NCBI GenBank assembly: GCA_946185535.1
Contig: CAMHJX010000005.1
Span: 1-64,000 of the forward strand
Origin: an uncultured Bacteroidales bacterium
GTDB lineage: Bacteria; Bacteroidota; Bacteroidia; Bacteroidales; F082
DNA length: 64,000 nucleotides
Direction: 5' to 3'
How positions within the stretch are numbered: position 1 is the stretch's first letter; every line of letters starts with the position of its first letter. A program made the translations under genes and the position numbers. The notes beneath the pieces are model-generated. The model saw only the letters and a list, made by a program, of their open reading frames with translations, did no database searches and was not told the DNA's origin. Below, in pieces: positions 1 through 64,000 of the stretch.

Positions 1-200
1 GAAAAAAACTATCAAAAAACCGTTGCCAATTCATAAGAATAGATAGTGTTTTTTCTTTTCAACCAAAAGAAAAACATATTGCTTGTGATAGATTTTGCAG
101 TGGATTTGTTTCCAAAACATCTGTATTTGTTTCTTTATCATTATCTTTGCAGCGAAAAACATCTATTCTACCTGACTAAGCATTAGAATCTTAGTACGCA
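1..200. other. Intergenic stretch with no gene recognised
   Basis: AT-rich sequence downstream of the first array gene. No convincing reading frame was seen on either strand. A TATCTTTG box (142-149, plus strand) resembles a Bacteroidota -7 element, but no plus-strand gene follows it before the hairpin at 201-252, so it is not called a promoter. Confidence 0.5.
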
Positions 201-252
201 AAACGAAAGTAGTCGGAATCTGAGTCCTTCTCGATTCCGACTACTTTCGTTT
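201..252 (-). terminator. Perfect 20-bp hairpin after the C10 peptidase gene
   Basis: Arms 201-220 and 233-252 are exact reverse complements (20 bp) around a 12-nt loop. The hairpin begins 17 bp beyond the stop codon of the minus-strand gene ending at 269. It is the expected position and shape for a transcription terminator, without a long U tract. The stem resembles the one after the gene ending at 7956. Confidence 0.75.
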
Positions 253-268
253 TCAGAAGCCTTGGTAC

Positions 269-3200
269 TTACTTCACCACCAGCTTCCTGACAACCGTCC
301 CCTTCCCTTCCACAGTGATGCGAAGCGTGTAGACACCAGCGACATTCGGGGCGGTGAGGGTTTGTAGAGACGTTGCGCGCAACGTCTCTACACCCAGCGC
401 ATTGACTATTTCAACACGGACAGGATTCTTCATGTCGTCAGCAACATTGATGCTGAAGCGCTCGCCCACATTCACAGGGTTCGGGTAGACCTGCACCCTG
501 CTGGCAAACTCGTCCATGCCCGTCGTGCCTCTGAAGTGGATGGTATAGAGGTCGTCTGCTTCACCAACGATGGCATTCGCAACGAAGTCGAGGCTTTCCT
601 CGGCATCATAGTATTCCAAACCTGTCTCTGTGTCGTAGAGCCTGAAGCTCAATTCTGCGGCATCCTTGCCCGAAATGGTCAAGAAGGCCACATGGCGGTT
701 GAGGGGTTCGGCATAGGTCAGCTTCACGCTGCCTCGGCATTCGCCGTTGGCGGCAAAGGCTGCCAGTTCATAACTATCGGTGGTCAGTTCCTTGTCATCT
801 AGTTCCACCACGGCCATCACCGTCATGTTGTCGGGATAGGCGAAGGTGTTCGGCTTCCAGTGGTTGTGCTCTGCAGTGAGGTTCTGCCTCAGCTCTCCGC
901 TCCTAGTGTTGTCAGGATAGGTGAATGAGATAGGATTTCCATTCATCGAATAATACATAAGACCCATGCCAGGCTCGATGGTATTGAGGGAACCGAACCA
1001 GCCGTACTCTTCCCCATAATACTCCGAATAGCCCTGCTGCGACTTCACCCTGTCGCCCAACGTGGCCTCCAAGCCGCCTAATGCCACATTAATGTCCATT
1101 GCTGTCGATGGCATGTATCCTACCCACGACCAGCCTTGGCTCAGCGTGATGGGATGCTGCGAAGGAACAGCCAAGGCACCCGTCATAGTGACCGTGCAAG
1201 GCGCACTCGTGATGACCCTGTACGAAGACTCGTTGTTGATGCTTGTGAGCGAGCCCCACCAGCCGTAGGCTTCTCCATAATAGTCGATATAACCACTTGT
1301 CTGCGAACGGATAGCGAGTCCGTTGTCGCCCAAGCTGTCTTGTAACATGGTCAGACCATCGATACTGTCCTGCTCAATAAAGGTTGCCCACCAGTTGTAG
1401 CCTTCCGAGAAGTTGGAGGTTTGGGTGATAGTGTTTTGGACTTCGCTGAAGTTGGCTATCAAGGTTCTGTCGCCTGTAACAGTAAACGAATAAATCGGAG
1501 TGTCCGAAACTTGAATTCCGTTTTCCGTCCAGTTCGCGAAGGTATAGCCCTCATTGGGGGTAGCCGTCAAGGAGCATGAATTGCCTTGAAGGTATGAGCC
1601 TGCTCCAGTCACCGTGCCACCTTCAATTGGATTGGCCGTGGCAGTAATGGTAACATTGCTGGAACCAATTTGTATTGTAACTTGGTTGGAGGCCTCTGTT
1701 TCTCCGCCATAATAATTGGTCTTCACGTAATATGAATAGACACCTTCGGTCAAATTGTTATCACTATATGTTGGTTCACTCAAATTATTGGCGATGTTGG
1801 AGCCGTCCCTATACAAATTATAAGTATAGACACCGTCGGTGAGATGGGTTCGGATAAGGAAAGCAATTCCTTGGTTATTCATAACCCAACTTGTCGGGTC
1901 AGTGGTCATATAGTTTCCGTTGTTGTTCTCAGAAAACATACAGAAAACAGCAGGAGACGTAATACCTTCGACATCGCACAAAAACACCCAATAGTCGGAT
2001 GAAGCGTCAATTGATACCTTTTCTGCCAAATCAATGTCAATCCATCCTTCCGTTTCCACAAATACGTTTTGTTCGTTAACCTGGGTTTGAGGATGATTGT
2101 TCACTGTTCCCTTATAGATAAGTATTTTATATAAACCAGGTATTCTCGCATAAAACGATACCTTATAAACAGCCATGTTGGAATAAGCACTTAAATCTTC
2201 GGCAGGGTAGCGATGTCCCCAATAGGTAGTAGTGTTGTTGAATCCAGAATATCCATTAAAACTATTATCCCCATAAGTCAGGGAAGCTGAAGGGGTTGGG
2301 GGATAGCACCAATCGGGAGTCGACCAAGAAAGGTTGACCGTTTGGTCGGAGACTGTAGCAAGCAAATCGTCGACTACGGGTGTTGAATATGGGACGGAAA
2401 CAGATGCCACATTTGAAGATTCAGACAAATCACCCAACAGATCAACTCCCTTCACTATGTAGTTTAACTCACCGGCTATGGGACGCATGTCGGAAAAAAA
2501 GGTGGCATTGAGATATTGGCTTATTAATGTATTGTTGCAATATAAGTTATAGGAAGCTGCACCTTCGCAAGGCATCCAAGAGAGTTGTACGCCTCCTTCA
2601 ACCTGTTCGGCTTCTAAATTGGCAGGGCCAGGGAAAGTGATGGTGACGGGGGCATAATTGGAAGGCCACGAAAGGGTGCCATTTTCATCTATACATCTGA
2701 CATAGTAGGTGGTGGTGCCATAGTCAATGTGGACATCAAGATAGGAATTTTCGCTCCCGGAGGCTGTGGTATGGATTAATGAGCCATTGCGGTAAATATT
2801 GTAGGAAACTGCATTGTTGACTTCGTTCCAATTCAATTGTGCGTTTCTCACCCCAGGTTCAGTAATGAGACTTGCAGTTAATATCGGAGCTTCGGCAGCA
2901 CACGATGGGCTAGGCTGAGCGTAAAAAACAGCATTTTGGCTATCATTGAATTCTCCTATTGACCCCGACCCAATGCCTCCAGGACCAGGACTTAAGTCGT
3001 CCAAGGAATAATACTCGTCACAATAACCACTCCAGCCCCAATTGAAATGGAAATAATTACTATTATTATAACCATCACAGACAAAAGCGTGTCCTCCTCC
3101 AGAACCACTTCCGCAATACACAATCGGGCGGCTTTGGTCCAATTCTGCTTTGATCATATTCGTCCAATCGTTACTGGAATAATTAGCACGGTAAATCAAC

Positions 3201-4087
3201 TGGGTCTCGGGTGAATAATTGAAATAGTTGATGAGTGCGCCAGCTATACTTTCAGCAAATGCGCCGCTTCCACCTGCCCAACCCGGACCGTAATTCATGT
3301 CAACCGAAACACCACAATGGAACATTAATGTGGCTACTGCATTTTGTTCAGCTTCGGTGCTGTTGTCACTATACGAATTGAGCATATTGTCCCAGTCGTA
3401 TGTAGTGCTTCCGAAATCTGCACTCAGTGTTTGTCCATTCCATTCATAAGAGTGCATCCCAATACCTGTTGGAGGATAGTTCCAATACTTCATCATTTGA
3501 GCCATGGCGGTAGCCACGCAACCTGTTACTGTGCCGTCAGGACAAAGGTTGTTGTATGGCCAATCCTGGTCCCATTGGGTTTGAATCAACGGCGCTACCA
3601 CGGTGATTGCCCTACCCATATTGAGGTTGCCTTCGGCCAAGTCGCGCCATTGCCGCGCCACTTCAGCCGAGGCCCTTGTTTGATGCTCGACGGCATACTG
3701 GATTGCATCGCTGTATCCCTGAATCCAGGCTCTTTTGTTGGCAGGCATGTTTTCGATGTCGAATCGGCTTGTCAAAGAGTAGCCAAGAATGGGTTGCACA
3801 CAATCATCGGCGGCCAGCAAAACAAAACTGTTGTCTGTTGTGAACACATATACATTTGAGAATCCAGCAGTTGATGAAACCTCTGTCAATCCTATAGATC
3901 GTGAACCATTGTTGTTAAGAAAAGTAGTCGCTACTTGGCGAGCCCTACCTATTTCAACGGGATTAGCCTTCGCTCCCGAGTAGAGAAAAAGCATCAACAA
4001 CACCAAAAAAAGGGGGTTTACTCCCTTTCTATTGGCTTTGTACGTGGCATTATTCTCCCTACAATTTAATATTGTACTGTGTTTCAT
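269..4087 (-). CDS. T9SS-exported C10 family cysteine peptidase with FN3, jelly-roll and InlB repeat
   Basis: Secreted streptopain-type protease. The frame extends 8 codons upstream to 4111, but the Met at 4087 (MKHSTIL) aligns with paralogue starts and is preferred. Numbering from the longer frame: signal segment ending GAKA at about 48; Spi-like propeptide about 50-165; peptidase about 170-400 with catalytic Cys198 in GCVATAMAQ, His341 in GGGHAFV and Asn357 in FNWGWSG; two FN3-like units 410-575; a jelly-roll/cleaved-adhesin-like region 605-760; one InlB B-repeat 819-889; then the array's shared tail: duplicated GYNW module 897-1062, ECRG domain 1082-1195 and a T9SS sorting domain from about 1205 starting VYPNPV. 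It is a close architectural twin of the gene at 37535-42049. Inferred role: extracellular or surface proteolysis. The sorting domain contains an in-frame 30-bp palindrome (363-392). Confidence 0.93.
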   Translation of the reverse strand: MKHSTILNCRENNATYKANRKGVNPLFLVLLMLFLYSGAKANPVEIGRARQVATTFLNNNGSRSIGLTEVSSTAGFSNVYVFTTDNSFVLLAADDCVQPILGYSLTSRFDIENMPANKRAWIQGYSDAIQYAVEHQTRASAEVARQWRDLAEGNLNMGRAITVVAPLIQTQWDQDWPYNNLCPDGTVTGCVATAMAQMMKYWNYPPTGIGMHSYEWNGQTLSADFGSTTYDWDNMLNSYSDNSTEAEQNAVATLMFHCGVSVDMNYGPGWAGGSGAFAESIAGALINYFNYSPETQLIYRANYSSNDWTNMIKAELDQSRPIVYCGSGSGGGHAFVCDGYNNSNYFHFNWGWSGYCDEYYSLDDLSPGPGGIGSGSIGEFNDSQNAVFYAQPSPSCAAEAPILTASLITEPGVRNAQLNWNEVNNAVSYNIYRNGSLIHTTASGSENSYLDVHIDYGTTTYYVRCIDENGTLSWPSNYAPVTITFPGPANLEAEQVEGGVQLSWMPCEGAASYNLYCNNTLISQYLNATFFSDMRPIAGELNYIVKGVDLLGDLSESSNVASVSVPYSTPVVDDLLATVSDQTVNLSWSTPDWCYPPTPSASLTYGDNSFNGYSGFNNTTTYWGHRYPAEDLSAYSNMAVYKVSFYARIPGLYKILIYKGTVNNHPQTQVNEQNVFVETEGWIDIDLAEKVSIDASSDYWVFLCDVEGITSPAVFCMFSENNNGNYMTTDPTSWVMNNQGIAFLIRTHLTDGVYTYNLYRDGSNIANNLSEPTYSDNNLTEGVYSYYVKTNYYGGETEASNQVTIQIGSSNVTITATANPIEGGTVTGAGSYLQGNSCSLTATPNEGYTFANWTENGIQVSDTPIYSFTVTGDRTLIANFSEVQNTITQTSNFSEGYNWWATFIEQDSIDGLTMLQDSLGDNGLAIRSQTSGYIDYYGEAYGWWGSLTSINNESSYRVITSAPCTVTMTGALAVPSQHPITLSQGWSWVGYMPSTAMDINVALGGLEATLGDRVKSQQGYSEYYGEEYGWFGSLNTIEPGMGLMYYSMNGNPISFTYPDNTRSGELRQNLTAEHNHWKPNTFAYPDNMTVMAVVELDDKELTTDSYELAAFAANGECRGSVKLTYAEPLNRHVAFLTISGKDAAELSFRLYDTETGLEYYDAEESLDFVANAIVGEADDLYTIHFRGTTGMDEFASRVQVYPNPVNVGERFSINVADDMKNPVRVEIVNALGVETLRATSLQTLTAPNVAGVYTLRITVEGKGTVVRKLVVK
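363..392. repeat. Perfect 30-bp palindrome inside the T9SS sorting-domain coding sequence
   Basis: Positions 363-377 (TGTAGAGACGTTGCG) and 378-392 are exact reverse complements. On the minus strand the palindrome is read in frame as VETLRATSLQ within the sorting domain. Near-copies occur at the same place in three other array genes (8059-8088, about 22133-22162 decayed, about 42330-42360), and a related one lies between genes at 27568-27588. It resembles short palindromic repeats dispersed in many bacterial genomes. Confidence 0.8.
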
Positions 4088-4125
4088 TATGTTATGAACT
4101 ATTGTGAACAACTATATTAATTGGG

Positions 4126-4158
4126 CAAAAATAAGAAATCTTTGTAATTAAGAAGCAA
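4126..4158 (-). promoter_or_regulatory. Bacteroidota-type promoter of the first C10 peptidase gene
   Basis: Read on the minus strand, TATTTTTG (4126-4133) matches the -7 consensus TAnnTTTG, about 38 nt upstream of the ATG at 4087. A TTG (4156-4158) lies 22 nt further upstream as a weak -33 candidate. Confidence 0.5.
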
Positions 4159-4230
4159 TTAATATAACTGCTCAGAATAAATACCCATCTCTGACTTTCC
4201 TCCAACCTTGTTTTGGCAGTCTTTTTTTCA

Positions 4231-4267
4231 CTCTTCCTTCGCTCTTCTTTCGCTCTTCCTTCGCTCT
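4231..4267. repeat. 11-nt tandem repeat, 3.4 copies
   Basis: Units CTCTTCCTTCG / CTCTTCTTTCG / CTCTTCCTTCG / CTCT lie in the spacer between two array genes. Only one substitution separates the units. No coding role was seen. Confidence 0.8.
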
Positions 4268-4271
4268 AGCC

Positions 4272-4331
4272 ATACTGCTAGCATACTAAAGAGTATGCTT
4301 TGAGTATGCCAACAGTATGCCTAGAGTATGC
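4272..4331 (-). terminator. Clustered GCATACT/AGTATGC hairpins after the BACON/OB-fold gene
   Basis: The spacer just beyond the stop at 4342 carries several copies of AGTATGC and one GCATACT. An 8-bp perfect stem (4280-4287 with 4292-4299, 4-nt loop) can form, and the extra copies allow alternative pairings. The position suggests a terminator, but the repeated half-sites are unusual. Confidence 0.4.
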
Positions 4332-4341
4332 GAAAACCGGA

Positions 4342-7300
4342 TTATCTGACTACCAGCTTCCTGCAATAGACAGCTTTATTGTCGACGAGAATCTTGATGA
4401 TATAGACTCCAGTTGCTTCAGGTGCCACAAGACTGGCAGGTAATTTGGTGGAAGTCACTGTTGAGACGATTGCACCAAGGGCGTCTACAATCTCCAAACG
4501 AATGAGACAGGCTTCTGTATCGGCGAGACCAATGCTAAACTGTTCGCCACGATTGACAGGGTTAGGATAAACTTTCACTCTATTGGCCAACTCGTCCATG
4601 CCCGTCATGCCCCTAAAGTGGATGGTATAGAGATCATCTGCCCTACCCACAATGGCATTGGCAACAAAGCTGAGACTTTCCTCAGCGGCATCGTATTCCT
4701 TGCCTGTCTCCGAGTCGTAGAGCCTGAAGCTCAGATCAGCGGCATCCTTGCCCGATACGGTCAGGAAGGCCACATAGCGGTGCAACGGCTCGGCATACGC
4801 AAGCTTCACGCTGCCACGGCATTCGCCGTTGGCAGTGAAGGCGGCCAGCTCGTAGTTGTCGGAAGTGATTTCAGCACCTTCCAGTTCTACCACGGCCATC
4901 ATCGTCATGTTGTCGGGATAGGCAAAGGTGTTCGGCTTCCAGTGGTTGTGCTCGGCAGTCATGTTGGCCTTCAGCTCGCCTCCCCTGTTGCTGTCAGGAT
5001 AGGTGAATGTGACCGTCTCGCCGCTGGCCGAGTAGTACATCAGGCCCATGCCGGGCTCTATCGTATTGAGTGAGCCGTACCAGCCATAGTTCGGATAATA
5101 GTCGGCATAGCCCTGCTGCGACTTCAGCATGTCGCCATCCGAGGCTGCCATGCCCGCCATCGCCGTGTTGACATCCATCGCCGTGGATGGAACATAGCCC
5201 ATCCATGTCCAGCCATGGTTCAGCATGATGGGATGCTGCGAAGGCACGGCCTCGGTGCCCGTCATGGTAACCGTGCATGGCGTACTGGCAACCACCCTGT
5301 ACGAAGACTCGTTGTTGATGCTTGTGAGCGAGCCCCACCAGCCGTAGGCTTCTCCATAATAGTCGGTATAACCACTTGCCTGAGAGCGGATGGCAACACC
5401 ATTGCCGCCTAAGTTATTCTCCAGTATCTCCAATCCATTGATACCTTCCTGCTCGATGTAAGTCGACCACCAATTGTAGCCTTGGGCCAACTCGGTGGAT
5501 TGGGTGACGGTGGAGGTGGCTTTCTTGTAAAAAGCAAATGATTGATTCTTAATGTTGTTGTTGACAGAAGTATAGCATCTCCAATCGCTTCTGTTGTAAA
5601 TGCCGATATACCTTTCCGTGCTTGAATTAAACAAGTAATACGCTTGTTCTTCTTCGTCTATAACGCCTCCATCGACGATAGTAAACACATTGTTAAAATT
5701 TGTACCCACGCGCACCCCGTTATTCGCATTGGTGCAATACAACCATGTCTCAGCATTGCCGTAAGGATAGAAGGAGTAGCCATCGGTAGCATTGCCGCTA
5801 ATTTTCCATTGAAGATTCTCAGCGATTTCACCCGAGAGGGTATTGTCAACTATCGTAACTTCAATAGCAGTTGGTGCGGATGAAGTACCATTATCATTCG
5901 ACATGGCGTATGAATCATGTTCCTCGTCTTCGTATGTTCCCACAATAACAAAGATGTCGTTCTCAGTAAGGTTGGTAAGGTCGGTCAACACCCATTCGCC
6001 GGGAGCCGCATAAGCAGCCTGATAAACGGTAACCAAATTGGAATAATAAGAGCCTTCTACTACCCATGTACCACCCCCATCTCTTTGCTTTAATTCAGGT
6101 TCCACCACATCAATAATCCCGTCATCATAAACTTTGAAATAAGCCGTGCGAGCAACACCTTGATTGGCATCAACAACAAAATGAACGTTATAGTTGGCAT
6201 CAATCTCTGCGGTAATCCAGTCGTAATCGACCATAGTTTCACCGTCTTCGGCATAAAATCCCACATGTAGGCTTAGGTATTCAGGATCCAAATTCTGGTA
6301 GGTTACGTTGAGGTAGCCTTCTCCACCATCAGCAGACACTTCAATTTCATAATTGTCAAGTAGGATGGCTGGCTCGGTGCTGGCAATCTCTTCAAGGCTA
6401 CCCAACATGGTGTTATAATAAGTACTGGTGGAAATGCCGACATAATAACCCGTCACCTTGACTTGCTTGCCATCCAAAGCCGTGATCTCATCCACATTGA
6501 GAGGATAGGAGAGGCTACCCATGGCCGTCGTGGCACCATTAATGTTAGTAATGTTGTAGTGTGTGCCGTTGATGGAAAGCGTACCTTCATACTGGACATA
6601 GCATGACAATTGGGGAGGTGTAGTGGAAGCCACTCTGGCATCCATCTGCTCGCCGGTGATAACGATTGGGTCTTCAGCAACATAATTCGATGTTTCAGCA
6701 GCAGTTACAGTGGTGGCGTTGTTGAACTCATACACACCGCCATAGACAACGACGCTACCTGAAAGCTTCACCATGTCACCGATGTTGTAATCATCTGGAG
6801 TGTAATTCGCGTTATAATAATAGACATAGCCAGTACCATCACCAACCATGAAACCTCTCGCACTCTTGGCAACGATAGTGCCCTGCACGGTATATGTGCC
6901 AGTGGCGGTGATGTCGGAGATGTTGTTTACGGCATCAGGATTGGCAGCTTGCGTCACCGTAACATTTTTGGTGATAGTCTGGTCGGTGTTGTAGGTATAG
7001 GTAAGGGTAACGGCAGCCGTGCGTGGAGCAGCCGTTGCGTTGGCCGTGCAGGTGAAAGGTATCGTTGTATTCACCGTGCCAAGGGAAAGCCAATCCGCTG
7101 TAGTAGAAGCTGTCAACTCGCCACCTGTAACGGCATTGTTAATTGTGTATTCTATGGAACCCGAAGTGGCATCGAATGCGATTTCAACATTAGCTGCTGT
7201 AATGGTAGGATTAGGTGTACCACTTTCGGAATAAGTGATGGTGAAAGTGGCGATTCTTCTGTGCCCTGAGGTGCCGCCAATGGTGAAGGTGACCTCATTG

Positions 7301-7656
7301 GCATTACCAGTCCAGGTTCCCTCGGCGTAGTTATCTGAATCGGTCGTGATTTCATTTGAACCTTCGCCTGAAGCAAACCCGAGCGTGATTTCAGTTAATG
7401 TGTAATCAGAGGTAACGGTAAAATAGTTACCGCCATAGCATCTGATGGCTGCACCTGTGTTGTAATACTTTGGTGGATTGTTGCTGTTTGTGCCTTGGAA
7501 GAACTCGGCATAAACATGGTCATCGAAAGAGACGCTTTCGATGAGTTGTCCATTCTCGTACCCTTGGTCTGCTGCCGTCCAAGTAATTGTTTGGGCCCAT
7601 GTTAGACCGCTCATTAGCAGCAAGATTGTCAATAGAAATGTAATCCTTCTTTTCAT
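4342..7656 (-). CDS. T9SS-exported BACON / OB-fold multidomain surface protein
   Basis: 1104 residues with an ordinary short signal peptide (MKRRITFLL..., cleavage after LTWA), unlike the conserved long n-regions of its neighbours. Visible regions: beta-rich domain about 25-145; BACON-like domain 150-237 (TADWLSLG, VTVTQAA); OB-fold-like region 245-420 of the kind seen in Bacteroidota surface proteins (GTIVAKSARGFMVGDGTGYVYYY begins it); a second BACON-like domain 430-548; a beta-trefoil/ricin-like region 555-710; then the shared tail (GYNW module from about 722, ECRG domain, T9SS sorting domain ending KLVVR). It has no InlB repeat and no catalytic motif I recognise. BACON domains are usually linked with carbohydrate or mucin contact, so a binding role is inferred. 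The sorting domain lacks the palindrome seen in its neighbours. Confidence 0.9.
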   Translation of the reverse strand: MKRRITFLLTILLLMSGLTWAQTITWTAADQGYENGQLIESVSFDDHVYAEFFQGTNSNNPPKYYNTGAAIRCYGGNYFTVTSDYTLTEITLGFASGEGSNEITTDSDNYAEGTWTGNANEVTFTIGGTSGHRRIATFTITYSESGTPNPTITAANVEIAFDATSGSIEYTINNAVTGGELTASTTADWLSLGTVNTTIPFTCTANATAAPRTAAVTLTYTYNTDQTITKNVTVTQAANPDAVNNISDITATGTYTVQGTIVAKSARGFMVGDGTGYVYYYNANYTPDDYNIGDMVKLSGSVVVYGGVYEFNNATTVTAAETSNYVAEDPIVITGEQMDARVASTTPPQLSCYVQYEGTLSINGTHYNITNINGATTAMGSLSYPLNVDEITALDGKQVKVTGYYVGISTSTYYNTMLGSLEEIASTEPAILLDNYEIEVSADGGEGYLNVTYQNLDPEYLSLHVGFYAEDGETMVDYDWITAEIDANYNVHFVVDANQGVARTAYFKVYDDGIIDVVEPELKQRDGGGTWVVEGSYYSNLVTVYQAAYAAPGEWVLTDLTNLTENDIFVIVGTYEDEEHDSYAMSNDNGTSSAPTAIEVTIVDNTLSGEIAENLQWKISGNATDGYSFYPYGNAETWLYCTNANNGVRVGTNFNNVFTIVDGGVIDEEEQAYYLFNSSTERYIGIYNRSDWRCYTSVNNNIKNQSFAFYKKATSTVTQSTELAQGYNWWSTYIEQEGINGLEILENNLGGNGVAIRSQASGYTDYYGEAYGWWGSLTSINNESSYRVVASTPCTVTMTGTEAVPSQHPIMLNHGWTWMGYVPSTAMDVNTAMAGMAASDGDMLKSQQGYADYYPNYGWYGSLNTIEPGMGLMYYSASGETVTFTYPDSNRGGELKANMTAEHNHWKPNTFAYPDNMTMMAVVELEGAEITSDNYELAAFTANGECRGSVKLAYAEPLHRYVAFLTVSGKDAADLSFRLYDSETGKEYDAAEESLSFVANAIVGRADDLYTIHFRGMTGMDELANRVKVYPNPVNRGEQFSIGLADTEACLIRLEIVDALGAIVSTVTSTKLPASLVAPEATGVYIIKILVDNKAVYCRKLVVR

Positions 7657-7787
7657 AGTATAAATATTTTAATTGTTTGATATTTAATTGATTACTTGTT
7701 TTACTTCATCTTTTTTCCGGAGGGACAATTAATAACAATAAAGACTCTCTGGATAATCATTATGTTTTTTTGGCTATTAACAGGGGT

Positions 7788-7795
7788 CAAATTTA
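7788..7795 (-). promoter_or_regulatory. -7 box of the BACON/OB-fold gene
   Basis: TAAATTTG on the minus strand matches TAnnTTTG and lies about 130 nt upstream of the ATG at 7656, implying a long leader. No good -33 element was seen at the usual spacing. Confidence 0.35.
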
Positions 7796-7895
7796 CGAAA
7801 TTTTTTTCAAGTAACGGAAAAAAGCGAGATTGGTCGAAAAAATACCGAAGTAAAAACAATGCAGTTTAGTTTTGAACAGTTACTCACAAAAAGAA

Positions 7896-7934
7896 AGTAG
7901 CCGAAATCTCAATTTTCATTCGATTCCGGCTACT
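7896..7934 (-). terminator. 13-bp hairpin after the first BspA-like gene
   Basis: Arms 7896-7908 and 7922-7934 pair with a single G-U/mismatch around a 13-nt loop, about 20 bp beyond the stop at 7956. The arm sequence (AGTAGCCGAAATC) resembles that of the hairpin at 201-252, so the terminators look duplicated along with the genes. Confidence 0.7.
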
Positions 7935-7955
7935 CGTTTTAGAAACAAGGAAGGA

Positions 7956-10900
7956 TTATTTGACCACTAATTTTTGGACAACAGTCCCCTTCCCTTCCAC
8001 AGTGATGCGAAGCGTGTAGACACCAGCGGTGGCAGGTGCCGTCAATGCAACAGGTGTTTGTACAGACGTTGCGCGCAACGTCTCTACACCCAAGGCATTA
8101 ACAATTTCAACATGGACAGGTGTCTTCACATCGTCAGTAACATTGATGCTGAAGCGCTCGCCCACATTCACTGGATTCGGGTAGACCTGCACCCTGCTGG
8201 CAAACTCGTCCATGCCCGTCGTGCCTCTGAAGTGGATGGTATAGAGGTCGTCAGCTTCACCTACGATAGCATTGGCCACAAAGTTGAGGCTTTCCTCGGC
8301 ATCATAGTATTCCCTGCCTGTCTCCGTGTCGTAGAGCCTGAAGCTCAGTTCGGCGGCATCCTTGCCCGAAATGGTCAAGAAGGCCACATGGCGGTTGATT
8401 GGCTCGGCATAGGTCAGCTTCACGCTGCCTCGGCATTCGCCGTTGGCGGCAAAGGCTGCCAGCTCGTAGTGATCAGAGTTGAGTTCCTCTCCATCGAACT
8501 CGATGGTGGCCATCACCGTCATGTTGTCGGGATAGGCGAAGGTGTTAGGCTTCCAGTGGTTGTTCTCTGCGGTCAGGTTCTGCTTCAGTTCTCCGTTCCT
8601 AGTGTTGTCGGGATAGGTGAACGTGACCGTCTCGCCGTTTGTCGAGTAGTACATCAGACCCATACCTGGCTCTACCGTGTTCAAAGAGCCGAACCAGCCG
8701 TAGCCTGGGTAATAGTCCGAATAGCCCTGCTGCGATTTCACCATGTCGCCCTGTGTGGCCTCCAAACCCTCCAGCGCAGTGTTGATGTCCATGGCCCTTG
8801 ACGGCAGGTAGCCTATCCACGTCCAACCTTGGCTCAAAGTGATGGGGTGTTGCGATGGTATGGCGACGCTGCCTGACATGGACGCAACGCATGGTGCGCT
8901 CGTCACCACCCTGTACGACGACTCGTTGTTGATGCTTTCAAGAGAGCCGTACCAGCCGTAGCCTTCATAGTAGTCCGTGTAGCCGCTAGCCTGCGAACGG
9001 ATGGCTACACCGTTGTCGCCCAAACTCTCCTGCAACAGGCTCAAACCGTCAATGCCCCCCTGCTCCACGTATGTACTCCACCAGTTCCAGCCTTCCGAGA
9101 ACTGCGTAAGCTGCATGTCCGTGAAGTTGAACACGTACGGGTCGAGGAAGCTACCCACGATGGCATCGGCCTCGAAAGTGATGACGGAGGCGCAGCCTGC
9201 AGTAAGCTCCTCGCCCGCCTCATGGTCGTACAGCCTAAAGGTGAACACGTCGCCGTCCTCACCGTAGAGCATGAGGAAGACCAGATAGCGGTCTACTTGG
9301 GGATAGTAGGTCAGCAGCTGTCGGCCTCGGCACTCGCCGTTGCAGAACGCGCCAATCTCCAAGGAAGGAACGGTCTGCTCCACGCCCTCAATCTGGATGA
9401 TGCCCGTGACGGTCATGTTGCTGGCAAACTGGTGCACGTTGACGTTCCAGTGGTAGGTGTAGGAGTTGGGCGAATAGTCCTCCGTGATGTGGAAGAACTC
9501 TTCCCAGTACGGTGCCGTGCGGTAGGCTTCGCCTGAACCCATTGGCACAGAGACGGGGATGTTGCGCGAAACCATGCCAAACGTACTGGAATAGATAGTA
9601 GGTGGATTAACAGCAGCAGAGGCAATGTCCTTCACCAAGAAGCAATGCTTGAACGCGTAATTGGGGATGCTTTGCACGTTTTCGCCGATGCGGATGTGCT
9701 CAAAGGCGCAGTCGTAGAAGACCGGTTCTCCTGCACTGCCCATTGTCTGGCAATTTGTAGCATTATAGTTGACCGTACTGATGCCGTCGCAACCGTAGAA
9801 AGCGTATCCACCGACCGATTCAAGCGATTCGGGCAAAGTGAGTTCACCGCGAAGACCACTACAATTCTTGAAAGTGTAATAACCGATGGACTGAATATTA
9901 TCGGAAAGTATAAGCCCCGTCAGACCATAACAACCCTCAAATGCCTCACTACCTATTGACGTGGTAGAGGGTAACTCAAGTATTCCTGTAAGGCTGGAAC
10001 AATATTCAAACGCTTGGTCTCCTATGGTAAGAACATTGTTTGGAATAACTATATTGACAAGGCTACTACAACCTGCGAAAGCCCAATATCCAATGTTTTC
10101 AATTGTGCTTGGAAGGTTGATCGTCTCAACACTGCTACAATACGCAAAGGTTCCTTGTTCAATGGAGGTTATTCCTTCAGGAATGGTGATGCTAGTAAGG
10201 CTGTGACATTCCTCGAAAGCATATTCGCCGATATAAGTTACCGAATTGGGAATGACAAGTTCTCCAGTTACATTGTTACAATTTCGAAAAGCACGATAAG
10301 GAATAACTTCCACATTTTCACCAATAGTCAAAGTTGTCAAAGAACTGGTGGCGGCATCAAGCCACTGTCCACCCATCTCACAATTTACGGCATTGTAGTT
10401 TAAAGTTGAGAAATTAGTATAGTAGAAAGCTCCCCAACCAATGTAGGTGACATTCTCGTTTATGGTCAAGGTTCCACCTAAATTGTAACACTCCAAGAAA
10501 GCTTCATAACCAATACTCGTTACATTTTCAGGAATGACGACAGAGGTAAGATTGGTGCAATAATAAAACTCATAATCTCCTATGAATGTCAACCCTGTGA
10601 AATATTGCAATTCATCGAAAGAGGTGATATTCTGATTACTACTAAATGCACCGCCTAGATTTGTTACAGCAGCAGCTTCAGCATAGGTCAGTTCACCATC
10701 GCCATCGGTATCCCAATGGTTTACGCAAATTGCTTTCACATTCGGGTCGGCGAAAGTGATAATCTCGGAAGCAAGTGCAGAGAATACCGCCACCAAATTT
10801 CTTGGTCCCATAACGGTGAACGAATAGGTGGCATCCGTTGAAACCTCTTGGTTGTTTTCTATCCAATGCACAAAACTGCGACCTTCACTGGCTGTGGCAA

Positions 10901-12902
10901 TCAAAGTACAGGTCTGGCCTCTCTGGTAGGAGCCTGCACCATTTACGGTTCCACCTTCTTCGATGTTCGCGGTGGCAACGATTTCATAAATACAATCCCC
11001 CGGCTCATAGTAGTTACTAAAAACATTCCAACCATCATTATTTTGATAGTTACCTGTTGCTCCACATGGCACCGAGATAATGATATTATTATTGCTGTAT
11101 ATCTCACAAAAAGCACACCAATTGAGCCCAGGAGGTGTAACAGAAAGCAAGTTAATGCTGGATAAGCTATAACAATAGGCAAAAGCATAATAGCCAATAT
11201 AAGTAATGTTTTCGGGAAGAGTGATGGAAGTAAGGCTTTCGCAATCATAAAACTCGTAATCGTTGAGAGAAGTCAATCCGGTGAAATACTGCAATTCGTC
11301 AAAGGAAGTGATACCCCAAGATTGAAAGGCGTAATCCAAGTTAGTAACAGCAGCGGCTTCATTGTAACTCAAATAACCGTCACCATCAGTGTCCCATAGT
11401 TCCACACAACGCGCCTCTACGGTGGGATCGGCAAAAATAATGAAATTGGGGTTGATGAAATGAGCGACCAAATTGCGATGGTTTTCTACCGTAAACGAAT
11501 ACACGGCATCCGTTGAGACTGTTACGCCATTTTCAGTCCAGCGGTTGAACTCAAAGTTGCCGAGGGCAGTGGCAGTTAGCGTGCAGGTTTGTCCTTGTTC
11601 GTATGTACCTGTACCACTCACTATGCCGCTTTCAGAAGGATTTACTGTAGCTGTAATCTCCCACATACATGGGTCAGGTTCTTGGAAGTTGGTGAACGAA
11701 TTCCATCCGTCCGCATTTTGATAAGCATTCAACGAACCGCAAGGCACTGAAACAGGCATGCCATAATCCGCGCTGATGAAGACATTGTTTCCAAGCGTGG
11801 GAGGCGTTTCGGCCAACACATTAAACGAGGTGAAGCCTTCACAAGCACCAAAGAAGGCACTGTTGCCGATTTGTGTAACGGAGTTTCCTATGGTCAATGT
11901 ACCAGAGAAGCCGCTGCAACCCGAAAACGCATTAGTGCCAATGCTACTCACCGAATTGGGAATAGAAAGCGAACCCGTAAAGCCAGAACAGCCATTGAAA
12001 GCATTTTCGCCAATTGAAGTTACAGAATTTCCTAAATTCAGAGAACCAGTGAAACCCGAGCAACCGTTAAAGGCAGAATTGCCAAGGGAGGTCACAGAAT
12101 TGCCCATATTCAGCGAAGTGAAACCCGAGCAACCATTGAAGGCGTTATTTCCAATTGAGGTAACGGATTCAGGAATAATCAATGCGCCTGTGAAACTGCT
12201 GCAACCAGAAAAAACCGAGTTAGGAATGACTTGAACATCATCCCCTATTATTAAATTAGTAATAGATGAACCACTTTCAAGTAACCAAGATTGGGGGAAA
12301 TAATGGAGGTAAATGGCATTGTAGTTCAATGTTGTGAAACCACTGCAATACATGAAAACATCATAATCTATAGAAACAAGAGAGTTTCCTATAGTCAGCG
12401 AACCCTCGAAACCACTACAACCATAAAAAGCACCTTCGCTTATGGATGTCACCGAGTTGCCAATTATCAAATCGCCAGTGAAACCAGTGCAATAAGAAAA
12501 AGCACTCTCACCTATGGAAGTCACAGAGTTCGGTATCGTCAGGCTGCCCGTGAAGCCACTGGAATAGAAAGCACCGCTACCAATCGTTGTCACGGAGTTC
12601 CCGATGGTCAGGCTGCCCGTGAAGCCGCTGCAATAAAGGAAAGCACTATTGCCTATCGCGGTCACAGGATAAGTGGAGCCATAAATCTCCACACTCTCAG
12701 GAATTACTAGTTCGCCAGTGGCGGCAGTGCCATCCACATGGCCAGTCACAGTTACAGAAACTCCATCATCATTAATGGAGTAATTAAGGTTGCCCACCGT
12801 GAAGGTCTGGGCCATTGCGTTTGTCAATCCCGCCACGCTTAGCAGCAGGACGAGCAGGACGTGTAAAACCATCCTCTTCCAATGTAAAGTTGTAGTTTTC
12901 AT
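7956..12902 (-). CDS. T9SS-exported BspA-like leucine-rich repeat protein with EF-hand loops and InlB repeats
   Basis: 1648 residues. Signal peptide MKTTTLHWKR... to NAMA is nearly the same as in the genes starting at 27332 and 46676. A long block of BspA/LRR_5 repeats (SIGNSAFNGCSGFTG-type, about 23 residues each) spans about 55-390; then an InlB B-repeat (about 415-485); an EF-hand-like loop DTDGDGYLSYNEA; a short LRR group; a second InlB repeat; a second EF-hand loop DTDGDGELTYAEA; and another LRR block to about 1130. A diverged ECRG domain (about 1145-1260) precedes the shared tail: GYNW module, ECRG domain, T9SS sorting domain. BspA-type proteins bind host matrix proteins or other bacteria in oral Bacteroidota, so adhesion is the inferred role. 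The sorting domain carries the palindrome at 8059-8088. Confidence 0.92.
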   Translation of the reverse strand: MKTTTLHWKRMVLHVLLVLLLSVAGLTNAMAQTFTVGNLNYSINDDGVSVTVTGHVDGTAATGELVIPESVEIYGSTYPVTAIGNSAFLYCSGFTGSLTIGNSVTTIGSGAFYSSGFTGSLTIPNSVTSIGESAFSYCTGFTGDLIIGNSVTSISEGAFYGCSGFEGSLTIGNSLVSIDYDVFMYCSGFTTLNYNAIYLHYFPQSWLLESGSSITNLIIGDDVQVIPNSVFSGCSSFTGALIIPESVTSIGNNAFNGCSGFTSLNMGNSVTSLGNSAFNGCSGFTGSLNLGNSVTSIGENAFNGCSGFTGSLSIPNSVSSIGTNAFSGCSGFSGTLTIGNSVTQIGNSAFFGACEGFTSFNVLAETPPTLGNNVFISADYGMPVSVPCGSLNAYQNADGWNSFTNFQEPDPCMWEITATVNPSESGIVSGTGTYEQGQTCTLTATALGNFEFNRWTENGVTVSTDAVYSFTVENHRNLVAHFINPNFIIFADPTVEARCVELWDTDGDGYLSYNEAAAVTNLDYAFQSWGITSFDELQYFTGLTSLNDYEFYDCESLTSITLPENITYIGYYAFAYCYSLSSINLLSVTPPGLNWCAFCEIYSNNNIIISVPCGATGNYQNNDGWNVFSNYYEPGDCIYEIVATANIEEGGTVNGAGSYQRGQTCTLIATASEGRSFVHWIENNQEVSTDATYSFTVMGPRNLVAVFSALASEIITFADPNVKAICVNHWDTDGDGELTYAEAAAVTNLGGAFSSNQNITSFDELQYFTGLTFIGDYEFYYCTNLTSVVIPENVTSIGYEAFLECYNLGGTLTINENVTYIGWGAFYYTNFSTLNYNAVNCEMGGQWLDAATSSLTTLTIGENVEVIPYRAFRNCNNVTGELVIPNSVTYIGEYAFEECHSLTSITIPEGITSIEQGTFAYCSSVETINLPSTIENIGYWAFAGCSSLVNIVIPNNVLTIGDQAFEYCSSLTGILELPSTTSIGSEAFEGCYGLTGLILSDNIQSIGYYTFKNCSGLRGELTLPESLESVGGYAFYGCDGISTVNYNATNCQTMGSAGEPVFYDCAFEHIRIGENVQSIPNYAFKHCFLVKDIASAAVNPPTIYSSTFGMVSRNIPVSVPMGSGEAYRTAPYWEEFFHITEDYSPNSYTYHWNVNVHQFASNMTVTGIIQIEGVEQTVPSLEIGAFCNGECRGRQLLTYYPQVDRYLVFLMLYGEDGDVFTFRLYDHEAGEELTAGCASVITFEADAIVGSFLDPYVFNFTDMQLTQFSEGWNWWSTYVEQGGIDGLSLLQESLGDNGVAIRSQASGYTDYYEGYGWYGSLESINNESSYRVVTSAPCVASMSGSVAIPSQHPITLSQGWTWIGYLPSRAMDINTALEGLEATQGDMVKSQQGYSDYYPGYGWFGSLNTVEPGMGLMYYSTNGETVTFTYPDNTRNGELKQNLTAENNHWKPNTFAYPDNMTVMATIEFDGEELNSDHYELAAFAANGECRGSVKLTYAEPINRHVAFLTISGKDAAELSFRLYDTETGREYYDAEESLNFVANAIVGEADDLYTIHFRGTTGMDEFASRVQVYPNPVNVGERFSINVTDDVKTPVHVEIVNALGVETLRATSVQTPVALTAPATAGVYTLRITVEGKGTVVQKLVVK
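8059..8088. repeat. Near-perfect 30-bp palindrome in the sorting-domain coding sequence
   Basis: Same element and same in-frame position as 363-392, with one base breaking symmetry. It encodes VETLRATSVQ in the T9SS domain. Confidence 0.75.
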
Positions 12903-12948
12903 ATTGAATGGGGTTTTGTTTGTATGATTTGTTTGTTAGATTTGCTTG

Positions 12949-12980
12949 CAAAACTATGGAGTTATTTCATTATTTCCAAA
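12949..12980 (-). promoter_or_regulatory. Bacteroidota-type promoter of the first BspA-like gene
   Basis: On the minus strand TTTG (12977-12980), a 20-nt spacer and TAGTTTTG (12949-12956) match the -33/-7 consensus. The -7 box is about 46 nt upstream of the ATG at 12902. The box and flank (TAGTTTTGCAAG) are the same as before the other BspA-like gene (46707-46714). Confidence 0.65.
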
Positions 12981-13005
12981 ATTTTGTACAAAAGTTTTTA
13001 AAGAA

Positions 13006-13039
13006 ATAATCCCGCAAGGCTGTATTCTTGCGGGATTAT
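13006..13039 (-). terminator. Perfect 13-bp hairpin after the cleaved-adhesin gene
   Basis: Arms 13006-13018 (ATAATCCCGCAAG) and 13027-13039 are exact reverse complements with an 8-nt loop, about 33 bp beyond the stop at 13072. This is a third stem type in the array. Confidence 0.75.
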
Positions 13040-13071
13040 CAGTAATATACTGAAACGAAACGTTATCTGGC

Positions 13072-16000
13072 CTACTTTACCACCAGTTTCCTGACAGCCG
13101 TACCCTTTCCTTTCACGGTGATGCGTAGCGTATAAACACCAGCCGTAATCGGTGCCACAATGCTGGCAGGTGCTTGTGTCGAGGTCTCCACCGATACAAC
13201 GGCACCCAGCGCATTGACAATCTCTACGCGAACAGGTGATTTGATGTCCATGTTCATTCCGATGCTGAATCGCTCTCCTGCTGAAACGGGGTTAGGATAA
13301 ACTTTAACTCCGCTGGCAAACTCGTCCATGCCTGCATTACCTCTGAAGTGGATTACATACAGGTCATTGGACTCGCCTACTATCGCATCGGCCACAAAGT
13401 CGAGGCTCTCCTCGGCATCATAATATTCCATGCCCGTCTCTGTGTCGTAGAGCCTGAAGCTCAGTTCGGCGGCATCCTTGCCCGAAATGGTCAAGAAGGC
13501 CACATGGCGATGCAGCGGCTCGGCATAAGTCAGTCTTACGCTGCCTCGGCACTCACCGTTGGCTGTAAAGGCAGCCAATTCATAGTTGTCGGAAGACAGT
13601 TCCACATTGTCAAGCTCCACAACGGCCATAACGGTCATATTGTCAGGATACGCATACACATTGGGTACCCAGTGGTTATTCTCGGCGGTGAGGTTCTGTC
13701 TCGGTTCCCCTCCTCGGCCATTGTCGGGATAGGTGAATGAGATAGGATTGCCGTTCGTCGAATAATACATCAGTCCCATGCCAGGCTCGATGGTATTGAG
13801 CGAACCGTACCAGCCGTAACCCACATAATAATCCGCATAGCCCTGCTGCGACTTCAGCTTGTCGCCTTGCACAGCATCCAAATTGGCTAATGCTGCATCG
13901 ACACTCATCGTTGTCGATGGAACGTATCCTATCCACGTCCAGCCTTGGCTCAGCGTGATGGGGTGTTGCGATGGCACTGCGGCGTTGCCCGTCATGGTAA
14001 CCGTGCAAGGCGCACTGGTGATGACCCTGTACGAGAACTCGTTGTTGATGCTTGATAGCGAACCATACCAACCATATCCCTGATAGTAGTCCGTATAGCC
14101 ACTGGCCTGCGAACGGATGGTGACTCCATTGTCGCCCAAGCCATTCTGCAACATACCTAGACCATCGATGCCTTCCTGCTCAATGTAGGTGCCCCACCAG
14201 TTGTAGCCTTGCGAGAAATTGGAAACTTGCTCAGCCATTGTGTTGCCAAAGCTGAACACGTATGGATCAAATGCGTTACCCATGAAACCGTCCGGAACAA
14301 ACGTTATGGTAGATAAGCAGGATAAGTCAAGTTCTTGGCCAAGGGCGTGGTCGTAAAGACGGAAACTCATCACGTCACCTGCATCTCCATAGAGGGTGAG
14401 GAACACCAGGTATCGGTCCACTTGCGGGAAATAAGTCAGTCTTTGGGTGCCTCGGCATTCGTCACCACAGAAGGCTCCTATCTCCAAAGTAGGAGTTTGT
14501 TGTTCCACACCATTAATCTGGATGATGCCCGTAACATTCATGTTGTAGGGATACTCATGAATGTCAACATTCCAGTGGTCATCATCATTTGAGGTGCTTT
14601 GGGAGCAACTCATCGAATAGTAAACATTGTTGTTGGGGCAGATGGCCGGGCCGCCATACACTACGCGGATGCTGTATTGGTGATTCCCCGTATTGCCTTC
14701 GTCCAAGTAGTAGTTATCATGAGTGAAGCCAACAAGCTCGTTCTCACGGTAGACCATGGCACCAAGAACTGAATTTGAACCATAAAGATTGAATACCTCT
14801 TGATCTGTCAAAACCCGATTATAGATTCTCACGTCGTCCATAACTCCTAACAATGGATAGGCATAATAATCAGGCACACCAGTATAATAATGCATTCCCA
14901 AAGTCAAAGGCTCGGCATTGTTATACACGAAGGGATAAGAAAGCGTTCTTTCATCCATCAAAACACCATCAATATAAAACTTTGCTTGGTCGCCTTGAAC
15001 CGTGCCGGTAATCATGTGCCATTGGCCAACCGTAGGTTCACTATCAACAGCGGCATCGTTTGAGCCACCATATTGGGTAGTAGCACCCACACCCCTGACA
15101 TACAAGCGATAGGATCCATTGTTAATATCCCTTCCTTTATTGATTAGATATCCTTCACCATAGTTTTCGGCATCGGAATAAACCCAAGCACTTAGCGTAA
15201 AACTATTCAAGTGAAGGATTCCGGCATCTGGCACAGAAATGTAATTGAATGGCTCGCCTGGGAAGCGGTAGGCACCATTGGGATTGCCGTGGCGATCGGT
15301 GGCGGGCACAACATTGCCAATAATAGTACCGTGATTTCCATAACCGCTATAGTCATCGACATTGCCATCGAAGGGATAGTAGGCAATAAGGCCATCATTG
15401 AAATCCTCAGAAACACTGAGAAGCATATCATGGTTGCCATCTCTTTCATTCTCAGGATACGTCCAACTAACCAAGTTGCCTTCCTCTGTGGTTTCGACAG
15501 TGAGGTCGCTTGCGCCTTCAAAGTTATCGCAAGCCTGATACACCCACTCCACTTCTGCCCACTGAGTCATGCCCGTAGAAAAGACGCTGGCCACTTTGCA
15601 GTGGTAGGTCTGGCCTTCCACGAGGTTGTCGACAGGCAATTGGATGAAGGAATCCATGGTGTTTTCCGAGAAAAGAATAATGCCTTGAATGTCGGTCAGT
15701 ATCACTTGACTGTATTCAAAGTGACGGTCTCCGTTTCTGTCAAAGGTAAGCTCAATATCGTCGACATTCAAAATAAACTGGTCACTACAGTTGAAATGAC
15801 GGATGGCAACGTACTTCGAACCAACGTATGCACTCAAGTCAACAGTATAATGATACCAGTTACCTTGGGCTCGGGTATTGCCACCACGTCCTATGCTCAT
15901 CATATCGCCACCACCCTTAGCAGTCATCGTCCATTCCTGGACCATTGTCCAGTTGCTCGTACCATTGTCTGAAATAAACACACCAAAGTGATCGGCAGCA

Positions 16001-19000
16001 TAACTTGCATCCTGAGCGCAAGCCCAGAAGCTGAAGGTACTCCCGGCAGCGAGGGTCACCTGAGGCGAAACAAGATAGTTGTCAGGATACAAGACTTGCC
16101 CAAGACCATTTGCCCAAGAGCAAGAAATCACATAGTGAGCAGAGTTGTTATGACCAGTACCTGTCAGATCTACACCACTGTTATGATAGATACCAGGATT
16201 CATACTCGAAACCCAAGTGTAACCGTCGCCATCGGCATCGATAGTCGTCCAATCGGCAGGTATGCCGTTGTCGAAATCGTAGCTGAATGTATCACCATTT
16301 TCACTATGCTCCCACATAGCCCATCCTGTACTGGATACATAGAGATTATTAACAATTGGAATGGATTCTTCTAAGATATAGCTCAATGAGGTGGCATCCC
16401 AAATGCTCACATTATCGATAACACTAGTATAACCTTCTTTTGTGATGGTCACTTGGTAGTCACCCTTGCGGAAACTGTTCCAAGCATAGTAACCACTACC
16501 ATCCAAAATAATATCGGCAATAGGATAGAATTGTTGCTCACCCGGATTGAGATTTGTGAAACTGACAGTGGTACCCGCAGGGCTGTCGCCACTATTGAGC
16601 GTTACAGTGAGGTCCACTTCACCATTGTTGAGATACATATCCTTGCCAAGGAAATTGGACCACACAATCTCGCTTTCGCGAGGTTCTTGCAGAATACCGC
16701 CACCAATTGCATTAATTGTAACATCATCAATCCAAACTTCATACTCATCATAGTCCTGATGGTGGAAAGCAATCCACACTTGCTGACCTGCGTAAGCACT
16801 CAAATTGACGTTGACATTGCGCCAGTTCATATTACGGTTGCTGTTGTGGCGAACTGAAGCTTTTTCAGAATTGCCTCTCATGTTGACATTCCACACTGAG
16901 GTGAAATCGTTGGCGCTAGGATTGTTGGCTGTGGCAACGCAAACCTCAAAGTAGTCAGGATAACTGTCTGAACCATAGTCAAAATAGAAATTCAGCGAAG
17001 CATTGTCTTCCAAAGTGTACTTTTGGGGAGAGACCAAGTAGTTGTCGGCTGCATAGGAATTATACGTCACATCGGAGTAAGAAGCCGATACCATAAAGCC
17101 GTCAGAGCTATTGTGGCCACTGCCAGTATAGTCATAACCACTTTCTGTCAGACTATTGCTGCTGTGGAACCAATCGATACCATCACCATCAGCATCAATG
17201 GTAGTCCAGCCAAGCATGCCGCCTTCAAAGCCGTAGTTAAAAGCCTCACGATTAGCCTCAGCATCATTGATGCTAACAGGCTCACTCCAAGTGATGGGAA
17301 CTTCTATCTCTTCTCCACGATTGCCGCTATATACACAACCTACTCCCCATTTATAAACACCTGGAGCGGTATTTGGCCAATTCACGTCAATGTAAAGTGT
17401 GTCTTGAAGTCCAGAAGCGAGAAGCTCGGTGTTCTCATCAGTGTAAGGACCTTCGTTATAAGCATTTGTGCGATATAGTCTGTAATATGAGAAGGCACGA
17501 GTGTTGTTGTTGACGCGAGCGCTAGGAACAGCATTCGGGTTGGCGCAAATAGTGGTCACAGTTTCCACACCCTTCACAGGCATGACAGGAGCACCCTTGA
17601 CAATCACGGGAACCTCGACAGCCACAGGAGCGTTGTCGTTAGCATAGCTGTAGAAGCCTCGGCCTTCGCGATTGGTGAAGTACTGACGCATCGTCCATGT
17701 GCCATAGGTCTGATGTTCCCATCCGTAGCCAGCTTCATATCCAGCATTCCACCATGTGCCTTCCTCAACGAAGCTGACATCGGTGCAACCAGCTGGCCAG
17801 CTGCTCAAAGCGGTGTTGGCAGTCCAAACTACCCAAAGATTATCGTTACCTGTCACGCTGACAGGAGTCGTCAGGTCGAAGTCGACCCAAGCGTTCTGGT
17901 TCTGAGGAACGTCAACGGTGATGGTGCTCACAGCAGTACCTTCCATAGGCAGGTTACCACCTTGGTAGATGGTGCAGGTGTAGTTGCCACCCACAGCGCT
18001 ATACATGTTGTCGGAGAACAAGGAGACCTTGGTCATAGTGAAACCAGCGTAGCTACCCAGCAGGCTCACAGGATACTCATAAGCCCAACGTGAGGTACCA
18101 ACGTTGGAACCAACAGCGTTGTTGAAGTCGCCTTCGGCATAGGTGTGCCAGCCTGGTTGAGCGGGTTGCGGAGGTTCGGGTTGCTTGTAGAAGGTAATGT
18201 AGTCGACATAGAAGCAGTCATCGTTGCTGTTGACACTACCATCCTTCGTGTATTGCCACATGAAGGTGTGGTCACCAGCGGTGATGTCAAAGCTCTTCTC
18301 AGCCCAGTTGCTGGTACCAGTGTACTGTGCCTTCTGAACACCGTCGATATAGAAGTAACCGTAGTCCCAGTTGCTCTCGCAGGAGATCTTTCCGAAGAAG
18401 CTCATGACACCGTCAGCGGGGATGTTCACCGTCACGGTCATGTTGCTCACTACGTTGGCCACGCCAGTGCCACCGCTCTTCATGCAGTAGGCACCTTCGT
18501 ACGGGTTGGTGGTGGTGATGCTCCAAGGATAGGTGTAATCGAGCTGCCAATTGAACATGCTGAAGTCACCGGTCTCGAAGTCTTCAATAGATTCGTTAGT
18601 AGCCCAATATACCTTAACGTATGGACTGCTTGGGTCATTGGCATCAGGATAGTATTCGGCCACAACTTGTGCTACAGGAGAGAAGACCTCATCCATCACA
18701 AAGTTAATGCTAGAAGTAAGCTCATTGAAGGAAACGGTGAAGGCTCCGTGTTGAGCGTCTTGGTAACCTGAACAAGTGGAAATACCTGTGTAAGTACCAG
18801 CAATCATATTAAGGCTGTAGTGTCCGTTCTCGTCGGTATAATTGTAATACCAATAAGAACCGCCTATTTGGCCTGTACCTTGGAATTCAACTCGGACACC
18901 TTGTATGGGTGTTACGCCGTCCTGCTCATAGACATAGCCTTCAATAGTACCTTCGCCCGTTACCCGCACCCAACGTGTGTTGGAGAAATTGGATTCACCT

Positions 19001-21978
19001 TCGTCGTACACAGCGGTAATGTTGAAATTATAACCTGGATTAATGTTGTAAGGAAGGCCATAGATGGTATAGTAGGTGTCGTATGTGCTGTCAATCATCA
19101 CTCCATCCTGATAGATATTGTAATACAAGAGTGAACGGTCGTTGGGAGCATCCCAATACAACGAGAGCTCTTCCCCCTCATGGATGAAATCGGAGGCATA
19201 CAGATTTAGCGGCACGTTAAGGTGGGTCGTGAAGCCCCAAACCTGACCCAACACACCTTCGGGGCAATCACCGTTACGTTGGTCGATGCGCCAGAAGTAA
19301 TTGGTGTTGTTGTTCAGGCCTGAGACAAAGAAACGCTCAGAAAGTCCATTGGTCCAGTCTACCAAAGTATCCTCACAATAGTAGGTGGTGCCAAACATGA
19401 GGCGGTATTCCGTCGCCCTGCTGTCAAGATTCCAAGTCAATAAGACAGAATTGCCGACTTCGGTAGCGGCATCGGTTGGACCGGGGTTGGTGGCGAATTC
19501 GGGGCAAGGCACGTTATCTGTATTGATTTCAACTGTGAACTCATCACTAGTTGAGGAAGCCACAAGGTAATACGTGCCTGGTGTGACGGTTAGGTCTGTG
19601 ATGGTGCCGTTGCTACCTCCACCGCTGCTATTGATTGTCACATCGTCAACCAAAACTGCAAACTGGTTATAGGCTTGGTGATGGAAAGCAATCCATATGT
19701 TTTGGCCAACGTAGGCACTCAGGTCAAGTGTCACTTGGGTCCAGTTGCCTAGACGATTAAAGCCGCCTTCTACATTCCTATGTTGTCCATTGCCTCTACG
19801 GCTACCGCCATTGTTCCAAATGGGTGTAAAGTCTGCTGCAGTTGGAGATGCGGCAGTGGAGACGCAAACCTCCATATAGTCAGGACGATCGTTACTCTGC
19901 TGATCATAGTAGAAACTCAAGTTTGCACCATATCCTAAAGTATACGCTTGCGGAGAAACAAGGTAATCATCGCAATCATAGGAAGAGCTAAAAGCATAAG
20001 AATAGCCCATAGCGAAGTTGTCCGAACCATTAGCACCATAGCCTTCAGTTCCGGTGTACAAATCCGTAGCTACAATCCAACCATAGCCGTCACCGTCGTT
20101 GTCGATGTTTATCCAGCCTTGGAGGTCGGTTTCGAAGTCATAGACAAATGTTTCGCGGTTACGACTGATATTACCACTCTTGAAAATGATGTTCGGACGG
20201 GTTGTACTTGTGGTCATGGTGTGGGCAACCGTAGGATCATATGCGGATGCGTCTTGATACTTGTATGACGAAGCATTGAACGGCATGCTAGAAGTGGCTT
20301 GCCAATATACCGTGCTATTCCATTCACCGTTGTTGCGCTGGCAATAAATCAGGATGTTGCTATAGCCGTCCCAAGCGAAAGTGTCTTCGTTGAAAACGAA
20401 TTCATTCCAGCCGATTTCTGGAGTCATGGCACCCGTGTAGACCTTGGTCATGCCAGTAACGACATGAGAAGTGGTCGTCAAAGTTTCGTCATCCACATTG
20501 GCCATCCAAATGGTAATACCTTGTTGGGCAAAACCTGGTGAATTGGTGGAATACCAACTCAAGCTGGTCATTGGGGCAGTAGTCACGCCAGCAGCCTCAA
20601 GCTCAGAAGCGAGGAAGAGGTTCTCAGCGATGCTGTAATTATACAAAGTATAGAAGGGGAAGTAGCCAAAAGTACTAGTACCTTCGCCAATCATGGCTGT
20701 GAACGGTGCATTGTTGCCTCCAATTTGGGGTCTTGTGTAGCTGTTCCCAAAATCGGGGCCGCCAACACCGTTGAAGTCTTCTGTATAAAGCGCTACCTTG
20801 CCGTTTTCGCCGCTTGTGACGGAGGCATTCAGGTAGGTGTCCTCGGTAAAGACGAGCTTATACACAGCATCTGCACCATCGGAGATGCTGGACGGAGGTA
20901 AACGATAGTTGTCGTAAAGCGGAACGCTGTTCGCATTCAGTGTGGCCGTAAAGGGGAAAGCGTCCACCAATTGGGCTTGTTCCCATACATCGGGACTGAC
21001 TGGGGTGTAAGCCGTGGCACTTACATCGAACAGGGTCACTTCGTTGTCGCCATAATTGACAACCAAGTTCCCATTGACCACACCAGAAGCGTTACCAACA
21101 GTGCTAAGGTTGACGTTGAAACCGTGATAATGACCCAAAGTGAAAGGAACGCTTACACTTTCAAGACCCAACTGGAAATAGCTGTTGTTGGTGACCGCAA
21201 CACTATTTATGGTAGTTTCTGTCCCTAGATTGAAGACGTTGACCTCCAAGGGACGCATCCAAGCACCGTTCGGTCGATAACCAAGGTCAATCGGGTCGGG
21301 GGTGGTTACAAGGTTGGCTCCTTGGACTCCACCTGAATAGTAGAAGGTGGTCTTCGGAATGAAGTTGCGCTGGGTAGGATTAACACCGTCCAAACTGCTG
21401 CTATTGTATCCAGCAACAGAGGCGCCATCTACGGTTTGGCCGTAGAAATAAATGTTCTTATAGCCAAAATCGGTTGTGTTCTCACAGCCAACGAGGAGGT
21501 TACCACCATAGTAGGTAAATGGCGTATCGAAAGTGATGAGGCAAAAACCACCCTCACCTTCTGCTTCAAATTCCATCGTTCCTGTGTACACCACTTGGCA
21601 ATCATCCTTGGCCTCAAAAGCGGAAATCGTCGTGTAGTCGACCTCTTTGAGGTAGACATCAACTGTGGAAACGGTTGTGTAAGGCATGTTGTTGCCAGTG
21701 GTATAGAATTTGACACTCGTGATAGTGCCTCCATTTACCTCAGCTAAGTCATTTGCAGGGATAACATATTGGCTTTTCGTGAAGTCATCGAAGTAAAAGA
21801 CATACGCAGGCACGTAGTTGTTGGTCGTAGTGCCGTCGTACACCGTTACTTCATCCGCTCGTGCCATGCCCACGAAGGCAAGCAAAAACACGACAAGTGC
21901 TAAGGGGGTTACCCTTTTTCTACTGCTTTTGTTCATGGCATCGTTCCTCTTGCCATGTAATAAAGTACTGTTTTTCAT
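13072..21978 (-). CDS. T9SS-exported giant cleaved-adhesin / FN3 / LamG surface protein
   Basis: Start at 21978 (MKNSTLLHGK) is chosen because it aligns with paralogue starts; an upstream ATG at 22035 overlaps the preceding stop as ATGA and would add 19 residues. Numbering from the longer frame (2987): jelly-roll head; four cleaved-adhesin/choice-of-anchor J type domains, each opening like GWxxIDxDGDGxxW and ending in a VDDVTI-like strand (about 630-805, 1152-1283, 1593-1775, 1915-2100); FN3-like units; a carboxypeptidase-regulatory-like domain (about 1022-1100, GTIEGYVYEQDGVTPI); a LamG/concanavalin-type domain (about 2215-2415, YYPFDGNVDDYSG); a diverged ECRG domain (2485-2597); then the shared GYNW/ECRG/T9SS tail. 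No catalytic motif was seen. Much of the body is homologous to the gene at 27607-37326, and 13496-14211 appears identical to 28031-28746. Probably co-transcribed with the gene ending at 22032. Confidence 0.9.
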   Translation of the reverse strand: MKNSTLLHGKRNDAMNKSSRKRVTPLALVVFLLAFVGMARADEVTVYDGTTTNNYVPAYVFYFDDFTKSQYVIPANDLAEVNGGTITSVKFYTTGNNMPYTTVSTVDVYLKEVDYTTISAFEAKDDCQVVYTGTMEFEAEGEGGFCLITFDTPFTYYGGNLLVGCENTTDFGYKNIYFYGQTVDGASVAGYNSSSLDGVNPTQRNFIPKTTFYYSGGVQGANLVTTPDPIDLGYRPNGAWMRPLEVNVFNLGTETTINSVAVTNNSYFQLGLESVSVPFTLGHYHGFNVNLSTVGNASGVVNGNLVVNYGDNEVTLFDVSATAYTPVSPDVWEQAQLVDAFPFTATLNANSVPLYDNYRLPPSSISDGADAVYKLVFTEDTYLNASVTSGENGKVALYTEDFNGVGGPDFGNSYTRPQIGGNNAPFTAMIGEGTSTFGYFPFYTLYNYSIAENLFLASELEAAGVTTAPMTSLSWYSTNSPGFAQQGITIWMANVDDETLTTTSHVVTGMTKVYTGAMTPEIGWNEFVFNEDTFAWDGYSNILIYCQRNNGEWNSTVYWQATSSMPFNASSYKYQDASAYDPTVAHTMTTSTTRPNIIFKSGNISRNRETFVYDFETDLQGWINIDNDGDGYGWIVATDLYTGTEGYGANGSDNFAMGYSYAFSSSYDCDDYLVSPQAYTLGYGANLSFYYDQQSNDRPDYMEVCVSTAASPTAADFTPIWNNGGSRRGNGQHRNVEGGFNRLGNWTQVTLDLSAYVGQNIWIAFHHQAYNQFAVLVDDVTINSSGGGSNGTITDLTVTPGTYYLVASSTSDEFTVEINTDNVPCPEFATNPGPTDAATEVGNSVLLTWNLDSRATEYRLMFGTTYYCEDTLVDWTNGLSERFFVSGLNNNTNYFWRIDQRNGDCPEGVLGQVWGFTTHLNVPLNLYASDFIHEGEELSLYWDAPNDRSLLYYNIYQDGVMIDSTYDTYYTIYGLPYNINPGYNFNITAVYDEGESNFSNTRWVRVTGEGTIEGYVYEQDGVTPIQGVRVEFQGTGQIGGSYWYYNYTDENGHYSLNMIAGTYTGISTCSGYQDAQHGAFTVSFNELTSSINFVMDEVFSPVAQVVAEYYPDANDPSSPYVKVYWATNESIEDFETGDFSMFNWQLDYTYPWSITTTNPYEGAYCMKSGGTGVANVVSNMTVTVNIPADGVMSFFGKISCESNWDYGYFYIDGVQKAQYTGTSNWAEKSFDITAGDHTFMWQYTKDGSVNSNDDCFYVDYITFYKQPEPPQPAQPGWHTYAEGDFNNAVGSNVGTSRWAYEYPVSLLGSYAGFTMTKVSLFSDNMYSAVGGNYTCTIYQGGNLPMEGTAVSTITVDVPQNQNAWVDFDLTTPVSVTGNDNLWVVWTANTALSSWPAGCTDVSFVEEGTWWNAGYEAGYGWEHQTYGTWTMRQYFTNREGRGFYSYANDNAPVAVEVPVIVKGAPVMPVKGVETVTTICANPNAVPSARVNNNTRAFSYYRLYRTNAYNEGPYTDENTELLASGLQDTLYIDVNWPNTAPGVYKWGVGCVYSGNRGEEIEVPITWSEPVSINDAEANREAFNYGFEGGMLGWTTIDADGDGIDWFHSSNSLTESGYDYTGSGHNSSDGFMVSASYSDVTYNSYAADNYLVSPQKYTLEDNASLNFYFDYGSDSYPDYFEVCVATANNPSANDFTSVWNVNMRGNSEKASVRHNSNRNMNWRNVNVNLSAYAGQQVWIAFHHQDYDEYEVWIDDVTINAIGGGILQEPRESEIVWSNFLGKDMYLNNGEVDLTVTLNSGDSPAGTTVSFTNLNPGEQQFYPIADIILDGSGYYAWNSFRKGDYQVTITKEGYTSVIDNVSIWDATSLSYILEESIPIVNNLYVSSTGWAMWEHSENGDTFSYDFDNGIPADWTTIDADGDGYTWVSSMNPGIYHNSGVDLTGTGHNNSAHYVISCSWANGLGQVLYPDNYLVSPQVTLAAGSTFSFWACAQDASYAADHFGVFISDNGTSNWTMVQEWTMTAKGGGDMMSIGRGGNTRAQGNWYHYTVDLSAYVGSKYVAIRHFNCSDQFILNVDDIELTFDRNGDRHFEYSQVILTDIQGIILFSENTMDSFIQLPVDNLVEGQTYHCKVASVFSTGMTQWAEVEWVYQACDNFEGASDLTVETTEEGNLVSWTYPENERDGNHDMLLSVSEDFNDGLIAYYPFDGNVDDYSGYGNHGTIIGNVVPATDRHGNPNGAYRFPGEPFNYISVPDAGILHLNSFTLSAWVYSDAENYGEGYLINKGRDINNGSYRLYVRGVGATTQYGGSNDAAVDSEPTVGQWHMITGTVQGDQAKFYIDGVLMDERTLSYPFVYNNAEPLTLGMHYYTGVPDYYAYPLLGVMDDVRIYNRVLTDQEVFNLYGSNSVLGAMVYRENELVGFTHDNYYLDEGNTGNHQYSIRVVYGGPAICPNNNVYYSMSCSQSTSNDDDHWNVDIHEYPYNMNVTGIIQINGVEQQTPTLEIGAFCGDECRGTQRLTYFPQVDRYLVFLTLYGDAGDVMSFRLYDHALGQELDLSCLSTITFVPDGFMGNAFDPYVFSFGNTMAEQVSNFSQGYNWWGTYIEQEGIDGLGMLQNGLGDNGVTIRSQASGYTDYYQGYGWYGSLSSINNEFSYRVITSAPCTVTMTGNAAVPSQHPITLSQGWTWIGYVPSTTMSVDAALANLDAVQGDKLKSQQGYADYYVGYGWYGSLNTIEPGMGLMYYSTNGNPISFTYPDNGRGGEPRQNLTAENNHWVPNVYAYPDNMTVMAVVELDNVELSSDNYELAAFTANGECRGSVRLTYAEPLHRHVAFLTISGKDAAELSFRLYDTETGMEYYDAEESLDFVADAIVGESNDLYVIHFRGNAGMDEFASGVKVYPNPVSAGERFSIGMNMDIKSPVRVEIVNALGAVVSVETSTQAPASIVAPITAGVYTLRITVKGKGTAVRKLVVK
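13496..14211. repeat. Long direct repeat, copy 1 (about 716 bp, paired with 28031-28746)
   Basis: Compared base by base by eye, this stretch matches 28031-28746 at a constant offset of 14535 with no difference noticed, while the flanks on both sides differ (for example 14212 C versus 28747 T). It covers the GYNW module and most of the ECRG domain. Confidence 0.8.
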
Positions 21979-22031
21979 AATATTAGTTTTTATGTGAATA
22001 GTATTGTTGTTGCTACTCTCTTGACCGAAAC

Positions 22032-25000
22032 TCATTTGACCATCAACTTGTGGATAAAGGTACCCTTCCCTTCCACAGTGATGCGCAAGGTGTAGATACC
22101 AGCGACCGTAGGAGCTGTCAATGTAGCAGGTGTCTGTTCAGTCGTTGCACGCAACGTCTCTACACCTAACGCATTGATAATTTCAACATGGACAGGATTC
22201 TTCACATCGTCAGCAACATTGACAATGAAACGTTCGCCGCAATTCACAGGGTTCGGGTAGACCTGCACCTTGCCAGCAAGCTCGTCCATGCCCGTTGTGC
22301 CTCTAAAGTGAACCACATAGAGGTCGCTAGCATCGCCCACGATGGCGTTGGCAACGAAGCTGAGGCTTTCTTCGGCATCGTAGTATTCAACCCCCGTCTC
22401 CGTGTCGTAGAGCCTGAAGCTCAACTCGGCAGCATCCTTGCCCGAGATGGTCAGGAAGGCCACGTGGCAGTGCAATGGCTCGGCATATGTCAGCTTCACG
22501 CTGCCTCGGCATTCGCCGTTGGCAAAAGCAGCCAGCTCGTAGTGCTCTGAGTTGAGTTCCTCTCCATTGAGCTCAATGGTGGCCATCACCGTCATGTTGT
22601 CGGGATAAGCGAAGGTGTTCGGCTTCCAATGGTTGTGCTCTGCGGTCAGGTTCTGCTTTTGCTCTCCTCCCCTGCCATTATCAGGATAGGTGAACGTGAC
22701 AGGATTGCCATTCATCGAATAGTACATCAAACCCATACCAGGCTCGATGGTGTTGAGAGAGCCGAACCAGCCGTAGCCAGGATAATAGTCAGCATAGCCT
22801 TGCTGCGACTTCAGCTTGTCGCCCGAAGTCGAGGTCAAGCCCGACATGGCTACGTTCACATCCATGGCTGTAGTAGGCACATAACCAATCCAAGTCCAGC
22901 CTTGACCCAATGTAATGGGATGTTCTGAAGAAACAGCCATGTTGCCCGTCATGGTGACCGTACAAGGCGCACTGGTGATAACCCTGTAGGACGACTCGTT
23001 GTTGATGCTCGACAGCGAACCATACCAACCATATCCCTGATAGTAGTCCGTGTAGCCGTTAGCCTGCGAACGGATGCTGACACCGTTATTGCCCAATCCT
23101 TCCTGCAACATGCCCAGGCCATCAATATCGCTTTGCTCTATGTAGGAACACCACCAATTATAGCCTTGAGAGAAGATCGTTATTTGGTCGACCGTCATGT
23201 TGAAATCGAACACATACGGATCGAACGGGGTGCCCATGAAACCATCTGGAACAAAGGTTATGGTTGACGAGCAAGACATATCAAGTTCTTGGCCAAGGGC
23301 ATGGTCATATAGACGGAAACTCATCACGTCACCTGCATCGCCGTAAAGGGTAAGGAACACCAAATAGCGATTCACTTGTGGGAAATAAGTCAGCCTTTGC
23401 GTGCCACGGCATTCGCTGCCACAGAAAGCACCGATTTCCAATGTTTCGGTTTGTTGCTCCACACCATCGATTTGGATGATACCCGTCACAGACATGTTGT
23501 ATGGATATTGGTGGATGTCGACATCCCAGTGGTTCACATTGGTGGCCCTGAAATTCGCCACGTATGAGGCGTTTTCGCTGACGATGAAGCTGTAGGCGGC
23601 ATTTGTGGATACTTGAACGCCGTTTTTAGTCCAGTTCGTGAAAGTATAGCCCTCATAGGGTATGGCCGTCATGTTGCAGATAGAACCCGCTTCATAAACC
23701 CCACTAATCCTGACAGTTCCTTGCTTGTCCAAAGTATTATCAGAAACTGTTGGCAAAGGTTCGAATGAATCTACATCGTTTGCAGATTTATTGCTACTCA
23801 CATTCAGCGTGACAGGTATCTCAACATAGGGCATGGATTCATCATTGGTGTTAAGGATAATGTTGGCGGTGTATGAAGTACCCGAATTAAGACCAATGGA
23901 GTTGAGTGAGAGGGTAACAGTCTCGGATTGACCACCAAAAATGGAACCTTCAGTCTTGTTAATGGAAGCCCAAGTGGCGGGGACAAGTTCACCTTGGCAA
24001 TTCACTGAAATCAACCAAGCACCACCGAAGCCGCCAGCACTGTAGCAGTGGCTGAAACTATTGCTGTTGGTGCTGAGCCAGTTGCCGTCTGATTCTTCAC
24101 CGTAATCTCCACCGTCCATACTCAAAGGATATTCACCGGCAGCCTGTTCCAACTGAACGGTAGCCCAAATGGTCTGGCCCGTCATATAGACAGGATAGTC
24201 GAAGGTGGCAGTAATCCAAGAACCTACAGCGGTCGAATAAACGGTCTTTTCAGCTAGGAGCTCACCAGGTTGGTTGTCTAGGCCTTGACCATAAATACGG
24301 AAAATATAGTTGTGGTCAGCGGACTGATACATATCATTGATGTAATACTTAGCGGAAACAATTCGCATGCCCATGGATGCGCCAGCGTATGCTGTAGCGG
24401 GAAGTCGGATACCCATTTCACGAGTATAAGCAGCATCAGAACCGATGCCTTGAGATTCTTCACCACTATGATAGTAAAGCTCAGCAGACTGTGAACCAGC
24501 ACCACCTTGACCGAAATCAAGCCAACCCGACCAATCGCCAATGGAGTTGCCATAGTTGCTAATGGTGATAGGCACGTTGATTATGTCGTCTTCACCAAGG
24601 GTTCTTTGGATAGACATAGGATTGATGGTGAGTTCAGGGGCTGTGTCTCCACTTATCTTATTGAATTTAAAGTTGTCAAGATAGAACTCGGAAGTGGCGG
24701 CATTCTCAGGCGGGAAAAAGTTCATTGCACTAAGCGTACGACCAACCACATTCTCACCGAAGCTGTCCAAGCTCCATTGCCATTCACAGATGAGTATTTC
24801 GTTCTCGCCCGGTGCGGTGTAATAGTATCGGGCAACATCGGTGTCGGTGTCGACATTCAGGCGGAAGTGCATCCAAGCGTCATACACACAAGGAATATCG
24901 GCAGTATTGTTACTACCAGCGTGAATGGTGCCATGACCAGGAGCCTGAGTTGAGTTCTGGCCGTCGTTGGTCATATGTAGATAACATTGCATGGCCCAAG

Positions 25001-27332
25001 TACTGTTAGAACCAGCAAAATGATGAAGGATATTGAAATAACCATTCTTGCCTTGAGGAACAAGGATGTCGAACTCAAGGTCGTAGATACCATTTGATTC
25101 GTCACCAAGGAGAAGGACCTGGTCGTTGCCGTAAGTAAGATGACCGCATTGGGTGCCGTTGTAATTAGCAACAACGGCATCTTCAGCGCTGCCTGGAGTA
25201 TTACTCCAAGTGGTCCACCAATCATGACCAGCGGCTATGGATTCCGCCGCAATCTTATTGCCTAACGTGTATTCTTCGAAAGGTTCAAAAAGCAACGATT
25301 CGCTGGTTCCCAAAATGACCCTGCCGCCTTCTGGTGGGTTGGCTGTAGCCGTGATAACATAACTACCGCCCTGGTTTTGCATGAAGTTGGCCTCATAACT
25401 TGCCGTTTCGGTAACCGTGAAACTATAACTGGCATTTGTCGATACTACCATACCGTTTTTGGTCCAATTCATAAAACTATAACCAGCATTCGCTACAGCT
25501 GTCAGGTTGCAGACCGAGCCAGGGGCATACAAACCTCCTCCAGTCACTGTGCCACCATTGTTAGGATTGGCCGAAACACTAATATTGTAAGATGTAACAT
25601 TTTGGTTATGAACTACCTTTACAGCGTGGACATAGTTCTCTGTAGCTGAGGTCTGGGTGGCATCTGAACCCCAATATAATCCAAGTTGATCATCACTCTG
25701 AAAACCGAACCAGAACTCTCCTGGGATGGTGGTATTGTCAACGCCTATCGTGTAAAGGTTCTCGGAATAACCATATAAAAAGTCGACGTTTTCATCTGTG
25801 AGCTTATCTTCAACTTGATGCCAGTATCCTTCGTTGACATTGCGGTAGCTGACATAGATGCTTCTGTAGTATTTGCCAGTATTGTCGTCTATACGAGTGA
25901 TGTCAGGAGCCGAAAAGGCGCAGGCAATGTTACCCATAGGGTCTATGGAAAGAGCAGGCATACTCGATAAGCCACTACGCATCTTGTAAAAATAGTCATT
26001 CTCACGGAAAAACAAGTCGTTATCGAAATAATAATCATCATATATAGGCATATAACCAATCCATTTGCTAGGGTCGTCGTGAATTGTCACAAAGCCTGGG
26101 TTTTCAGGGTCGGGCCACCATAGTCTTAAAGCATCGTGTGGGTTGCCATTTTCTGATTGTATAGGAGCTAGTTGAGTATCGTTCCAATAATAGATACCAT
26201 CAACTGTACGACCAGTCCAAAAAGTATAATTGCTACCAAGTTCATCATGGATATACTCATAAGTACTCATAGCCACGTGCGCAACACCGTTGTTATCAAT
26301 AGCTATAGCAAGATTGGCAGGGCCATATACCGTATCCGTGTAAATGGAGTTGGGGTCTGTTTCCCAGTCATATCCATAATAAGGATTTTGCCAAATTACT
26401 GTCCTGTTCCAAGTCTGACCGTCGTTGGTTGATTTGTACATAACGACATGACTTCTGAGGTCATCACCGTAAATTATGGCTACATTATGGCCGTTGGCAG
26501 TGATGTTGTAATCGTCCCCAGAGTAGTGACCAGTTTCTTCACCGTCTTGGGCAAGGGGTGAATAGGTACAGGTCCAGTTCTCGGCATCAGTTGAACGGTA
26601 GTATACTTGGTGATGGACAACTTCATCGCTGCTGATAGCATACTGAATATCGGCAATCACATGGATGATGTTGTGATGGTCGCCCGAAGTGGCAACTCTG
26701 GGCCATGAGGCATACTCGTTATAAGGATACCCACTTGGAGCATACGGAAGTTCGCCTCTATAAACCCATTCTCCTTGACCAGCAACTTGTCGGGTCCAAC
26801 AGCGGAGCGGACCATGTGAAATGAGGATTTCGCCACTGTCTCCCCATTGTGCGATGGAAGGCCAACCTGTTCTCATATCTTCGATGCGGGCTTCAGGCTG
26901 TTCCTGCCATACGCCTGTTTCGGCATTGTAGAAGTTGTAACCCGTACCACGGTCGGTAGCCGATTGGCTGAATTGGTGTGAGAAAGTGGCAACCACACCA
27001 ACCGAACCGTTAGGCAGCTGATACATGCGGTTTGAGCACCAGCCGTTGGATTGCAAGTCGTAGGTAGTCCACATGCTTTCATCGTCTTCAATATTATCAT
27101 ACCTATTGGTGATGACATTTTTCGCGGTTTGAGGAGCAAAGTTGGAGATTGACGAGGCAGATACTTCGTTACCTAAGGCAATGCCTTTTTTGCTGTCCAC
27201 TTTGAATGACCTGATATCATTCTTTGCCACACGCTGTTGTGCGAATGCATTCGTCACTCCTGCCACACTCAACAGCAGGGTGAACAGGACAGTATATACT
27301 GCCCGTTTCCAATGTAGAGTTCTTGCTTTCAT
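22032..27332 (-). CDS. T9SS-exported beta-propeller (sialidase-like fold) multidomain protein
   Basis: 1766 residues, signal peptide MKARTLHWKR... to NAFAQ, shared with the two BspA-like genes. Residues about 30-570 look like a beta-propeller with aromatic-rich blades and an Asp-box-like motif STNDGQTW; no sialidase catalytic set was identified, so enzyme activity is not claimed. Then an InlB B-repeat (about 577-650); the first part of a second InlB repeat (ITATANPPEGGRV, about 657-672); a LamG-like region (about 674-890); a jelly-roll/ASPM-SPD-2-like region (about 895-1177); and the remaining part of an InlB repeat (about 1206-1262), so one repeat seems interrupted by some 530 residues. A diverged ECRG domain, the GYNW module, the second ECRG domain and a T9SS sorting domain follow. 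The stop overlaps an upstream start of the next gene (ATGA), suggesting one transcript. Confidence 0.9.
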   Translation of the reverse strand: MKARTLHWKRAVYTVLFTLLLSVAGVTNAFAQQRVAKNDIRSFKVDSKKGIALGNEVSASSISNFAPQTAKNVITNRYDNIEDDESMWTTYDLQSNGWCSNRMYQLPNGSVGVVATFSHQFSQSATDRGTGYNFYNAETGVWQEQPEARIEDMRTGWPSIAQWGDSGEILISHGPLRCWTRQVAGQGEWVYRGELPYAPSGYPYNEYASWPRVATSGDHHNIIHVIADIQYAISSDEVVHHQVYYRSTDAENWTCTYSPLAQDGEETGHYSGDDYNITANGHNVAIIYGDDLRSHVVMYKSTNDGQTWNRTVIWQNPYYGYDWETDPNSIYTDTVYGPANLAIAIDNNGVAHVAMSTYEYIHDELGSNYTFWTGRTVDGIYYWNDTQLAPIQSENGNPHDALRLWWPDPENPGFVTIHDDPSKWIGYMPIYDDYYFDNDLFFRENDYFYKMRSGLSSMPALSIDPMGNIACAFSAPDITRIDDNTGKYYRSIYVSYRNVNEGYWHQVEDKLTDENVDFLYGYSENLYTIGVDNTTIPGEFWFGFQSDDQLGLYWGSDATQTSATENYVHAVKVVHNQNVTSYNISVSANPNNGGTVTGGGLYAPGSVCNLTAVANAGYSFMNWTKNGMVVSTNASYSFTVTETASYEANFMQNQGGSYVITATANPPEGGRVILGTSESLLFEPFEEYTLGNKIAAESIAAGHDWWTTWSNTPGSAEDAVVANYNGTQCGHLTYGNDQVLLLGDESNGIYDLEFDILVPQGKNGYFNILHHFAGSNSTWAMQCYLHMTNDGQNSTQAPGHGTIHAGSNNTADIPCVYDAWMHFRLNVDTDTDVARYYYTAPGENEILICEWQWSLDSFGENVVGRTLSAMNFFPPENAATSEFYLDNFKFNKISGDTAPELTINPMSIQRTLGEDDIINVPITISNYGNSIGDWSGWLDFGQGGAGSQSAELYYHSGEESQGIGSDAAYTREMGIRLPATAYAGASMGMRIVSAKYYINDMYQSADHNYIFRIYGQGLDNQPGELLAEKTVYSTAVGSWITATFDYPVYMTGQTIWATVQLEQAAGEYPLSMDGGDYGEESDGNWLSTNSNSFSHCYSAGGFGGAWLISVNCQGELVPATWASINKTEGSIFGGQSETVTLSLNSIGLNSGTSYTANIILNTNDESMPYVEIPVTLNVSSNKSANDVDSFEPLPTVSDNTLDKQGTVRISGVYEAGSICNMTAIPYEGYTFTNWTKNGVQVSTNAAYSFIVSENASYVANFRATNVNHWDVDIHQYPYNMSVTGIIQIDGVEQQTETLEIGAFCGSECRGTQRLTYFPQVNRYLVFLTLYGDAGDVMSFRLYDHALGQELDMSCSSTITFVPDGFMGTPFDPYVFDFNMTVDQITIFSQGYNWWCSYIEQSDIDGLGMLQEGLGNNGVSIRSQANGYTDYYQGYGWYGSLSSINNESSYRVITSAPCTVTMTGNMAVSSEHPITLGQGWTWIGYVPTTAMDVNVAMSGLTSTSGDKLKSQQGYADYYPGYGWFGSLNTIEPGMGLMYYSMNGNPVTFTYPDNGRGGEQKQNLTAEHNHWKPNTFAYPDNMTVMATIELNGEELNSEHYELAAFANGECRGSVKLTYAEPLHCHVAFLTISGKDAAELSFRLYDTETGVEYYDAEESLSFVANAIVGDASDLYVVHFRGTTGMDELAGKVQVYPNPVNCGERFIVNVADDVKNPVHVEIINALGVETLRATTEQTPATLTAPTVAGIYTLRITVEGKGTFIHKLMVK

Positions 27333-27446
27333 AATACTGAATTTTTATTGATTTAGCTGTTTATATCGTTGATTATTATGGTTTTTAAAAAGGAAACAAA
27401 CCAAAAATCCCCTTGATTAGGTTAAATAATGAATGTTTGTTGGCGA

Positions 27447-27454
27447 CAAATTTA
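27447..27454 (-). promoter_or_regulatory. -7 box of the beta-propeller / cleaved-adhesin gene pair
   Basis: TAAATTTG on the minus strand matches TAnnTTTG, about 115 nt upstream of the ATG at 27332. No clear -33 element was found. Confidence 0.35.
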
Positions 27455-27521
27455 GGAAAAAACTGATTAGAATAAGGGAGGTGTAAAAGAATTTTCTAAA
27501 AACACGAACAAGATAGCCACA

Positions 27522-27554
27522 AAAAGCCCGTAGGTGTGATTCCCACGGGCTTTT
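27522..27554 (-). terminator. Hairpin after the giant C10 peptidase gene
   Basis: Arms 27522-27531 and 27545-27554 (AAAAGCCCGT / ACGGGCTTTT) pair perfectly, with inner GG/CC able to extend the stem. It ends 52 bp beyond the stop at 27607. On the minus strand the AAAAGCCCGT arm comes last and is followed by no long U tract. The core AGCCC...GGGCT is shared with the hairpins at 37464-37497 and 42187-42222. Confidence 0.65.
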
Positions 27555-27567
27555 ATCGTTGTTTGAA

Positions 27568-27588
27568 GAGACGCTGATGCAACGTCTC
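27568..27588. repeat. Intergenic relative of the GAGACG/CGTCTC palindrome
   Basis: GAGACG ... CGTCTC arms with GTTGC-like centre, related to the palindrome at 363-392 but here between the terminator and the stop codon of the gene ending at 27607. It shows the element also exists outside coding sequence. Confidence 0.6.
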
Positions 27589-27606
27589 AATGTTATAAAG
27601 TAGTCA

Positions 27607-30600
27607 CTACTTTACCACCAGTTTCCTGACAGCCGTACCCTTACCTTCCACGGTGATGCGCAGCGTGTAGACACCAGCCGTAATCGGTGCCACAATGCTA
27701 GCAGGTGCTTGTGTCGAGGTCTCCACTGAAACAACGGCACCCAGCGCATTGACAATCTCAACACGAACAGGTGACTTGATTTCCGTGTTCATTCCGATGC
27801 TGAATCGCTCACCTGGTGAAACAGGGTTAGGATAAACTTTAACTCTGCTTGCAAACTCGTCCATGCCTGCATTACCTCTGAAGTGGATCACATACAAGTC
27901 ATTGGACTCACCTACAATCGCATCGGCCACAAAGTTAAGGCTTTCCTCGGCATCATAGTATTCCACACCTGTCTCCATGTCGTAGAGCCTGAAGCTCAGT
28001 TCGGCGGCATCCTTGCCAGAGATGGTCAGGAAGGCCACATGGCGATGCAGCGGCTCGGCATAAGTCAGTCTTACGCTGCCTCGGCACTCACCGTTGGCTG
28101 TAAAGGCAGCCAATTCATAGTTGTCGGAAGACAGTTCCACATTGTCAAGCTCCACAACGGCCATAACGGTCATATTGTCAGGATACGCATACACATTGGG
28201 TACCCAGTGGTTATTCTCGGCGGTGAGGTTCTGTCTCGGTTCCCCTCCTCGGCCATTGTCGGGATAGGTGAATGAGATAGGATTGCCGTTCGTCGAATAA
28301 TACATCAGTCCCATGCCAGGCTCGATGGTATTGAGCGAACCGTACCAGCCGTAACCCACATAATAATCCGCATAGCCCTGCTGCGACTTCAGCTTGTCGC
28401 CTTGCACAGCATCCAAATTGGCTAATGCTGCATCGACACTCATCGTTGTCGATGGAACGTATCCTATCCACGTCCAGCCTTGGCTCAGCGTGATGGGGTG
28501 TTGCGATGGCACTGCGGCGTTGCCCGTCATGGTAACCGTGCAAGGCGCACTGGTGATGACCCTGTACGAGAACTCGTTGTTGATGCTTGATAGCGAACCA
28601 TACCAACCATATCCCTGATAGTAGTCCGTATAGCCACTGGCCTGCGAACGGATGGTGACTCCATTGTCGCCCAAGCCATTCTGCAACATACCTAGACCAT
28701 CGATGCCTTCCTGCTCAATGTAGGTGCCCCACCAGTTGTAGCCTTGTGAGAAATCGGAAACTTGTTCAACCATTGTATTGCCAAAATCGAACACATATGG
28801 GTCAAATGCGTTACCAATGAAACCATCCGGAACAAAGGTTATGGTGGATGAACATGACAAATCAAGTTCTTGGCCAAGGGCATGGTCATAGAGGCGGAAG
28901 CTCAACACATCGCCTGCATCGCCATAGAGGGTGAAGAAAACCAGGTAGCGGTCCACTTGCGGGAAGTAAGTCAACCTTTGGCTGCCTCGGCATACGTCAC
29001 CGCAGAAAGCACCGATCTCCAAAGCGTTAGTCTGTTGTTCCACGCCGTTGATCTGGATGATGCCCGTAATGGACATATTGTAGGGATATTCGTGGATGTC
29101 GACGTTCCAGTGGTTTTCTTCATCATTTGAGGTGCTTTGCGGGCAACTCATGGAAAAGTAGACATTGTTGTCGGGACAGATGGCAGGGCCGCCATATACC
29201 ACGCGTATGCTATAGTTGTGGTCACTTGTTTCATTTTCGTCCAAATAGTTGTTGTCACGAGTAAAGCCTACGAGTTCGTTGTCGCGGTAGACCATGGCAC
29301 CAAGAACTGAATTATCCGAATTGATATTGACATAATCCATATTATGATAATGGCCTGTCCACCAACCATCGGGTTTAAACCTGACGGTGTAATAGTTAAG
29401 TTGCACAGACGGTATGTCAACTGTTGCGATGAAATCATCATCGCGATAGTAAGACAATGTGTTGGCCGTCAAATCGACAACAATCTGCTCGGTCATCCAG
29501 GTGTCGAAAACAGCGTCGCAAATCCGAATCTCTTCGCTAGTTACACCATCAATTTGCGTACGAATATAGGTACCATACCTGTTAACTGTCGCTCCATAAT
29601 CATCCCAGTCATAATCATAATAGATAATACCAATATAGTTGTCGTCACTCCCGTCAATCTTGATAAAGACATTTCCACTGAAATACCTATCTCCTCCATT
29701 CCAATAATGAGGTTCTTCGTGGAGGAAGAAGCTCCTGTCGATAACAATCTTGTTGTCGGTCGGGACGCTCATGGGCAGTGTTTCAAGAGCAGTATAATTG
29801 TCGGTGACGTTCTGTTGCAACTTCAACAAGCCGTCTTCCTCTATAACATGGGTGCCGGTATAGGTCCACAGTTCGGGGTCAATTACGCCATCATTGAAGT
29901 CATCAGAAATACTGAGAAGCATATCACGGTTACCATCGCTTTCATTCTCAGGATAGATCCAACTGACCAGGTTGCCTTCTTCTGTGGTTTCGGCAGTGAG
30001 GTTGCTTGCACCCTCATAGTTGTCGCAAGATTGATACACCCAATCCACTTCGGCCCATTCGGTCATGCCTGAGGAATAGACACTGGCCACTTTGCAGTGG
30101 TAGGTGTTGCCTTCTACAAGGTTGTTGACAGGTAGCTGGCAATACTTGTTGGTCGTGTTCTCGGTGTAAAGCACATTATTCTGCATATCGGTCAGCACCA
30201 CTTGGTTGTACTCGTAGTGACGGCTACCGTTTCTGCCTGTGGTGAGTTCGATGTCATCAATCCAGATCTCATACTCGTCATAATCCTGATGGTGGAAGGC
30301 AATCCACACATCCTGGCCAGCATAAGAACTTAGGTCGACAGAGTGAGAACGCCAGTTTCCATAGCGATTCTTACTATGACGTAGGGTTTCTTTGCCTTCC
30401 GACTTGGCACCAGTGTGACTCCAAATGTCAGTGAAGCTGGAAGCGGACGGAGTGTCGGCAGTAGAAATAGCAATGGCGAAATGATCGGGATAGTTGTCGT
30501 TGGCGTTGTCAGCCCAGAACGACAAGGTCGAACCACTACCAATCGAATACTTCTGAGGTGAAACCAGATAGTTGTCGGCGCTGTAGGCACCATCATTGTC

Positions 30601-33600
30601 GATGAAAGACTGTGAATAGACGAAATAATTGCCGCTGTGAGCCCTGCCAGTGTAGTCATAGCCCGATGCAGTAGAACTATTAATGCTGTTGAGCCAAACA
30701 CGACCGTCGCCGTCGGCATCGATATTCCACCAGCCTTCAAGATCTTCTTCAAAACCAAAGCTGAAGGAAGTTTCGCCTGAAGTTATCTGGTTCAAGTTAT
30801 TACCCATACCATTCCATTTGACCCAACCAGTTGACGACACATAAAGGTTGGTGGGCGCTTGTGTGATTTCGTCCAACACATAGCTCAACGTTGTGGCATC
30901 CCAAATGCTTACATTTTCGGTGAAAGTGACACAGCCTTCTTTGGTTAGGGTCACTTGGTAGTCGCCCTTGCGGAAGCTGTCCCAAACGTAATAGCCACTT
31001 ACGTCTAAAATGATATCCTCTACAGGATAGAGACCTTGCTCGAAGTTGTTCAAGTTGATGAAGCTGACAATAGTACCCGCGGGGCTGTCGCCACTATTGA
31101 GCGTCACGGTGAGATTCATTTCGCCATTGTTGAGATACATATCCTTGTCAAGGAAGTTGGACCAGGTGATGGCTGATTCGCGTTCGCTTTGGATGGAAGA
31201 TGCTGTAATTTCCACATCGTCAATATTCAGGATAAACTGATCGCTACAGTTGAAGTGACGAATGGCCACGTAACCACTTTGACCAGCGTAGGCACTCAAG
31301 TCGACAGTGTATTGATACCAGTTGCCTTGATCACGGGTGTTACCATTACGACCGAAACTCATCACACTGCTAGTACCCTTGGCTGTCATTGTCCATTCTT
31401 GGATGGTGACGAAAGTATTCGGATTGGTGTTACTCGAAGTTGACACGGCCACACCGAAATGATCAGCGGCATAACTGGCATCCTGAGCGCATGCCCAGAA
31501 GCTGACACTACCGCCCAAAGCGATTTGAGGAGAAACTAAATAGTTGTCAGGATATAATACTTGTCCGAGACCATTGGCCCAAGAAGCTGAGATTACATAA
31601 TGAGCAGAGCCATTATGACCAGTACCGGTCAGGTCAATACCACTATTATGATAGACACCAGGTGTCGCGCTTGAAACCCATGTATAGCCATCACCATCGG
31701 CATCCATAGTAGTCCAGCCTTGCAGAGTACCATTATCGAAGTCATAAACTAAGGTTTCTCTTGGGGTAACTTTTGCTGCTTGATGATGTCTTGAACTACG
31801 GTTGGGCATTGGATTGAGCTGATTCAATTCACCCCAGCTGATTTCGCTTTCGCGATTGCCTTCATAAACACAACTAACACCCCATTTATAGATACCTGGT
31901 TCAGTATCCTGCCAAGTGACATCAATGGATACGGTGTCAGTCACATTATCAGCAAGCAGCACTGTGTTATCTTCGGTGTAAGGACCATCGTTGTAGCAGT
32001 TGGTGCGATATACTCTGTAGTGATCGAGGCTACGGGTGTTGCGGTTGATGACGCGTGCGTCAGGAACTGAATTCGGGTTGGCGCAAGTGGTGGTCAAAGT
32101 TTCCACACCCTTCACAGGCATGACAGGAGCACCCTTCACGACCTCAGGAACCTCAACAGCCACAGGACCCTTGTTGGTTGAGTAGCTGTAGAAGCCACGG
32201 CCTTCGCGGTTGGTGAAATACTGACGCATGGTCCAAGTGCCATAAATCACGTGCTCCCAGCCATAACCGGCTTCAACACCAGAGCTCCACCATGTGCCTT
32301 CCTCAATGAGGCTGACATCGGTGCAACCAGCAGGCCAGCTGCTCACGGTGGTATTGGCAGTCCAAACCACCCACAGCTTGTCGCTACCAGTCACGCTGAC
32401 AGGAGTCGTCAGGTCGAAGTCGACCCAAGCGTTCTGGTTGGCAGGAACGTCGACGGTGATAGTGCTCACGGGAGTACCAGCCATAGGTTCGTCACCACCT
32501 TGGTAGATGGTGCAGGTGTAGTTGCCACCCACGGCGCTGTACATGTTGTCTGAGAACAAGGAGACCTTGGTCATGTTGAAGCCTGCATAAGCGCCAATGA
32601 CACTGACAGGATACTCATAAGCCCAACGTGAGGTACCAACATTGGAACCAACAGCGTTGTTGAAGTCGCCTTCAGCATAGGTATGCCAACCACTGAGATG
32701 ATTGCTCCACATCACCTTCACATACGGACTACTTGGGTCATTGGCATCAGGATAATACTCAGCCACCACTTCTGTAACAGGATTGAACAGTTCATCCAAG
32801 TTAATGTTGATGCCACTAGTCAAGTTATTAAAGACGATACCTATGGAACTTCCATAAGATTTGTCTTGATAGCCACCGTGAGAAGCTATGGCAACATACG
32901 AACCTGCCCTCAAACTGCCCTCATAGTAACCGTTGTCATCCGTGGTGAAACTGTAAGTGTTGTAATAACCATACTCATCGTAGCCGGTGAAGGAAACCGT
33001 GGCATTCGCAATACCTGTGGTACCGTCTTGTTCGTACACATGGCCATTAACGGTGCCCATACCGGAAACATAGACATAAGTGTAGTTGGATGGGTTGGAC
33101 TCACCTGCATCAAACACGCCAGTCACATAGAATGCATAACCATTCATATTGTATGTGAGGCCATCCACTACATAATAGGTATCCGTGGTGCTGCCAATCA
33201 GCATGCCGTCCTGATAGACATTGTAATATTGCAAGGCACGATTTGGAGCCGACCAGTACAGCACAGCACTGTTTCCTTCCATAATGAAGTCTTGCTCAGC
33301 ATAAAGGTTCTGAGGCGTGTTGAGACGGGTGGTGAAGCTCCAAACAGGGCTTTCCACACCTTCGCTACAGCCATCGTTACGTTCCATGATTTTCCAATAG
33401 TAAGTCATATCATCAAGAAGAGCGGGCAGCGTATAATGGCGGCTGAGCTCTCTCGTCCAGTCCACCAAAGTCTGCTCACAACTCTCCGTGGTGCCAAACA
33501 TCAGTTTATACTCTGTGGTTCTTGGGCCAAATTGCCAACTCAATTCGATGGTGCGATTGGGATTGACTTCGGCATAGTTTGCTGGATAAGGACTATAAGC

Positions 33601-36600
33601 AAAGTCGGGACAAGGCACTTCGTCAGTATTGATTTCGACAGTCCATTCATCGCTGGTAGAGGAAGCCACAAGGTAATAAGTACCCGGAGTGACGGTCATA
33701 TTGTTAATCTCACCCTCAAAGTCGTTACTGAAAGTAAAACGAGTATTGGCACGATTGGTGGTAGTGTTCATATTGTAGGTCAACGTCTCGGCACTGTAGG
33801 GTGCACTGTCTTGATAGACATAGCTACCTGCGTTGAAGCCCGCATCGTGGCACTGCCACTGAATCGAGCTGCTCCAGCTACCATTGTTCATCTGAACCAT
33901 AACCATCACGTTGCTCAAACCGTCCCAGGCAAAACTGCCTTGGTTGAATTCAAACTCGTTCCAACCTACCACTTCTTGGAAGTTACCTTGGTAGACAAGC
34001 GTCATATTCTCGCCAAGAGGTGAAACCGACGAAACGGTGTTATCCGTCACATTGGCCATCCAGATACTCACGTTTTGGACATTGTAGCCATAGGTACTCT
34101 CACTATACCAACTGAGCTTATTAATAAAGGAGGTGTTGGCACCTACTTCCGCCAGTTCGCTGGCAAGGAAAAGCTGTGTGCTCAACGAATAGTTATAAAG
34201 GTAATACATTGGGAGATAACCTGTAGTTGATGTACCTTCACCAATCGTCACATCAAATGCATCTCTGTTGCCGAGAGCCATCGTACGACCGCTAGCATTG
34301 GTCACGAAACCGCGTACCATCCAAGCCGCATCGTTGTAGCCAGTAAATTCCGTCCAACTTGATTCGTAATAGTACCAACGTCCGTTAGGGTCTTCAACAT
34401 TACGACAACAGGCAATAGGATAGCCACCGTTGGCTTGGGCATGAAGGGTAATCCAAAGGTTTTGCAAAGGATCGATGTCTATAGCCTCAGTCAAGAACAC
34501 CTCATGGAAGGTGTTGTCCGCGTATGGCTCAAAGTCTTGTGTATGGACAAGCATTCCTTCATCAGGAGTGTCTCCTCCAACATATATATTAATGGTATAT
34601 GTGCTGAGACTAGAATTGGAATTGGAATCAAACACAGAAATCTTAGTCAGGTTGCAATTGGCATAGGGGGCAAGCTGATCAGGGCTAAATTTGATACCCC
34701 AAATGCAGTCGCCCCAATTGGTATACCAACTTTCATAATACTCTCCATTATCATAATGAAGCCAGTCCTCAATAGACATCTCTGGTGCAGTATAATTGTT
34801 ATTGAGGTCTGGACCTCCTTCTCCATAGAAGCCTTCAGGATATAATGCCACCTTGCCGTCTACACCGCTTGTGACCGAGGCGTTCAGATAGGTGTCCTCG
34901 GTGAAGACAAGCTTATACACGGCATCTGTTCCGTCAGTGATACTGGTGGGGGGCAGACGGTAGTTGTTGTATAGCGGATTCGTGGTCGAATTCAGGTTTG
35001 CCGTATAGGGGAAACTCGTCACCATTTCAGCCATCTCCCATACATCTGGACTCACTGGAGTGTAGGCATGGGCTGTCATACTATACTGGACATTCTCGTT
35101 ATCTCCATAATTGATATTGAGGAGACCGTTGATTTGTCCGCCACCTGTGGCCCAATCCACCTTTATATCACGATTTCCATGGTATCCCAGGTTGAACGGG
35201 AAGTCCAATCCATCCGTATCCAACTGGAAGTATGGGTTGGTCGACGACATACTATTAATGGTAGTATAATAGCCCGGGTTGTACAGATTGAACGTGTAGG
35301 GAAGCATCCATGCCCCGTTGGGACGATAGCCCAAATCTATCGGGTCGGGGTTCACCATAGGTGTACTTGCCGTCAACGATTCCAAAGTGATCCTAATCTG
35401 GTTCTTCTCGTAATATGTGGCACTTGCTTCATATTGCGTGGGATTGAACGGGTCGTAATCCGGTCCATCGCTATAAATACGAATTGCTTGCATGCTATCG
35501 GTGCTGAAAACGCGGCAGACCATGTGCGGAGAACTCGTCCAGCTGCCCGTATTGTCATCAACGATAAGGACGAAATTGGTTCCATCGTAGACAAAAGGAT
35601 GATCAAAGTCGAAGGTGGTCCACATGCCCGAAGCCATAGTCACCGTGCCGCTAAACACGAGGTCTTCTGCGGTCGGGGTAATCCAATCGTAGGAGCTTTC
35701 AAAATAGGTCTTTTCAGTGTTGACCATATAGATGTCATACGCTCTGGTCTTGGTCTCCCCAGCATTGTAGAAAGCCAGGCTGGTAATGGCTCCCGGCATG
35801 TCAAGATCCTCGGATGTGTAGATTTGTTCCGACAAGGTGTAGCAATAGTACGAATAGCTGGGCAGAAATTCGTTTGTCGCCGTACCACTACCTATAGTGA
35901 TGCCTTCAAACAGTGCGAAGTTGGCTACATAGGAGGCATCCTCCGTCACCATAAAGCTATAGGTGGGATCCGTTGAGACCACAACACCGTTTTTCGTCCA
36001 GTTCACAAAGTTGTAATCATAACCGCTCACTGCGGTCAATGTGCATAGGTGGCCTTCATAATAGGTTCCGCCACCAGAGACTGCGCCTCCTTCGGCAGGA
36101 CTGGCTTCGGCTGTGATCTGATATGTGTTGCCGGTTTGCGGACGTATGTTGAATATAGCATAATTATACATGTTGAATTGATAACCATTTACATTGAGGG
36201 CATCAATAGCAAAATAGGCGTTGCCACTTCCACTCCAGCCCCAGTTGAAATGGAGATAATCATTTGTATCATAACCGTCGCAAACAAAGGCATGACCACC
36301 TCCATCATTCACATCTGATCCACTATAGTAAAGCGGCAAACCCATATCAAGGTTTGATTTTATCAACGAAAGCCAAGAGTCATTGTCCTCTTTATATTGC
36401 CCGAATAGTCCATCGGAATAGTTGAAATACTGAGTCAATGCATAAGGGACATCGACGGAATAGGCTCCAGACCCGTTTGCAGAATACATCATGTTGACGG
36501 CTATCCCGCAATGCCAAAGCAAAGTGGCCACTGCATTGATTTGCGTTGAGCTTGACGAAGAATTCAGATTGTCAGGCATATTAGTCCACTCATAGGTGGT

Positions 36601-37326
36601 GGCTCCAAAATTGGCCGTTTGCTCCGGATAGCCGTCTGGGTAATAGGTGTGCGAACCCGAACCAACTACAGGATATTGCCAAAAGTGCATAATCTGACCC
36701 ATAGCCGTTGCAACACAACCTGCATAGACGTGTCCACAGGGACCATTGGAATCTTCAGGGCATAAGGCATTGTAGTAGCAGTTCTGGTTCCAAGTTTCCG
36801 TTAGCAACGGCTCCACGGCCGTGGTAGAACGATTTCCGAAAATTCTTCCTGTTGTTCTCAACATATTCCATTGTTTGTCAATGGTTTCATCTGCAGACAA
36901 CCTATGTTCTATACCGTATTGAATCTCTTTTTGGTACACCTGCAAGTAACCCTCCATCTGAACTGGGATATTATTCGCATCAAAAGAGCCTTCCTTAGAA
37001 TAGGCTAGGATAGGAATCGAGCAATCATCAGCGGCAACGATAACGAAACCGTTGCCCACATTGAAAACATAGAAAGCAGCGACATTGCTGTCGGTCCTGT
37101 AGGTAGCGACATGATGCAAGTCGTTAGCTGTGACTCTTGTTGACATACTGCCAATGACAAACTTGGCTCCGATTTCTCGAGCCTGTCGTATGTCAACAGG
37201 ATTGGCCTTCGCTCCCAAGGTGAGAGAGAGCAATAGCATCATGATAGTAAAGACTTTTCCTCGCCCAATGCTGATTTTACAAATGGCATTATTCACCTTG
37301 CCATGTAATAACGTATTGTTTCTCAT
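27607..37326 (-). CDS. T9SS-exported giant C10 family peptidase with cleaved-adhesin and FN3 body
   Basis: 3239 residues, the largest gene here. Signal segment MRNNTLLHGK... to GAKA; Spi-like propeptide about 42-160; C10 peptidase about 165-400 with Cys204 in AGCVATAMGQ, His345 in GGGHAFV and Asn361 in FNWGWSG; one InlB B-repeat about 405-470; jelly-roll and FN3-like regions; a carboxypeptidase-regulatory-like domain about 1420-1508; two cleaved-adhesin type domains about 1855-2040 and 2185-2360; a LamG-like region about 2472-2668; a diverged ECRG domain about 2735-2845; then GYNW module, ECRG domain and T9SS sorting domain. From about residue 475 on it follows the gene at 13072-21978, so it reads as a peptidase head joined to that body. 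Inferred role: secreted protease with large binding arms. Confidence 0.92.
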   Translation of the reverse strand: MRNNTLLHGKVNNAICKISIGRGKVFTIMMLLLSLTLGAKANPVDIRQAREIGAKFVIGSMSTRVTANDLHHVATYRTDSNVAAFYVFNVGNGFVIVAADDCSIPILAYSKEGSFDANNIPVQMEGYLQVYQKEIQYGIEHRLSADETIDKQWNMLRTTGRIFGNRSTTAVEPLLTETWNQNCYYNALCPEDSNGPCGHVYAGCVATAMGQIMHFWQYPVVGSGSHTYYPDGYPEQTANFGATTYEWTNMPDNLNSSSSSTQINAVATLLWHCGIAVNMMYSANGSGAYSVDVPYALTQYFNYSDGLFGQYKEDNDSWLSLIKSNLDMGLPLYYSGSDVNDGGGHAFVCDGYDTNDYLHFNWGWSGSGNAYFAIDALNVNGYQFNMYNYAIFNIRPQTGNTYQITAEASPAEGGAVSGGGTYYEGHLCTLTAVSGYDYNFVNWTKNGVVVSTDPTYSFMVTEDASYVANFALFEGITIGSGTATNEFLPSYSYYCYTLSEQIYTSEDLDMPGAITSLAFYNAGETKTRAYDIYMVNTEKTYFESSYDWITPTAEDLVFSGTVTMASGMWTTFDFDHPFVYDGTNFVLIVDDNTGSWTSSPHMVCRVFSTDSMQAIRIYSDGPDYDPFNPTQYEASATYYEKNQIRITLESLTASTPMVNPDPIDLGYRPNGAWMLPYTFNLYNPGYYTTINSMSSTNPYFQLDTDGLDFPFNLGYHGNRDIKVDWATGGGQINGLLNINYGDNENVQYSMTAHAYTPVSPDVWEMAEMVTSFPYTANLNSTTNPLYNNYRLPPTSITDGTDAVYKLVFTEDTYLNASVTSGVDGKVALYPEGFYGEGGPDLNNNYTAPEMSIEDWLHYDNGEYYESWYTNWGDCIWGIKFSPDQLAPYANCNLTKISVFDSNSNSSLSTYTINIYVGGDTPDEGMLVHTQDFEPYADNTFHEVFLTEAIDIDPLQNLWITLHAQANGGYPIACCRNVEDPNGRWYYYESSWTEFTGYNDAAWMVRGFVTNASGRTMALGNRDAFDVTIGEGTSTTGYLPMYYLYNYSLSTQLFLASELAEVGANTSFINKLSWYSESTYGYNVQNVSIWMANVTDNTVSSVSPLGENMTLVYQGNFQEVVGWNEFEFNQGSFAWDGLSNVMVMVQMNNGSWSSSIQWQCHDAGFNAGSYVYQDSAPYSAETLTYNMNTTTNRANTRFTFSNDFEGEINNMTVTPGTYYLVASSTSDEWTVEINTDEVPCPDFAYSPYPANYAEVNPNRTIELSWQFGPRTTEYKLMFGTTESCEQTLVDWTRELSRHYTLPALLDDMTYYWKIMERNDGCSEGVESPVWSFTTRLNTPQNLYAEQDFIMEGNSAVLYWSAPNRALQYYNVYQDGMLIGSTTDTYYVVDGLTYNMNGYAFYVTGVFDAGESNPSNYTYVYVSGMGTVNGHVYEQDGTTGIANATVSFTGYDEYGYYNTYSFTTDDNGYYEGSLRAGSYVAIASHGGYQDKSYGSSIGIVFNNLTSGININLDELFNPVTEVVAEYYPDANDPSSPYVKVMWSNHLSGWHTYAEGDFNNAVGSNVGTSRWAYEYPVSVIGAYAGFNMTKVSLFSDNMYSAVGGNYTCTIYQGGDEPMAGTPVSTITVDVPANQNAWVDFDLTTPVSVTGSDKLWVVWTANTTVSSWPAGCTDVSLIEEGTWWSSGVEAGYGWEHVIYGTWTMRQYFTNREGRGFYSYSTNKGPVAVEVPEVVKGAPVMPVKGVETLTTTCANPNSVPDARVINRNTRSLDHYRVYRTNCYNDGPYTEDNTVLLADNVTDTVSIDVTWQDTEPGIYKWGVSCVYEGNRESEISWGELNQLNPMPNRSSRHHQAAKVTPRETLVYDFDNGTLQGWTTMDADGDGYTWVSSATPGVYHNSGIDLTGTGHNGSAHYVISASWANGLGQVLYPDNYLVSPQIALGGSVSFWACAQDASYAADHFGVAVSTSSNTNPNTFVTIQEWTMTAKGTSSVMSFGRNGNTRDQGNWYQYTVDLSAYAGQSGYVAIRHFNCSDQFILNIDDVEITASSIQSERESAITWSNFLDKDMYLNNGEMNLTVTLNSGDSPAGTIVSFINLNNFEQGLYPVEDIILDVSGYYVWDSFRKGDYQVTLTKEGCVTFTENVSIWDATTLSYVLDEITQAPTNLYVSSTGWVKWNGMGNNLNQITSGETSFSFGFEEDLEGWWNIDADGDGRVWLNSINSSTASGYDYTGRAHSGNYFVYSQSFIDNDGAYSADNYLVSPQKYSIGSGSTLSFWADNANDNYPDHFAIAISTADTPSASSFTDIWSHTGAKSEGKETLRHSKNRYGNWRSHSVDLSSYAGQDVWIAFHHQDYDEYEIWIDDIELTTGRNGSRHYEYNQVVLTDMQNNVLYTENTTNKYCQLPVNNLVEGNTYHCKVASVYSSGMTEWAEVDWVYQSCDNYEGASNLTAETTEEGNLVSWIYPENESDGNRDMLLSISDDFNDGVIDPELWTYTGTHVIEEDGLLKLQQNVTDNYTALETLPMSVPTDNKIVIDRSFFLHEEPHYWNGGDRYFSGNVFIKIDGSDDNYIGIIYYDYDWDDYGATVNRYGTYIRTQIDGVTSEEIRICDAVFDTWMTEQIVVDLTANTLSYYRDDDFIATVDIPSVQLNYYTVRFKPDGWWTGHYHNMDYVNINSDNSVLGAMVYRDNELVGFTRDNNYLDENETSDHNYSIRVVYGGPAICPDNNVYFSMSCPQSTSNDEENHWNVDIHEYPYNMSITGIIQINGVEQQTNALEIGAFCGDVCRGSQRLTYFPQVDRYLVFFTLYGDAGDVLSFRLYDHALGQELDLSCSSTITFVPDGFIGNAFDPYVFDFGNTMVEQVSDFSQGYNWWGTYIEQEGIDGLGMLQNGLGDNGVTIRSQASGYTDYYQGYGWYGSLSSINNEFSYRVITSAPCTVTMTGNAAVPSQHPITLSQGWTWIGYVPSTTMSVDAALANLDAVQGDKLKSQQGYADYYVGYGWYGSLNTIEPGMGLMYYSTNGNPISFTYPDNGRGGEPRQNLTAENNHWVPNVYAYPDNMTVMAVVELDNVELSSDNYELAAFTANGECRGSVRLTYAEPLHRHVAFLTISGKDAAELSFRLYDMETGVEYYDAEESLNFVADAIVGESNDLYVIHFRGNAGMDEFASRVKVYPNPVSPGERFSIGMNTEIKSPVRVEIVNALGAVVSVETSTQAPASIVAPITAGVYTLRITVEGKGTAVRKLVVK
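28031..28746. repeat. Long direct repeat, copy 2 (paired with 13496-14211)
   Basis: Partner of the 716-bp tract in the cleaved-adhesin gene. Identity stops abruptly on both sides while the proteins remain homologous, which points to gene conversion or recent recombination. Confidence 0.8.
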
Positions 37327-37366
37327 ATTACTTAGATTTGTTAAATATATTATTCCTTAATCGTGG

Positions 37367-37374
37367 CAAATTTA
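37367..37374 (-). promoter_or_regulatory. -7 box of the giant C10 peptidase gene
   Basis: TAAATTTG on the minus strand, about 40 nt upstream of the ATG at 37326, fits TAnnTTTG. A -33 box is not evident. Confidence 0.45.
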
Positions 37375-37463
37375 TAGTTTTTTTTTATTGTTTTCGATTT
37401 TTTTACCATTTTAATGTATTTTTATCATTTTTGGTAAATGTTCAAAAACAAAACACTGTAAAA

Positions 37464-37497
37464 GGAAGCCCACAGGTTTATTATCCCATGGACTTCC
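37464..37497 (-). terminator. Imperfect hairpin after the third C10 peptidase gene
   Basis: Arms 37464-37476 and 37485-37497 pair with two or three mismatches or G-U pairs around an 8-nt loop, about 38 bp beyond the stop at 37535. It looks like a diverged copy of the hairpin at 42187-42222. Confidence 0.5.
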
Positions 37498-37534
37498 ACC
37501 AAAATAATGTCACGAATTGCTTGTTTGACTTAAC

Positions 37535-40500
37535 TTACTTGACCACTAATTTGCGGACAATTGTTTCTTTCCCTTCAATGGTGATGCGCAGCATATAGAC
37601 ACCTGCGACATTCGGGGCAATAAGGGTTTGGTGTGATGATGTGCATATCGTCTCTACTACGCCCAATGTGTTGATGATTTCAACACGGACAGGATTTGTC
37701 ACATCCTCAGCCATGCCAAGGCTGAACTGTTCCCCACAATTCACAGGGTTGGGAAACACTTTTATTTGCCAGTCGAACTCGTCAACGTTGTTCAAGCCAT
37801 GGAAATGGAGTACCATAGGCTCGAATATTGTGCCTATCGAGGCATCGGCATTGAACATCACCGTCTCGTCCACATCAAAGAATTCTGTGTGGGCTTCCCA
37901 ATCGTACAACCCGAAGTGAAGCTCTACTGGGGAATCTCCATAGATGGTCATGAAGGCATAATAGCGGCCTGTAATGTCAACATACATCGTCTTGATACTT
38001 CCGCGACACTCGCCGTTGGCATCAAAGACGGCCAATTCATAATCCTCCGATTGGATTTCCTCGCCATCAAGGTCGATGACGGCCAACAAGGTCATGTTGG
38101 TCGGATAGGCATGTGGATTCGGTTCCCAATGGTTGTTCTCGGCAGTGAGGTTTTTCTTCAGTTCTCCACCCCTGTCATTGTTAGGATAAGTGAAGGTGAC
38201 TGGATTGCCATTCATCGAATAGTACATCAAACCCATGCCAGGCTCGATGGTGTTGAGCGAACCGAACCAACCGTAGTTTGGATAGTAATCTGCATAACCT
38301 TGCTGCGACTTCAGTTTGTCGCCTGCAGTCGAGGTCAAGCCTGCCATGGCTACGTTCACATCCATGGTAGCGGTAGGTACATAACCAATCCATGTCCAGC
38401 CCTGGCTCAATGTAATGGGGTGCTCAGAAGGAATAGCCTTGTTGCCCGTCATGGTGACTGTGCAAGGTGTGTTCGTGATGACCCTATAGGAGGATTCATT
38501 GTTGATGGTAGACAGCGAACCATACCAACCGTAATCCTGATAGTAGTCTGTGTATCCGCTGGCCTGCGAACGGATACTGACACCGTTGTTTCCCAAACCT
38601 TCCTGCAACAAACCCAAGCCATCCATATCGCTTTGCTCTATGTAGGAGCACCACCAATTATAGCCTTGCGAGAAAGTGGAGGTTTGGGTAATAGTACTAT
38701 TGGGTTTCTCAATACAGTTGGACCAACTGATTTCGGTGCTGCCAGATCCGCCATTACCTTCAACATAGCAACGAATCATCCAGCCATAGCCAGGCAGTCC
38801 AGCATCAGCAAGATCAAACCAAGAACTTCCATCGATACTAACCCAACGATTGTTGGCATCACCTGAATCATTACAAGCACTAGCTGGATAAGAATCACCG
38901 CTCTGGTAAAATGTAATCCACAAATTTTGATTAGGATTGATGGCCACAGGATCACTAAAAGTAATCTCATGGAAATCATTATTTCCAACAGGGGTAATAT
39001 TTTGAGAGTAGATTAATGTTTCAGGAACAGCATCACCACCCGAATAGACATTAAGAATAATCGTTCCATTGTTATCACCATTCTCATAAAGCGCGACTTT
39101 GGTCAGTCTATTATCAGTCAACATGCTAGCTGGAAACATGGAGCCCCAATAAAGAGTACCACCAGCACCTACACTGGTAGCATAAGTACCATCATCGTAA
39201 TAAAGCCAACCATCACGAGAATTCACATGCGAAGGTTCGCTTGAATGGTTATTGCCGGGCACGCGATTCAAAAAAGCCGAAACGTCAAGTTTATGATGGT
39301 TAATAGTTATAGGTGCGTCATTCCAATGGATTTCGCCAGCATTACCCCTTTCATTTATCACACTGACACCGTATCTGTAATTCCCTGGGGCTAATTCCGA
39401 CCATCCGTAGTCAATGAATTGGTTCCCAGTCACATTATTAGCAATCATTTCTTCTCCACTTCCGTCGCAATGAGCGCGATAAACACAGTACATTGACCTA
39501 ACAGACCTTGAGGAGGACAATGTAATGTCATCAAGACACATAATGTATTGATCGAAACTATCACCCTTCGATCCTTCCGACCAGTACACTTTTACATATT
39601 GGCTATTCGGATCATTCGAATTTGGATAATATTCAGCAAAAACCTCTAGTTCCTGCGAAGGTGATGTGTTCGCATTAAAGTTGGCCACAAAAGTGGCATT
39701 CTCAGTCACCGTGAAACTTATTGTGGCGTTGGTGGAAATCTCATTGCCGTTCTCAGTCCAATTGACAAAAGTATAGCCTGTATTGGCTGTAGCCGTCAGG
39801 GTGCAAGTATTGCCTTGGAGGTATGAACCCGCTCCTGTCACCGATCCTCCTTCAGGTGGGTTTGACGAAGCAGAAATGGTATAATAAGTGCCAGATCCTA
39901 TTTGCACTGTAACTTGATTGGAAGCATCCGTTTCGCCAGCATAATAATTGGTTTTTACATAATAATTGTATACACCACCTGCCAAATTATTGTCGCTAAA
40001 ACTAGTATTGTTCAGGTTGCTGGCAATGTTTGAACCGTTTCTATAAACATTATAGGTATAGGTTCCATCTGTGACAAAAGTGCGAATAAGGAATGCCGCA
40101 TCGTCCCAAGTATACAACCAAGAATTTGGATCGGTAGAATAATAGTTGCCTTCACTGCCAGAATAACTACAATAGGTTGCTGGAAAGCTTCTGGCTTCAG
40201 GGTCATATATAAACACCCAAAGGTCATTAGAAGCATCAATTTGTATTGGAGTAGACAAATCAATATCATACCAACCCGTTGACCCTACTGAAAAAGACTG
40301 TTGCAGAAGTTGTGTCTGTGGGAGATCATAAGAGGTTCCCTTATATACAAACACTTGGTAAGAACCCATTTCATTGGCATAGAACGACACCTTGTAGACT
40401 TTCATATTATTATAACTGCTTAGACTTGAAGCAGGATAACGATGTCCCCAATATATACAAGTCGATCCATTATTATAACCCAAAGCTATACCTGTATAGT

Positions 40501-42049
40501 TACCGGTTCCGTATGTCATTGTTGCCGTTGGCGTTGCAGGATAGCACCAGTCGGGAGCTGTCCACGCAAGGTTGACATTGTTGCCCGAAACGGTAGCCGC
40601 CAAATCGTCAACCACTGGTATGGGATACGCAACGGTGACAGTCACTGCATTTGACGACAATGATAGTCTTCCTTGGAAATCAACGCTCCTCACGTAATAG
40701 ACAGAACTACCGTACGGCGCAATATCTGAATAAGACGTTGAAGAAACTTCGCCTACAAAACTATTGTTGCAATAGACTTTATAACTGGAAGCTCCAGTAG
40801 CGGCAGACCATGAGAGCGTCACATTGCGTCCGTTTTGCGAATAAGTCAGATTTACGGGTGCATTAGCCGTGCATTCCGATGGACGAATGCCAAAAACCGC
40901 ACCTTGATTATCATTATAAATACCATTGTCGCCCGAACCTATCCCACCAGGGCCTGGATTAAGATTGTTGACGACATAATACTCATCACAATAGCCACCC
41001 CAACCCCAATTGACATGAAAATAATTATTGCTATTGTATCCATCAAACACAAAAGCATGTCCTCCTCCAGAGCCTGATCCATTATACCAAATAGGACGAC
41101 TTAGGTTGAGATCGTTTTTCAGCATAACAATCCAATCATTATCCGTATAATCAGAACGGAAACGATAAACAACATCTGATGAATAGTTGAAATAATTCTT
41201 TAAAGCCTCTGCCACTATTTTATTACCTGCACCACTGCCAGTCGGCGAATAATTCATATTAACAGACACACCACAATGGTACATCAAGGTCGCAACAGCC
41301 ATTTTTTGCGCATAAGTGCTCGAACCATAGTAGCTATTAATCATATTGTTCCAATCGTAAGTAGTGGATTGGAAGTCGGCTGACAGTTCACCATAAGTAG
41401 GATGGGTATAGGAATGTGATCCAATACCATGTTCAGGATAGTTCCAATATTTCATTATTTGGGCCATGGCTGTAGCGACACATCCTGTCACCGAACCACC
41501 TGGACACAATAAATTGTATGGATCGCCTTGATCCCATTGCGTTTGAATCAGAGGAGCCACCGCTGTGATGGCTCTACCAGCGTTAGGGTTGCCTTCGACT
41601 AAGTCACGCCATTGTTGCGTCACTTCAGATGAAGCCCTAAGTTGATTGTCAACAGCATACCGAATCTCATTGCTATATCCTTGAATCCAAGCCCTCTTGT
41701 TGTCAGGCATGTTCTCAAAATCGAAACGACCTGTAAGAGAGTAACCAAGTATGGGCTGCACACGATCATCAGCAGCCATCAAAACAAAACTTGTCTCCGT
41801 AGTGAACACATATACATTGGAAAAACCAACGACTGATGACACATCAGCCAGTTCGATTGAACGTACACCATTGTTGTTTAGAAATGTCGTTGCAACTCGC
41901 CGTGCCCTTTCTGCATCAACCGAATTAGCTTTCGCTCCCAAAGAAAATAAGAGCATAAATACTACCAAAGTGAGAAGTTTTCTTCCTTTTCTAATGGCTT
42001 CGCTTAGGGTATTATTATCCCTGTCATTTAGTAAAATGCTGTTTTTCAT
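37535..42049 (-). CDS. T9SS-exported C10 family cysteine peptidase (second compact copy)
   Basis: 1504 residues. Signal segment MKNSILLNDR... to GAKA; Spi-like propeptide about 42-155; peptidase about 160-390 with Cys190 in GCVATAMAQ, His331 in GGGHAFV and Asn347 in VNWGWGG; FN3-like units; a jelly-roll/cleaved-adhesin-like region about 510-660; one InlB B-repeat; a second jelly-roll region (YYDDGTYATSVGAGG) around 980-1150; then the GYNW module, ECRG domain and T9SS sorting domain. Head and body follow the gene at 269-4087, but the second jelly-roll is extra and the ECRG domain is the most diverged of the array (HAYPTNMTLLAVIDLDG). The palindrome region of the sorting domain is decayed. Presumably an extracellular protease of overlapping function. 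Confidence 0.93.
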   Translation of the reverse strand: MKNSILLNDRDNNTLSEAIRKGRKLLTLVVFMLLFSLGAKANSVDAERARRVATTFLNNNGVRSIELADVSSVVGFSNVYVFTTETSFVLMAADDRVQPILGYSLTGRFDFENMPDNKRAWIQGYSNEIRYAVDNQLRASSEVTQQWRDLVEGNPNAGRAITAVAPLIQTQWDQGDPYNLLCPGGSVTGCVATAMAQIMKYWNYPEHGIGSHSYTHPTYGELSADFQSTTYDWNNMINSYYGSSTYAQKMAVATLMYHCGVSVNMNYSPTGSGAGNKIVAEALKNYFNYSSDVVYRFRSDYTDNDWIVMLKNDLNLSRPIWYNGSGSGGGHAFVFDGYNSNNYFHVNWGWGGYCDEYYVVNNLNPGPGGIGSGDNGIYNDNQGAVFGIRPSECTANAPVNLTYSQNGRNVTLSWSAATGASSYKVYCNNSFVGEVSSTSYSDIAPYGSSVYYVRSVDFQGRLSLSSNAVTVTVAYPIPVVDDLAATVSGNNVNLAWTAPDWCYPATPTATMTYGTGNYTGIALGYNNGSTCIYWGHRYPASSLSSYNNMKVYKVSFYANEMGSYQVFVYKGTSYDLPQTQLLQQSFSVGSTGWYDIDLSTPIQIDASNDLWVFIYDPEARSFPATYCSYSGSEGNYYSTDPNSWLYTWDDAAFLIRTFVTDGTYTYNVYRNGSNIASNLNNTSFSDNNLAGGVYNYYVKTNYYAGETDASNQVTVQIGSGTYYTISASSNPPEGGSVTGAGSYLQGNTCTLTATANTGYTFVNWTENGNEISTNATISFTVTENATFVANFNANTSPSQELEVFAEYYPNSNDPNSQYVKVYWSEGSKGDSFDQYIMCLDDITLSSSRSVRSMYCVYRAHCDGSGEEMIANNVTGNQFIDYGWSELAPGNYRYGVSVINERGNAGEIHWNDAPITINHHKLDVSAFLNRVPGNNHSSEPSHVNSRDGWLYYDDGTYATSVGAGGTLYWGSMFPASMLTDNRLTKVALYENGDNNGTIILNVYSGGDAVPETLIYSQNITPVGNNDFHEITFSDPVAINPNQNLWITFYQSGDSYPASACNDSGDANNRWVSIDGSSWFDLADAGLPGYGWMIRCYVEGNGGSGSTEISWSNCIEKPNSTITQTSTFSQGYNWWCSYIEQSDMDGLGLLQEGLGNNGVSIRSQASGYTDYYQDYGWYGSLSTINNESSYRVITNTPCTVTMTGNKAIPSEHPITLSQGWTWIGYVPTATMDVNVAMAGLTSTAGDKLKSQQGYADYYPNYGWFGSLNTIEPGMGLMYYSMNGNPVTFTYPNNDRGGELKKNLTAENNHWEPNPHAYPTNMTLLAVIDLDGEEIQSEDYELAVFDANGECRGSIKTMYVDITGRYYAFMTIYGDSPVELHFGLYDWEAHTEFFDVDETVMFNADASIGTIFEPMVLHFHGLNNVDEFDWQIKVFPNPVNCGEQFSLGMAEDVTNPVRVEIINTLGVVETICTSSHQTLIAPNVAGVYMLRITIEGKETIVRKLVVK

Positions 42050-42087
42050 AATGTTATGGTATTTTATTATAAACTATAGCTTTGAGG

Positions 42088-42095
42088 CAAATATA
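42088..42095 (-). promoter_or_regulatory. -7 box of the second compact C10 peptidase gene
   Basis: TATATTTG on the minus strand, about 38 nt upstream of the ATG at 42049, fits TAnnTTTG. Confidence 0.45.
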
Positions 42096-42186
42096 AGAAT
42101 TTTCTTATTTTAAAAAAGTTTTTACAAAAATAAAATAATTTAAATGCTGAAGCATGTTTCTGGCGAAATACCAAAACCCATAATTA

Positions 42187-42222
42187 TAGAAGCCCATAGG
42201 TCTTCACTCCTATGGGCTTCTA
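42187..42222 (-). terminator. Perfect 14-bp hairpin after the second BspA-like gene
   Basis: Arms 42187-42200 (TAGAAGCCCATAGG) and 42209-42222 are exact reverse complements with an 8-nt loop, 23 bp beyond the stop at 42246. Confidence 0.8.
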
Positions 42223-42245
42223 AAAAGAAAACTACAAATTGTTTT

Positions 42246-45200
42246 TTACTTGACCACCAACTTACGGACAATTGTCCCTTTCCCTTCCACAGTGATACGC
42301 AGCGAGTAGACACCGGCGACATTCGGGGCGGTGAGGGTTTGTACAGATGTTGCGCGCAACGTCTCTACCACACCCAACGTGTTCACGATTTCAACATGCA
42401 CCTTGCCTGCATCCTCGACACTCAGCCCGATGCTGAATTGTTCTCCAACATTCACGGGGTTAGGATAAACTTTCACCCTATTGGCGAACTCGTCCATGCC
42501 AGTAGTGCCTCTGAAGTGGATAGTATAGAGGTCGTCAGCTTCACCCACGATAGCATTGGCCACAAAGTCGAAGCTTTCCTCAGCGTCATAGTATTCCATA
42601 CCTGTTTCCTTGTCGTAGAGCCTAAAACTTAATTCTGTGGCATCCTTGCCCGAGATGGTCAGGAAGGCCACGTAGCGGTTCAATGGTTCAGCATAGGTCA
42701 GCTTCACGCTGCCTCGGCATTCACCGTTAGATGCGAAGGCGGACAGTTCGTAGTGCTCCGACTTAAGTTCCTCTCCGTTGAGTTCGACCACCGCCATTAC
42801 CGTCATGTTGTCGGGATAAGCGAAGGTACTCGGCTTCCAGTGGTTGTTTTCAGATGTGAGGTTGGCTTTCAGCTCTCCTCTCCTGTTGTTATCAGGATAG
42901 GTCAATGTTACTACTTCATCGTTTGCCGAATAGTACATCAAACCCATGCCTGGTTCTATCGTATTCAGAGAACCAAACCAACCATAGCCTGGATAGTAGT
43001 CCGAATAGCCCTGCTGCGACTTCAGCTTGTCACCTGCAGTAGCATCCAAACCAGCCATCGCTACATCGACACTCATCGATGTCGATGGCACGTATCCTAT
43101 CCATGTCCACCCTTGACTCAAAGTGATGGGGTGTTCAGACGGCACTGCGGTGTTGCCTGTCATAGTAACCGTGCAGGGTTCGCTGGTAATAACCCTATAT
43201 GAAGATTCGTTGTTAATATGCGAAAGCGATCCAAACCAACCATAGCCTTGGTAGTAGTCAGTGTAGCCATTGGCCTGCGAACGGATGGAGACACCGTTGT
43301 CACCCAAGCTTTCCTCCAACATGCCTAAGCCGTTAATATTACTTTGTTCTATATAAGAACACCACCAATTGTAGCCTTGCGAGAAGTATGAGACTTGGGT
43401 ATTTTCTTGTTGGTCCTCAATGAAATTAGCTACAAAAGCAGCCTCTTCTGTCACGATAAAACTGCAAGTGTCGTTTGTAGAAACTTCAAAGCTGTCTTTG
43501 GTCCAGTTGACAAAAGTATAACCTTCGTTGGCCATAGCAATCAGGGTACATGTTTGACCCTCTTCGTAGTTGCCTGCACCACTCACTGTTCCACCTTCCT
43601 CTGGATTGGCCGTGGCGATGATATTGTAATAAACAGGGGCATCAATGAAGTTGGCAATGTAGGTAGCATCTTCTGTCACGGTGAAGCTGTAGGAGGCGTC
43701 TGTGGAGACCTCAACGCCATCTTTGGTCCAGTTAGCAAAAATGTAGCCTTCATTGGCCACAGCGATGAGAGTGCAGATCACACCTTGATGGTATGAACCG
43801 CCACCAATCACTGAGCCACTTTCCGCAGGATTGACTTCAACGTTGATGTCGTATGAAACGAGTGTTGTGTAGAAATTAGCCTCGTAAGTGCATGACTCTG
43901 TCACGCCAAAGCTGTATGTGGCCTCTGTGGAAACCACCACACCATTCTTCGTCCAATTAAGGAATACATAATCCATATTACCTATGGCCGTAAGGGTACA
44001 CATTTCGCCATAGCTATAATTGCCTGCACCCGTTGCACTTCCCGCTATTGCAGGATTAATCACCACTGCAATTTCAAAGTCGTCACAAATCTCGTTCAAT
44101 GCATCTGTCCATTCCGACCAATTGCCGTCAGAATAGTTTTCCGTTGTTTCACAAGGAATATTGATGATTCTGTCTGTTGCATTATTTGCAAACACATCCT
44201 CGCCGATAGAAGGTGCCTGTGTCGATTGTAAGTTTATCGTATTTAACTGGGTGCATTCGCTAAATACTCCCGTACCTATCTCTGTTACCGACTCTGGAAG
44301 GGTTACCTTGGTTAAGCCTGAACAAGAATAGAAGGCTGTGTTGCCCACCATCGTCACGTTGTTGCCCATGATGATCTCCGACAGACCATTGCAGTTTTGA
44401 AAAGCACTGATTCCTATGGTGTTTACCGAATTAGGGATCACCAAAGTACCTGTTAGGCGCCAACAATTGTTAAAAGCATTGTCATTAATCTGGATTACAG
44501 AGTTCGGGATGGTCAAGATACCTGTAAAGTTAGCATTTCTGAACATATTTCTTGGAATCCTTACTACATTATCACCTATAATAAGGTGGCCACTGCAGCC
44601 TTGGAAGGGATAGTTATAAGAACCATCATTAATGTCAACATGGTTTGTCACATTATAGTTTACTTGTGAAAGGCCTGAACAATAATAGAATGCACTACCA
44701 CCAATCGTTGTCACCGAGCTTGGAATGCTCAAGTATCCAGAAAAACTATTACAATTGTAAAAGGCATAACTTCCTATCGTGGTCACGGAATTAGGAATCA
44801 CGATGTTGCCGACAAAGCTTGAACAGCGTTCAAAAGCCGAGCTTCCGATCGTGGTCACGGAGCTTCCTATGGTCAGCGTGCCTGTAAATCCATGGCAATT
44901 GTAAAAAGCAGAACTTCCTATTGAGATTACGGAGTTAGGGATCACCAAATTACCTGTTAAACCATAGCAATCATAAAAAGCGGCGTCTCCAATTATGGTC
45001 ACTGAATTGGGAATCACAATATCACCAGCAAGGCCAGTACAACCCGAAAAAGCAGCACTTCCTATCGAAGCCACAGCGTTCCCTATGGTCAGCGAACCCG
45101 ATAATGCAGAGCAGCCTTGAAATGCATAGTTTCCTATAGTAATGACGGAGTTGGGAATGTTGATACCGCCAGTTAAGCTCCGGCAACCATAGAATGCGTA

Positions 45201-46676
45201 ATTACCAATCGAGTTCACAGCGTTTCCAATAGTCAACTGACCAGAATAGCTACTGCAATTGTAAAAAGCATAGTTTCCAATCGAGGTCACAAAAGGCGGT
45301 AATGTGATGTAGGTCAGTCCATTGCAATTCGAGAAAGCATTTGCACTGATGGAAGATAAGCCAATAAAATACTGTAGTTCATTAAACGAAGTGATTTCAG
45401 TGTTGTTTCGGAAATAGTTGCTCAAATCCGTTACAGATGCGGCTTCATAATAACTCAACTCACCATCGTCATTGGTATCCCAATGGGAGATACAGATACT
45501 CTTCACGTTGGCATCGGCAAAGACAATGTTGTCCTCTGGCACAAAATGAGCCACAAAAGTCGCACTGTCCGCCACGATGAAGGAATATTCCAAATCCGTA
45601 GAAACAATGGCATCATCTTTCGTCCAATTAGCAAAGACATAACCTGAATTGGCAGTAGCGGTCAGTGTACAAGTGTCGCCATAATCATACGACCCTTCAC
45701 CACTCACCATACCCGCTTCTTCTGGGTCGGTCAAGGCCGTGATGCTAAACGGCAAAGCAAAATGAGCTACCAAGTCACGGTTACGTGCCACTAAAAAGTT
45801 GTAATCTGACTCGGCAGAAACTATTCTGTCCCCCTCAGTCCAATACATGAAGGTATATCCTTCTTCAGCTGTCGCCGTTAATGTGCAGATTTGACCTTGT
45901 TGATAGGTACCTTCACCACTTATAGTGCCACCTTCGGAAGGATTAGCCGTGGCTGTGATTTGGACATCCTCTCCATATTCATTGACAACAAGATAAGCAC
46001 GAACCATCCATGTGTAGTTGAGGCCATAGGAGGCAGCATCATCCCAATCCACACCGTTAAGGCTCACATAGCGTCCGTTGGCGTCGCCAGTATTGGCACA
46101 CACGGCAGCAGGGTAGGCAGCACCACTCTCGTTATAGAAAACCACCCAAAGATTCTCGGTTGGGTCGATGAAGACAGTATCAGCAAACTCAAACTCAACA
46201 AAGTTGGCAGCTCCTGTGAAGGTCACATTTGTCTGACCAACAGGCGTTGCAGGAGCATTATCCCCATCATTGTAGATGGTCACAGTACCTGTCATGGCCA
46301 TGTAATCGTAGGCAGCCACCTTGGTAATCATATTTCCATAGTAGCTACCGGCAGGGAACTTCACACCCCACCAAAACTGACTGCCACCAGTACCCATGGC
46401 AGTTTCCAACTGACCATTGTCGTAGTAAAACCACCCGCCTTCGCCCAATCTGTCGTTGTTAAAAGGACTTCCATTGTCGAAATCGAAGCTGTGACTCGGC
46501 GTGTCAGCCACATGGCCAATCACCGACAAGGAGGCTTCGTTGTTGTTGATGGAATGGCTGAGGTTACTCTCTAAGGAGGCTTGTGCCATCGCTTTTGTCA
46601 TCCCCACTACACTTAGCAGCAAGACGAGTAGGGTGGGCAAAACCGCCTTTTTACATTGTAAAATTCTTGTTTTCAT
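42246..46676 (-). CDS. T9SS-exported BspA-like leucine-rich repeat protein with five InlB repeats
   Basis: Start at 46676 (MKTRILQCKK) matches paralogue starts; the frame itself runs 11 codons further up to 46709. Numbering from the longer frame (1487): signal peptide to KAMAQ; a jelly-roll/choice-of-anchor-like region about 80-250; two InlB B-repeats about 254-395; an EF-hand-like loop DTNDDGELSYYEA near 415; a long BspA/LRR_5 block about 435-860 (SIGNYAFYNCSS-type units); three more InlB repeats about 895-1100; GYNW module about 1110-1270; ECRG domain about 1290-1400; and a T9SS sorting domain. Unlike the other BspA-like gene it has no second, diverged ECRG domain. Adhesion or host/bacterial surface contact is inferred from the family. 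Its promoter is almost the same as that of the gene starting at 12902. Confidence 0.92.
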   Translation of the reverse strand: MKTRILQCKKAVLPTLLVLLLSVVGMTKAMAQASLESNLSHSINNNEASLSVIGHVADTPSHSFDFDNGSPFNNDRLGEGGWFYYDNGQLETAMGTGGSQFWWGVKFPAGSYYGNMITKVAAYDYMAMTGTVTIYNDGDNAPATPVGQTNVTFTGAANFVEFEFADTVFIDPTENLWVVFYNESGAAYPAAVCANTGDANGRYVSLNGVDWDDAASYGLNYTWMVRAYLVVNEYGEDVQITATANPSEGGTISGEGTYQQGQICTLTATAEEGYTFMYWTEGDRIVSAESDYNFLVARNRDLVAHFALPFSITALTDPEEAGMVSGEGSYDYGDTCTLTATANSGYVFANWTKDDAIVSTDLEYSFIVADSATFVAHFVPEDNIVFADANVKSICISHWDTNDDGELSYYEAASVTDLSNYFRNNTEITSFNELQYFIGLSSISANAFSNCNGLTYITLPPFVTSIGNYAFYNCSSYSGQLTIGNAVNSIGNYAFYGCRSLTGGINIPNSVITIGNYAFQGCSALSGSLTIGNAVASIGSAAFSGCTGLAGDIVIPNSVTIIGDAAFYDCYGLTGNLVIPNSVISIGSSAFYNCHGFTGTLTIGSSVTTIGSSAFERCSSFVGNIVIPNSVTTIGSYAFYNCNSFSGYLSIPSSVTTIGGSAFYYCSGLSQVNYNVTNHVDINDGSYNYPFQGCSGHLIIGDNVVRIPRNMFRNANFTGILTIPNSVIQINDNAFNNCWRLTGTLVIPNSVNTIGISAFQNCNGLSEIIMGNNVTMVGNTAFYSCSGLTKVTLPESVTEIGTGVFSECTQLNTINLQSTQAPSIGEDVFANNATDRIINIPCETTENYSDGNWSEWTDALNEICDDFEIAVVINPAIAGSATGAGNYSYGEMCTLTAIGNMDYVFLNWTKNGVVVSTEATYSFGVTESCTYEANFYTTLVSYDINVEVNPAESGSVIGGGSYHQGVICTLIAVANEGYIFANWTKDGVEVSTDASYSFTVTEDATYIANFIDAPVYYNIIATANPEEGGTVSGAGNYEEGQTCTLIAMANEGYTFVNWTKDSFEVSTNDTCSFIVTEEAAFVANFIEDQQENTQVSYFSQGYNWWCSYIEQSNINGLGMLEESLGDNGVSIRSQANGYTDYYQGYGWFGSLSHINNESSYRVITSEPCTVTMTGNTAVPSEHPITLSQGWTWIGYVPSTSMSVDVAMAGLDATAGDKLKSQQGYSDYYPGYGWFGSLNTIEPGMGLMYYSANDEVVTLTYPDNNRRGELKANLTSENNHWKPSTFAYPDNMTVMAVVELNGEELKSEHYELSAFASNGECRGSVKLTYAEPLNRYVAFLTISGKDATELSFRLYDKETGMEYYDAEESFDFVANAIVGEADDLYTIHFRGTTGMDEFANRVKVYPNPVNVGEQFSIGLSVEDAGKVHVEIVNTLGVVETLRATSVQTLTAPNVAGVYSLRITVEGKGTIVRKLVVK
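42330..42360. repeat. Partly decayed copy of the sorting-domain palindrome
   Basis: The core GTTGCGCGCAACGTCTCTAC is kept but the left arm has substitutions. It is read in frame as VETLRATSVQ in the T9SS domain of the second BspA-like protein. Confidence 0.65.
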
Positions 46677-46706
46677 ATTAAATGAGTTTTTAGAAATATT
46701 TGCTTG

Positions 46707-46737
46707 CAAAACTACGGATACAAAATAATGTTTCCAA
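46707..46737 (-). promoter_or_regulatory. Bacteroidota-type promoter of the second BspA-like gene
   Basis: On the minus strand TTG (46735-46737), a 20-nt spacer and TAGTTTTG (46707-46714) fit the -33/-7 pattern, about 31 nt upstream of the ATG at 46676. Confidence 0.6.
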
Positions 46738-46874
46738 GTTTTTATTTGAAAAAACTAAAAAATCCCGCAAAAAAGATGGTATATAAGTGAAAAACACCTT
46801 ACAATGCCTTGTGACAATAGTCATTGTTAAAAAAGCCCTGAAGTTTAAAAAAGCTAATTCTGAACAATTCCTTA

Positions 46875-47510
46875 TCATTGAAAACAGTCTTCCCCTATCG
46901 CCTCATTCAACTTGATGTCCTCAAAACGAATCGAGGTGACATCCCCACTGGCTTCTTTGAACTCCACACAGCTGATGCCATTGGTCTTCTTGTCGAAACG
47001 AAACACCAACTGGCTGAACATGCGTTTCATGTCGCGACGCTTGGGGGTCATCTCGGCACGCCAACAGGCTTCTTCGTCATACAGTACGACATCGAACACC
47101 GAAGTATCGAACAACTTCTTGCCAGAAGCACTGCCCATGATGATACCTACAATGCCTTGGTACATGCGATTCGACTTGCCGTCAACCACTTCGGCCTTGC
47201 CATCCGTCACTTTGACGATGCGCTCGCCGTTGACAACCAAGGCAAAAGCATAGGGCTTGGTGTATTCCCACCGCATCCTATCGGGAGCAGCATAATGCAT
47301 GGTGCCTTCGGCTATCGTAGGCTCTGCTAGCATCGAAGAGGTCTTTTCCTGCACAAAACGGCATTGCAAGGTCTGCATTGCGACGGCGGCCTCTGTCAAC
47401 TTGGCTACAACCTTTTGGCTCTCAGACTCAGAAAGCGGCTTTTCGCTCTGCGCCCAAACACCTGTAGAAAACAGGGCAAACAACAATATCAAGTAGAACT
47501 TTTGTCTCAT
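46875..47510 (-). CDS. LolA-like outer-membrane lipid/lipoprotein carrier, last gene of the polyene operon
   Basis: 211 residues with signal peptide (MRQKFYLILLFALFSTGVWAQ). The region around residues 65-115 (MHYAAPDRMRWEYTKPYAF, VKVTDGKAEV) has the typical LolA pattern of an amphipathic strand pair that carries acyl chains across the periplasm. LolA-like genes are regular members of aryl polyene and flexirubin operons, where they are thought to ferry the lipid-linked pigment to the outer membrane, so that role is inferred rather than general lipoprotein sorting. Its start overlaps the stop of the upstream gene by four bases (ATGA), indicating coupled translation. It is the last gene before the array begins, and no strong terminator is visible in 46742-46874. 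Confidence 0.85.
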   Translation of the reverse strand: MRQKFYLILLFALFSTGVWAQSEKPLSESESQKVVAKLTEAAVAMQTLQCRFVQEKTSSMLAEPTIAEGTMHYAAPDRMRWEYTKPYAFALVVNGERIVKVTDGKAEVVDGKSNRMYQGIVGIIMGSASGKKLFDTSVFDVVLYDEEACWRAEMTPKRRDMKRMFSQLVFRFDKKTNGISCVEFKEASGDVTSIRFEDIKLNEAIGEDCFQ

Positions 47511-47869
47511 TTCATACTAATTAATACACACCCTACTACAATAAGTATAACGCCTATCCAGCGGGTAAAGGGTATGCTCTCCTGAAACATAAAGAATGCC
47601 AAAAACATGCCAAAGATGAAACTCAGGCTCGACAAGGGGTAAGCTTGGCTAAATTCCATCTTCTTCAACACGTAGGCCCACAAAAGGAATGAAACACTAA
47701 AGAAACCCATCATGATCAACAAAATCCAACCATGATTCAATGTAACTTGTTTTGCGTATGTCCAACTCCATTGAAACTTACCCATTCTATTCAAGAACAA
47801 CTTGAACATAGCTTGACCACCCGCCAAAGAGCTGGCCTGTAATATGACTAATATTATATATTTCCACAT
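47507..47869 (-). CDS. Small four-helix EmrE/EamA-like membrane protein
   Basis: 120 residues with four hydrophobic segments (about 3-20, 45-68, 75-93, 98-117), short basic loops and a C-terminal MK. The size and pattern (PLSSLSFIFGMFLAFFMFQE) are those of small multidrug-resistance/ArnE-ArnF-like proteins of the drug/metabolite transporter superfamily, which usually act as dimers. Within a polyene operon an inner-membrane flipping or export role for the lipid-linked product is plausible. It lies 4 bp after the ketosynthase fusion gene and overlaps the LolA-like gene. The substrate cannot be told from sequence. Confidence 0.75.
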   Translation of the reverse strand: MWKYIILVILQASSLAGGQAMFKLFLNRMGKFQWSWTYAKQVTLNHGWILLIMMGFFSVSFLLWAYVLKKMEFSQAYPLSSLSFIFGMFLAFFMFQESIPFTRWIGVILIVVGCVLISMK

Positions 47870-47873
47870 AGTT

Positions 47874-50177
47874 TTAGGTTTCTAATAAAGTAAGAGTATA
47901 ATCTTTTCCATCGGAGTGGTTGAATAGCATGATGCAAGCTGGTTTTTTGTCAGAAATATCACTTGTGTTAACAAAGAGATGAGCTGGCACCTTGCCTGCC
48001 TTGAGACATTGTGTAGCCACATAGAAGCCCAATCCAGATGCAGTGAAGTTTTCGCCGAACAGATGTTTGTATTTCAGTAAAGGCTTGTCGCCAAAGAGTG
48101 TCTTCGACTCGGCCAAATAAGCCTTGTCATTTTCATGGTTGCCGCTGATGCCTGTGAGGATATAATCAACATCGGCAAGGCTGCGATCGGCAGACTGCAG
48201 CATAGTAGTCACAGCATCCATCAAGTTGTTCATAGTAGGCTGATGAAGCATTTTGAGGCCGGTGAGACGACATAGTGCCTGCGGTCGCTGAGGACCATCG
48301 AAGGGTCGAAGGGCCGGCCCGTCACTAGACAATACCACCGAGACGGCCACTTCGCCACAGCGTTCATCATCTTGACCCATCACGCCGCCTTTTTTCATGA
48401 TGCTATGGAAGGTCTCCGTCATCTCATCATGACAACCTACCAAAGCTGAACCAATCTTGCCCAAGCGGAACTGCAACCAGGCATCGTGCAGGGCACTCTC
48501 AAACGAGATACCCTTGTGTGCATAGGTAGCGTTGTAGTTGTAGTTCTTGGTCTGGATGGCCACCAGCGAGCTGATGGTGTTGTGCGTCGACTGCATGAAA
48601 TAGGTCGGCTTCAGCAATTGTTCGCCTTCGTTGGAGAGGGCATCAAGGAAGAACTCGGTGTTCTCAATGCAACCAAAACCCGTTCCCGTCATAATGGCAT
48701 CGACGGTGTCGCAACCTGCAGCTTTCAAAGCCTCTTTGGAGGTGGCCAAGGCACGTTTCAGTATACGTCCCATACGCCTTGCCTCAATGGGTGAGACATA
48801 TTCTTTGAAGTTTGGGTCGATGGAACGTGTGAAAGGCACCTCATACATGATGGGGTTCTCGATCCACTCCTCGCTCAATGGCTGCTGCATGGAGATCTGC
48901 TTGGCAGAGAGGATGAAGATAGAATCAGGTTGCTGAGCCTGTCGAAGCACCGTCATTTTATCGGTCGGCCCTTCGACGAGCTCAGGGACCTTTGCTCTTG
49001 AAATCAAGAGCGACGAGTCATTCCCACCAAAGCCGAAAGCGTTGCAGAGCACGTGTTTCAGTGCTTTCTTTTCGGGTTTCGCCACGGGAACGATGCCGTT
49101 GTCCATGGGTTGCGACCAATTGAGGTTGACAGGCAGGAAGCCATGCTGCAAAGCCAAGATGCAAAACACGGCTTCGATGGAGCCCGAAGCGCTAGTGGTG
49201 TGACCAGTAAAGGGCTTAGTTGATGACACGGGCGGCACCTGTCCAAAAAGGCGCATCATGGCTTGGCTTTCACTGACATCGTTGTTGGGTGTGCCCGTGC
49301 CATGCGCGTTGATGTAGTCGATGTCGGAAGGCTGCAAGCCCGCCAAATCCAAAGCTTCTTTCATGGCACGGAAGGCACCTTCGCCGTCGGGCGACGATGC
49401 GGTCTGGTGGAAGGCATCGCAGGCGTTGCCGTAGCCTGACAACAGCGCCTGTGGCGCAATGCCACGACGCTTGGCGCTCTCGGCCGACTCGAGTACCAGA
49501 TAAGCTGCGCCCTCGCCCAAGTTCAAACCACTACGCGTGGCATCGAAGGGACGACAGGGCTTGGTGTCGAGAATCATCAGCGAGTTGAAGCCATTGAGGT
49601 GGAATTTGGTGATGCATTCACTGCCGCCCACCACGACGATGTCGGCCTTGCCACAGCGGATCATATTGGCACCTTGTATGACCGCATTGGCTGCCGACGA
49701 GCAGGCCGTAGCCAGCGTGGTGGCAAAAGCGAACTTGCCGAAGTGGCCAGCCGTCATCTCCGAACAACTGCCACAGTCGTAAACGGCGATATATTCCTTG
49801 TGAGCATCACCGTTGAGGTAGTCGAGATAGTACTGCTCGCTCATGTCCATGCCGCCCACCGTGGTACCCGAGATGAAACCCACCTTGGGCAGCATCTCAG
49901 GGGTCAGGCGAGCCTCATCCAAGGCCTCGCCCAAGGCCAACATGCCCATCAGGGCAGTGCGAGTGGTGACGGCATCTGGCGCTATACCTAAACGCTCACG
50001 CATCTCGGCATCGGTCAGCTTTACCTCACCGACGGGAAACTCCTTGTGTTCCGTCTTCAGGTACTTCAGCTGGCCCACGCCCGAACGGTTGCTAAGCAGA
50101 GCCTCAAGGGTGGCTGCCTTGCCAATACCGATAGCCGATACTACACCGGTGCCTGTTATGTAAATCGAATCGATCAT
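47874..50177 (-). CDS. Ketosynthase fused to a chain-length-factor-like domain
   Basis: 767 residues. The N-terminal half (1-394) is a full KAS II-type ketosynthase with the Cys-His-His set: Cys159 (TACSSAAN), His292 (NAHGTGTPNND) and His326 (PFTGHTTSASGS). The C-terminal half (about 420-767) resembles the Ketoacyl-synt_2-type partner domain (MQSTHNTISS, GISFESALHDAW) and shows no active-site Cys where one is expected, as in chain-length factors. The two halves are joined by residues 395-418, encoded by a palindromic repeat (48930-48990) and including a possible restart, Met408. In other clusters the two halves are often separate adjacent genes, so a repeat insertion may have fused them. Inferred role: condensing enzyme of polyene chain extension. 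The start is immediately after the previous stop (TAAATG). Confidence 0.88.
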   Translation of the reverse strand: MIDSIYITGTGVVSAIGIGKAATLEALLSNRSGVGQLKYLKTEHKEFPVGEVKLTDAEMRERLGIAPDAVTTRTALMGMLALGEALDEARLTPEMLPKVGFISGTTVGGMDMSEQYYLDYLNGDAHKEYIAVYDCGSCSEMTAGHFGKFAFATTLATACSSAANAVIQGANMIRCGKADIVVVGGSECITKFHLNGFNSLMILDTKPCRPFDATRSGLNLGEGAAYLVLESAESAKRRGIAPQALLSGYGNACDAFHQTASSPDGEGAFRAMKEALDLAGLQPSDIDYINAHGTGTPNNDVSESQAMMRLFGQVPPVSSTKPFTGHTTSASGSIEAVFCILALQHGFLPVNLNWSQPMDNGIVPVAKPEKKALKHVLCNAFGFGGNDSSLLISRAKVPELVEGPTDKMTVLRQAQQPDSIFILSAKQISMQQPLSEEWIENPIMYEVPFTRSIDPNFKEYVSPIEARRMGRILKRALATSKEALKAAGCDTVDAIMTGTGFGCIENTEFFLDALSNEGEQLLKPTYFMQSTHNTISSLVAIQTKNYNYNATYAHKGISFESALHDAWLQFRLGKIGSALVGCHDEMTETFHSIMKKGGVMGQDDERCGEVAVSVVLSSDGPALRPFDGPQRPQALCRLTGLKMLHQPTMNNLMDAVTTMLQSADRSLADVDYILTGISGNHENDKAYLAESKTLFGDKPLLKYKHLFGENFTASGLGFYVATQCLKAGKVPAHLFVNTSDISDKKPACIMLFNHSDGKDYTLTLLET
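48930..48990. repeat. REP-like palindromic repeat inside the ketosynthase fusion gene
   Basis: Contains TGAGCCTGTCGAAG (48934-48947) and CTTCGACGAGCTCA (48971-48984), which can pair with two mismatches. On the minus strand it is read as KVPELVEGP and LRQAQQP, peptides typical of this repeat when translated. A second copy lies between genes at 56639-56692 with the arms in the opposite order. Confidence 0.8.
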
Positions 50178-51080
50178 TTATTTGGTCCTGTTCTTCGAGA
50201 TATAATCAGCCATCACGGCCACTGACTTGAAGATTTCCTTGCCCATGGAGGGGTCTTGCAACTTGATGCCGTAGTTCTTCTCCATCAACACGATGAGCTC
50301 AAGAGCATCGATGGAATCGAGGCCGAGGCCTTCGCCAAACAGAGAGGCGTTCTCGTCGATGTCTTCGGGTTTCATGTCTTCAAGATTCAAAGCCTCGATG
50401 ATCTGTTGTTTTAACGTGTAAATCAGTTCGTCCATTGTATTGTTATTTAAAGATTTAAAATTCAAAGATTCAAAGATTTCAAGATCTGCAATAAGGGCAC
50501 ATTCTAATGATTCTGTATTGTTAAATTGTTGTTTTTCAACCAAAAATAGACGCGCCTCGAAGTGGTTTTCATCATTGCAGTCGAGCCAACCACCGAGGAT
50601 GCTTTGCGTCATCGGGTCTTGGAAGGCATTCATCAATTGCCGTGCCATAATATGCGCATCACACGACTCCACGACAATGAATGAAGTCTCGCCGTAGTAT
50701 TTGTTGCGGATGGCAATTTCGCCTGTCACGATGTTGGGCAGGGTATAAACAAAGGCCGCTGGACTGGGGAAGAAGTTCTCAGGATCTTGTATCGTGGCCT
50801 GATAGTTGGTGTCGGCTTGCAACGATGCTGTCTTGTTGAACAACACCACAGCACGATCCTCTCGTGACACAAAACGCTCCTTGCCTTCATCCTTCAACAG
50901 CATCTCGGAAGCCACAAAACCCAGCTTGCTCAAGGTGTCCATCTTGAAGAATTTGGGATAATCGCCTATGTAGGCACGATACAGCTCTGTCAGTAAAGCA
51001 TTACCTTGTTCAGCATGGTTTATGCTGATACCATTGAGTTTCACAGTCTCAGGTGTGATGACAACATAGTGTTTCAACAT
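50178..51080 (-). CDS. Degenerate ketosynthase-like domain fused to an acyl carrier protein
   Basis: 300 residues. Residues 1-200 resemble the short ketosynthase-like proteins of Bacteroidota polyene clusters (PSPAAFVYTLPNIVTGEIAI) but lack a recognisable catalytic Cys. Residues 216-300 form a complete ACP with the phosphopantetheine site Ser256 in GLGLDSIDALE. The join (about 201-215, FESLNFKSLNNNT) is encoded by a run of TTCAAAGATTCAAAGATTT-like repeats of the kind found between genes nearby (54241-54280), and Met216 (ATG at 50435) looks like a natural ACP start. So this is either a true fusion or two genes with an accidentally open spacer. The start overlaps the previous gene's end by 7 nt. 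Role: carrier for the growing polyene, with a possible structural KS partner. Confidence 0.8.
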   Translation of the reverse strand: MLKHYVVITPETVKLNGISINHAEQGNALLTELYRAYIGDYPKFFKMDTLSKLGFVASEMLLKDEGKERFVSREDRAVVLFNKTASLQADTNYQATIQDPENFFPSPAAFVYTLPNIVTGEIAIRNKYYGETSFIVVESCDAHIMARQLMNAFQDPMTQSILGGWLDCNDENHFEARLFLVEKQQFNNTESLECALIADLEIFESLNFKSLNNNTMDELIYTLKQQIIEALNLEDMKPEDIDENASLFGEGLGLDSIDALELIVLMEKNYGIKLQDPSMGKEIFKSVAVMADYISKNRTK

Positions 51081-52219
51081 GACAAACCTCCTTTCGCAAA
51101 TAACAAGGCCGCATTGCAGCCGCCGAAACCCGACAGGAGCTTGATGAACATCCGCTTATCGGTCGCTTGGTTTTGGTTGGAAAGCACCAAAGGGTGGGTG
51201 ACACCCATGGTCTCGTAACCTCTAGTAGCCAATATGTTGTGCTCATCGATGGCGTACATTGAAAGGATGGTTTCAAGTATGCCAGCAGCACCCATGGTGT
51301 GGCCATAGTAGCCCTTCAATCCGTTGACAGGCACTTGCGACAAACCTGCTCTTTCGATAGCCACCGATTCCATCTCATCGTTATACATCGTGGCGGTGCC
51401 GTGAGCGTTGATGAAAGCAATTTGGTCAGGGGCGACATCGCCGAGAGCAACCTTTAATGCCCTGTAGCTGCCTTCGCCAGTGCGAGATGGACCGCTGATA
51501 TGGTTGGCGTCGTTGCGGATGGCGCCACGACAGGCCACCCATTCATTGGGATTGACTGTATCTTTTCGAGTATATATGATGGTTGCTGCCGCATCGCCAA
51601 GATTCAAACCGCAACGGTTGGCATCAAAAGGCTTACAAGGCTCAGGCGACAAGGCCTTGAACGACTGGAAGCCAGAGACGATGAAGGCCGACTGCACATC
51701 GCAACCTACCGTTACGACATAGTCGAAGTAGCCGCTTTCCAAGTTGCGCATCGCCTCAATATGGGCGCACACACCTGAAATACAAGCATTTGACACCACA
51801 ATCGGTGGATTGGGATTTTGGAAGAAGTCCGTCATTTGACGGGCGGCAGAACCCAACAGCACCCTTTCCTCGGGAAAACCTGTCTCCCGCTTGTCCAAAA
51901 GGAACACATTGCCCTTGGTGGTGGAAAGGATGAACAGCACCCTTTCCGAAGCCGAGTTGATGCCTGCTTCTTGGATGGCGCGCGATGCCGAGAGGATGAT
52001 CATTTTCTCGAAAAAGGTATATTTCTCATTGTCGGCCAAGGTAGCAAAGGCTTGTTCCACTTTGTCGCGATCCACCAACGAAGCTACAAAAGGCTCGGGC
52101 AGGTCCCACTTGCCCTCATAGCGTCTAAGCGCTGACTGCCCCGCCTTGACAGCAGCATAGTTCTCGGCTGTGCTCATGCCCAAAGGCGAGATGATATTGT
52201 TGGCCACGCTTACAATCAT
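51074..52219 (-). CDS. Beta-ketoacyl-ACP synthase (polyene chain extension)
   Basis: Start at 52219 (MIVSVANN) is chosen because it overlaps the thioesterase stop as ATGA; the frame is open to 52246. From the chosen start (381 residues) the condensing set is present: Cys146 (SNACISGVCAH), His273 (NAHGTATMYNDE) and His307 (YYGHTMGAAG). This is a KAS I/II-type enzyme that joins malonyl-ACP units to the growing chain. It sits between the thioesterase and the ketosynthase-like/ACP gene, overlapping both, so it is translated in a chain with them. Its sequence is far from the other two ketosynthases here, so the three probably have distinct roles (initiation, elongation or partner). Confidence 0.9.
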   Translation of the reverse strand: MIVSVANNIISPLGMSTAENYAAVKAGQSALRRYEGKWDLPEPFVASLVDRDKVEQAFATLADNEKYTFFEKMIILSASRAIQEAGINSASERVLFILSTTKGNVFLLDKRETGFPEERVLLGSAARQMTDFFQNPNPPIVVSNACISGVCAHIEAMRNLESGYFDYVVTVGCDVQSAFIVSGFQSFKALSPEPCKPFDANRCGLNLGDAAATIIYTRKDTVNPNEWVACRGAIRNDANHISGPSRTGEGSYRALKVALGDVAPDQIAFINAHGTATMYNDEMESVAIERAGLSQVPVNGLKGYYGHTMGAAGILETILSMYAIDEHNILATRGYETMGVTHPLVLSNQNQATDKRMFIKLLSGFGGCNAALLFAKGGLSC

Positions 52220-52650
52220 ACGTTTACCTCCCATCTTTGCTTCCATTCCTCGTAAAACTCAGGACTGTATAATACCAACTCGTGTGTGTCCTTGTCCATG
52301 AAGACTTGTACCGAATGACCTGTTACAAATACTTCTTTTGTCTTTGCATCACGAATTTCGTAGTCAAAAATGATTTTGGCGGCATCGGTGGGGCGATAAA
52401 CGATTTCCACCTCGGGCTTCATGCCATAGATTATCGGACGTTTGTATTTGAAAGAAAGCTCGACGATGGGCTCAAAGAAACCTTTATCATACATCATCAA
52501 GTATTCCAAGTCGTATTTCCGACCGAATTCCTCACGGGCGTCTTCGAAATACTTGGCATAGTTGCCATGCCATACCACGCCCATCGAGTCCACCTCGCTG
52601 AAGCGGATGTCAAAACACTTAGTAACCGATAATACTGTATCTTTCTTCAT
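52216..52650 (-). CDS. Hot-dog acyl-CoA/ACP thioesterase (4HBT family)
   Basis: 144 residues, the usual length for the YbgC/4-hydroxybenzoyl-CoA thioesterase family. The signature VDSMGVVWHGNYAKYFEDARE holds the conserved Asp21 and the helix that packs in the hot-dog fold (residues 20-40); beta strands follow with FKYKRPI and YEIRDAKT. Thioesterases of this type occur in aryl polyene operons and are thought to release or edit acyl-ACP intermediates. It ends in an ATGA overlap with the ketosynthase gene and lies 5 bp after the dehydratase gene. The substrate is inferred from context only. Confidence 0.87.
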   Translation of the reverse strand: MKKDTVLSVTKCFDIRFSEVDSMGVVWHGNYAKYFEDAREEFGRKYDLEYLMMYDKGFFEPIVELSFKYKRPIIYGMKPEVEIVYRPTDAAKIIFDYEIRDAKTKEVFVTGHSVQVFMDKDTHELVLYSPEFYEEWKQRWEVNV

Positions 52651-52655
52651 GATTA

Positions 52656-53093
52656 TTAGTCTTTTGAATCAATATCCGTCAGAGCGATTTTCATGTTGCA
52701 ACGCGCCAATTCCTCTTCTCCACTTTTGACCATGGCTTCCACCAAGGTCACCTGAAACACTTCTTCTAAAAGCTGAATAGTTGTCACTATATGTTCGCCC
52801 ACTTTAGGTGTGCTTGCGATGTTCAAGTTGCTGATAGAGCCTATGACGCCAATCTTGACCGTCTCGCCGCTGTTGAGATTGATATAGCCGATACGGGCGG
52901 CACAGGTCTGGGCAATGTTTTCCACCAATCCTGAAGCCGACATGCGTCCATTATCAACAAACAAGTTGTCGGGACGCACCTCAAGTTCTGTCACTGAATA
53001 CACCTTGTCGCTCGACACTAAGCGGTCAATCATAATGAAAGGCGGCCGTTGCGGAATCAGTTCTTTCAATGCTATGTCTTCAATCGCTCTCAT
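52656..53093 (-). CDS. Beta-hydroxyacyl-ACP dehydratase-like hot-dog protein
   Basis: Start at 53093 (MRAIEDIALK) is chosen because it overlaps the acyltransferase stop as ATGA; the frame is open to 53123. 145 residues with a single FabZ/FabA-type hot-dog fold. The usual FabZ motif PHRYPF appears as IPQRPPF, so the catalytic His is replaced by Gln, while the Glu-containing helix (SGLVENIAQ) is kept. In aryl polyene systems dehydratases can act as pairs, in which one partner may be non-catalytic; no second dehydratase is seen in this window. Expected role: removing water from 3-hydroxyacyl-ACP to build conjugated double bonds. Confidence 0.83.
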   Translation of the reverse strand: MRAIEDIALKELIPQRPPFIMIDRLVSSDKVYSVTELEVRPDNLFVDNGRMSASGLVENIAQTCAARIGYINLNSGETVKIGVIGSISNLNIASTPKVGEHIVTTIQLLEEVFQVTLVEAMVKSGEEELARCNMKIALTDIDSKD

Positions 53094-53983
53094 TGTTTCC
53101 AAAAATCGAAATAGTTGAACCATTGAGTAGGATAACGGCGCACGATGTCTTCGAGCTGCGAAGCAAACGTTTGTGCCAGTTGCTTGATTTGCTCACGTTT
53201 GTTGGCACTTCTATCACGTTGGATAGGACGCACGAAAGCATGATATGTTCTCATGCCCTCTTTCATCACGAAGACGGCCAATACATTGATTTCTTTCTGC
53301 ACGGCCATAGCAAAGCCTCCCATGGGGAAATGTGCCATTGCGCCAAAAAACTGACAATCGACAGCCTTTTGCGAACCGAAGATACGGTCGGCAGGCATAC
53401 TGACGATTTCACCATTGTCTATGGCGGCATTCAAGGCAAATAGATGTGAGAGGTCTTCTTTCACAAGAATCATGCTCATGTTGTTTTGCGACAGCAATCG
53501 TTGACGGTTTTCCATTACCGTGGCTGTCTCACCAGCAAATACCAAAGCATTGATTCTCTTCTGTTTCGGCTGCAACGAATAGCCTCCCATCTCATAGTTG
53601 CCTATATGGCTGCTGAGCATCATGAAGCCTTCAGGATGGTTCTCCAACTCATCCATCTGCTCCTGCCCTTCCTTGATGAAATGGTACTTCTTGCCTGCAT
53701 ACACGCCAAAACGGTCCAAAATGATTTGGCCGAAACGAAAATGATTGGCATAGACATACCAGAATGCTTTCCAAGAACCCAAACCGATACGCTTGCGAAA
53801 GAACTGGTACATGGCTTTGTAGCCTTTCCTGCTGAATAGCATATAGAAAGGCACCACCAAGGCCATAATACCGTAGGGCAGCCACAGCGGCGACACACGG
53901 AATAACGCGATGAGACTACGCTGCATCCACGGCAATCCGTCGGTCTTACCCGACCATTCGTTATGTTGCAAGGTATCGGCCAT
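53090..53983 (-). CDS. LpxL/HtrB-type lysophospholipid acyltransferase
   Basis: 297 residues with an N-terminal membrane segment (about 35-52) and the HX4E acyltransferase motif His126-Glu131 in SSHIGNYE. The later motifs (SMPADRIFG, FFGAMAHFPMG) and a basic C-terminus fit the LABLAT/LpxL family that transfers acyl chains from ACP to lipids at the inner membrane. In aryl polyene operons such enzymes are thought to attach the polyene to its lipid anchor, which is inferred here. It lies 7 bp after the ACP gene and overlaps the dehydratase gene (ATGA). Confidence 0.88.
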   Translation of the reverse strand: MADTLQHNEWSGKTDGLPWMQRSLIALFRVSPLWLPYGIMALVVPFYMLFSRKGYKAMYQFFRKRIGLGSWKAFWYVYANHFRFGQIILDRFGVYAGKKYHFIKEGQEQMDELENHPEGFMMLSSHIGNYEMGGYSLQPKQKRINALVFAGETATVMENRQRLLSQNNMSMILVKEDLSHLFALNAAIDNGEIVSMPADRIFGSQKAVDCQFFGAMAHFPMGGFAMAVQKEINVLAVFVMKEGMRTYHAFVRPIQRDRSANKREQIKQLAQTFASQLEDIVRRYPTQWFNYFDFWKQ

Positions 53984-53990
53984 GCTCAGG

Positions 53991-54233
53991 TCAAGCGGTC
54001 TTTTTCTCGATGTAGTCGCAGAAATCGTTGAATGTCTTCACATTCGCCATCTCTTCGGTCTTGATCTTGAAGCCAAACTTCTTCTCGACGATGACCACGA
54101 TGTCGACAAAATCGAGGCTGTCGATGCCGATGTCTTCCTTCAGACGGGCTTCCGACTGGATCTTTTCTTCATCAATCTCAAGGTCCTCGATGAGGAACTC
54201 TTTGACTTTTGCTTCTATTTCTTGTCTGTCCAT
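53991..54233 (-). CDS. Acyl carrier protein
   Basis: 80 residues, acidic, three-helix ACP with the phosphopantetheine site Ser39 in IGIDSLDFVDI. It carries the growing chain as a thioester. Together with the ACP domain in the gene at 50178-51080 the operon has two carriers, perhaps one for starter loading and one for elongation. A spacer of about 60 bp with repeated TTTAAAGATTCAAAA-like sequence separates it from the methyltransferase upstream. Confidence 0.93.
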   Translation of the reverse strand: MDRQEIEAKVKEFLIEDLEIDEEKIQSEARLKEDIGIDSLDFVDIVVIVEKKFGFKIKTEEMANVKTFNDFCDYIEKKTA

Positions 54234-54240
54234 ATTTGTG

Positions 54241-54280
54241 ATTTAAAGATTCAAAATTTAAGATTCAAAAATTCATCATT
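54241..54280. repeat. AT-rich TTAAGATTCAAAA repeats in an operon spacer
   Basis: Short degenerate copies of TTTAAAGATTCAAAA fill the spacer between the methyltransferase and ACP genes. The same kind of sequence lies inside the coding join at 50440-50490. Such runs look like slippage-prone spacers. Confidence 0.55.
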
Positions 54281-54293
54281 CAACATTCCACAT

Positions 54294-55391
54294 TCAGCAT
54301 TTCTTACAGACCATAATGCTGTGGCCGAGGCCGAGAGCGTCGTGGATGGTCTCCACCTCGAGGCCTGCCTTTCTGACCAATTGGGCCATATCGCCGCTGT
54401 GGTACATCTTGCTGTTGCCGTTGGCCAAGGCGGTAAAATATAAGCTTGTCATGGTGAGGGCAAATGCTGCGGAGGTATATCTTTGTCGGTCCCAGAAAGT
54501 CTCCATGATGCAGAGACGGCTGTCCTTGTCCATGATTTTGGCAGCGCGCGAAACGATGCTCATGATCTCCTCCTCGCCAAAGCAGTCGAGGAACTGGCTC
54601 ATCCAAATAATGTCATAATGCTTGTCGGTGGGGAACTGCTGGCTGTCATCCAAAAGGTTGATGCCATAGCCGTCGATGCGGTCGGCGCCCTTCTTGCCTT
54701 TGGTGAACTCGCGCATCATTTCCAACTGTTGCGGCAGATCCATGATGGTGACATTGACATTTTCGTCGTAGTCGACGCAGCGCAAGGCCCAGCGACCGGT
54801 GTTACCGCCTACATCAAGCACGGTCTTGGGATGGTCGCCAAAGAGCAGCTGCAAGGCTTGGTCGAAGGAATGGTCGGAATAATAATGGTCGAAGCCGAAC
54901 CAGCTCTTCTGCACCTGAGGAGGCAACTGCGAAAGGCCTTCATAAATTGTCGGCCAGCTGCCGAAATGCTCCAGACCTGCAGGACGGCCTTCTTTCAAAG
55001 CTTCCTCCAAATGGAACCAACCTTCGTAGTTGACATCGTGGTTGAAGTCGATGTTGACGCGAATGGCAGGGTCGGTCAGCAGGAACCAACCTGTCTTCGA
55101 CAAGGTGAAACGGTCGGTTTCGGTATTAACCAGCACAAGGCCGATACAGAGCGAGCCTTCCATCAACACCTTAACTGCGTAGGCCGAGAGATTTGTCTTT
55201 TCAGCAATTTCAGCTTGAGTTAAACCTTGTTCGTTGTCGCGCAGCATGTCCAAGATACCAAACTTGATCATCAGGCGGCCCACTTGGAAGATGATGGGGC
55301 CGAAAGCGATGAAATAAGCCAACTCCTGGGCTTCTCCGGCTTTTTTATGCTCTTTAGTATATGCTTTTTCAAGGGCAGGAAAAAGTTCCAT
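54294..55391 (-). CDS. SAM-dependent methyltransferase with winged-helix dimerisation domain
   Basis: 365 residues. An N-terminal winged-helix/dimerisation domain (about 35-105, LTQAEIAEKTNLSAYAVK) precedes a class I methyltransferase core (about 165-360) with the SAM-binding glycine motif VLDVGGNTGR (191-200) and the acidic IMDLPQQ after strand 2. This is the layout of plant-type O-methyltransferases and their bacterial relatives. In the operon it probably methylates the aryl head group or the polyene, which would alter the pigment. It lies 5 bp after the ketosynthase gene. O- versus C-methylation cannot be told from sequence. Confidence 0.87.
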   Translation of the reverse strand: MELFPALEKAYTKEHKKAGEAQELAYFIAFGPIIFQVGRLMIKFGILDMLRDNEQGLTQAEIAEKTNLSAYAVKVLMEGSLCIGLVLVNTETDRFTLSKTGWFLLTDPAIRVNIDFNHDVNYEGWFHLEEALKEGRPAGLEHFGSWPTIYEGLSQLPPQVQKSWFGFDHYYSDHSFDQALQLLFGDHPKTVLDVGGNTGRWALRCVDYDENVNVTIMDLPQQLEMMREFTKGKKGADRIDGYGINLLDDSQQFPTDKHYDIIWMSQFLDCFGEEEIMSIVSRAAKIMDKDSRLCIMETFWDRQRYTSAAFALTMTSLYFTALANGNSKMYHSGDMAQLVRKAGLEVETIHDALGLGHSIMVCKKC

Positions 55392-55396
55392 TTGTA

Positions 55397-56623
55397 TTAT
55401 ATTTTCTTGATTACCAATGCACTATTTGTCCCACCAAAACCAAAGGAGTTGGACAGGATAGTGTTTAATGTCTTGTTGGTCGTAGTGTTAACGATGTTAA
55501 GGCCTTCCGAGTATTCATCTGGGTGCTCAAAGTTGATGTTGGGAGCGATGAAGCCGCCGTGCATCATGAGGATACAATAAACGATTTCGCTGGCGCCGGC
55601 CATCCAACACTCGTGACCCGTCATCGACTTAGTTGATGAAATGGGTGTTTTTGTAACGCCAAACATATTCTTCAAAGCCATGGCTTCAAACATATCGCCT
55701 TGGGGCGTTGAGGTGGCGTGGGCGTTCACATAGTCAATGTCTTCGGCTTTCACTCCTGCCTCGTTCATGGCGCGGGTCATGGCGCGTTGGCAGCCTTCCT
55801 CGCTTGGTTGAGAGATGTGTATCTCACCATTCGAAGAAAAGCCATAGCCGCATACTTCAGCCAAAATCGTTGCTCCACGCGCAACGGCATGGTCGTAATC
55901 CTCAAGCACCAAAGCCGCTGCACCACCACTGGGTACAAGGCCGTCGCGATCACGGTCGAAGGGACGGGAAGCTTTGGTCGGGTCATCAACCCTTGTCGAG
56001 AAGGCGCTAATACCATCAAAGCTGCCCATCGAGAGGTAGTTGGTCTCCTGGGCGCCACCGCAAAGCACCATGTCCTGCAAGCCATTGCGAATGAGCATAG
56101 CGCCAAGTCCTATGGCATGAGAACCACTAGCACAAGCCGCGCTAATGGTCATGTTGATACCTTTCAAGTGGAAGATAGTGGAAAGGTTCATCGTCACAGT
56201 GGAGTTCATCGATTGGAAAATGGCTGCCGATCCCACCAAGGTAGTGTCTTTCTTTTCTAAAGCTATCTCATGCGATTCTATGACCGCTTTGGCGGAAGAG
56301 TCGTTTCCAAAAAGCACACCAACTTCGTTCTCAAGCAGGTAAGCATCATCAATCCCAGCTTGCTGGAAAGCCTCCAAAGTGGCCATATAGGCATATTCGC
56401 CTTCCTCGGCCAGATACATGCGAAGCTTGCGGTCGAGTTTGCCTTTCAGTTGTGGCTTTTCCACAATACCCGTCAATGGCGAACGATAACCATATTCTAT
56501 GCGTTGCGGGTCGATGCCAATGCCAGAACGGCCTTCGCGCAAAGCGACTTCAACTTCTTCTTTGTTTTTCCCAAGGCACGACCAAATGCCCATGCCCGTG
56601 ATGACAACTCTTCTATGATTCAT
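55397..56623 (-). CDS. Beta-ketoacyl-ACP synthase II-like enzyme
   Basis: 408 residues, full-length KAS II-type with the catalytic set Cys164 (SAACASGSHA), His302 (NAHATSTPQGD) and His337 (SMTGHECWMAG) and the C-terminal GFGGTNSALV strand. It is the first condensing enzyme of the operon and the closest here to ordinary FabF, so it may start or extend the polyene from the aryl starter. A 74-bp spacer with a palindromic repeat (56639-56692) separates it from FabG upstream. Confidence 0.92.
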   Translation of the reverse strand: MNHRRVVITGMGIWSCLGKNKEEVEVALREGRSGIGIDPQRIEYGYRSPLTGIVEKPQLKGKLDRKLRMYLAEEGEYAYMATLEAFQQAGIDDAYLLENEVGVLFGNDSSAKAVIESHEIALEKKDTTLVGSAAIFQSMNSTVTMNLSTIFHLKGINMTISAACASGSHAIGLGAMLIRNGLQDMVLCGGAQETNYLSMGSFDGISAFSTRVDDPTKASRPFDRDRDGLVPSGGAAALVLEDYDHAVARGATILAEVCGYGFSSNGEIHISQPSEEGCQRAMTRAMNEAGVKAEDIDYVNAHATSTPQGDMFEAMALKNMFGVTKTPISSTKSMTGHECWMAGASEIVYCILMMHGGFIAPNINFEHPDEYSEGLNIVNTTTNKTLNTILSNSFGFGGTNSALVIKKI

Positions 56624-56638
56624 AGTTTGATTCTTTCA

Positions 56639-56692
56639 AGTCGGCCCTTCGACGGGCTCAGGGACCTAGGTCGTTGAGCCTGTCGAAACGCC
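56639..56692. repeat. REP-like palindromic repeat between FabG and ketosynthase genes
   Basis: TTCGACGGGCTCA (56649-56661) and TGAGCCTGTCGAA (56675-56687) pair with one G-U/mismatch. The flanks GTCGGCCC and GGGACC match those of the copy at 48930-48990, where the same arms are arranged in the opposite order. It may form a hairpin in the operon mRNA. Confidence 0.8.
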
Positions 56693-56697
56693 GGTTA

Positions 56698-57426
56698 TTA
56701 TGTGTATAACCCTCCGTTGATGGAAATCACCTGCCCCGTAATGTAAGCGGCATCATCTGAAGCAAGGAAAGCAGCCAAGGCTGCCACTTCCTCAGGTTTG
56801 CCAAAGCGACCCAAAGGGATAAGTTTCTTCAATTCATCGTTTTCAAGCTCTTTGGTCATGTCGGTGGCAATGAAGCCAGGAGCGATGGCGTTGACGGTTA
56901 CCTTACGGGCAGCCACTTCCTGCGCCAAGGCTTTGGTAGCACCAATGAGGGCTGCCTTTGCGGCGGAATAGTTGGTTTGTCCAGGCTGGCCTTTCAGTCC
57001 CGACAGCGAAGCCATATTGATGATACGACCATTGCGACGGGTCAACATGTTTTTCAGCACGCGACGGGTGATATAGAAGAAACCATTCAAAGTGGTGTCC
57101 AACACCCGATTCCATTGATCCTCCTGCATGAAGATCATCAGGTTGTCCTCATGAATGCCTGCGTTGTTGACCAACACGGAGATGTAATCGTCGGGATGGC
57201 TTGTCGCCCACGACTCCAGAGCCGTTTCAATGGCTTGGGAATCGGCAACATTGAAGGGCAGCAATTCACCTGTACCGCCAGCTTCTTGCACCTGTTTCAG
57301 TGTGTCTTCAGCAGCCTCTTTATTTGACTGATAGTTGATGATGACTGTAAAACCATCTTTGGCCAAGCGCAAGGCGATGGCTTTTCCCAAACCTCGTGAG
57401 GCACCTGTAATGAGCGCGTATTTCAT
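56698..57426 (-). CDS. fabG: 3-oxoacyl-ACP reductase (FabG-type SDR)
   Basis: 242 residues, classical short-chain dehydrogenase with the NADP-binding TGASRGLGKAIA (8-19), NNAG (87-90) and catalytic Ser140/Tyr153/Lys157 in NYSAAKAAL. It ends with the usual FabG C-terminus (ITGQVISINGGLYT). It reduces 3-ketoacyl-ACP to 3-hydroxyacyl-ACP in each extension round. The start overlaps the lyase stop by one base (TAATG). The symbol refers to the family; a dedicated polyene reductase is more likely than the housekeeping enzyme because of its operon position. Confidence 0.92.
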   Translation of the reverse strand: MKYALITGASRGLGKAIALRLAKDGFTVIINYQSNKEAAEDTLKQVQEAGGTGELLPFNVADSQAIETALESWATSHPDDYISVLVNNAGIHEDNLMIFMQEDQWNRVLDTTLNGFFYITRRVLKNMLTRRNGRIINMASLSGLKGQPGQTNYSAAKAALIGATKALAQEVAARKVTVNAIAPGFIATDMTKELENDELKKLIPLGRFGKPEEVAALAAFLASDDAAYITGQVISINGGLYT

Positions 57427-58964
57427 TATTTCAATTTCAAAGGGTTGGTTTTCAGATAATTCTCAACGGCAGCAATTTCCTTGTAGAAAGGTGTGTCTTC
57501 GATGAAAAGTGGAATGATCTCCCTCACTTTGTCGTAAACTTTCCTTGAAGTCGGTGCCAGTTTGTCTGCAATCTTCAAGCAATCGGTGGCTTGAGCCAAG
57601 GCAATGTATTGGATAGCCATCACCTGGAAGCAGTTCTCCACCACTTGCTTGCAAAGCAAGGCAGAATTAGTACCCATACTGACAATGTCTTGGTTGTCGT
57701 TGTTGTTCGGGATGCTGTGCACATAGTTAGGCATGGCCAGCGTTTGGCATTCGGCTGTTGTCGAAGTAGCCGTGAACTGGCAGGCCTGCATACCGTAGTT
57801 CAATCCCAATGTTCCAAGGTTGAGGAATGGAGGCAGGATGCCGTTGATGCGGTCGTGGAAGAGATAGTTCAACTGGCGTTCTGCTGTCATGCAGAGGCGT
57901 ACAAGGGCAATCTTTACCTTGTCTTCCTCCAACGAGATATAGTCGCCGTGGAAGTTGCCGCCATGATAGACATACTCTGTTTCGGGATCGACGATGGGAT
58001 TGTCGCAGGCCGAGTTGAGTTCATCTTCAAGGATTTGGCGGGTGTACATCAAAGTGTCATAAATGGGGCCAAGAATTTGCGGGGTACAGCGGAGTGAATA
58101 GTAAGCCTGCACCTTATGCTCAAAGACCTTCACATCGGAGTGACCATAGTCGTAAAGCTCATGGGCGCGTTTCTTGAGGCATTGCGAGCCTGCTGACAGC
58201 TCACGCAAACGGCGTGCGATTTCTTGCTGACCCTCGTGACGGCGACAGTTGTTTTCGCCTTCCGACATGTAATCGTCGAACGAAGAAGCGATTTCATTCA
58301 TCCAAACAGCGGCTAAAGTAGCCCAGTCGAGTAAAGTCTCGGCATGGAACTGGTTAACCACGCTGATGCCCGTCATCACAGAAGTGCCATTGGTGATGGA
58401 AAGGCCTTCGCGGATGTGCATCTTGAGCGGTTCAAGGCCGTTTTCTTTCATCACCTCTGCGGTCGGTCTCCATTGACCTTTATAGTGGACTTCACCTTCA
58501 CCGATGAGGCACAACGCGATATGAGCCAACTGCACCAAGTCGCCGCTGGCACCCACGCTGCCATGCATGGGAATGAAAGGATATATCTCGCGGTTGATGA
58601 ACTCAACCAACAATTTCACCACATCGGTATGCACGCCCGAACGGCATTGCAACACCGTGCCAAGGCGGGCTATCATGGCCGACTTCACATAGATATCGTC
58701 CAAGGGCTCTCCTGCTCCAGTGGAGTGGCTACGGATGATATTATATTGTAAATCTGTTAGATACTTATCGTCAACACGCCATTGGGCCATTGGGCCAAAG
58801 CCTGTATTGATGCCATAAATGACTTTTTCGGCGGCAAACTTTTCCAAAAAACGGTAACACGCTTCCACGCGGTCAATCCACGCTCCCGAAACCTGAATCT
58901 TCTCATCGGAATGCAAGACTTTTTCTACTTCTTCGAGCGTGATTCTGTCATTAAATGTAATCAT
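57426..58964 (-). CDS. Aromatic amino-acid (probably tyrosine) ammonia-lyase
   Basis: 512 residues of the HAL/PAL/TAL family. The MIO cofactor triad Ala-Ser-Gly is at 139-141 (GSVGASGDLVQLAH); catalytic Tyr50 lies in YGINTGFGPMAQ, and residues NIIRSHSTG (75-83, with His80) line the selectivity region. The late motif HSIPNNNDNQDIVSMG is kept. The whole sequence strongly resembles the Flavobacterium tyrosine ammonia-lyase of flexirubin biosynthesis as I remember it, so conversion of tyrosine to 4-coumarate as aryl starter is inferred; histidine as substrate is not excluded from sequence alone. It is the first gene of the operon, with a promoter-like box about 27 bp upstream. Confidence 0.9.
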   Translation of the reverse strand: MITFNDRITLEEVEKVLHSDEKIQVSGAWIDRVEACYRFLEKFAAEKVIYGINTGFGPMAQWRVDDKYLTDLQYNIIRSHSTGAGEPLDDIYVKSAMIARLGTVLQCRSGVHTDVVKLLVEFINREIYPFIPMHGSVGASGDLVQLAHIALCLIGEGEVHYKGQWRPTAEVMKENGLEPLKMHIREGLSITNGTSVMTGISVVNQFHAETLLDWATLAAVWMNEIASSFDDYMSEGENNCRRHEGQQEIARRLRELSAGSQCLKKRAHELYDYGHSDVKVFEHKVQAYYSLRCTPQILGPIYDTLMYTRQILEDELNSACDNPIVDPETEYVYHGGNFHGDYISLEEDKVKIALVRLCMTAERQLNYLFHDRINGILPPFLNLGTLGLNYGMQACQFTATSTTAECQTLAMPNYVHSIPNNNDNQDIVSMGTNSALLCKQVVENCFQVMAIQYIALAQATDCLKIADKLAPTSRKVYDKVREIIPLFIEDTPFYKEIAAVENYLKTNPLKLK

Positions 58965-58990
58965 TTATTTCCCTTTTTTAAATAGAGGTG

Positions 58991-58998
58991 CAAAAGTA
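58991..58998 (-). promoter_or_regulatory. -7 box of the polyene operon
   Basis: TACTTTTG on the minus strand fits TAnnTTTG, 27 nt upstream of the lyase ATG. No convincing -33 element was found. The region 58965-59101 is shared with the divergent lipid-kinase promoter. Confidence 0.45.
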
Positions 58999-59049
58999 TG
59001 AAAAAAAACAATATAAATTCATTATCTTTTCAAATAACAAAGCATTTGG

Positions 59050-59079
59050 TTTGTCTTATTGTTTTATTTCCTATCTTTG
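59050..59079 (+). promoter_or_regulatory. Promoter of the lipid kinase / pgk pair
   Basis: TTTG (59050-59053), an 18-nt spacer and TATCTTTG (59072-59079) fit the Bacteroidota -33/-7 pattern, 22 nt upstream of the ATG at 59102. Confidence 0.6.
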
Positions 59080-59101
59080 ACCCGCAAAAAAACTAGTTTT
59101 T

Positions 59102-60124
59102 ATGACTGAAACAAACAACAAATGGTTGGTTGTCGTCAATCCAAAAGCCTCGGTCGGAAAATCCAGAAGAGACTGGCCTATGATTAAGCAACTGCTTATC
59201 CAAGAAGGAATTATGTTTGATGATATACTGACTGAATATCCTTGTCATGCCATTGAAATTGTCCGTAACGCCATTGTTGAAAAAGGCTATCGAAAGTTCA
59301 TCTCGGTAGGCGGTGATGGCACCAATAACGAAATAATTAATGGCATATTTACGCAAGATGTTGTTCCCACCACCGACATTACCATGGCCGCCCTTCCTAT
59401 CGGTACAGGCAACGACTGGCGCCGTACCTTTGACATTCCTTTGGAATATGAAGATGTCGTCAAAACTATCAAGGCGGGGCATACTTTTGCCCACGATATT
59501 GGCAAACTGACCTATTATAATGACGGCGACCCAAAGACCCGTTTTTTCCTAAATGCAGCTGGTACAGGCCTAGATGAAATGGTTTGCCATTCAACCAACC
59601 TCATGAAACAACAAGGCAAAGGCGGCACTATCCGTTACTTGATTAGCGTGGTGAAATGTTTGCTGAAATACAAAGTCACCCATGTGCAAATCGAAGTGGA
59701 TGAACAACAAGTGTTTGATGACAATATTTTGAGTCTTTCTGTTGGCAATTGCCGTTTCAATGGTGGCGGTATGATGATGATGCCCAAGGCTGTCCCTGAC
59801 GACGGTCTGTTCGATATCACCGTCATTCGAAAAGTGTCCATCTTCAAATTCGCCGCCAATGTGAAAAACATCTACGATGGCACTTTCATCGAAAAACTCA
59901 AGGAAGTTCAGACCTTCCGTGGCAAGAAAATCCGTATCGTATCCATCCCACCTCATTCCTTGAAGGTTGAGACTGAAGGCGAGACCCTCAATAATTCACC
60001 TTTCGACTTCGAAATCCTGCCCAAGGCCATCAATATGGTCATTCCAAAAGAAAGAGGCAAGAAGTCGCAGAAAAAGAAGAGCCGTTTCAAAAAGAAAAAC
60101 AACAATTCAACAATTCAACAATAA
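59102..60124 (+). CDS. Diacylglycerol kinase family lipid kinase
   Basis: 340 residues. Signature motifs are in order: VVNPKASVGKSRRDW (11-25) for nucleotide contact, SVGGDGTNNEIING (about 63-76) and LPIGTGNDWRR (about 98-108), followed by the beta-rich C-terminal domain (GGGMMMMPKAVPDDG). These are typical of YegS/BmrU/DgkB-type kinases that phosphorylate diacylglycerol or related lipids with ATP. The C-terminus has an unusual Lys/Arg-rich tail (KKSQKKKSRFKKKNNN) that could bind membrane or nucleic acid. It lies 12 bp before pgk and is probably co-transcribed. The actual lipid substrate is unknown. Confidence 0.9.
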   Translation: MTETNNKWLVVVNPKASVGKSRRDWPMIKQLLIQEGIMFDDILTEYPCHAIEIVRNAIVEKGYRKFISVGGDGTNNEIINGIFTQDVVPTTDITMAALPIGTGNDWRRTFDIPLEYEDVVKTIKAGHTFAHDIGKLTYYNDGDPKTRFFLNAAGTGLDEMVCHSTNLMKQQGKGGTIRYLISVVKCLLKYKVTHVQIEVDEQQVFDDNILSLSVGNCRFNGGGMMMMPKAVPDDGLFDITVIRKVSIFKFAANVKNIYDGTFIEKLKEVQTFRGKKIRIVSIPPHSLKVETEGETLNNSPFDFEILPKAINMVIPKERGKKSQKKKSRFKKKNNNSTIQQ

Positions 60125-60136
60125 ACAATAAACATT

Positions 60137-61387
60137 ATGGTAAACATCGATCAAATCAATTTCGAAAACAAGCGCGTGGTTATCCGCGTAGACTTCAATG
60201 TCCCGTTGGATGACAATTTCAACATCACTGATGACACCCGTATGCGTGCCGCTCTGCCTACCATCAACAAGGTCTTGAACGACAAAGGTATGGTTGTGCT
60301 GATGTCGCACCTTGGTCGCCCGAAGAAGAACCCCGACCCGAAGTTCTCCATCAAGCCGATTATCAAGCACTTGGAAGAATTGTTGGGCCGTCCCGTGCAA
60401 TTTGCTACCGATTGCATGAAAGCCGCCGACCAAGTAGCCGCCATGAAACCCGGTGAGGTGCTCGTACTTGAAAACCTCCGTTTCTATGCCGAAGAGGAAG
60501 GTAAGCCACGCGGCATCGAGAAAGGTGAAGAAGGCTACGACGAAGCCAAGAAGGCCGTCAAAGCCTCGCAGAAAGACTTCACCAAGACCCTTGCGGGCTA
60601 TGGCGAATACTACATCAATGACGCTTTCGGTACCGCCCACCGCGCCCATGCTTCAACCGCTTTGATTGCCGACTATTTCGATGCCGACCATAAGATGTTC
60701 GGCTATCTGATGGGCAAGGAAGTGGCTGCCGTCAACAAGGTGATGAACGAAATCCAACATCCTTTCACCGCTATCATGGGTGGCTCTAAGGTCTCCACGA
60801 AGATTGAAATCATCGAGAACCTGCTCACCAAGGTCGACAACCTCATCCTTTGCGGTGGCATGACCTACACCTTCAAAAAGGCTCTCGGCGGTAAGATTGG
60901 TAACTCCATCTGCGAAGACGACAAGCTTGACCTCGCTCTCGACATTCTTGCCAAGGCCAAGGAAAAAGGCGTCAATCTCGTTTTGGCCATTGATTGCGTG
61001 GTTGGTGACAAGTTCGGCAACGACGCCAACACACAAGTGGTTGACCCGATGAATATTCCCGAAGGTTGGGAAGGCATGGACATCGGTCCGAAGACCCGCG
61101 AACTCTTCGCCAATGTTATCAAAGGCTCGAAGACCATCCTTTGGAACGGTCCCTGCGGCGTGTTTGAGTTCGACACCTTTGCACAAGGCTCAAAGGCTAT
61201 TGCTGAGGCCATTGCAGCTGCGACCAAGGACGGTGCCTTCTCGCTCATCGGCGGCGGTGACTCCGTGGCATGCATCAACAAGTTCGGCTTGGCTGACCAA
61301 GTGAGTTATGTCTCCACTGGCGGCGGTGCCCTGCTTGAAGCCATTGAAGGCAAGGAACTGCCTGGTATTGCGGCGATTAAGAAGTGA
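60137..61387 (+). CDS. pgk: Phosphoglycerate kinase
   Basis: 416 residues, full length for bacterial PGK. The substrate-binding loop [17 protein letters not shown] lies at about 15-31, SHLGRPKK at about 56, the hinge/ATP region [12 protein letters not shown] at about 214-225, and the C-terminal [13 protein letters not shown] at about 373-385 binds nucleotide; it ends GIAAIKK. The enzyme makes ATP from 1,3-bisphosphoglycerate in glycolysis and works in reverse in gluconeogenesis. It is a housekeeping gene beside the accessory regions. Codon use looks G/C-rich at third positions compared with the small genes downstream. Confidence 0.98.
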
Positions 61388-61410
61388 TTTTTTGGACTTT
61401 GACTATTGAC

Positions 61411-61455
61411 AATGATCATGACCGCTTTATTTTTGTATAAGCGGTCATGGTCATT
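61411..61455 (+). terminator. Rho-independent terminator after pgk
   Basis: Arms 61411-61427 (AATGATCATGACCGCTT) and 61439-61455 pair over 17 bp with one G-U and are followed by TTTATAGTTTTTTT. Confidence 0.85.
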
Positions 61456-61471
61456 TTTATAGTTTTTTTCA

Positions 61472-61479
61472 TATTTTTG
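61472..61479 (+). promoter_or_regulatory. -7 box before the hairpin leader and XRE gene
   Basis: TATTTTTG fits TAnnTTTG just after the pgk terminator. If used, the transcript to the XRE start (61776) would have a leader of nearly 300 nt containing the long hairpin at 61575-61691. Confidence 0.35.
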
Positions 61480-61574
61480 CGCCAATAAACCGTTTGTTGA
61501 ATCAAATCATAGGTAAAACAGGTCAACAGAAATAACAATTAAATAACATATTAAGCTTTTACGCTCTTGTTCTC

Positions 61575-61691
61575 ACTTGGAAAATCTGGTAAATTTTAAA
61601 AGCGGGAGAATAAGCAAGCGGAAAGTTTGCGTTTTATGGCGCAAACTATTTCGTGCTTATTACCGCATCGGTTTACCAGAACCTTCCAAGT
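61575..61691 (+). other. Long imperfect inverted repeat (about 52-57 nt arms, 7-nt loop)
   Basis: The left arm 61575-61631 and right arm 61639-61691 are largely complementary. Exact blocks pair in order from the outside in: ACTTGGA/TCCAAGT, CTGGTAAA/TTTACCAG, GCGG/CCGC, AATAAGCA/TGCTTATT and GTTTGCG/CGCAAAC, separated by small internal loops. It lies in the 388-bp region without a recognised gene between pgk and the XRE regulator. It may be a structured RNA, a regulatory site for the adjacent DNA-binding protein, or a small non-autonomous mobile element. A frame running through it (61577-61837) is considered accidental. Confidence 0.75.
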
Positions 61692-61775
61692 TAATAAGCA
61701 ATAAAACGAAAGGTGAGCGCCTTTTCCATTGCTTTTCAAAAACAAAGGCGGAAGCCCTCAACTCGAAACAGCACT

Positions 61776-62036
61776 ATGGAAAGAGAAAAACGATACCCCA
61801 CCGATGGTTTCCATCTTGGAAAAATAGTAAAAACTGAATTAATCCGACAAGGCCGCAGCATTACTTGGTTAGCTTCACAAGTAGGATGTTCGCGGGAAAA
61901 TTTATATAAGGTTTTTCGCCATAAATGGATTTATACTGATCTTCTGTTTCAGATTTGTGAAGCCTTAGATTATGACTTTTTCAAATTATGTTCCGATTAC
62001 TACCAAACCAAAAAATGTGAAAAAAATAACCAATGA
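61776..62036 (+). CDS. Small XRE-type helix-turn-helix regulator
   Basis: 86 residues from ATG 61776 (MEREKRYPTD); the frame is open 21 codons further up but those overlap compositionally odd sequence. A single Cro/C1-type helix-turn-helix occupies about 15-70: RSITWLASQVGCSRENLYKVF contains the two helices, with hydrophobic core residues in ICEALDYDFFKL. No sensor domain was seen. This kind of small regulator is common near mobile elements and in Bacteroidota genomes. The upstream hairpin is a candidate target. Its regulon cannot be inferred. Confidence 0.75.
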   Translation: MEREKRYPTDGFHLGKIVKTELIRQGRSITWLASQVGCSRENLYKVFRHKWIYTDLLFQICEALDYDFFKLCSDYYQTKKCEKNNQ

Positions 62037-62108
62037 CTTGATAGCTTTTTTCCAAAAAATCAGGAAGAATAGCACCATTTAAAATACTGATAATAAAATA
62101 GTTTGATA

Positions 62109-62116
62109 TATTTTTG
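62109..62116 (+). promoter_or_regulatory. Possible -7 box before a short ORF
   Basis: TATTTTTG fits TAnnTTTG and lies 27 nt upstream of the ATG at 62144. No -33 element was identified. Confidence 0.3.
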
Positions 62117-62143
62117 CGGCAAATACTAAAACTGCTGCGTCCA

Positions 62144-62257
62144 ATGAGAAATAACCAAACAAAAAAGAAACTGAAGAAAATATTTAAAACTGTATTTCTC
62201 TGGTTTTGCAATGGTTTAGAGGCCTATTGTAAACGAGGACTTGTCATTAGAGATTAA
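62144..62257 (+). CDS. Possible 37-residue basic/hydrophobic peptide
   Basis: A short frame encoding a Lys-rich N-terminus (MRNNQTKKKLKKIF) followed by a hydrophobic stretch (KTVFLWFCNGLEAYC). It has a promoter-like box 27 nt upstream and stands alone between the XRE gene and the barrel gene. I do not recognise it. The charge pattern could suit a small membrane-active peptide, but chance occurrence is quite possible. Confidence 0.3.
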   Translation: MRNNQTKKKLKKIFKTVFLWFCNGLEAYCKRGLVIRD

Positions 62258-62306
62258 CTTATTTTGAATCGTAAATTCTATCAACAAATAATCAAATCTA
62301 TCCATC

Positions 62307-62762
62307 ATGAAGAAAATATTATTGGTTTTCTTTGCAGTATTGGGCTTTGCTTTTACTGCAAATGCGCAAAATAGTGCTATTGGTATCCGTCTTGGTGGAG
62401 GTTCTGCTTTGTATGGTGGCGAAATTTCCTATCAATTACCAGTAGGTAATAATCGCGTTGAATTCGACCTCGGTTTCAGCGGCAAAGAATACGTCAATCT
62501 GGCGGGTGTCTATCAATGGACAGGCCCTATCGCTGGCGATTTGGGCTGGTATGTCGGTCCTGGCGTAAACCTTGGTTACTGCATTCATCACGGTTTTGGT
62601 GTTGCTGCTATCCTGCAAGGCGGTATTGAATACAACTTCCCTTCCATCCCATTGCAGTTATCTTTGGATGCACGTCCGTCATGGGACTTTATCAAAAGAG
62701 AAGGCTGTGTTTATAACGGCTTTGGCTGGGGTGTCGCGTTAGGCATCCGGTACAGGCTCTAA
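62307..62762 (+). CDS. Small secreted outer-membrane beta-barrel-like protein
   Basis: 151 residues with a clear signal peptide (MKKILLVFFAVLGFAFTANAQ). The mature part is a run of alternating amphipathic strands rich in Gly and aromatics (AIGIRLGGGSALYGGEISYQ, GLGYCIHHGFG-like), ending in an aromatic-poor but barrel-like GIRYRL. The length suits an 8-strand barrel. It is likely in the outer membrane; function unknown. It is similar in style to many small Bacteroidota outer-membrane proteins. Confidence 0.8.
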   Translation: MKKILLVFFAVLGFAFTANAQNSAIGIRLGGGSALYGGEISYQLPVGNNRVEFDLGFSGKEYVNLAGVYQWTGPIAGDLGWYVGPGVNLGYCIHHGFGVAAILQGGIEYNFPSIPLQLSLDARPSWDFIKREGCVYNGFGWGVALGIRYRL

Positions 62763-62799
62763 TAATTAAAAGGTAAGCTGGTTTTCCAATTCCACCAAA

Positions 62800-63033
62800 A
62801 TGGGTCTGTTCAAATCATCTTATCGTTTCGAAATCGCTACTGCGGAAAGAACAATCGAAGTGTTTGGAACAGTGATGTCCAGAACACCAGAATGTGTTAT
62901 GCTTGATTTATGGTGTCCAGAAGAACCTTGTTTAAACCAGAAGATAACAACACTCGTTGATGATATTCCAAAAACAGTAGAAGCTTTGCTTCGTGAAAAC
63001 CTTGAACAAAGTCTAAATTTCACAGAATCATAA
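62800..63033 (+). CDS. Hypothetical protein, 77 residues
   Basis: A short soluble protein (MGLFKSSYRFEIATAERTIE) with no signal peptide and two Cys (CVMLDLWCPEEPC region has three). It lies 37 bp after the barrel gene and 48 bp before the lipoprotein gene on the same strand, so it may be part of a small operon. Not recognised. Confidence 0.5.
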   Translation: MGLFKSSYRFEIATAERTIEVFGTVMSRTPECVMLDLWCPEEPCLNQKITTLVDDIPKTVEALLRENLEQSLNFTES

Positions 63034-63081
63034 ATTACTAAAACCGATGAGCCCGATGGGATAGAACTGGGTATACTTGAT

Positions 63082-63525
63082 ATGAAAAAAATGAAAATGA
63101 TTTTGTTTGTTTGTCTTGCAACATGTTTGTTTAGCAGTTGTGGGGCTATTAAACCAAGGAGTTTTGTTAAAGCAACTGACGGGGGTGCTTGGAGTTCTAT
63201 TATGCTCAGAGAAGATATTTCTTATGATCAAGCATTCAACGAAGTATTAGATGTAATAGCTAGGCGATTTGAAATGGATATGATTTCCAAAGATGGCGGA
63301 TATGGTCGTACGAATTGGTGCTACACTTGGAATGATAGAGGGCGATATACAGAAAAATACAGAACACGTGTGATTTTCAAGTTTTCAAGTGACAGAAAAA
63401 AAGTTGACATCAAAACTGAAGCAGAATTTGGTGGAGAGCCAAGATGGATTAGAGGCTTTGATACTCGCTTGCTTAGTACCATAAAACAAGATATTTCAGG
63501 TGCTGTTGGTCGCACAGTTCATTGA
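63082..63525 (+). CDS. Hypothetical lipoprotein
   Basis: 147 residues. A short signal peptide ends in a lipobox LFSSC with the lipidated Cys at about 20 (MKKMKMILFVCLATCLFSSCG). The mature part has a compact alpha/beta look (SYDQAFNEVLDVIARRFEM, then strands RTRVIFKFSS and KVDIKTEAEF). I do not recognise the family. Expected in the outer membrane facing the periplasm or surface. A hairpin terminator lies about 140 bp downstream. Confidence 0.75.
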   Translation: MKKMKMILFVCLATCLFSSCGAIKPRSFVKATDGGAWSSIMLREDISYDQAFNEVLDVIARRFEMDMISKDGGYGRTNWCYTWNDRGRYTEKYRTRVIFKFSSDRKKVDIKTEAEFGGEPRWIRGFDTRLLSTIKQDISGAVGRTVH

Positions 63526-63665
63526 TTTATAGAATATTTTATATAAGGATAAAACTGTAAGGGTTTTTGAAATAACAAGAATTCCTCCAATTATTGTACA
63601 GTAGCGGGAGGAAATTGCTTGGCATTATAACAGTTAAGAAGAAAAAAGTATAAAGACCCTTATTT

Positions 63666-63693
63666 AAAAAGGACAGTTTCGGCTGTCCTTTTT
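63666..63693 (+). terminator. Terminator after the lipoprotein gene
   Basis: Arms 63666-63676 (AAAAAGGACAG) and 63683-63693 pair perfectly over 11 bp with a TTTCGG loop and run into a T-rich tail. Confidence 0.8.
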
Positions 63694-63899
63694 TACTCTA
63701 CAAAATCAAAAATAACATTCGTTTTTATTTTTATAAAGTAAAAAATTCATGTATAATTTGTTTTTCAAAAGTAAAAAATCGTATTTATTTGGCGAGAAAA
63801 ACGGAAAACCATGGATACTTTGTTTAAAACCTACGGTCGTTTGTTGGCCGACACAAGATTCCTTTGTGGCTTTTTGGCTTGTTGTATTGAAGAAATACG

Positions 63900-63907
63900 T
63901 ATTTTTG
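63900..63907 (+). promoter_or_regulatory. -7 box of the truncated gene at the window edge
   Basis: TATTTTTG fits TAnnTTTG, 26 nt upstream of the ATG at 63934. A TTTG at 63873-63876 is 23 nt further up, slightly outside the usual spacing. Confidence 0.45.
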
Positions 63908-63933
63908 CTGATAGTTTGAAAAATTCCCAAAAA

Positions 63934-64000
63934 ATGAAAAAAACAACCTTGATTTTTGCCTTGTTTCTCGGATTCGTTTCGATGATGAACGCCCAATGGG
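63934..64000 (+). CDS. Start of a secreted-protein gene, cut by the window end
   Basis: Only 22 codons are visible. They encode a signal peptide (MKKTTLIFALFLGFVSMMNAQ), so the product is exported. Nothing can be said about its function. Confidence 0.7.
   Translation, partial: MKKTTLIFALFLGFVSMMNAQW

Follow-up and report, generated by a model that had tools for sequence, protein, structure and literature searches.

The closest described counterparts of the locus reported here are T9SS cargos of Porphyromonas ending in a type-A sorting domain (CTD), which we take to include gingipains, HagA, PPAD and CPG70. Both groups have a terminal type-A CTD and members of the C10, C25, cleaved-adhesin, M14 and PAD families, and apparently also a signal-peptide-like start. 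They differ in that the array carries a G-E or E-G-E unit before the CTD (G and E being two conserved modules described below) and exchanges its heads, and in that some homologous heads lack the CTD and have G as their last domain.

In Porphyromonas gingivalis, modular T9SS surface proteins diversify through domain rearrangement and gene conversion (PMC5266723). There, the cleaved-adhesin and DUF2436 domains behind the catalytic domains vary by strain, whereas the array keeps the tail and changes the entire head. In rumen Bacteroidetes, the GH5 cluster of Ca. Paraporphyromonas is a group of adjacent multi-domain genes, of which three out of four encode T9SS CTDs (PMC5831590); unlike the array, it encodes related GH5 enzymes, and the excerpted account mentions no common G-E unit. 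Polymorphic toxins such as the TANFOR proteins of Bacteroidetes (PMC7073777, PMC3482391) also combine one conserved portion with many variable ones. The array does not fit this class, which requires a constant N-terminal part and a variable C-terminal toxin: the polarity is opposite, with the constant part C-terminal and the variable part N-terminal, and no toxin family was seen among the head Pfam families listed.

Eight giants and the anatomy of their tail

The window, that is, the whole stretch of 64,000 nucleotides that was analysed, encodes on its minus strand (269..46709) eight giant proteins in a row, of 1104-3239 aa, with one common tail type. The original prediction of eight adjoining minus-strand giants with a common tail was thus confirmed, the tail measuring 388-391 residues with 57-97% identity. 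It is made of a GYNW pair (G), an ECRG domain (E) and a type-A T9SS CTD (C; TIGR04183 / PF18962) that forms the C-terminus of the array proteins, although seven of the eight CTDs fall short of Pfam's own cut-off. The predicted order of GYNW, ECRG and CTD holds in all eight, but it had overlooked a second E ahead of G (E-G-E-C) in four of them, g3, g4, g5 and g6. The features are as follows.

269..4111, minus: g1, I69 prodomain and C10 peptidase head, InlB-type repeat, G-E-C tail
872..1438, minus: g1 G (GYNW pair)
497..871, minus: g1 E (ECRG)
272..496, minus: g1 C (T9SS type-A CTD)
4342..7656, minus: g2, BACON head, G-E-C tail; other head in the RUG14699 slot
4954..5517, minus: g2 G; kept tail starts here, upstream head replaced in RUG14699
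4579..4953, minus: g2 E
4345..4578, minus: g2 C
7956..12902, minus: g3, BspA/LRR_5 head, E-G-E-C tail
9105..9455, minus: g3 upstream E
8568..9128, minus: g3 G
8193..8567, minus: g3 E
7959..8192, minus: g3 C
13072..22035, minus: g4, cleaved-adhesin and LamG head, E-G-E-C tail
14236..14583, minus: g4 upstream E
13684..14244, minus: g4 G
13309..13683, minus: g4 E
13075..13308, minus: g4 C
22032..27332, minus: g5, head with InlB- and PKD-type repeats and no other Pfam match, E-G-E-C tail
23187..23534, minus: g5 upstream E
22641..23201, minus: g5 G
22269..22640, minus: g5 E
22035..22268, minus: g5 C
27607..37326, minus: g6, I69, C10 and cleaved-adhesin head, E-G-E-C tail
28771..29121, minus: g6 upstream E; adjoins the start of the RUG14699 DNA match (29154)
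28219..28779, minus: g6 G
27844..28218, minus: g6 E
27610..27843, minus: g6 C
37535..42049, minus: g7, I69 and C10 head, G-E-C tail
38141..38701, minus: g7 G
37766..38140, minus: g7 E; most diverged E among the eight tails
37538..37765, minus: g7 C
42246..46709, minus: g8, BspA/LRR_5 head, five InlB-type repeats, G-E-C tail (modelled)
42852..43412, minus: g8 G
42477..42851, minus: g8 E
42249..42476, minus: g8 C

Neither G nor E matched Pfam (five pieces searched) or any PDB sequence, which bears out the claim that these middle domains lack a named family. An AlphaFold model of the g8 tail packs G and E of one chain rigidly (pTM 0.91, pLDDT 95.7) and places the CTD, which closely resembles the NucA CTD, behind a loose linker; the confidence minimum (57) lies just ahead of it, at residues 301-310.

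SprA (TIGR04189) was found in 57 of the 60 genomes searched, the array genome among them. A search for type-A CTDs gave at least 150 matches. By a crude hydrophobicity rule only, 67 of 97 G-E-C proteins have signal-peptide-like starts, compared with 71 of 246 other ORFs. We infer that the array proteins are secreted and displayed at the surface. The type-A sorting domain probably directs each giant to export by the SprA translocon and, as the behaviour of its family suggests, is probably cleaved at the loose linker ahead of it; the G-E rigid body of the model would then be left as the part of the exposed protein nearest the cell surface.

Replacement of heads over a kept tail

The same locus is present in a close relative, RUG14699, where eleven flanking genes show protein identities of 94.7-100%. 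Comparison of both loci at base level, for one pair of close genomes consisting of this MAG and an incomplete draft of the array genome, revealed two slots (g2 and g6) in which DNA identity rises from below 54% to 84-95% at the start of the tail. In the g2 slot, 75-column bins show 38-53% identity as far as the one that ends at window position 5483, after which the following bin reaches 95%; the blastn match begins at 5507 and the tail at 5517. In the g6 slot, identity stays at 32-51% up to and including the bin with its end at 29126 and rises to 84% in the one after it; the upstream E begins at about 29121. The g2 heads are BACON in the array genome and LRR/InlB in RUG14699, and a BACON head piece of 653 aa had as its sole match in the RUG14699 genome 46% identity over 94 residues. 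A third slot, the last one (contig C47), likewise combines a different head with a matching 3′ end. Heads have hence been replaced over a kept tail, right at the joint, between two close relatives.

The picture is not uniform along the locus. Identity changes gradually in the g3 slot and drops back to 77-85% in the E part of the g2 tail, and RUG14699 lacks a g4 equivalent between its g5 and g3 orthologues. Two RUG14699 tails, R63027 and R68691, are frame-broken in the assembly. Misassembly is possible in giant repeats.

Recombination between tails presumably caused the head swaps, although replacement of a whole gene followed by gene conversion of its tail would look alike. In 16 tails, the G segment and the E+C segment each reject the tree of the other (AU p 3e-21 and 8e-64), and the best partner of a tail switches along its length: the tails are mosaics. 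Plain tandem duplication would instead read tail likeness as recent copying, with heads that later diverged or were lost without any exchange. Duplication probably did happen for g4 and g6, whose tails are 97.4% identical and whose domain sets are similar. As a general account it is already disfavoured, and we consider it improbable: unrelated heads sit over tails 69-82% identical (the g1 C10 head against the BACON head of g2 and the LRR head of g3), the head/tail joints between species are sharp, and the two halves of the tails have incompatible trees.

Spread of the tail and its companion genes

Tail genes cluster in four genomes, three of them relatives in which they were counted among the matches listed; in G022, some of the matches belong to one protein carrying three G copies. 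The first 750 residues of 65 heads, drawn from 77 G-E-C-ending ORFs with an intact start, show 28 Pfam families (alignment-mode counts). Clustered arrays with variable heads, the check proposed with the original prediction, are hence found, and the clustering, the many different heads and the replacement of heads over a kept tail support the cassette-like design that it had put forward. In other genomes many tail genes stand single or in pairs rather than in long arrays. E-G-E-C also ends giant proteins in distant Bacteroidota: 28 distant G matches comprise 10 E-G-E-C, 1 E-G-C and 13 G-C, while the distant proteins L259, L269 and L272 end just past G. Few candidates per genome (8 G, 11 E) are scored in these wider scans, and copy numbers are lower bounds. 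The tail is thus an older C-terminal unit of Bacteroidota, amplified in the rumen genus, and is not specific to the array.

The proposed 'one export and display tail' is only one of several C-terminal arrangements that occur with the same kinds of heads. G alone forms the extreme C-terminus of about 50 CTD-less ORFs (55 counted, at least three apparently frame-broken). The first 1200 residues of 39 heads from 46 such ORFs (alignment-mode Pfam counts; several heads are near-identical orthologues) include C25 (gingipain-type), M14, C10, S8 and PAD families. Homologous heads, 57-76% identical in the best cases, have ends that vary among G, G-E-C and plain CTD. Sixty C25 loci, hand-chosen from the listed matches (mostly top-ranked, few lower), comprise 48 ending in a plain CTD, 2 of G-E-C type, 6 in G, 3 in dockerin-like repeats and 1 cut by the contig end.

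One reading of these ends takes G as an alternative T9SS sorting domain in its own right: recognised by a shuttle, it would let G-ended proteins be exported without a type-A CTD. The shared head families, the six G-ended C25 loci, the distant proteins ending just past G and the signal-peptide-like starts of 37 of 50 G-ended ORFs (against 71 of 246 others, by the same crude rule) all point this way. We nevertheless regard it as unlikely: the C25 proteins with dockerin-like repeats indicate that absence of a CTD is in itself no proof of a sorting signal, G mostly precedes a CTD in the distant matches, and Pfam recognised no known CTD type in two G pieces of the window.

A second reading, somewhat less unlikely but still doubtful, is a two-part display in which G would serve for docking and E would be the receptor that it binds. 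A separate E-first protein, anchored by a CTD or a lipid, would hold CTD-less cargos; G-E-C would be a fused receptor and multi-E proteins would be scaffolds. Besides the diverse G-ended enzymes and the varying ends of homologous heads, gene neighbourhoods argue for it. An E-first gene lies directly downstream of 10 of 58 G-last ORFs (a few having only a partial G near the start) and 11 of 80 G-E-C genes, compared with none of the 498 ORFs at the same loci that contain neither G nor E; all of these loci were picked around G, and several represent one orthologous locus. An E-E frame also lies shortly after two further C25 genes that end in G. Of 15 E-G-E-C genes from distant classes, 9 are followed by an E-first gene, two of these nine companions being 137-aa, single-E and lipoprotein-like (the lipobox pattern matched L302 only, and that of L303 was judged by eye). 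In ten distant genomes, 51 of 51 scored E matches lie in an E-G-E-C gene or one to two frames directly downstream. E is nearly confined to G-bearing genomes (11 of 12; Fisher p 5e-13), but such p-values are overstated by the G-centred choice of loci, by orthologous repeats and by the E profile, which holds six E rows from three distant G-bearing genomes. The rigid G-E packing is compatible with docking too, in an intramolecular model. Other points speak against docking: no E gene follows immediately after 48 of the 58 G-last ORFs, nor at 6 of the 15 distant loci; locus L125 of the array genome lacks the E gene that its relatives (L094, L102-L104 and L106) have; and the passage of CTD-less cargo through the outer membrane is left unexplained.

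In cellulosomes, enzymes bear a duplicated C-terminal dockerin, and cohesins occur singly or repeated on an anchored partner. If G does dock on E, the arrangement would be comparable, with a duplicated C-terminal module on the enzyme and single or repeated receptors on an anchored partner. Pfam gave no dockerin or cohesin match for five G/E pieces, and for two G pieces no match at all at E values up to 10, which speaks against dockerin calcium-loop repeats in G.

Probable export and exchange, and possible docking, of giant surface-type proteins

The explanation that we favour, and hold to be probable, is that the array consists of T9SS cargos sharing one old (E-)G-E-C unit, the tail serving both as an export and anchoring module and as a recombination platform for head exchange. 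Closely similar tails would offer shared DNA, so that recombination between tails joins a new head to a kept tail; the peptidase, LRR adhesin or lectin-like head of a slot would change while the export end need not be rebuilt. E-first companion genes may help to anchor G-bearing proteins. Replacement of heads at the joint suggests a natural plug-and-play change of the displayed proteins.

More speculatively, G and E could together make up a surface-docking system of Bacteroidota that has yet to be described: the duplicated C-terminal G of a giant or enzymatic cargo would be captured by E domains carried either by an anchored companion or by the cargo. The ancestor would have been an E-G-E-CTD giant with an E-first neighbour; in the rumen genus it would have given rise to a plug-and-play array whose docking tail, or CTD-less G, can receive any head by recombination. 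Docking of G on E between proteins is putative.

The T9SS papers considered here focus on the CTD; the array adds a larger conserved unit before it, with no Pfam match in the tested pieces, whose order is the same in distant Bacteroidota and which often adjoins a companion gene. This makes the tail a concrete, testable candidate for the means by which certain Bacteroidota vary their giant surface proteins and keep them in place. Should G dock on E, the two would constitute a new protein-docking pair, and the possible holding of CTD-less gingipain-type enzymes would be explained.

Eight giant genes with a common tail

The window covers the initial 64 kb of C5, a 137-kb contig of a genome of 3.67 Mb in 86 contigs. 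ORF calling found in it eight minus-strand giants, g1 to g8 from low to high coordinate.

The giant array, its tail parts and its neighbourhood in the window
269 to 46709, minus strand: g1 to g8 (Pfam contents of heads below)
g1, 1280 aa, minus: C10 with I69 prodomain
g2, 1104 aa, minus: BACON
g3, 1648 aa, minus: LRR_5
g4, 2987 aa, minus: cleaved adhesin and LamG
g5, 1766 aa, minus
g6, 3239 aa, minus: C10 with I69 prodomain
g7, 1504 aa, minus: C10 with I69 prodomain
g8, 1487 aa, minus: LRR_5
G, first tail part: about 187 residues, duplicated GYNW module
E, second tail part: about 125 residues, ECRG domain
C, third tail part: about 75 residues, type-A T9SS sorting domain (CTD)
46875 to 47510: LolA-like gene, found with the pigment-type cluster
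47874 to 58964, adjoining the array: ketosynthases, carrier protein, acyltransferase, O-methyltransferase, ketoreductase and aromatic amino acid lyase, presumably an aryl-polyene or flexirubin-type pigment cluster

The last 388–391 residues of the eight proteins align over their full length at 57.1–97.4% identity, in agreement with the original prediction of consecutive giants sharing a C-terminal tail, and the two halves of G align with each other in g8. The predicted order G-E-C is present in all eight, and has to be extended for g3, g4, g5 and g6, whose tails are E-G-E-C because a second E directly precedes G. The heads, that is, the variable parts ahead of the tail, differ as had been proposed, and six of the eight giants carry InlB-type repeats (Pfam). 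For five pieces of G and E, Pfam returned nothing credible at E-values up to 10; window G and E profiles gave none in the PDB up to an E-value of 1, and broader profiles only weak PDB matches that we judged to be chance.

At E-values up to 1e-10, G was found in 53 of the 100 relatives searched: 47 of 60 same-genus genomes (own genome counted) and 6 of 40 genomes of other families, with one match each. The titles under which named relatives are deposited refer to Bacteroidales or Bacteroidia and to rumen, reticulum and abomasum samples. In the large loci, 86 of 183 non-redundant G- or E-bearing ORFs end in G-E-C. The predicted variety of heads ahead of this tail was recovered, since in 65 of these proteins the N-terminal 750 residues have matches to 28 Pfam families at E-values up to 1e-6 (InlB-type repeat 43, LRR_5 22, C10 12, DUF7619 5, IgGFc_binding 3, with C25, cohesin, BACON and others as singletons). 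The same holds for clustering: the own genome has 25 G and 22 E matches, and 19 of the 25 G matches lie no more than 13 kb from a neighbour on the same strand (random mean 2.1). Among the matches listed for three relatives, 12 of 21, 11 of 19 and 12 of 19 G matches have such neighbours (random means 1.4–1.7), a few of those in one relative (G022) falling within one protein.

The array is probably cut at the g1 end, because the contig begins 268 bases beyond that gene. In RUG14699, a close relative with the same locus, it continues past the g1 orthologue with a transposase, an additional tail gene whose frame is broken, and a protein carrying E three times. Another contig of the own genome, C47, holds two additional tail genes and aligns with the far end of the RUG14699 array across 3.3 kb, with 91.9% identical DNA. 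The transposase gene is of the DDE type (L181:6973-8559), flanked by the g1 orthologue and the tail gene that follows, both of which have tails that are frame-broken as assembled. Between the two tail genes of C47 lie ORFs of 565 and 779 aa (L117:4989-6686 and 6958-9297).

Replacement of heads at the start of the tail

Eleven flanking genes of the RUG14699 locus show 94.7–100% protein identity, and g8, g7, g5 and residues 1–1114 of g1 are found there at 91.9–96.4%. We compared the remaining gene positions by DNA identity in 75-column bins. The g2 position encodes a BACON protein in the window and an LRR/InlB protein in RUG14699; identity is 38–53% through the bin ending at 5483 and 95% in the next, the blastn match beginning at 5507 and the tail at 5517. 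Within this tail, identity is 84–100% in G, 77–89% around E and 85–95% in the CTD. At the g6 position it is 32–51% through the bin ending at 29126 and 83–100% thereafter, the upstream E starting at about 29121. The change is less sharp for g3, where the 5′ part is different, much of the LRR part is at 52–91%, the upstream E and G are at 91–99%, and E and C are at 71–87%. The last position, on C47, again has a different head, with a tail at 59–87% rising to 84–92% and near identity beyond. No counterpart of g4 lies between the g5 and g3 orthologues of RUG14699, and no orthologue of a 653-aa piece of the g2 head was found in that genome sequence. At the level of sequence, this shows that heads have been exchanged at the tail boundary.

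The tails themselves are mosaic. Along the RUG14699 tails, the best-matching window tail shifts, and for 16 tails the tree of the G segment and that of the E+C segment are mutually rejected (AU p 3e-21 and 8e-64). Syntenic partners cluster with 100% support in the G tree for each of g1, g2, g3, g5, g7 and g8; in the E+C tree the g3 and g1 pairs fail to form. We read the replaced heads and mosaic tails as exchange by recombination within the common tail DNA, which would be the agent of head exchange. Replacement of whole genes followed by conversion of their tails is a possible alternative for the same patterns.

Proteins ending in G and the E-first companion

A second class of proteins ends where G ends, without E or CTD. 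For 54 of 55 such ORFs, at least three of which resemble broken longer genes, the 700 nt downstream contain no CTD match in any of the frames. In 39 of the G-ended ORFs, some being near-identical orthologues, the N-terminal 1200 residues match 32 Pfam families (C25 with propeptide 7, M14 5, endonuclease I 3, C10 3, S8 2, PAD 1). Among 60 C25 loci of the genus, a selection from a list of matches, 48 end in a plain CTD, 2 in the G-E-C type and 6 in G, which in one case is followed by 20 more residues; another 3 finish in dockerin-like repeats, as identified by eye, and the remaining one is truncated. Heads are homologous across these ends: G-ended L199 and G-E-C L203 share 75.5% identity over 1630 columns, G-ended L205 and L200 share 70–71% with plain-CTD L225 over roughly 800, and G-ended L098 shares 57% with g7 over 1312. 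Of 48 G-ended heads compared, 29 have a match among plain-CTD heads and 40 among G-E-C heads at E-values up to 1e-30, many matches covering only part of the length. Homologous heads thus carry different ends, so that in nature one C-terminal arrangement can take the place of another behind them.

The proteins with dockerin-like ends (L226, at C12:86135-89879 of the own genome, L206 and L230) are gingipain-type C25 without CTD, and one G-E-C head elsewhere matches Pfam Cohesin; a peptidase cohesin–dockerin system may exist in these rumen Bacteroidales.

E also begins separate signal-peptide-like proteins, mostly CTD-ended, several with a middle weakly like G. In genus loci, the next gene is E-first and lacks G for 10 of the 58 ORFs with G as their last domain, for 11 of the 80 genes ending in G-E-C and for none of the 498 ORFs that have neither G nor E. 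The p-values for these counts are too strong, because the choice of loci was centred on G and several rows represent one orthologous locus. Two more E-E frames lie just downstream in L199 and L237. Ahead of an acetyl-CoA-hydrolase-like gene, a conserved locus holds a G-ended and an E-CTD gene in relatives (L094, L102–L104 and L106); in the own genome (L125, contig C7) the G-ended gene alone is kept.

An old unit and its predicted display

With a broad G profile, 394 genomes from across the phylum yielded 29 with a match at E-values up to 1e-8, own genome counted. The 28 loci outside it comprise 10 E-G-E-C, 1 E-G-C, 13 G-C and 4 G only. Of these last four, three (L259, L269 and L272, proteins of a distant family, f77) end right behind G without CTD, and the other extends past the edge of the locus. 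Nine genomes hold 13 large ORFs (2104–4896 aa) with E-G-E-C ends and a tenth, G484, a partial one; in the four scanned, Pfam gave no named family over E or G. A broad E profile matched 12 of the 394 at E-values up to 1e-6, 11 of them with G (Fisher p 5e-13, too strong because three such genomes contributed six E rows to the profile). In ten distant genomes, excluding G339 with its weak single match, each of the 51 scored E matches falls either within an E-G-E-C gene or within the one or two frames that immediately follow it. An E-first gene directly follows in 9 of 15 distant E-G-E-C loci, from seven families (L290, L292–L295, L297, L298, L302 and L303; the others being L291, L296, L299–L301 and L304). 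These companions measure between 137 and 1946 aa; those of L302 and L303 have 137 aa with a lipoprotein-type start, one E and little else, the lipobox matching the pattern in L302 and recognised by eye in L303. Genome comparison thus shows E-G-E-C to be an old unit, often with a partner gene.

As for the secretion machinery, SprA is present in the own genome and in 57 of 60 genomes searched, two of the three exceptions being less than 65% complete and the third a complete genome of another family. The own genome (3.67 Mb) has at least 150 type-A sorting domain matches (150 of 202 candidates scored), and a large T9SS secretome is predicted for it. As T9SS cargo, these proteins are of an already known kind. 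Neither the tail unit nor the partner gene nor head exchange over the tail was found in searches of open-licence literature; the nearest in print appears to be domain rearrangement in P. gingivalis surface proteins (PMC5266723).

Intermolecular docking of G on E, compatible with exchange and display, is a tentative and rather unlikely addition. If true, it would account for the partner gene, for its lipoprotein form and for cargos that lack a CTD, though not for how those cargos cross the membrane. Our sequence comparisons show the common tail, its clustering, its mosaic structure and G-only ends on homologous heads, and we consider it likely that the tail serves both exchange and display: the giants would be exported by the T9SS and displayed on the surface, G-E would act as a stalk or docking body, and heads would be exchanged over it.
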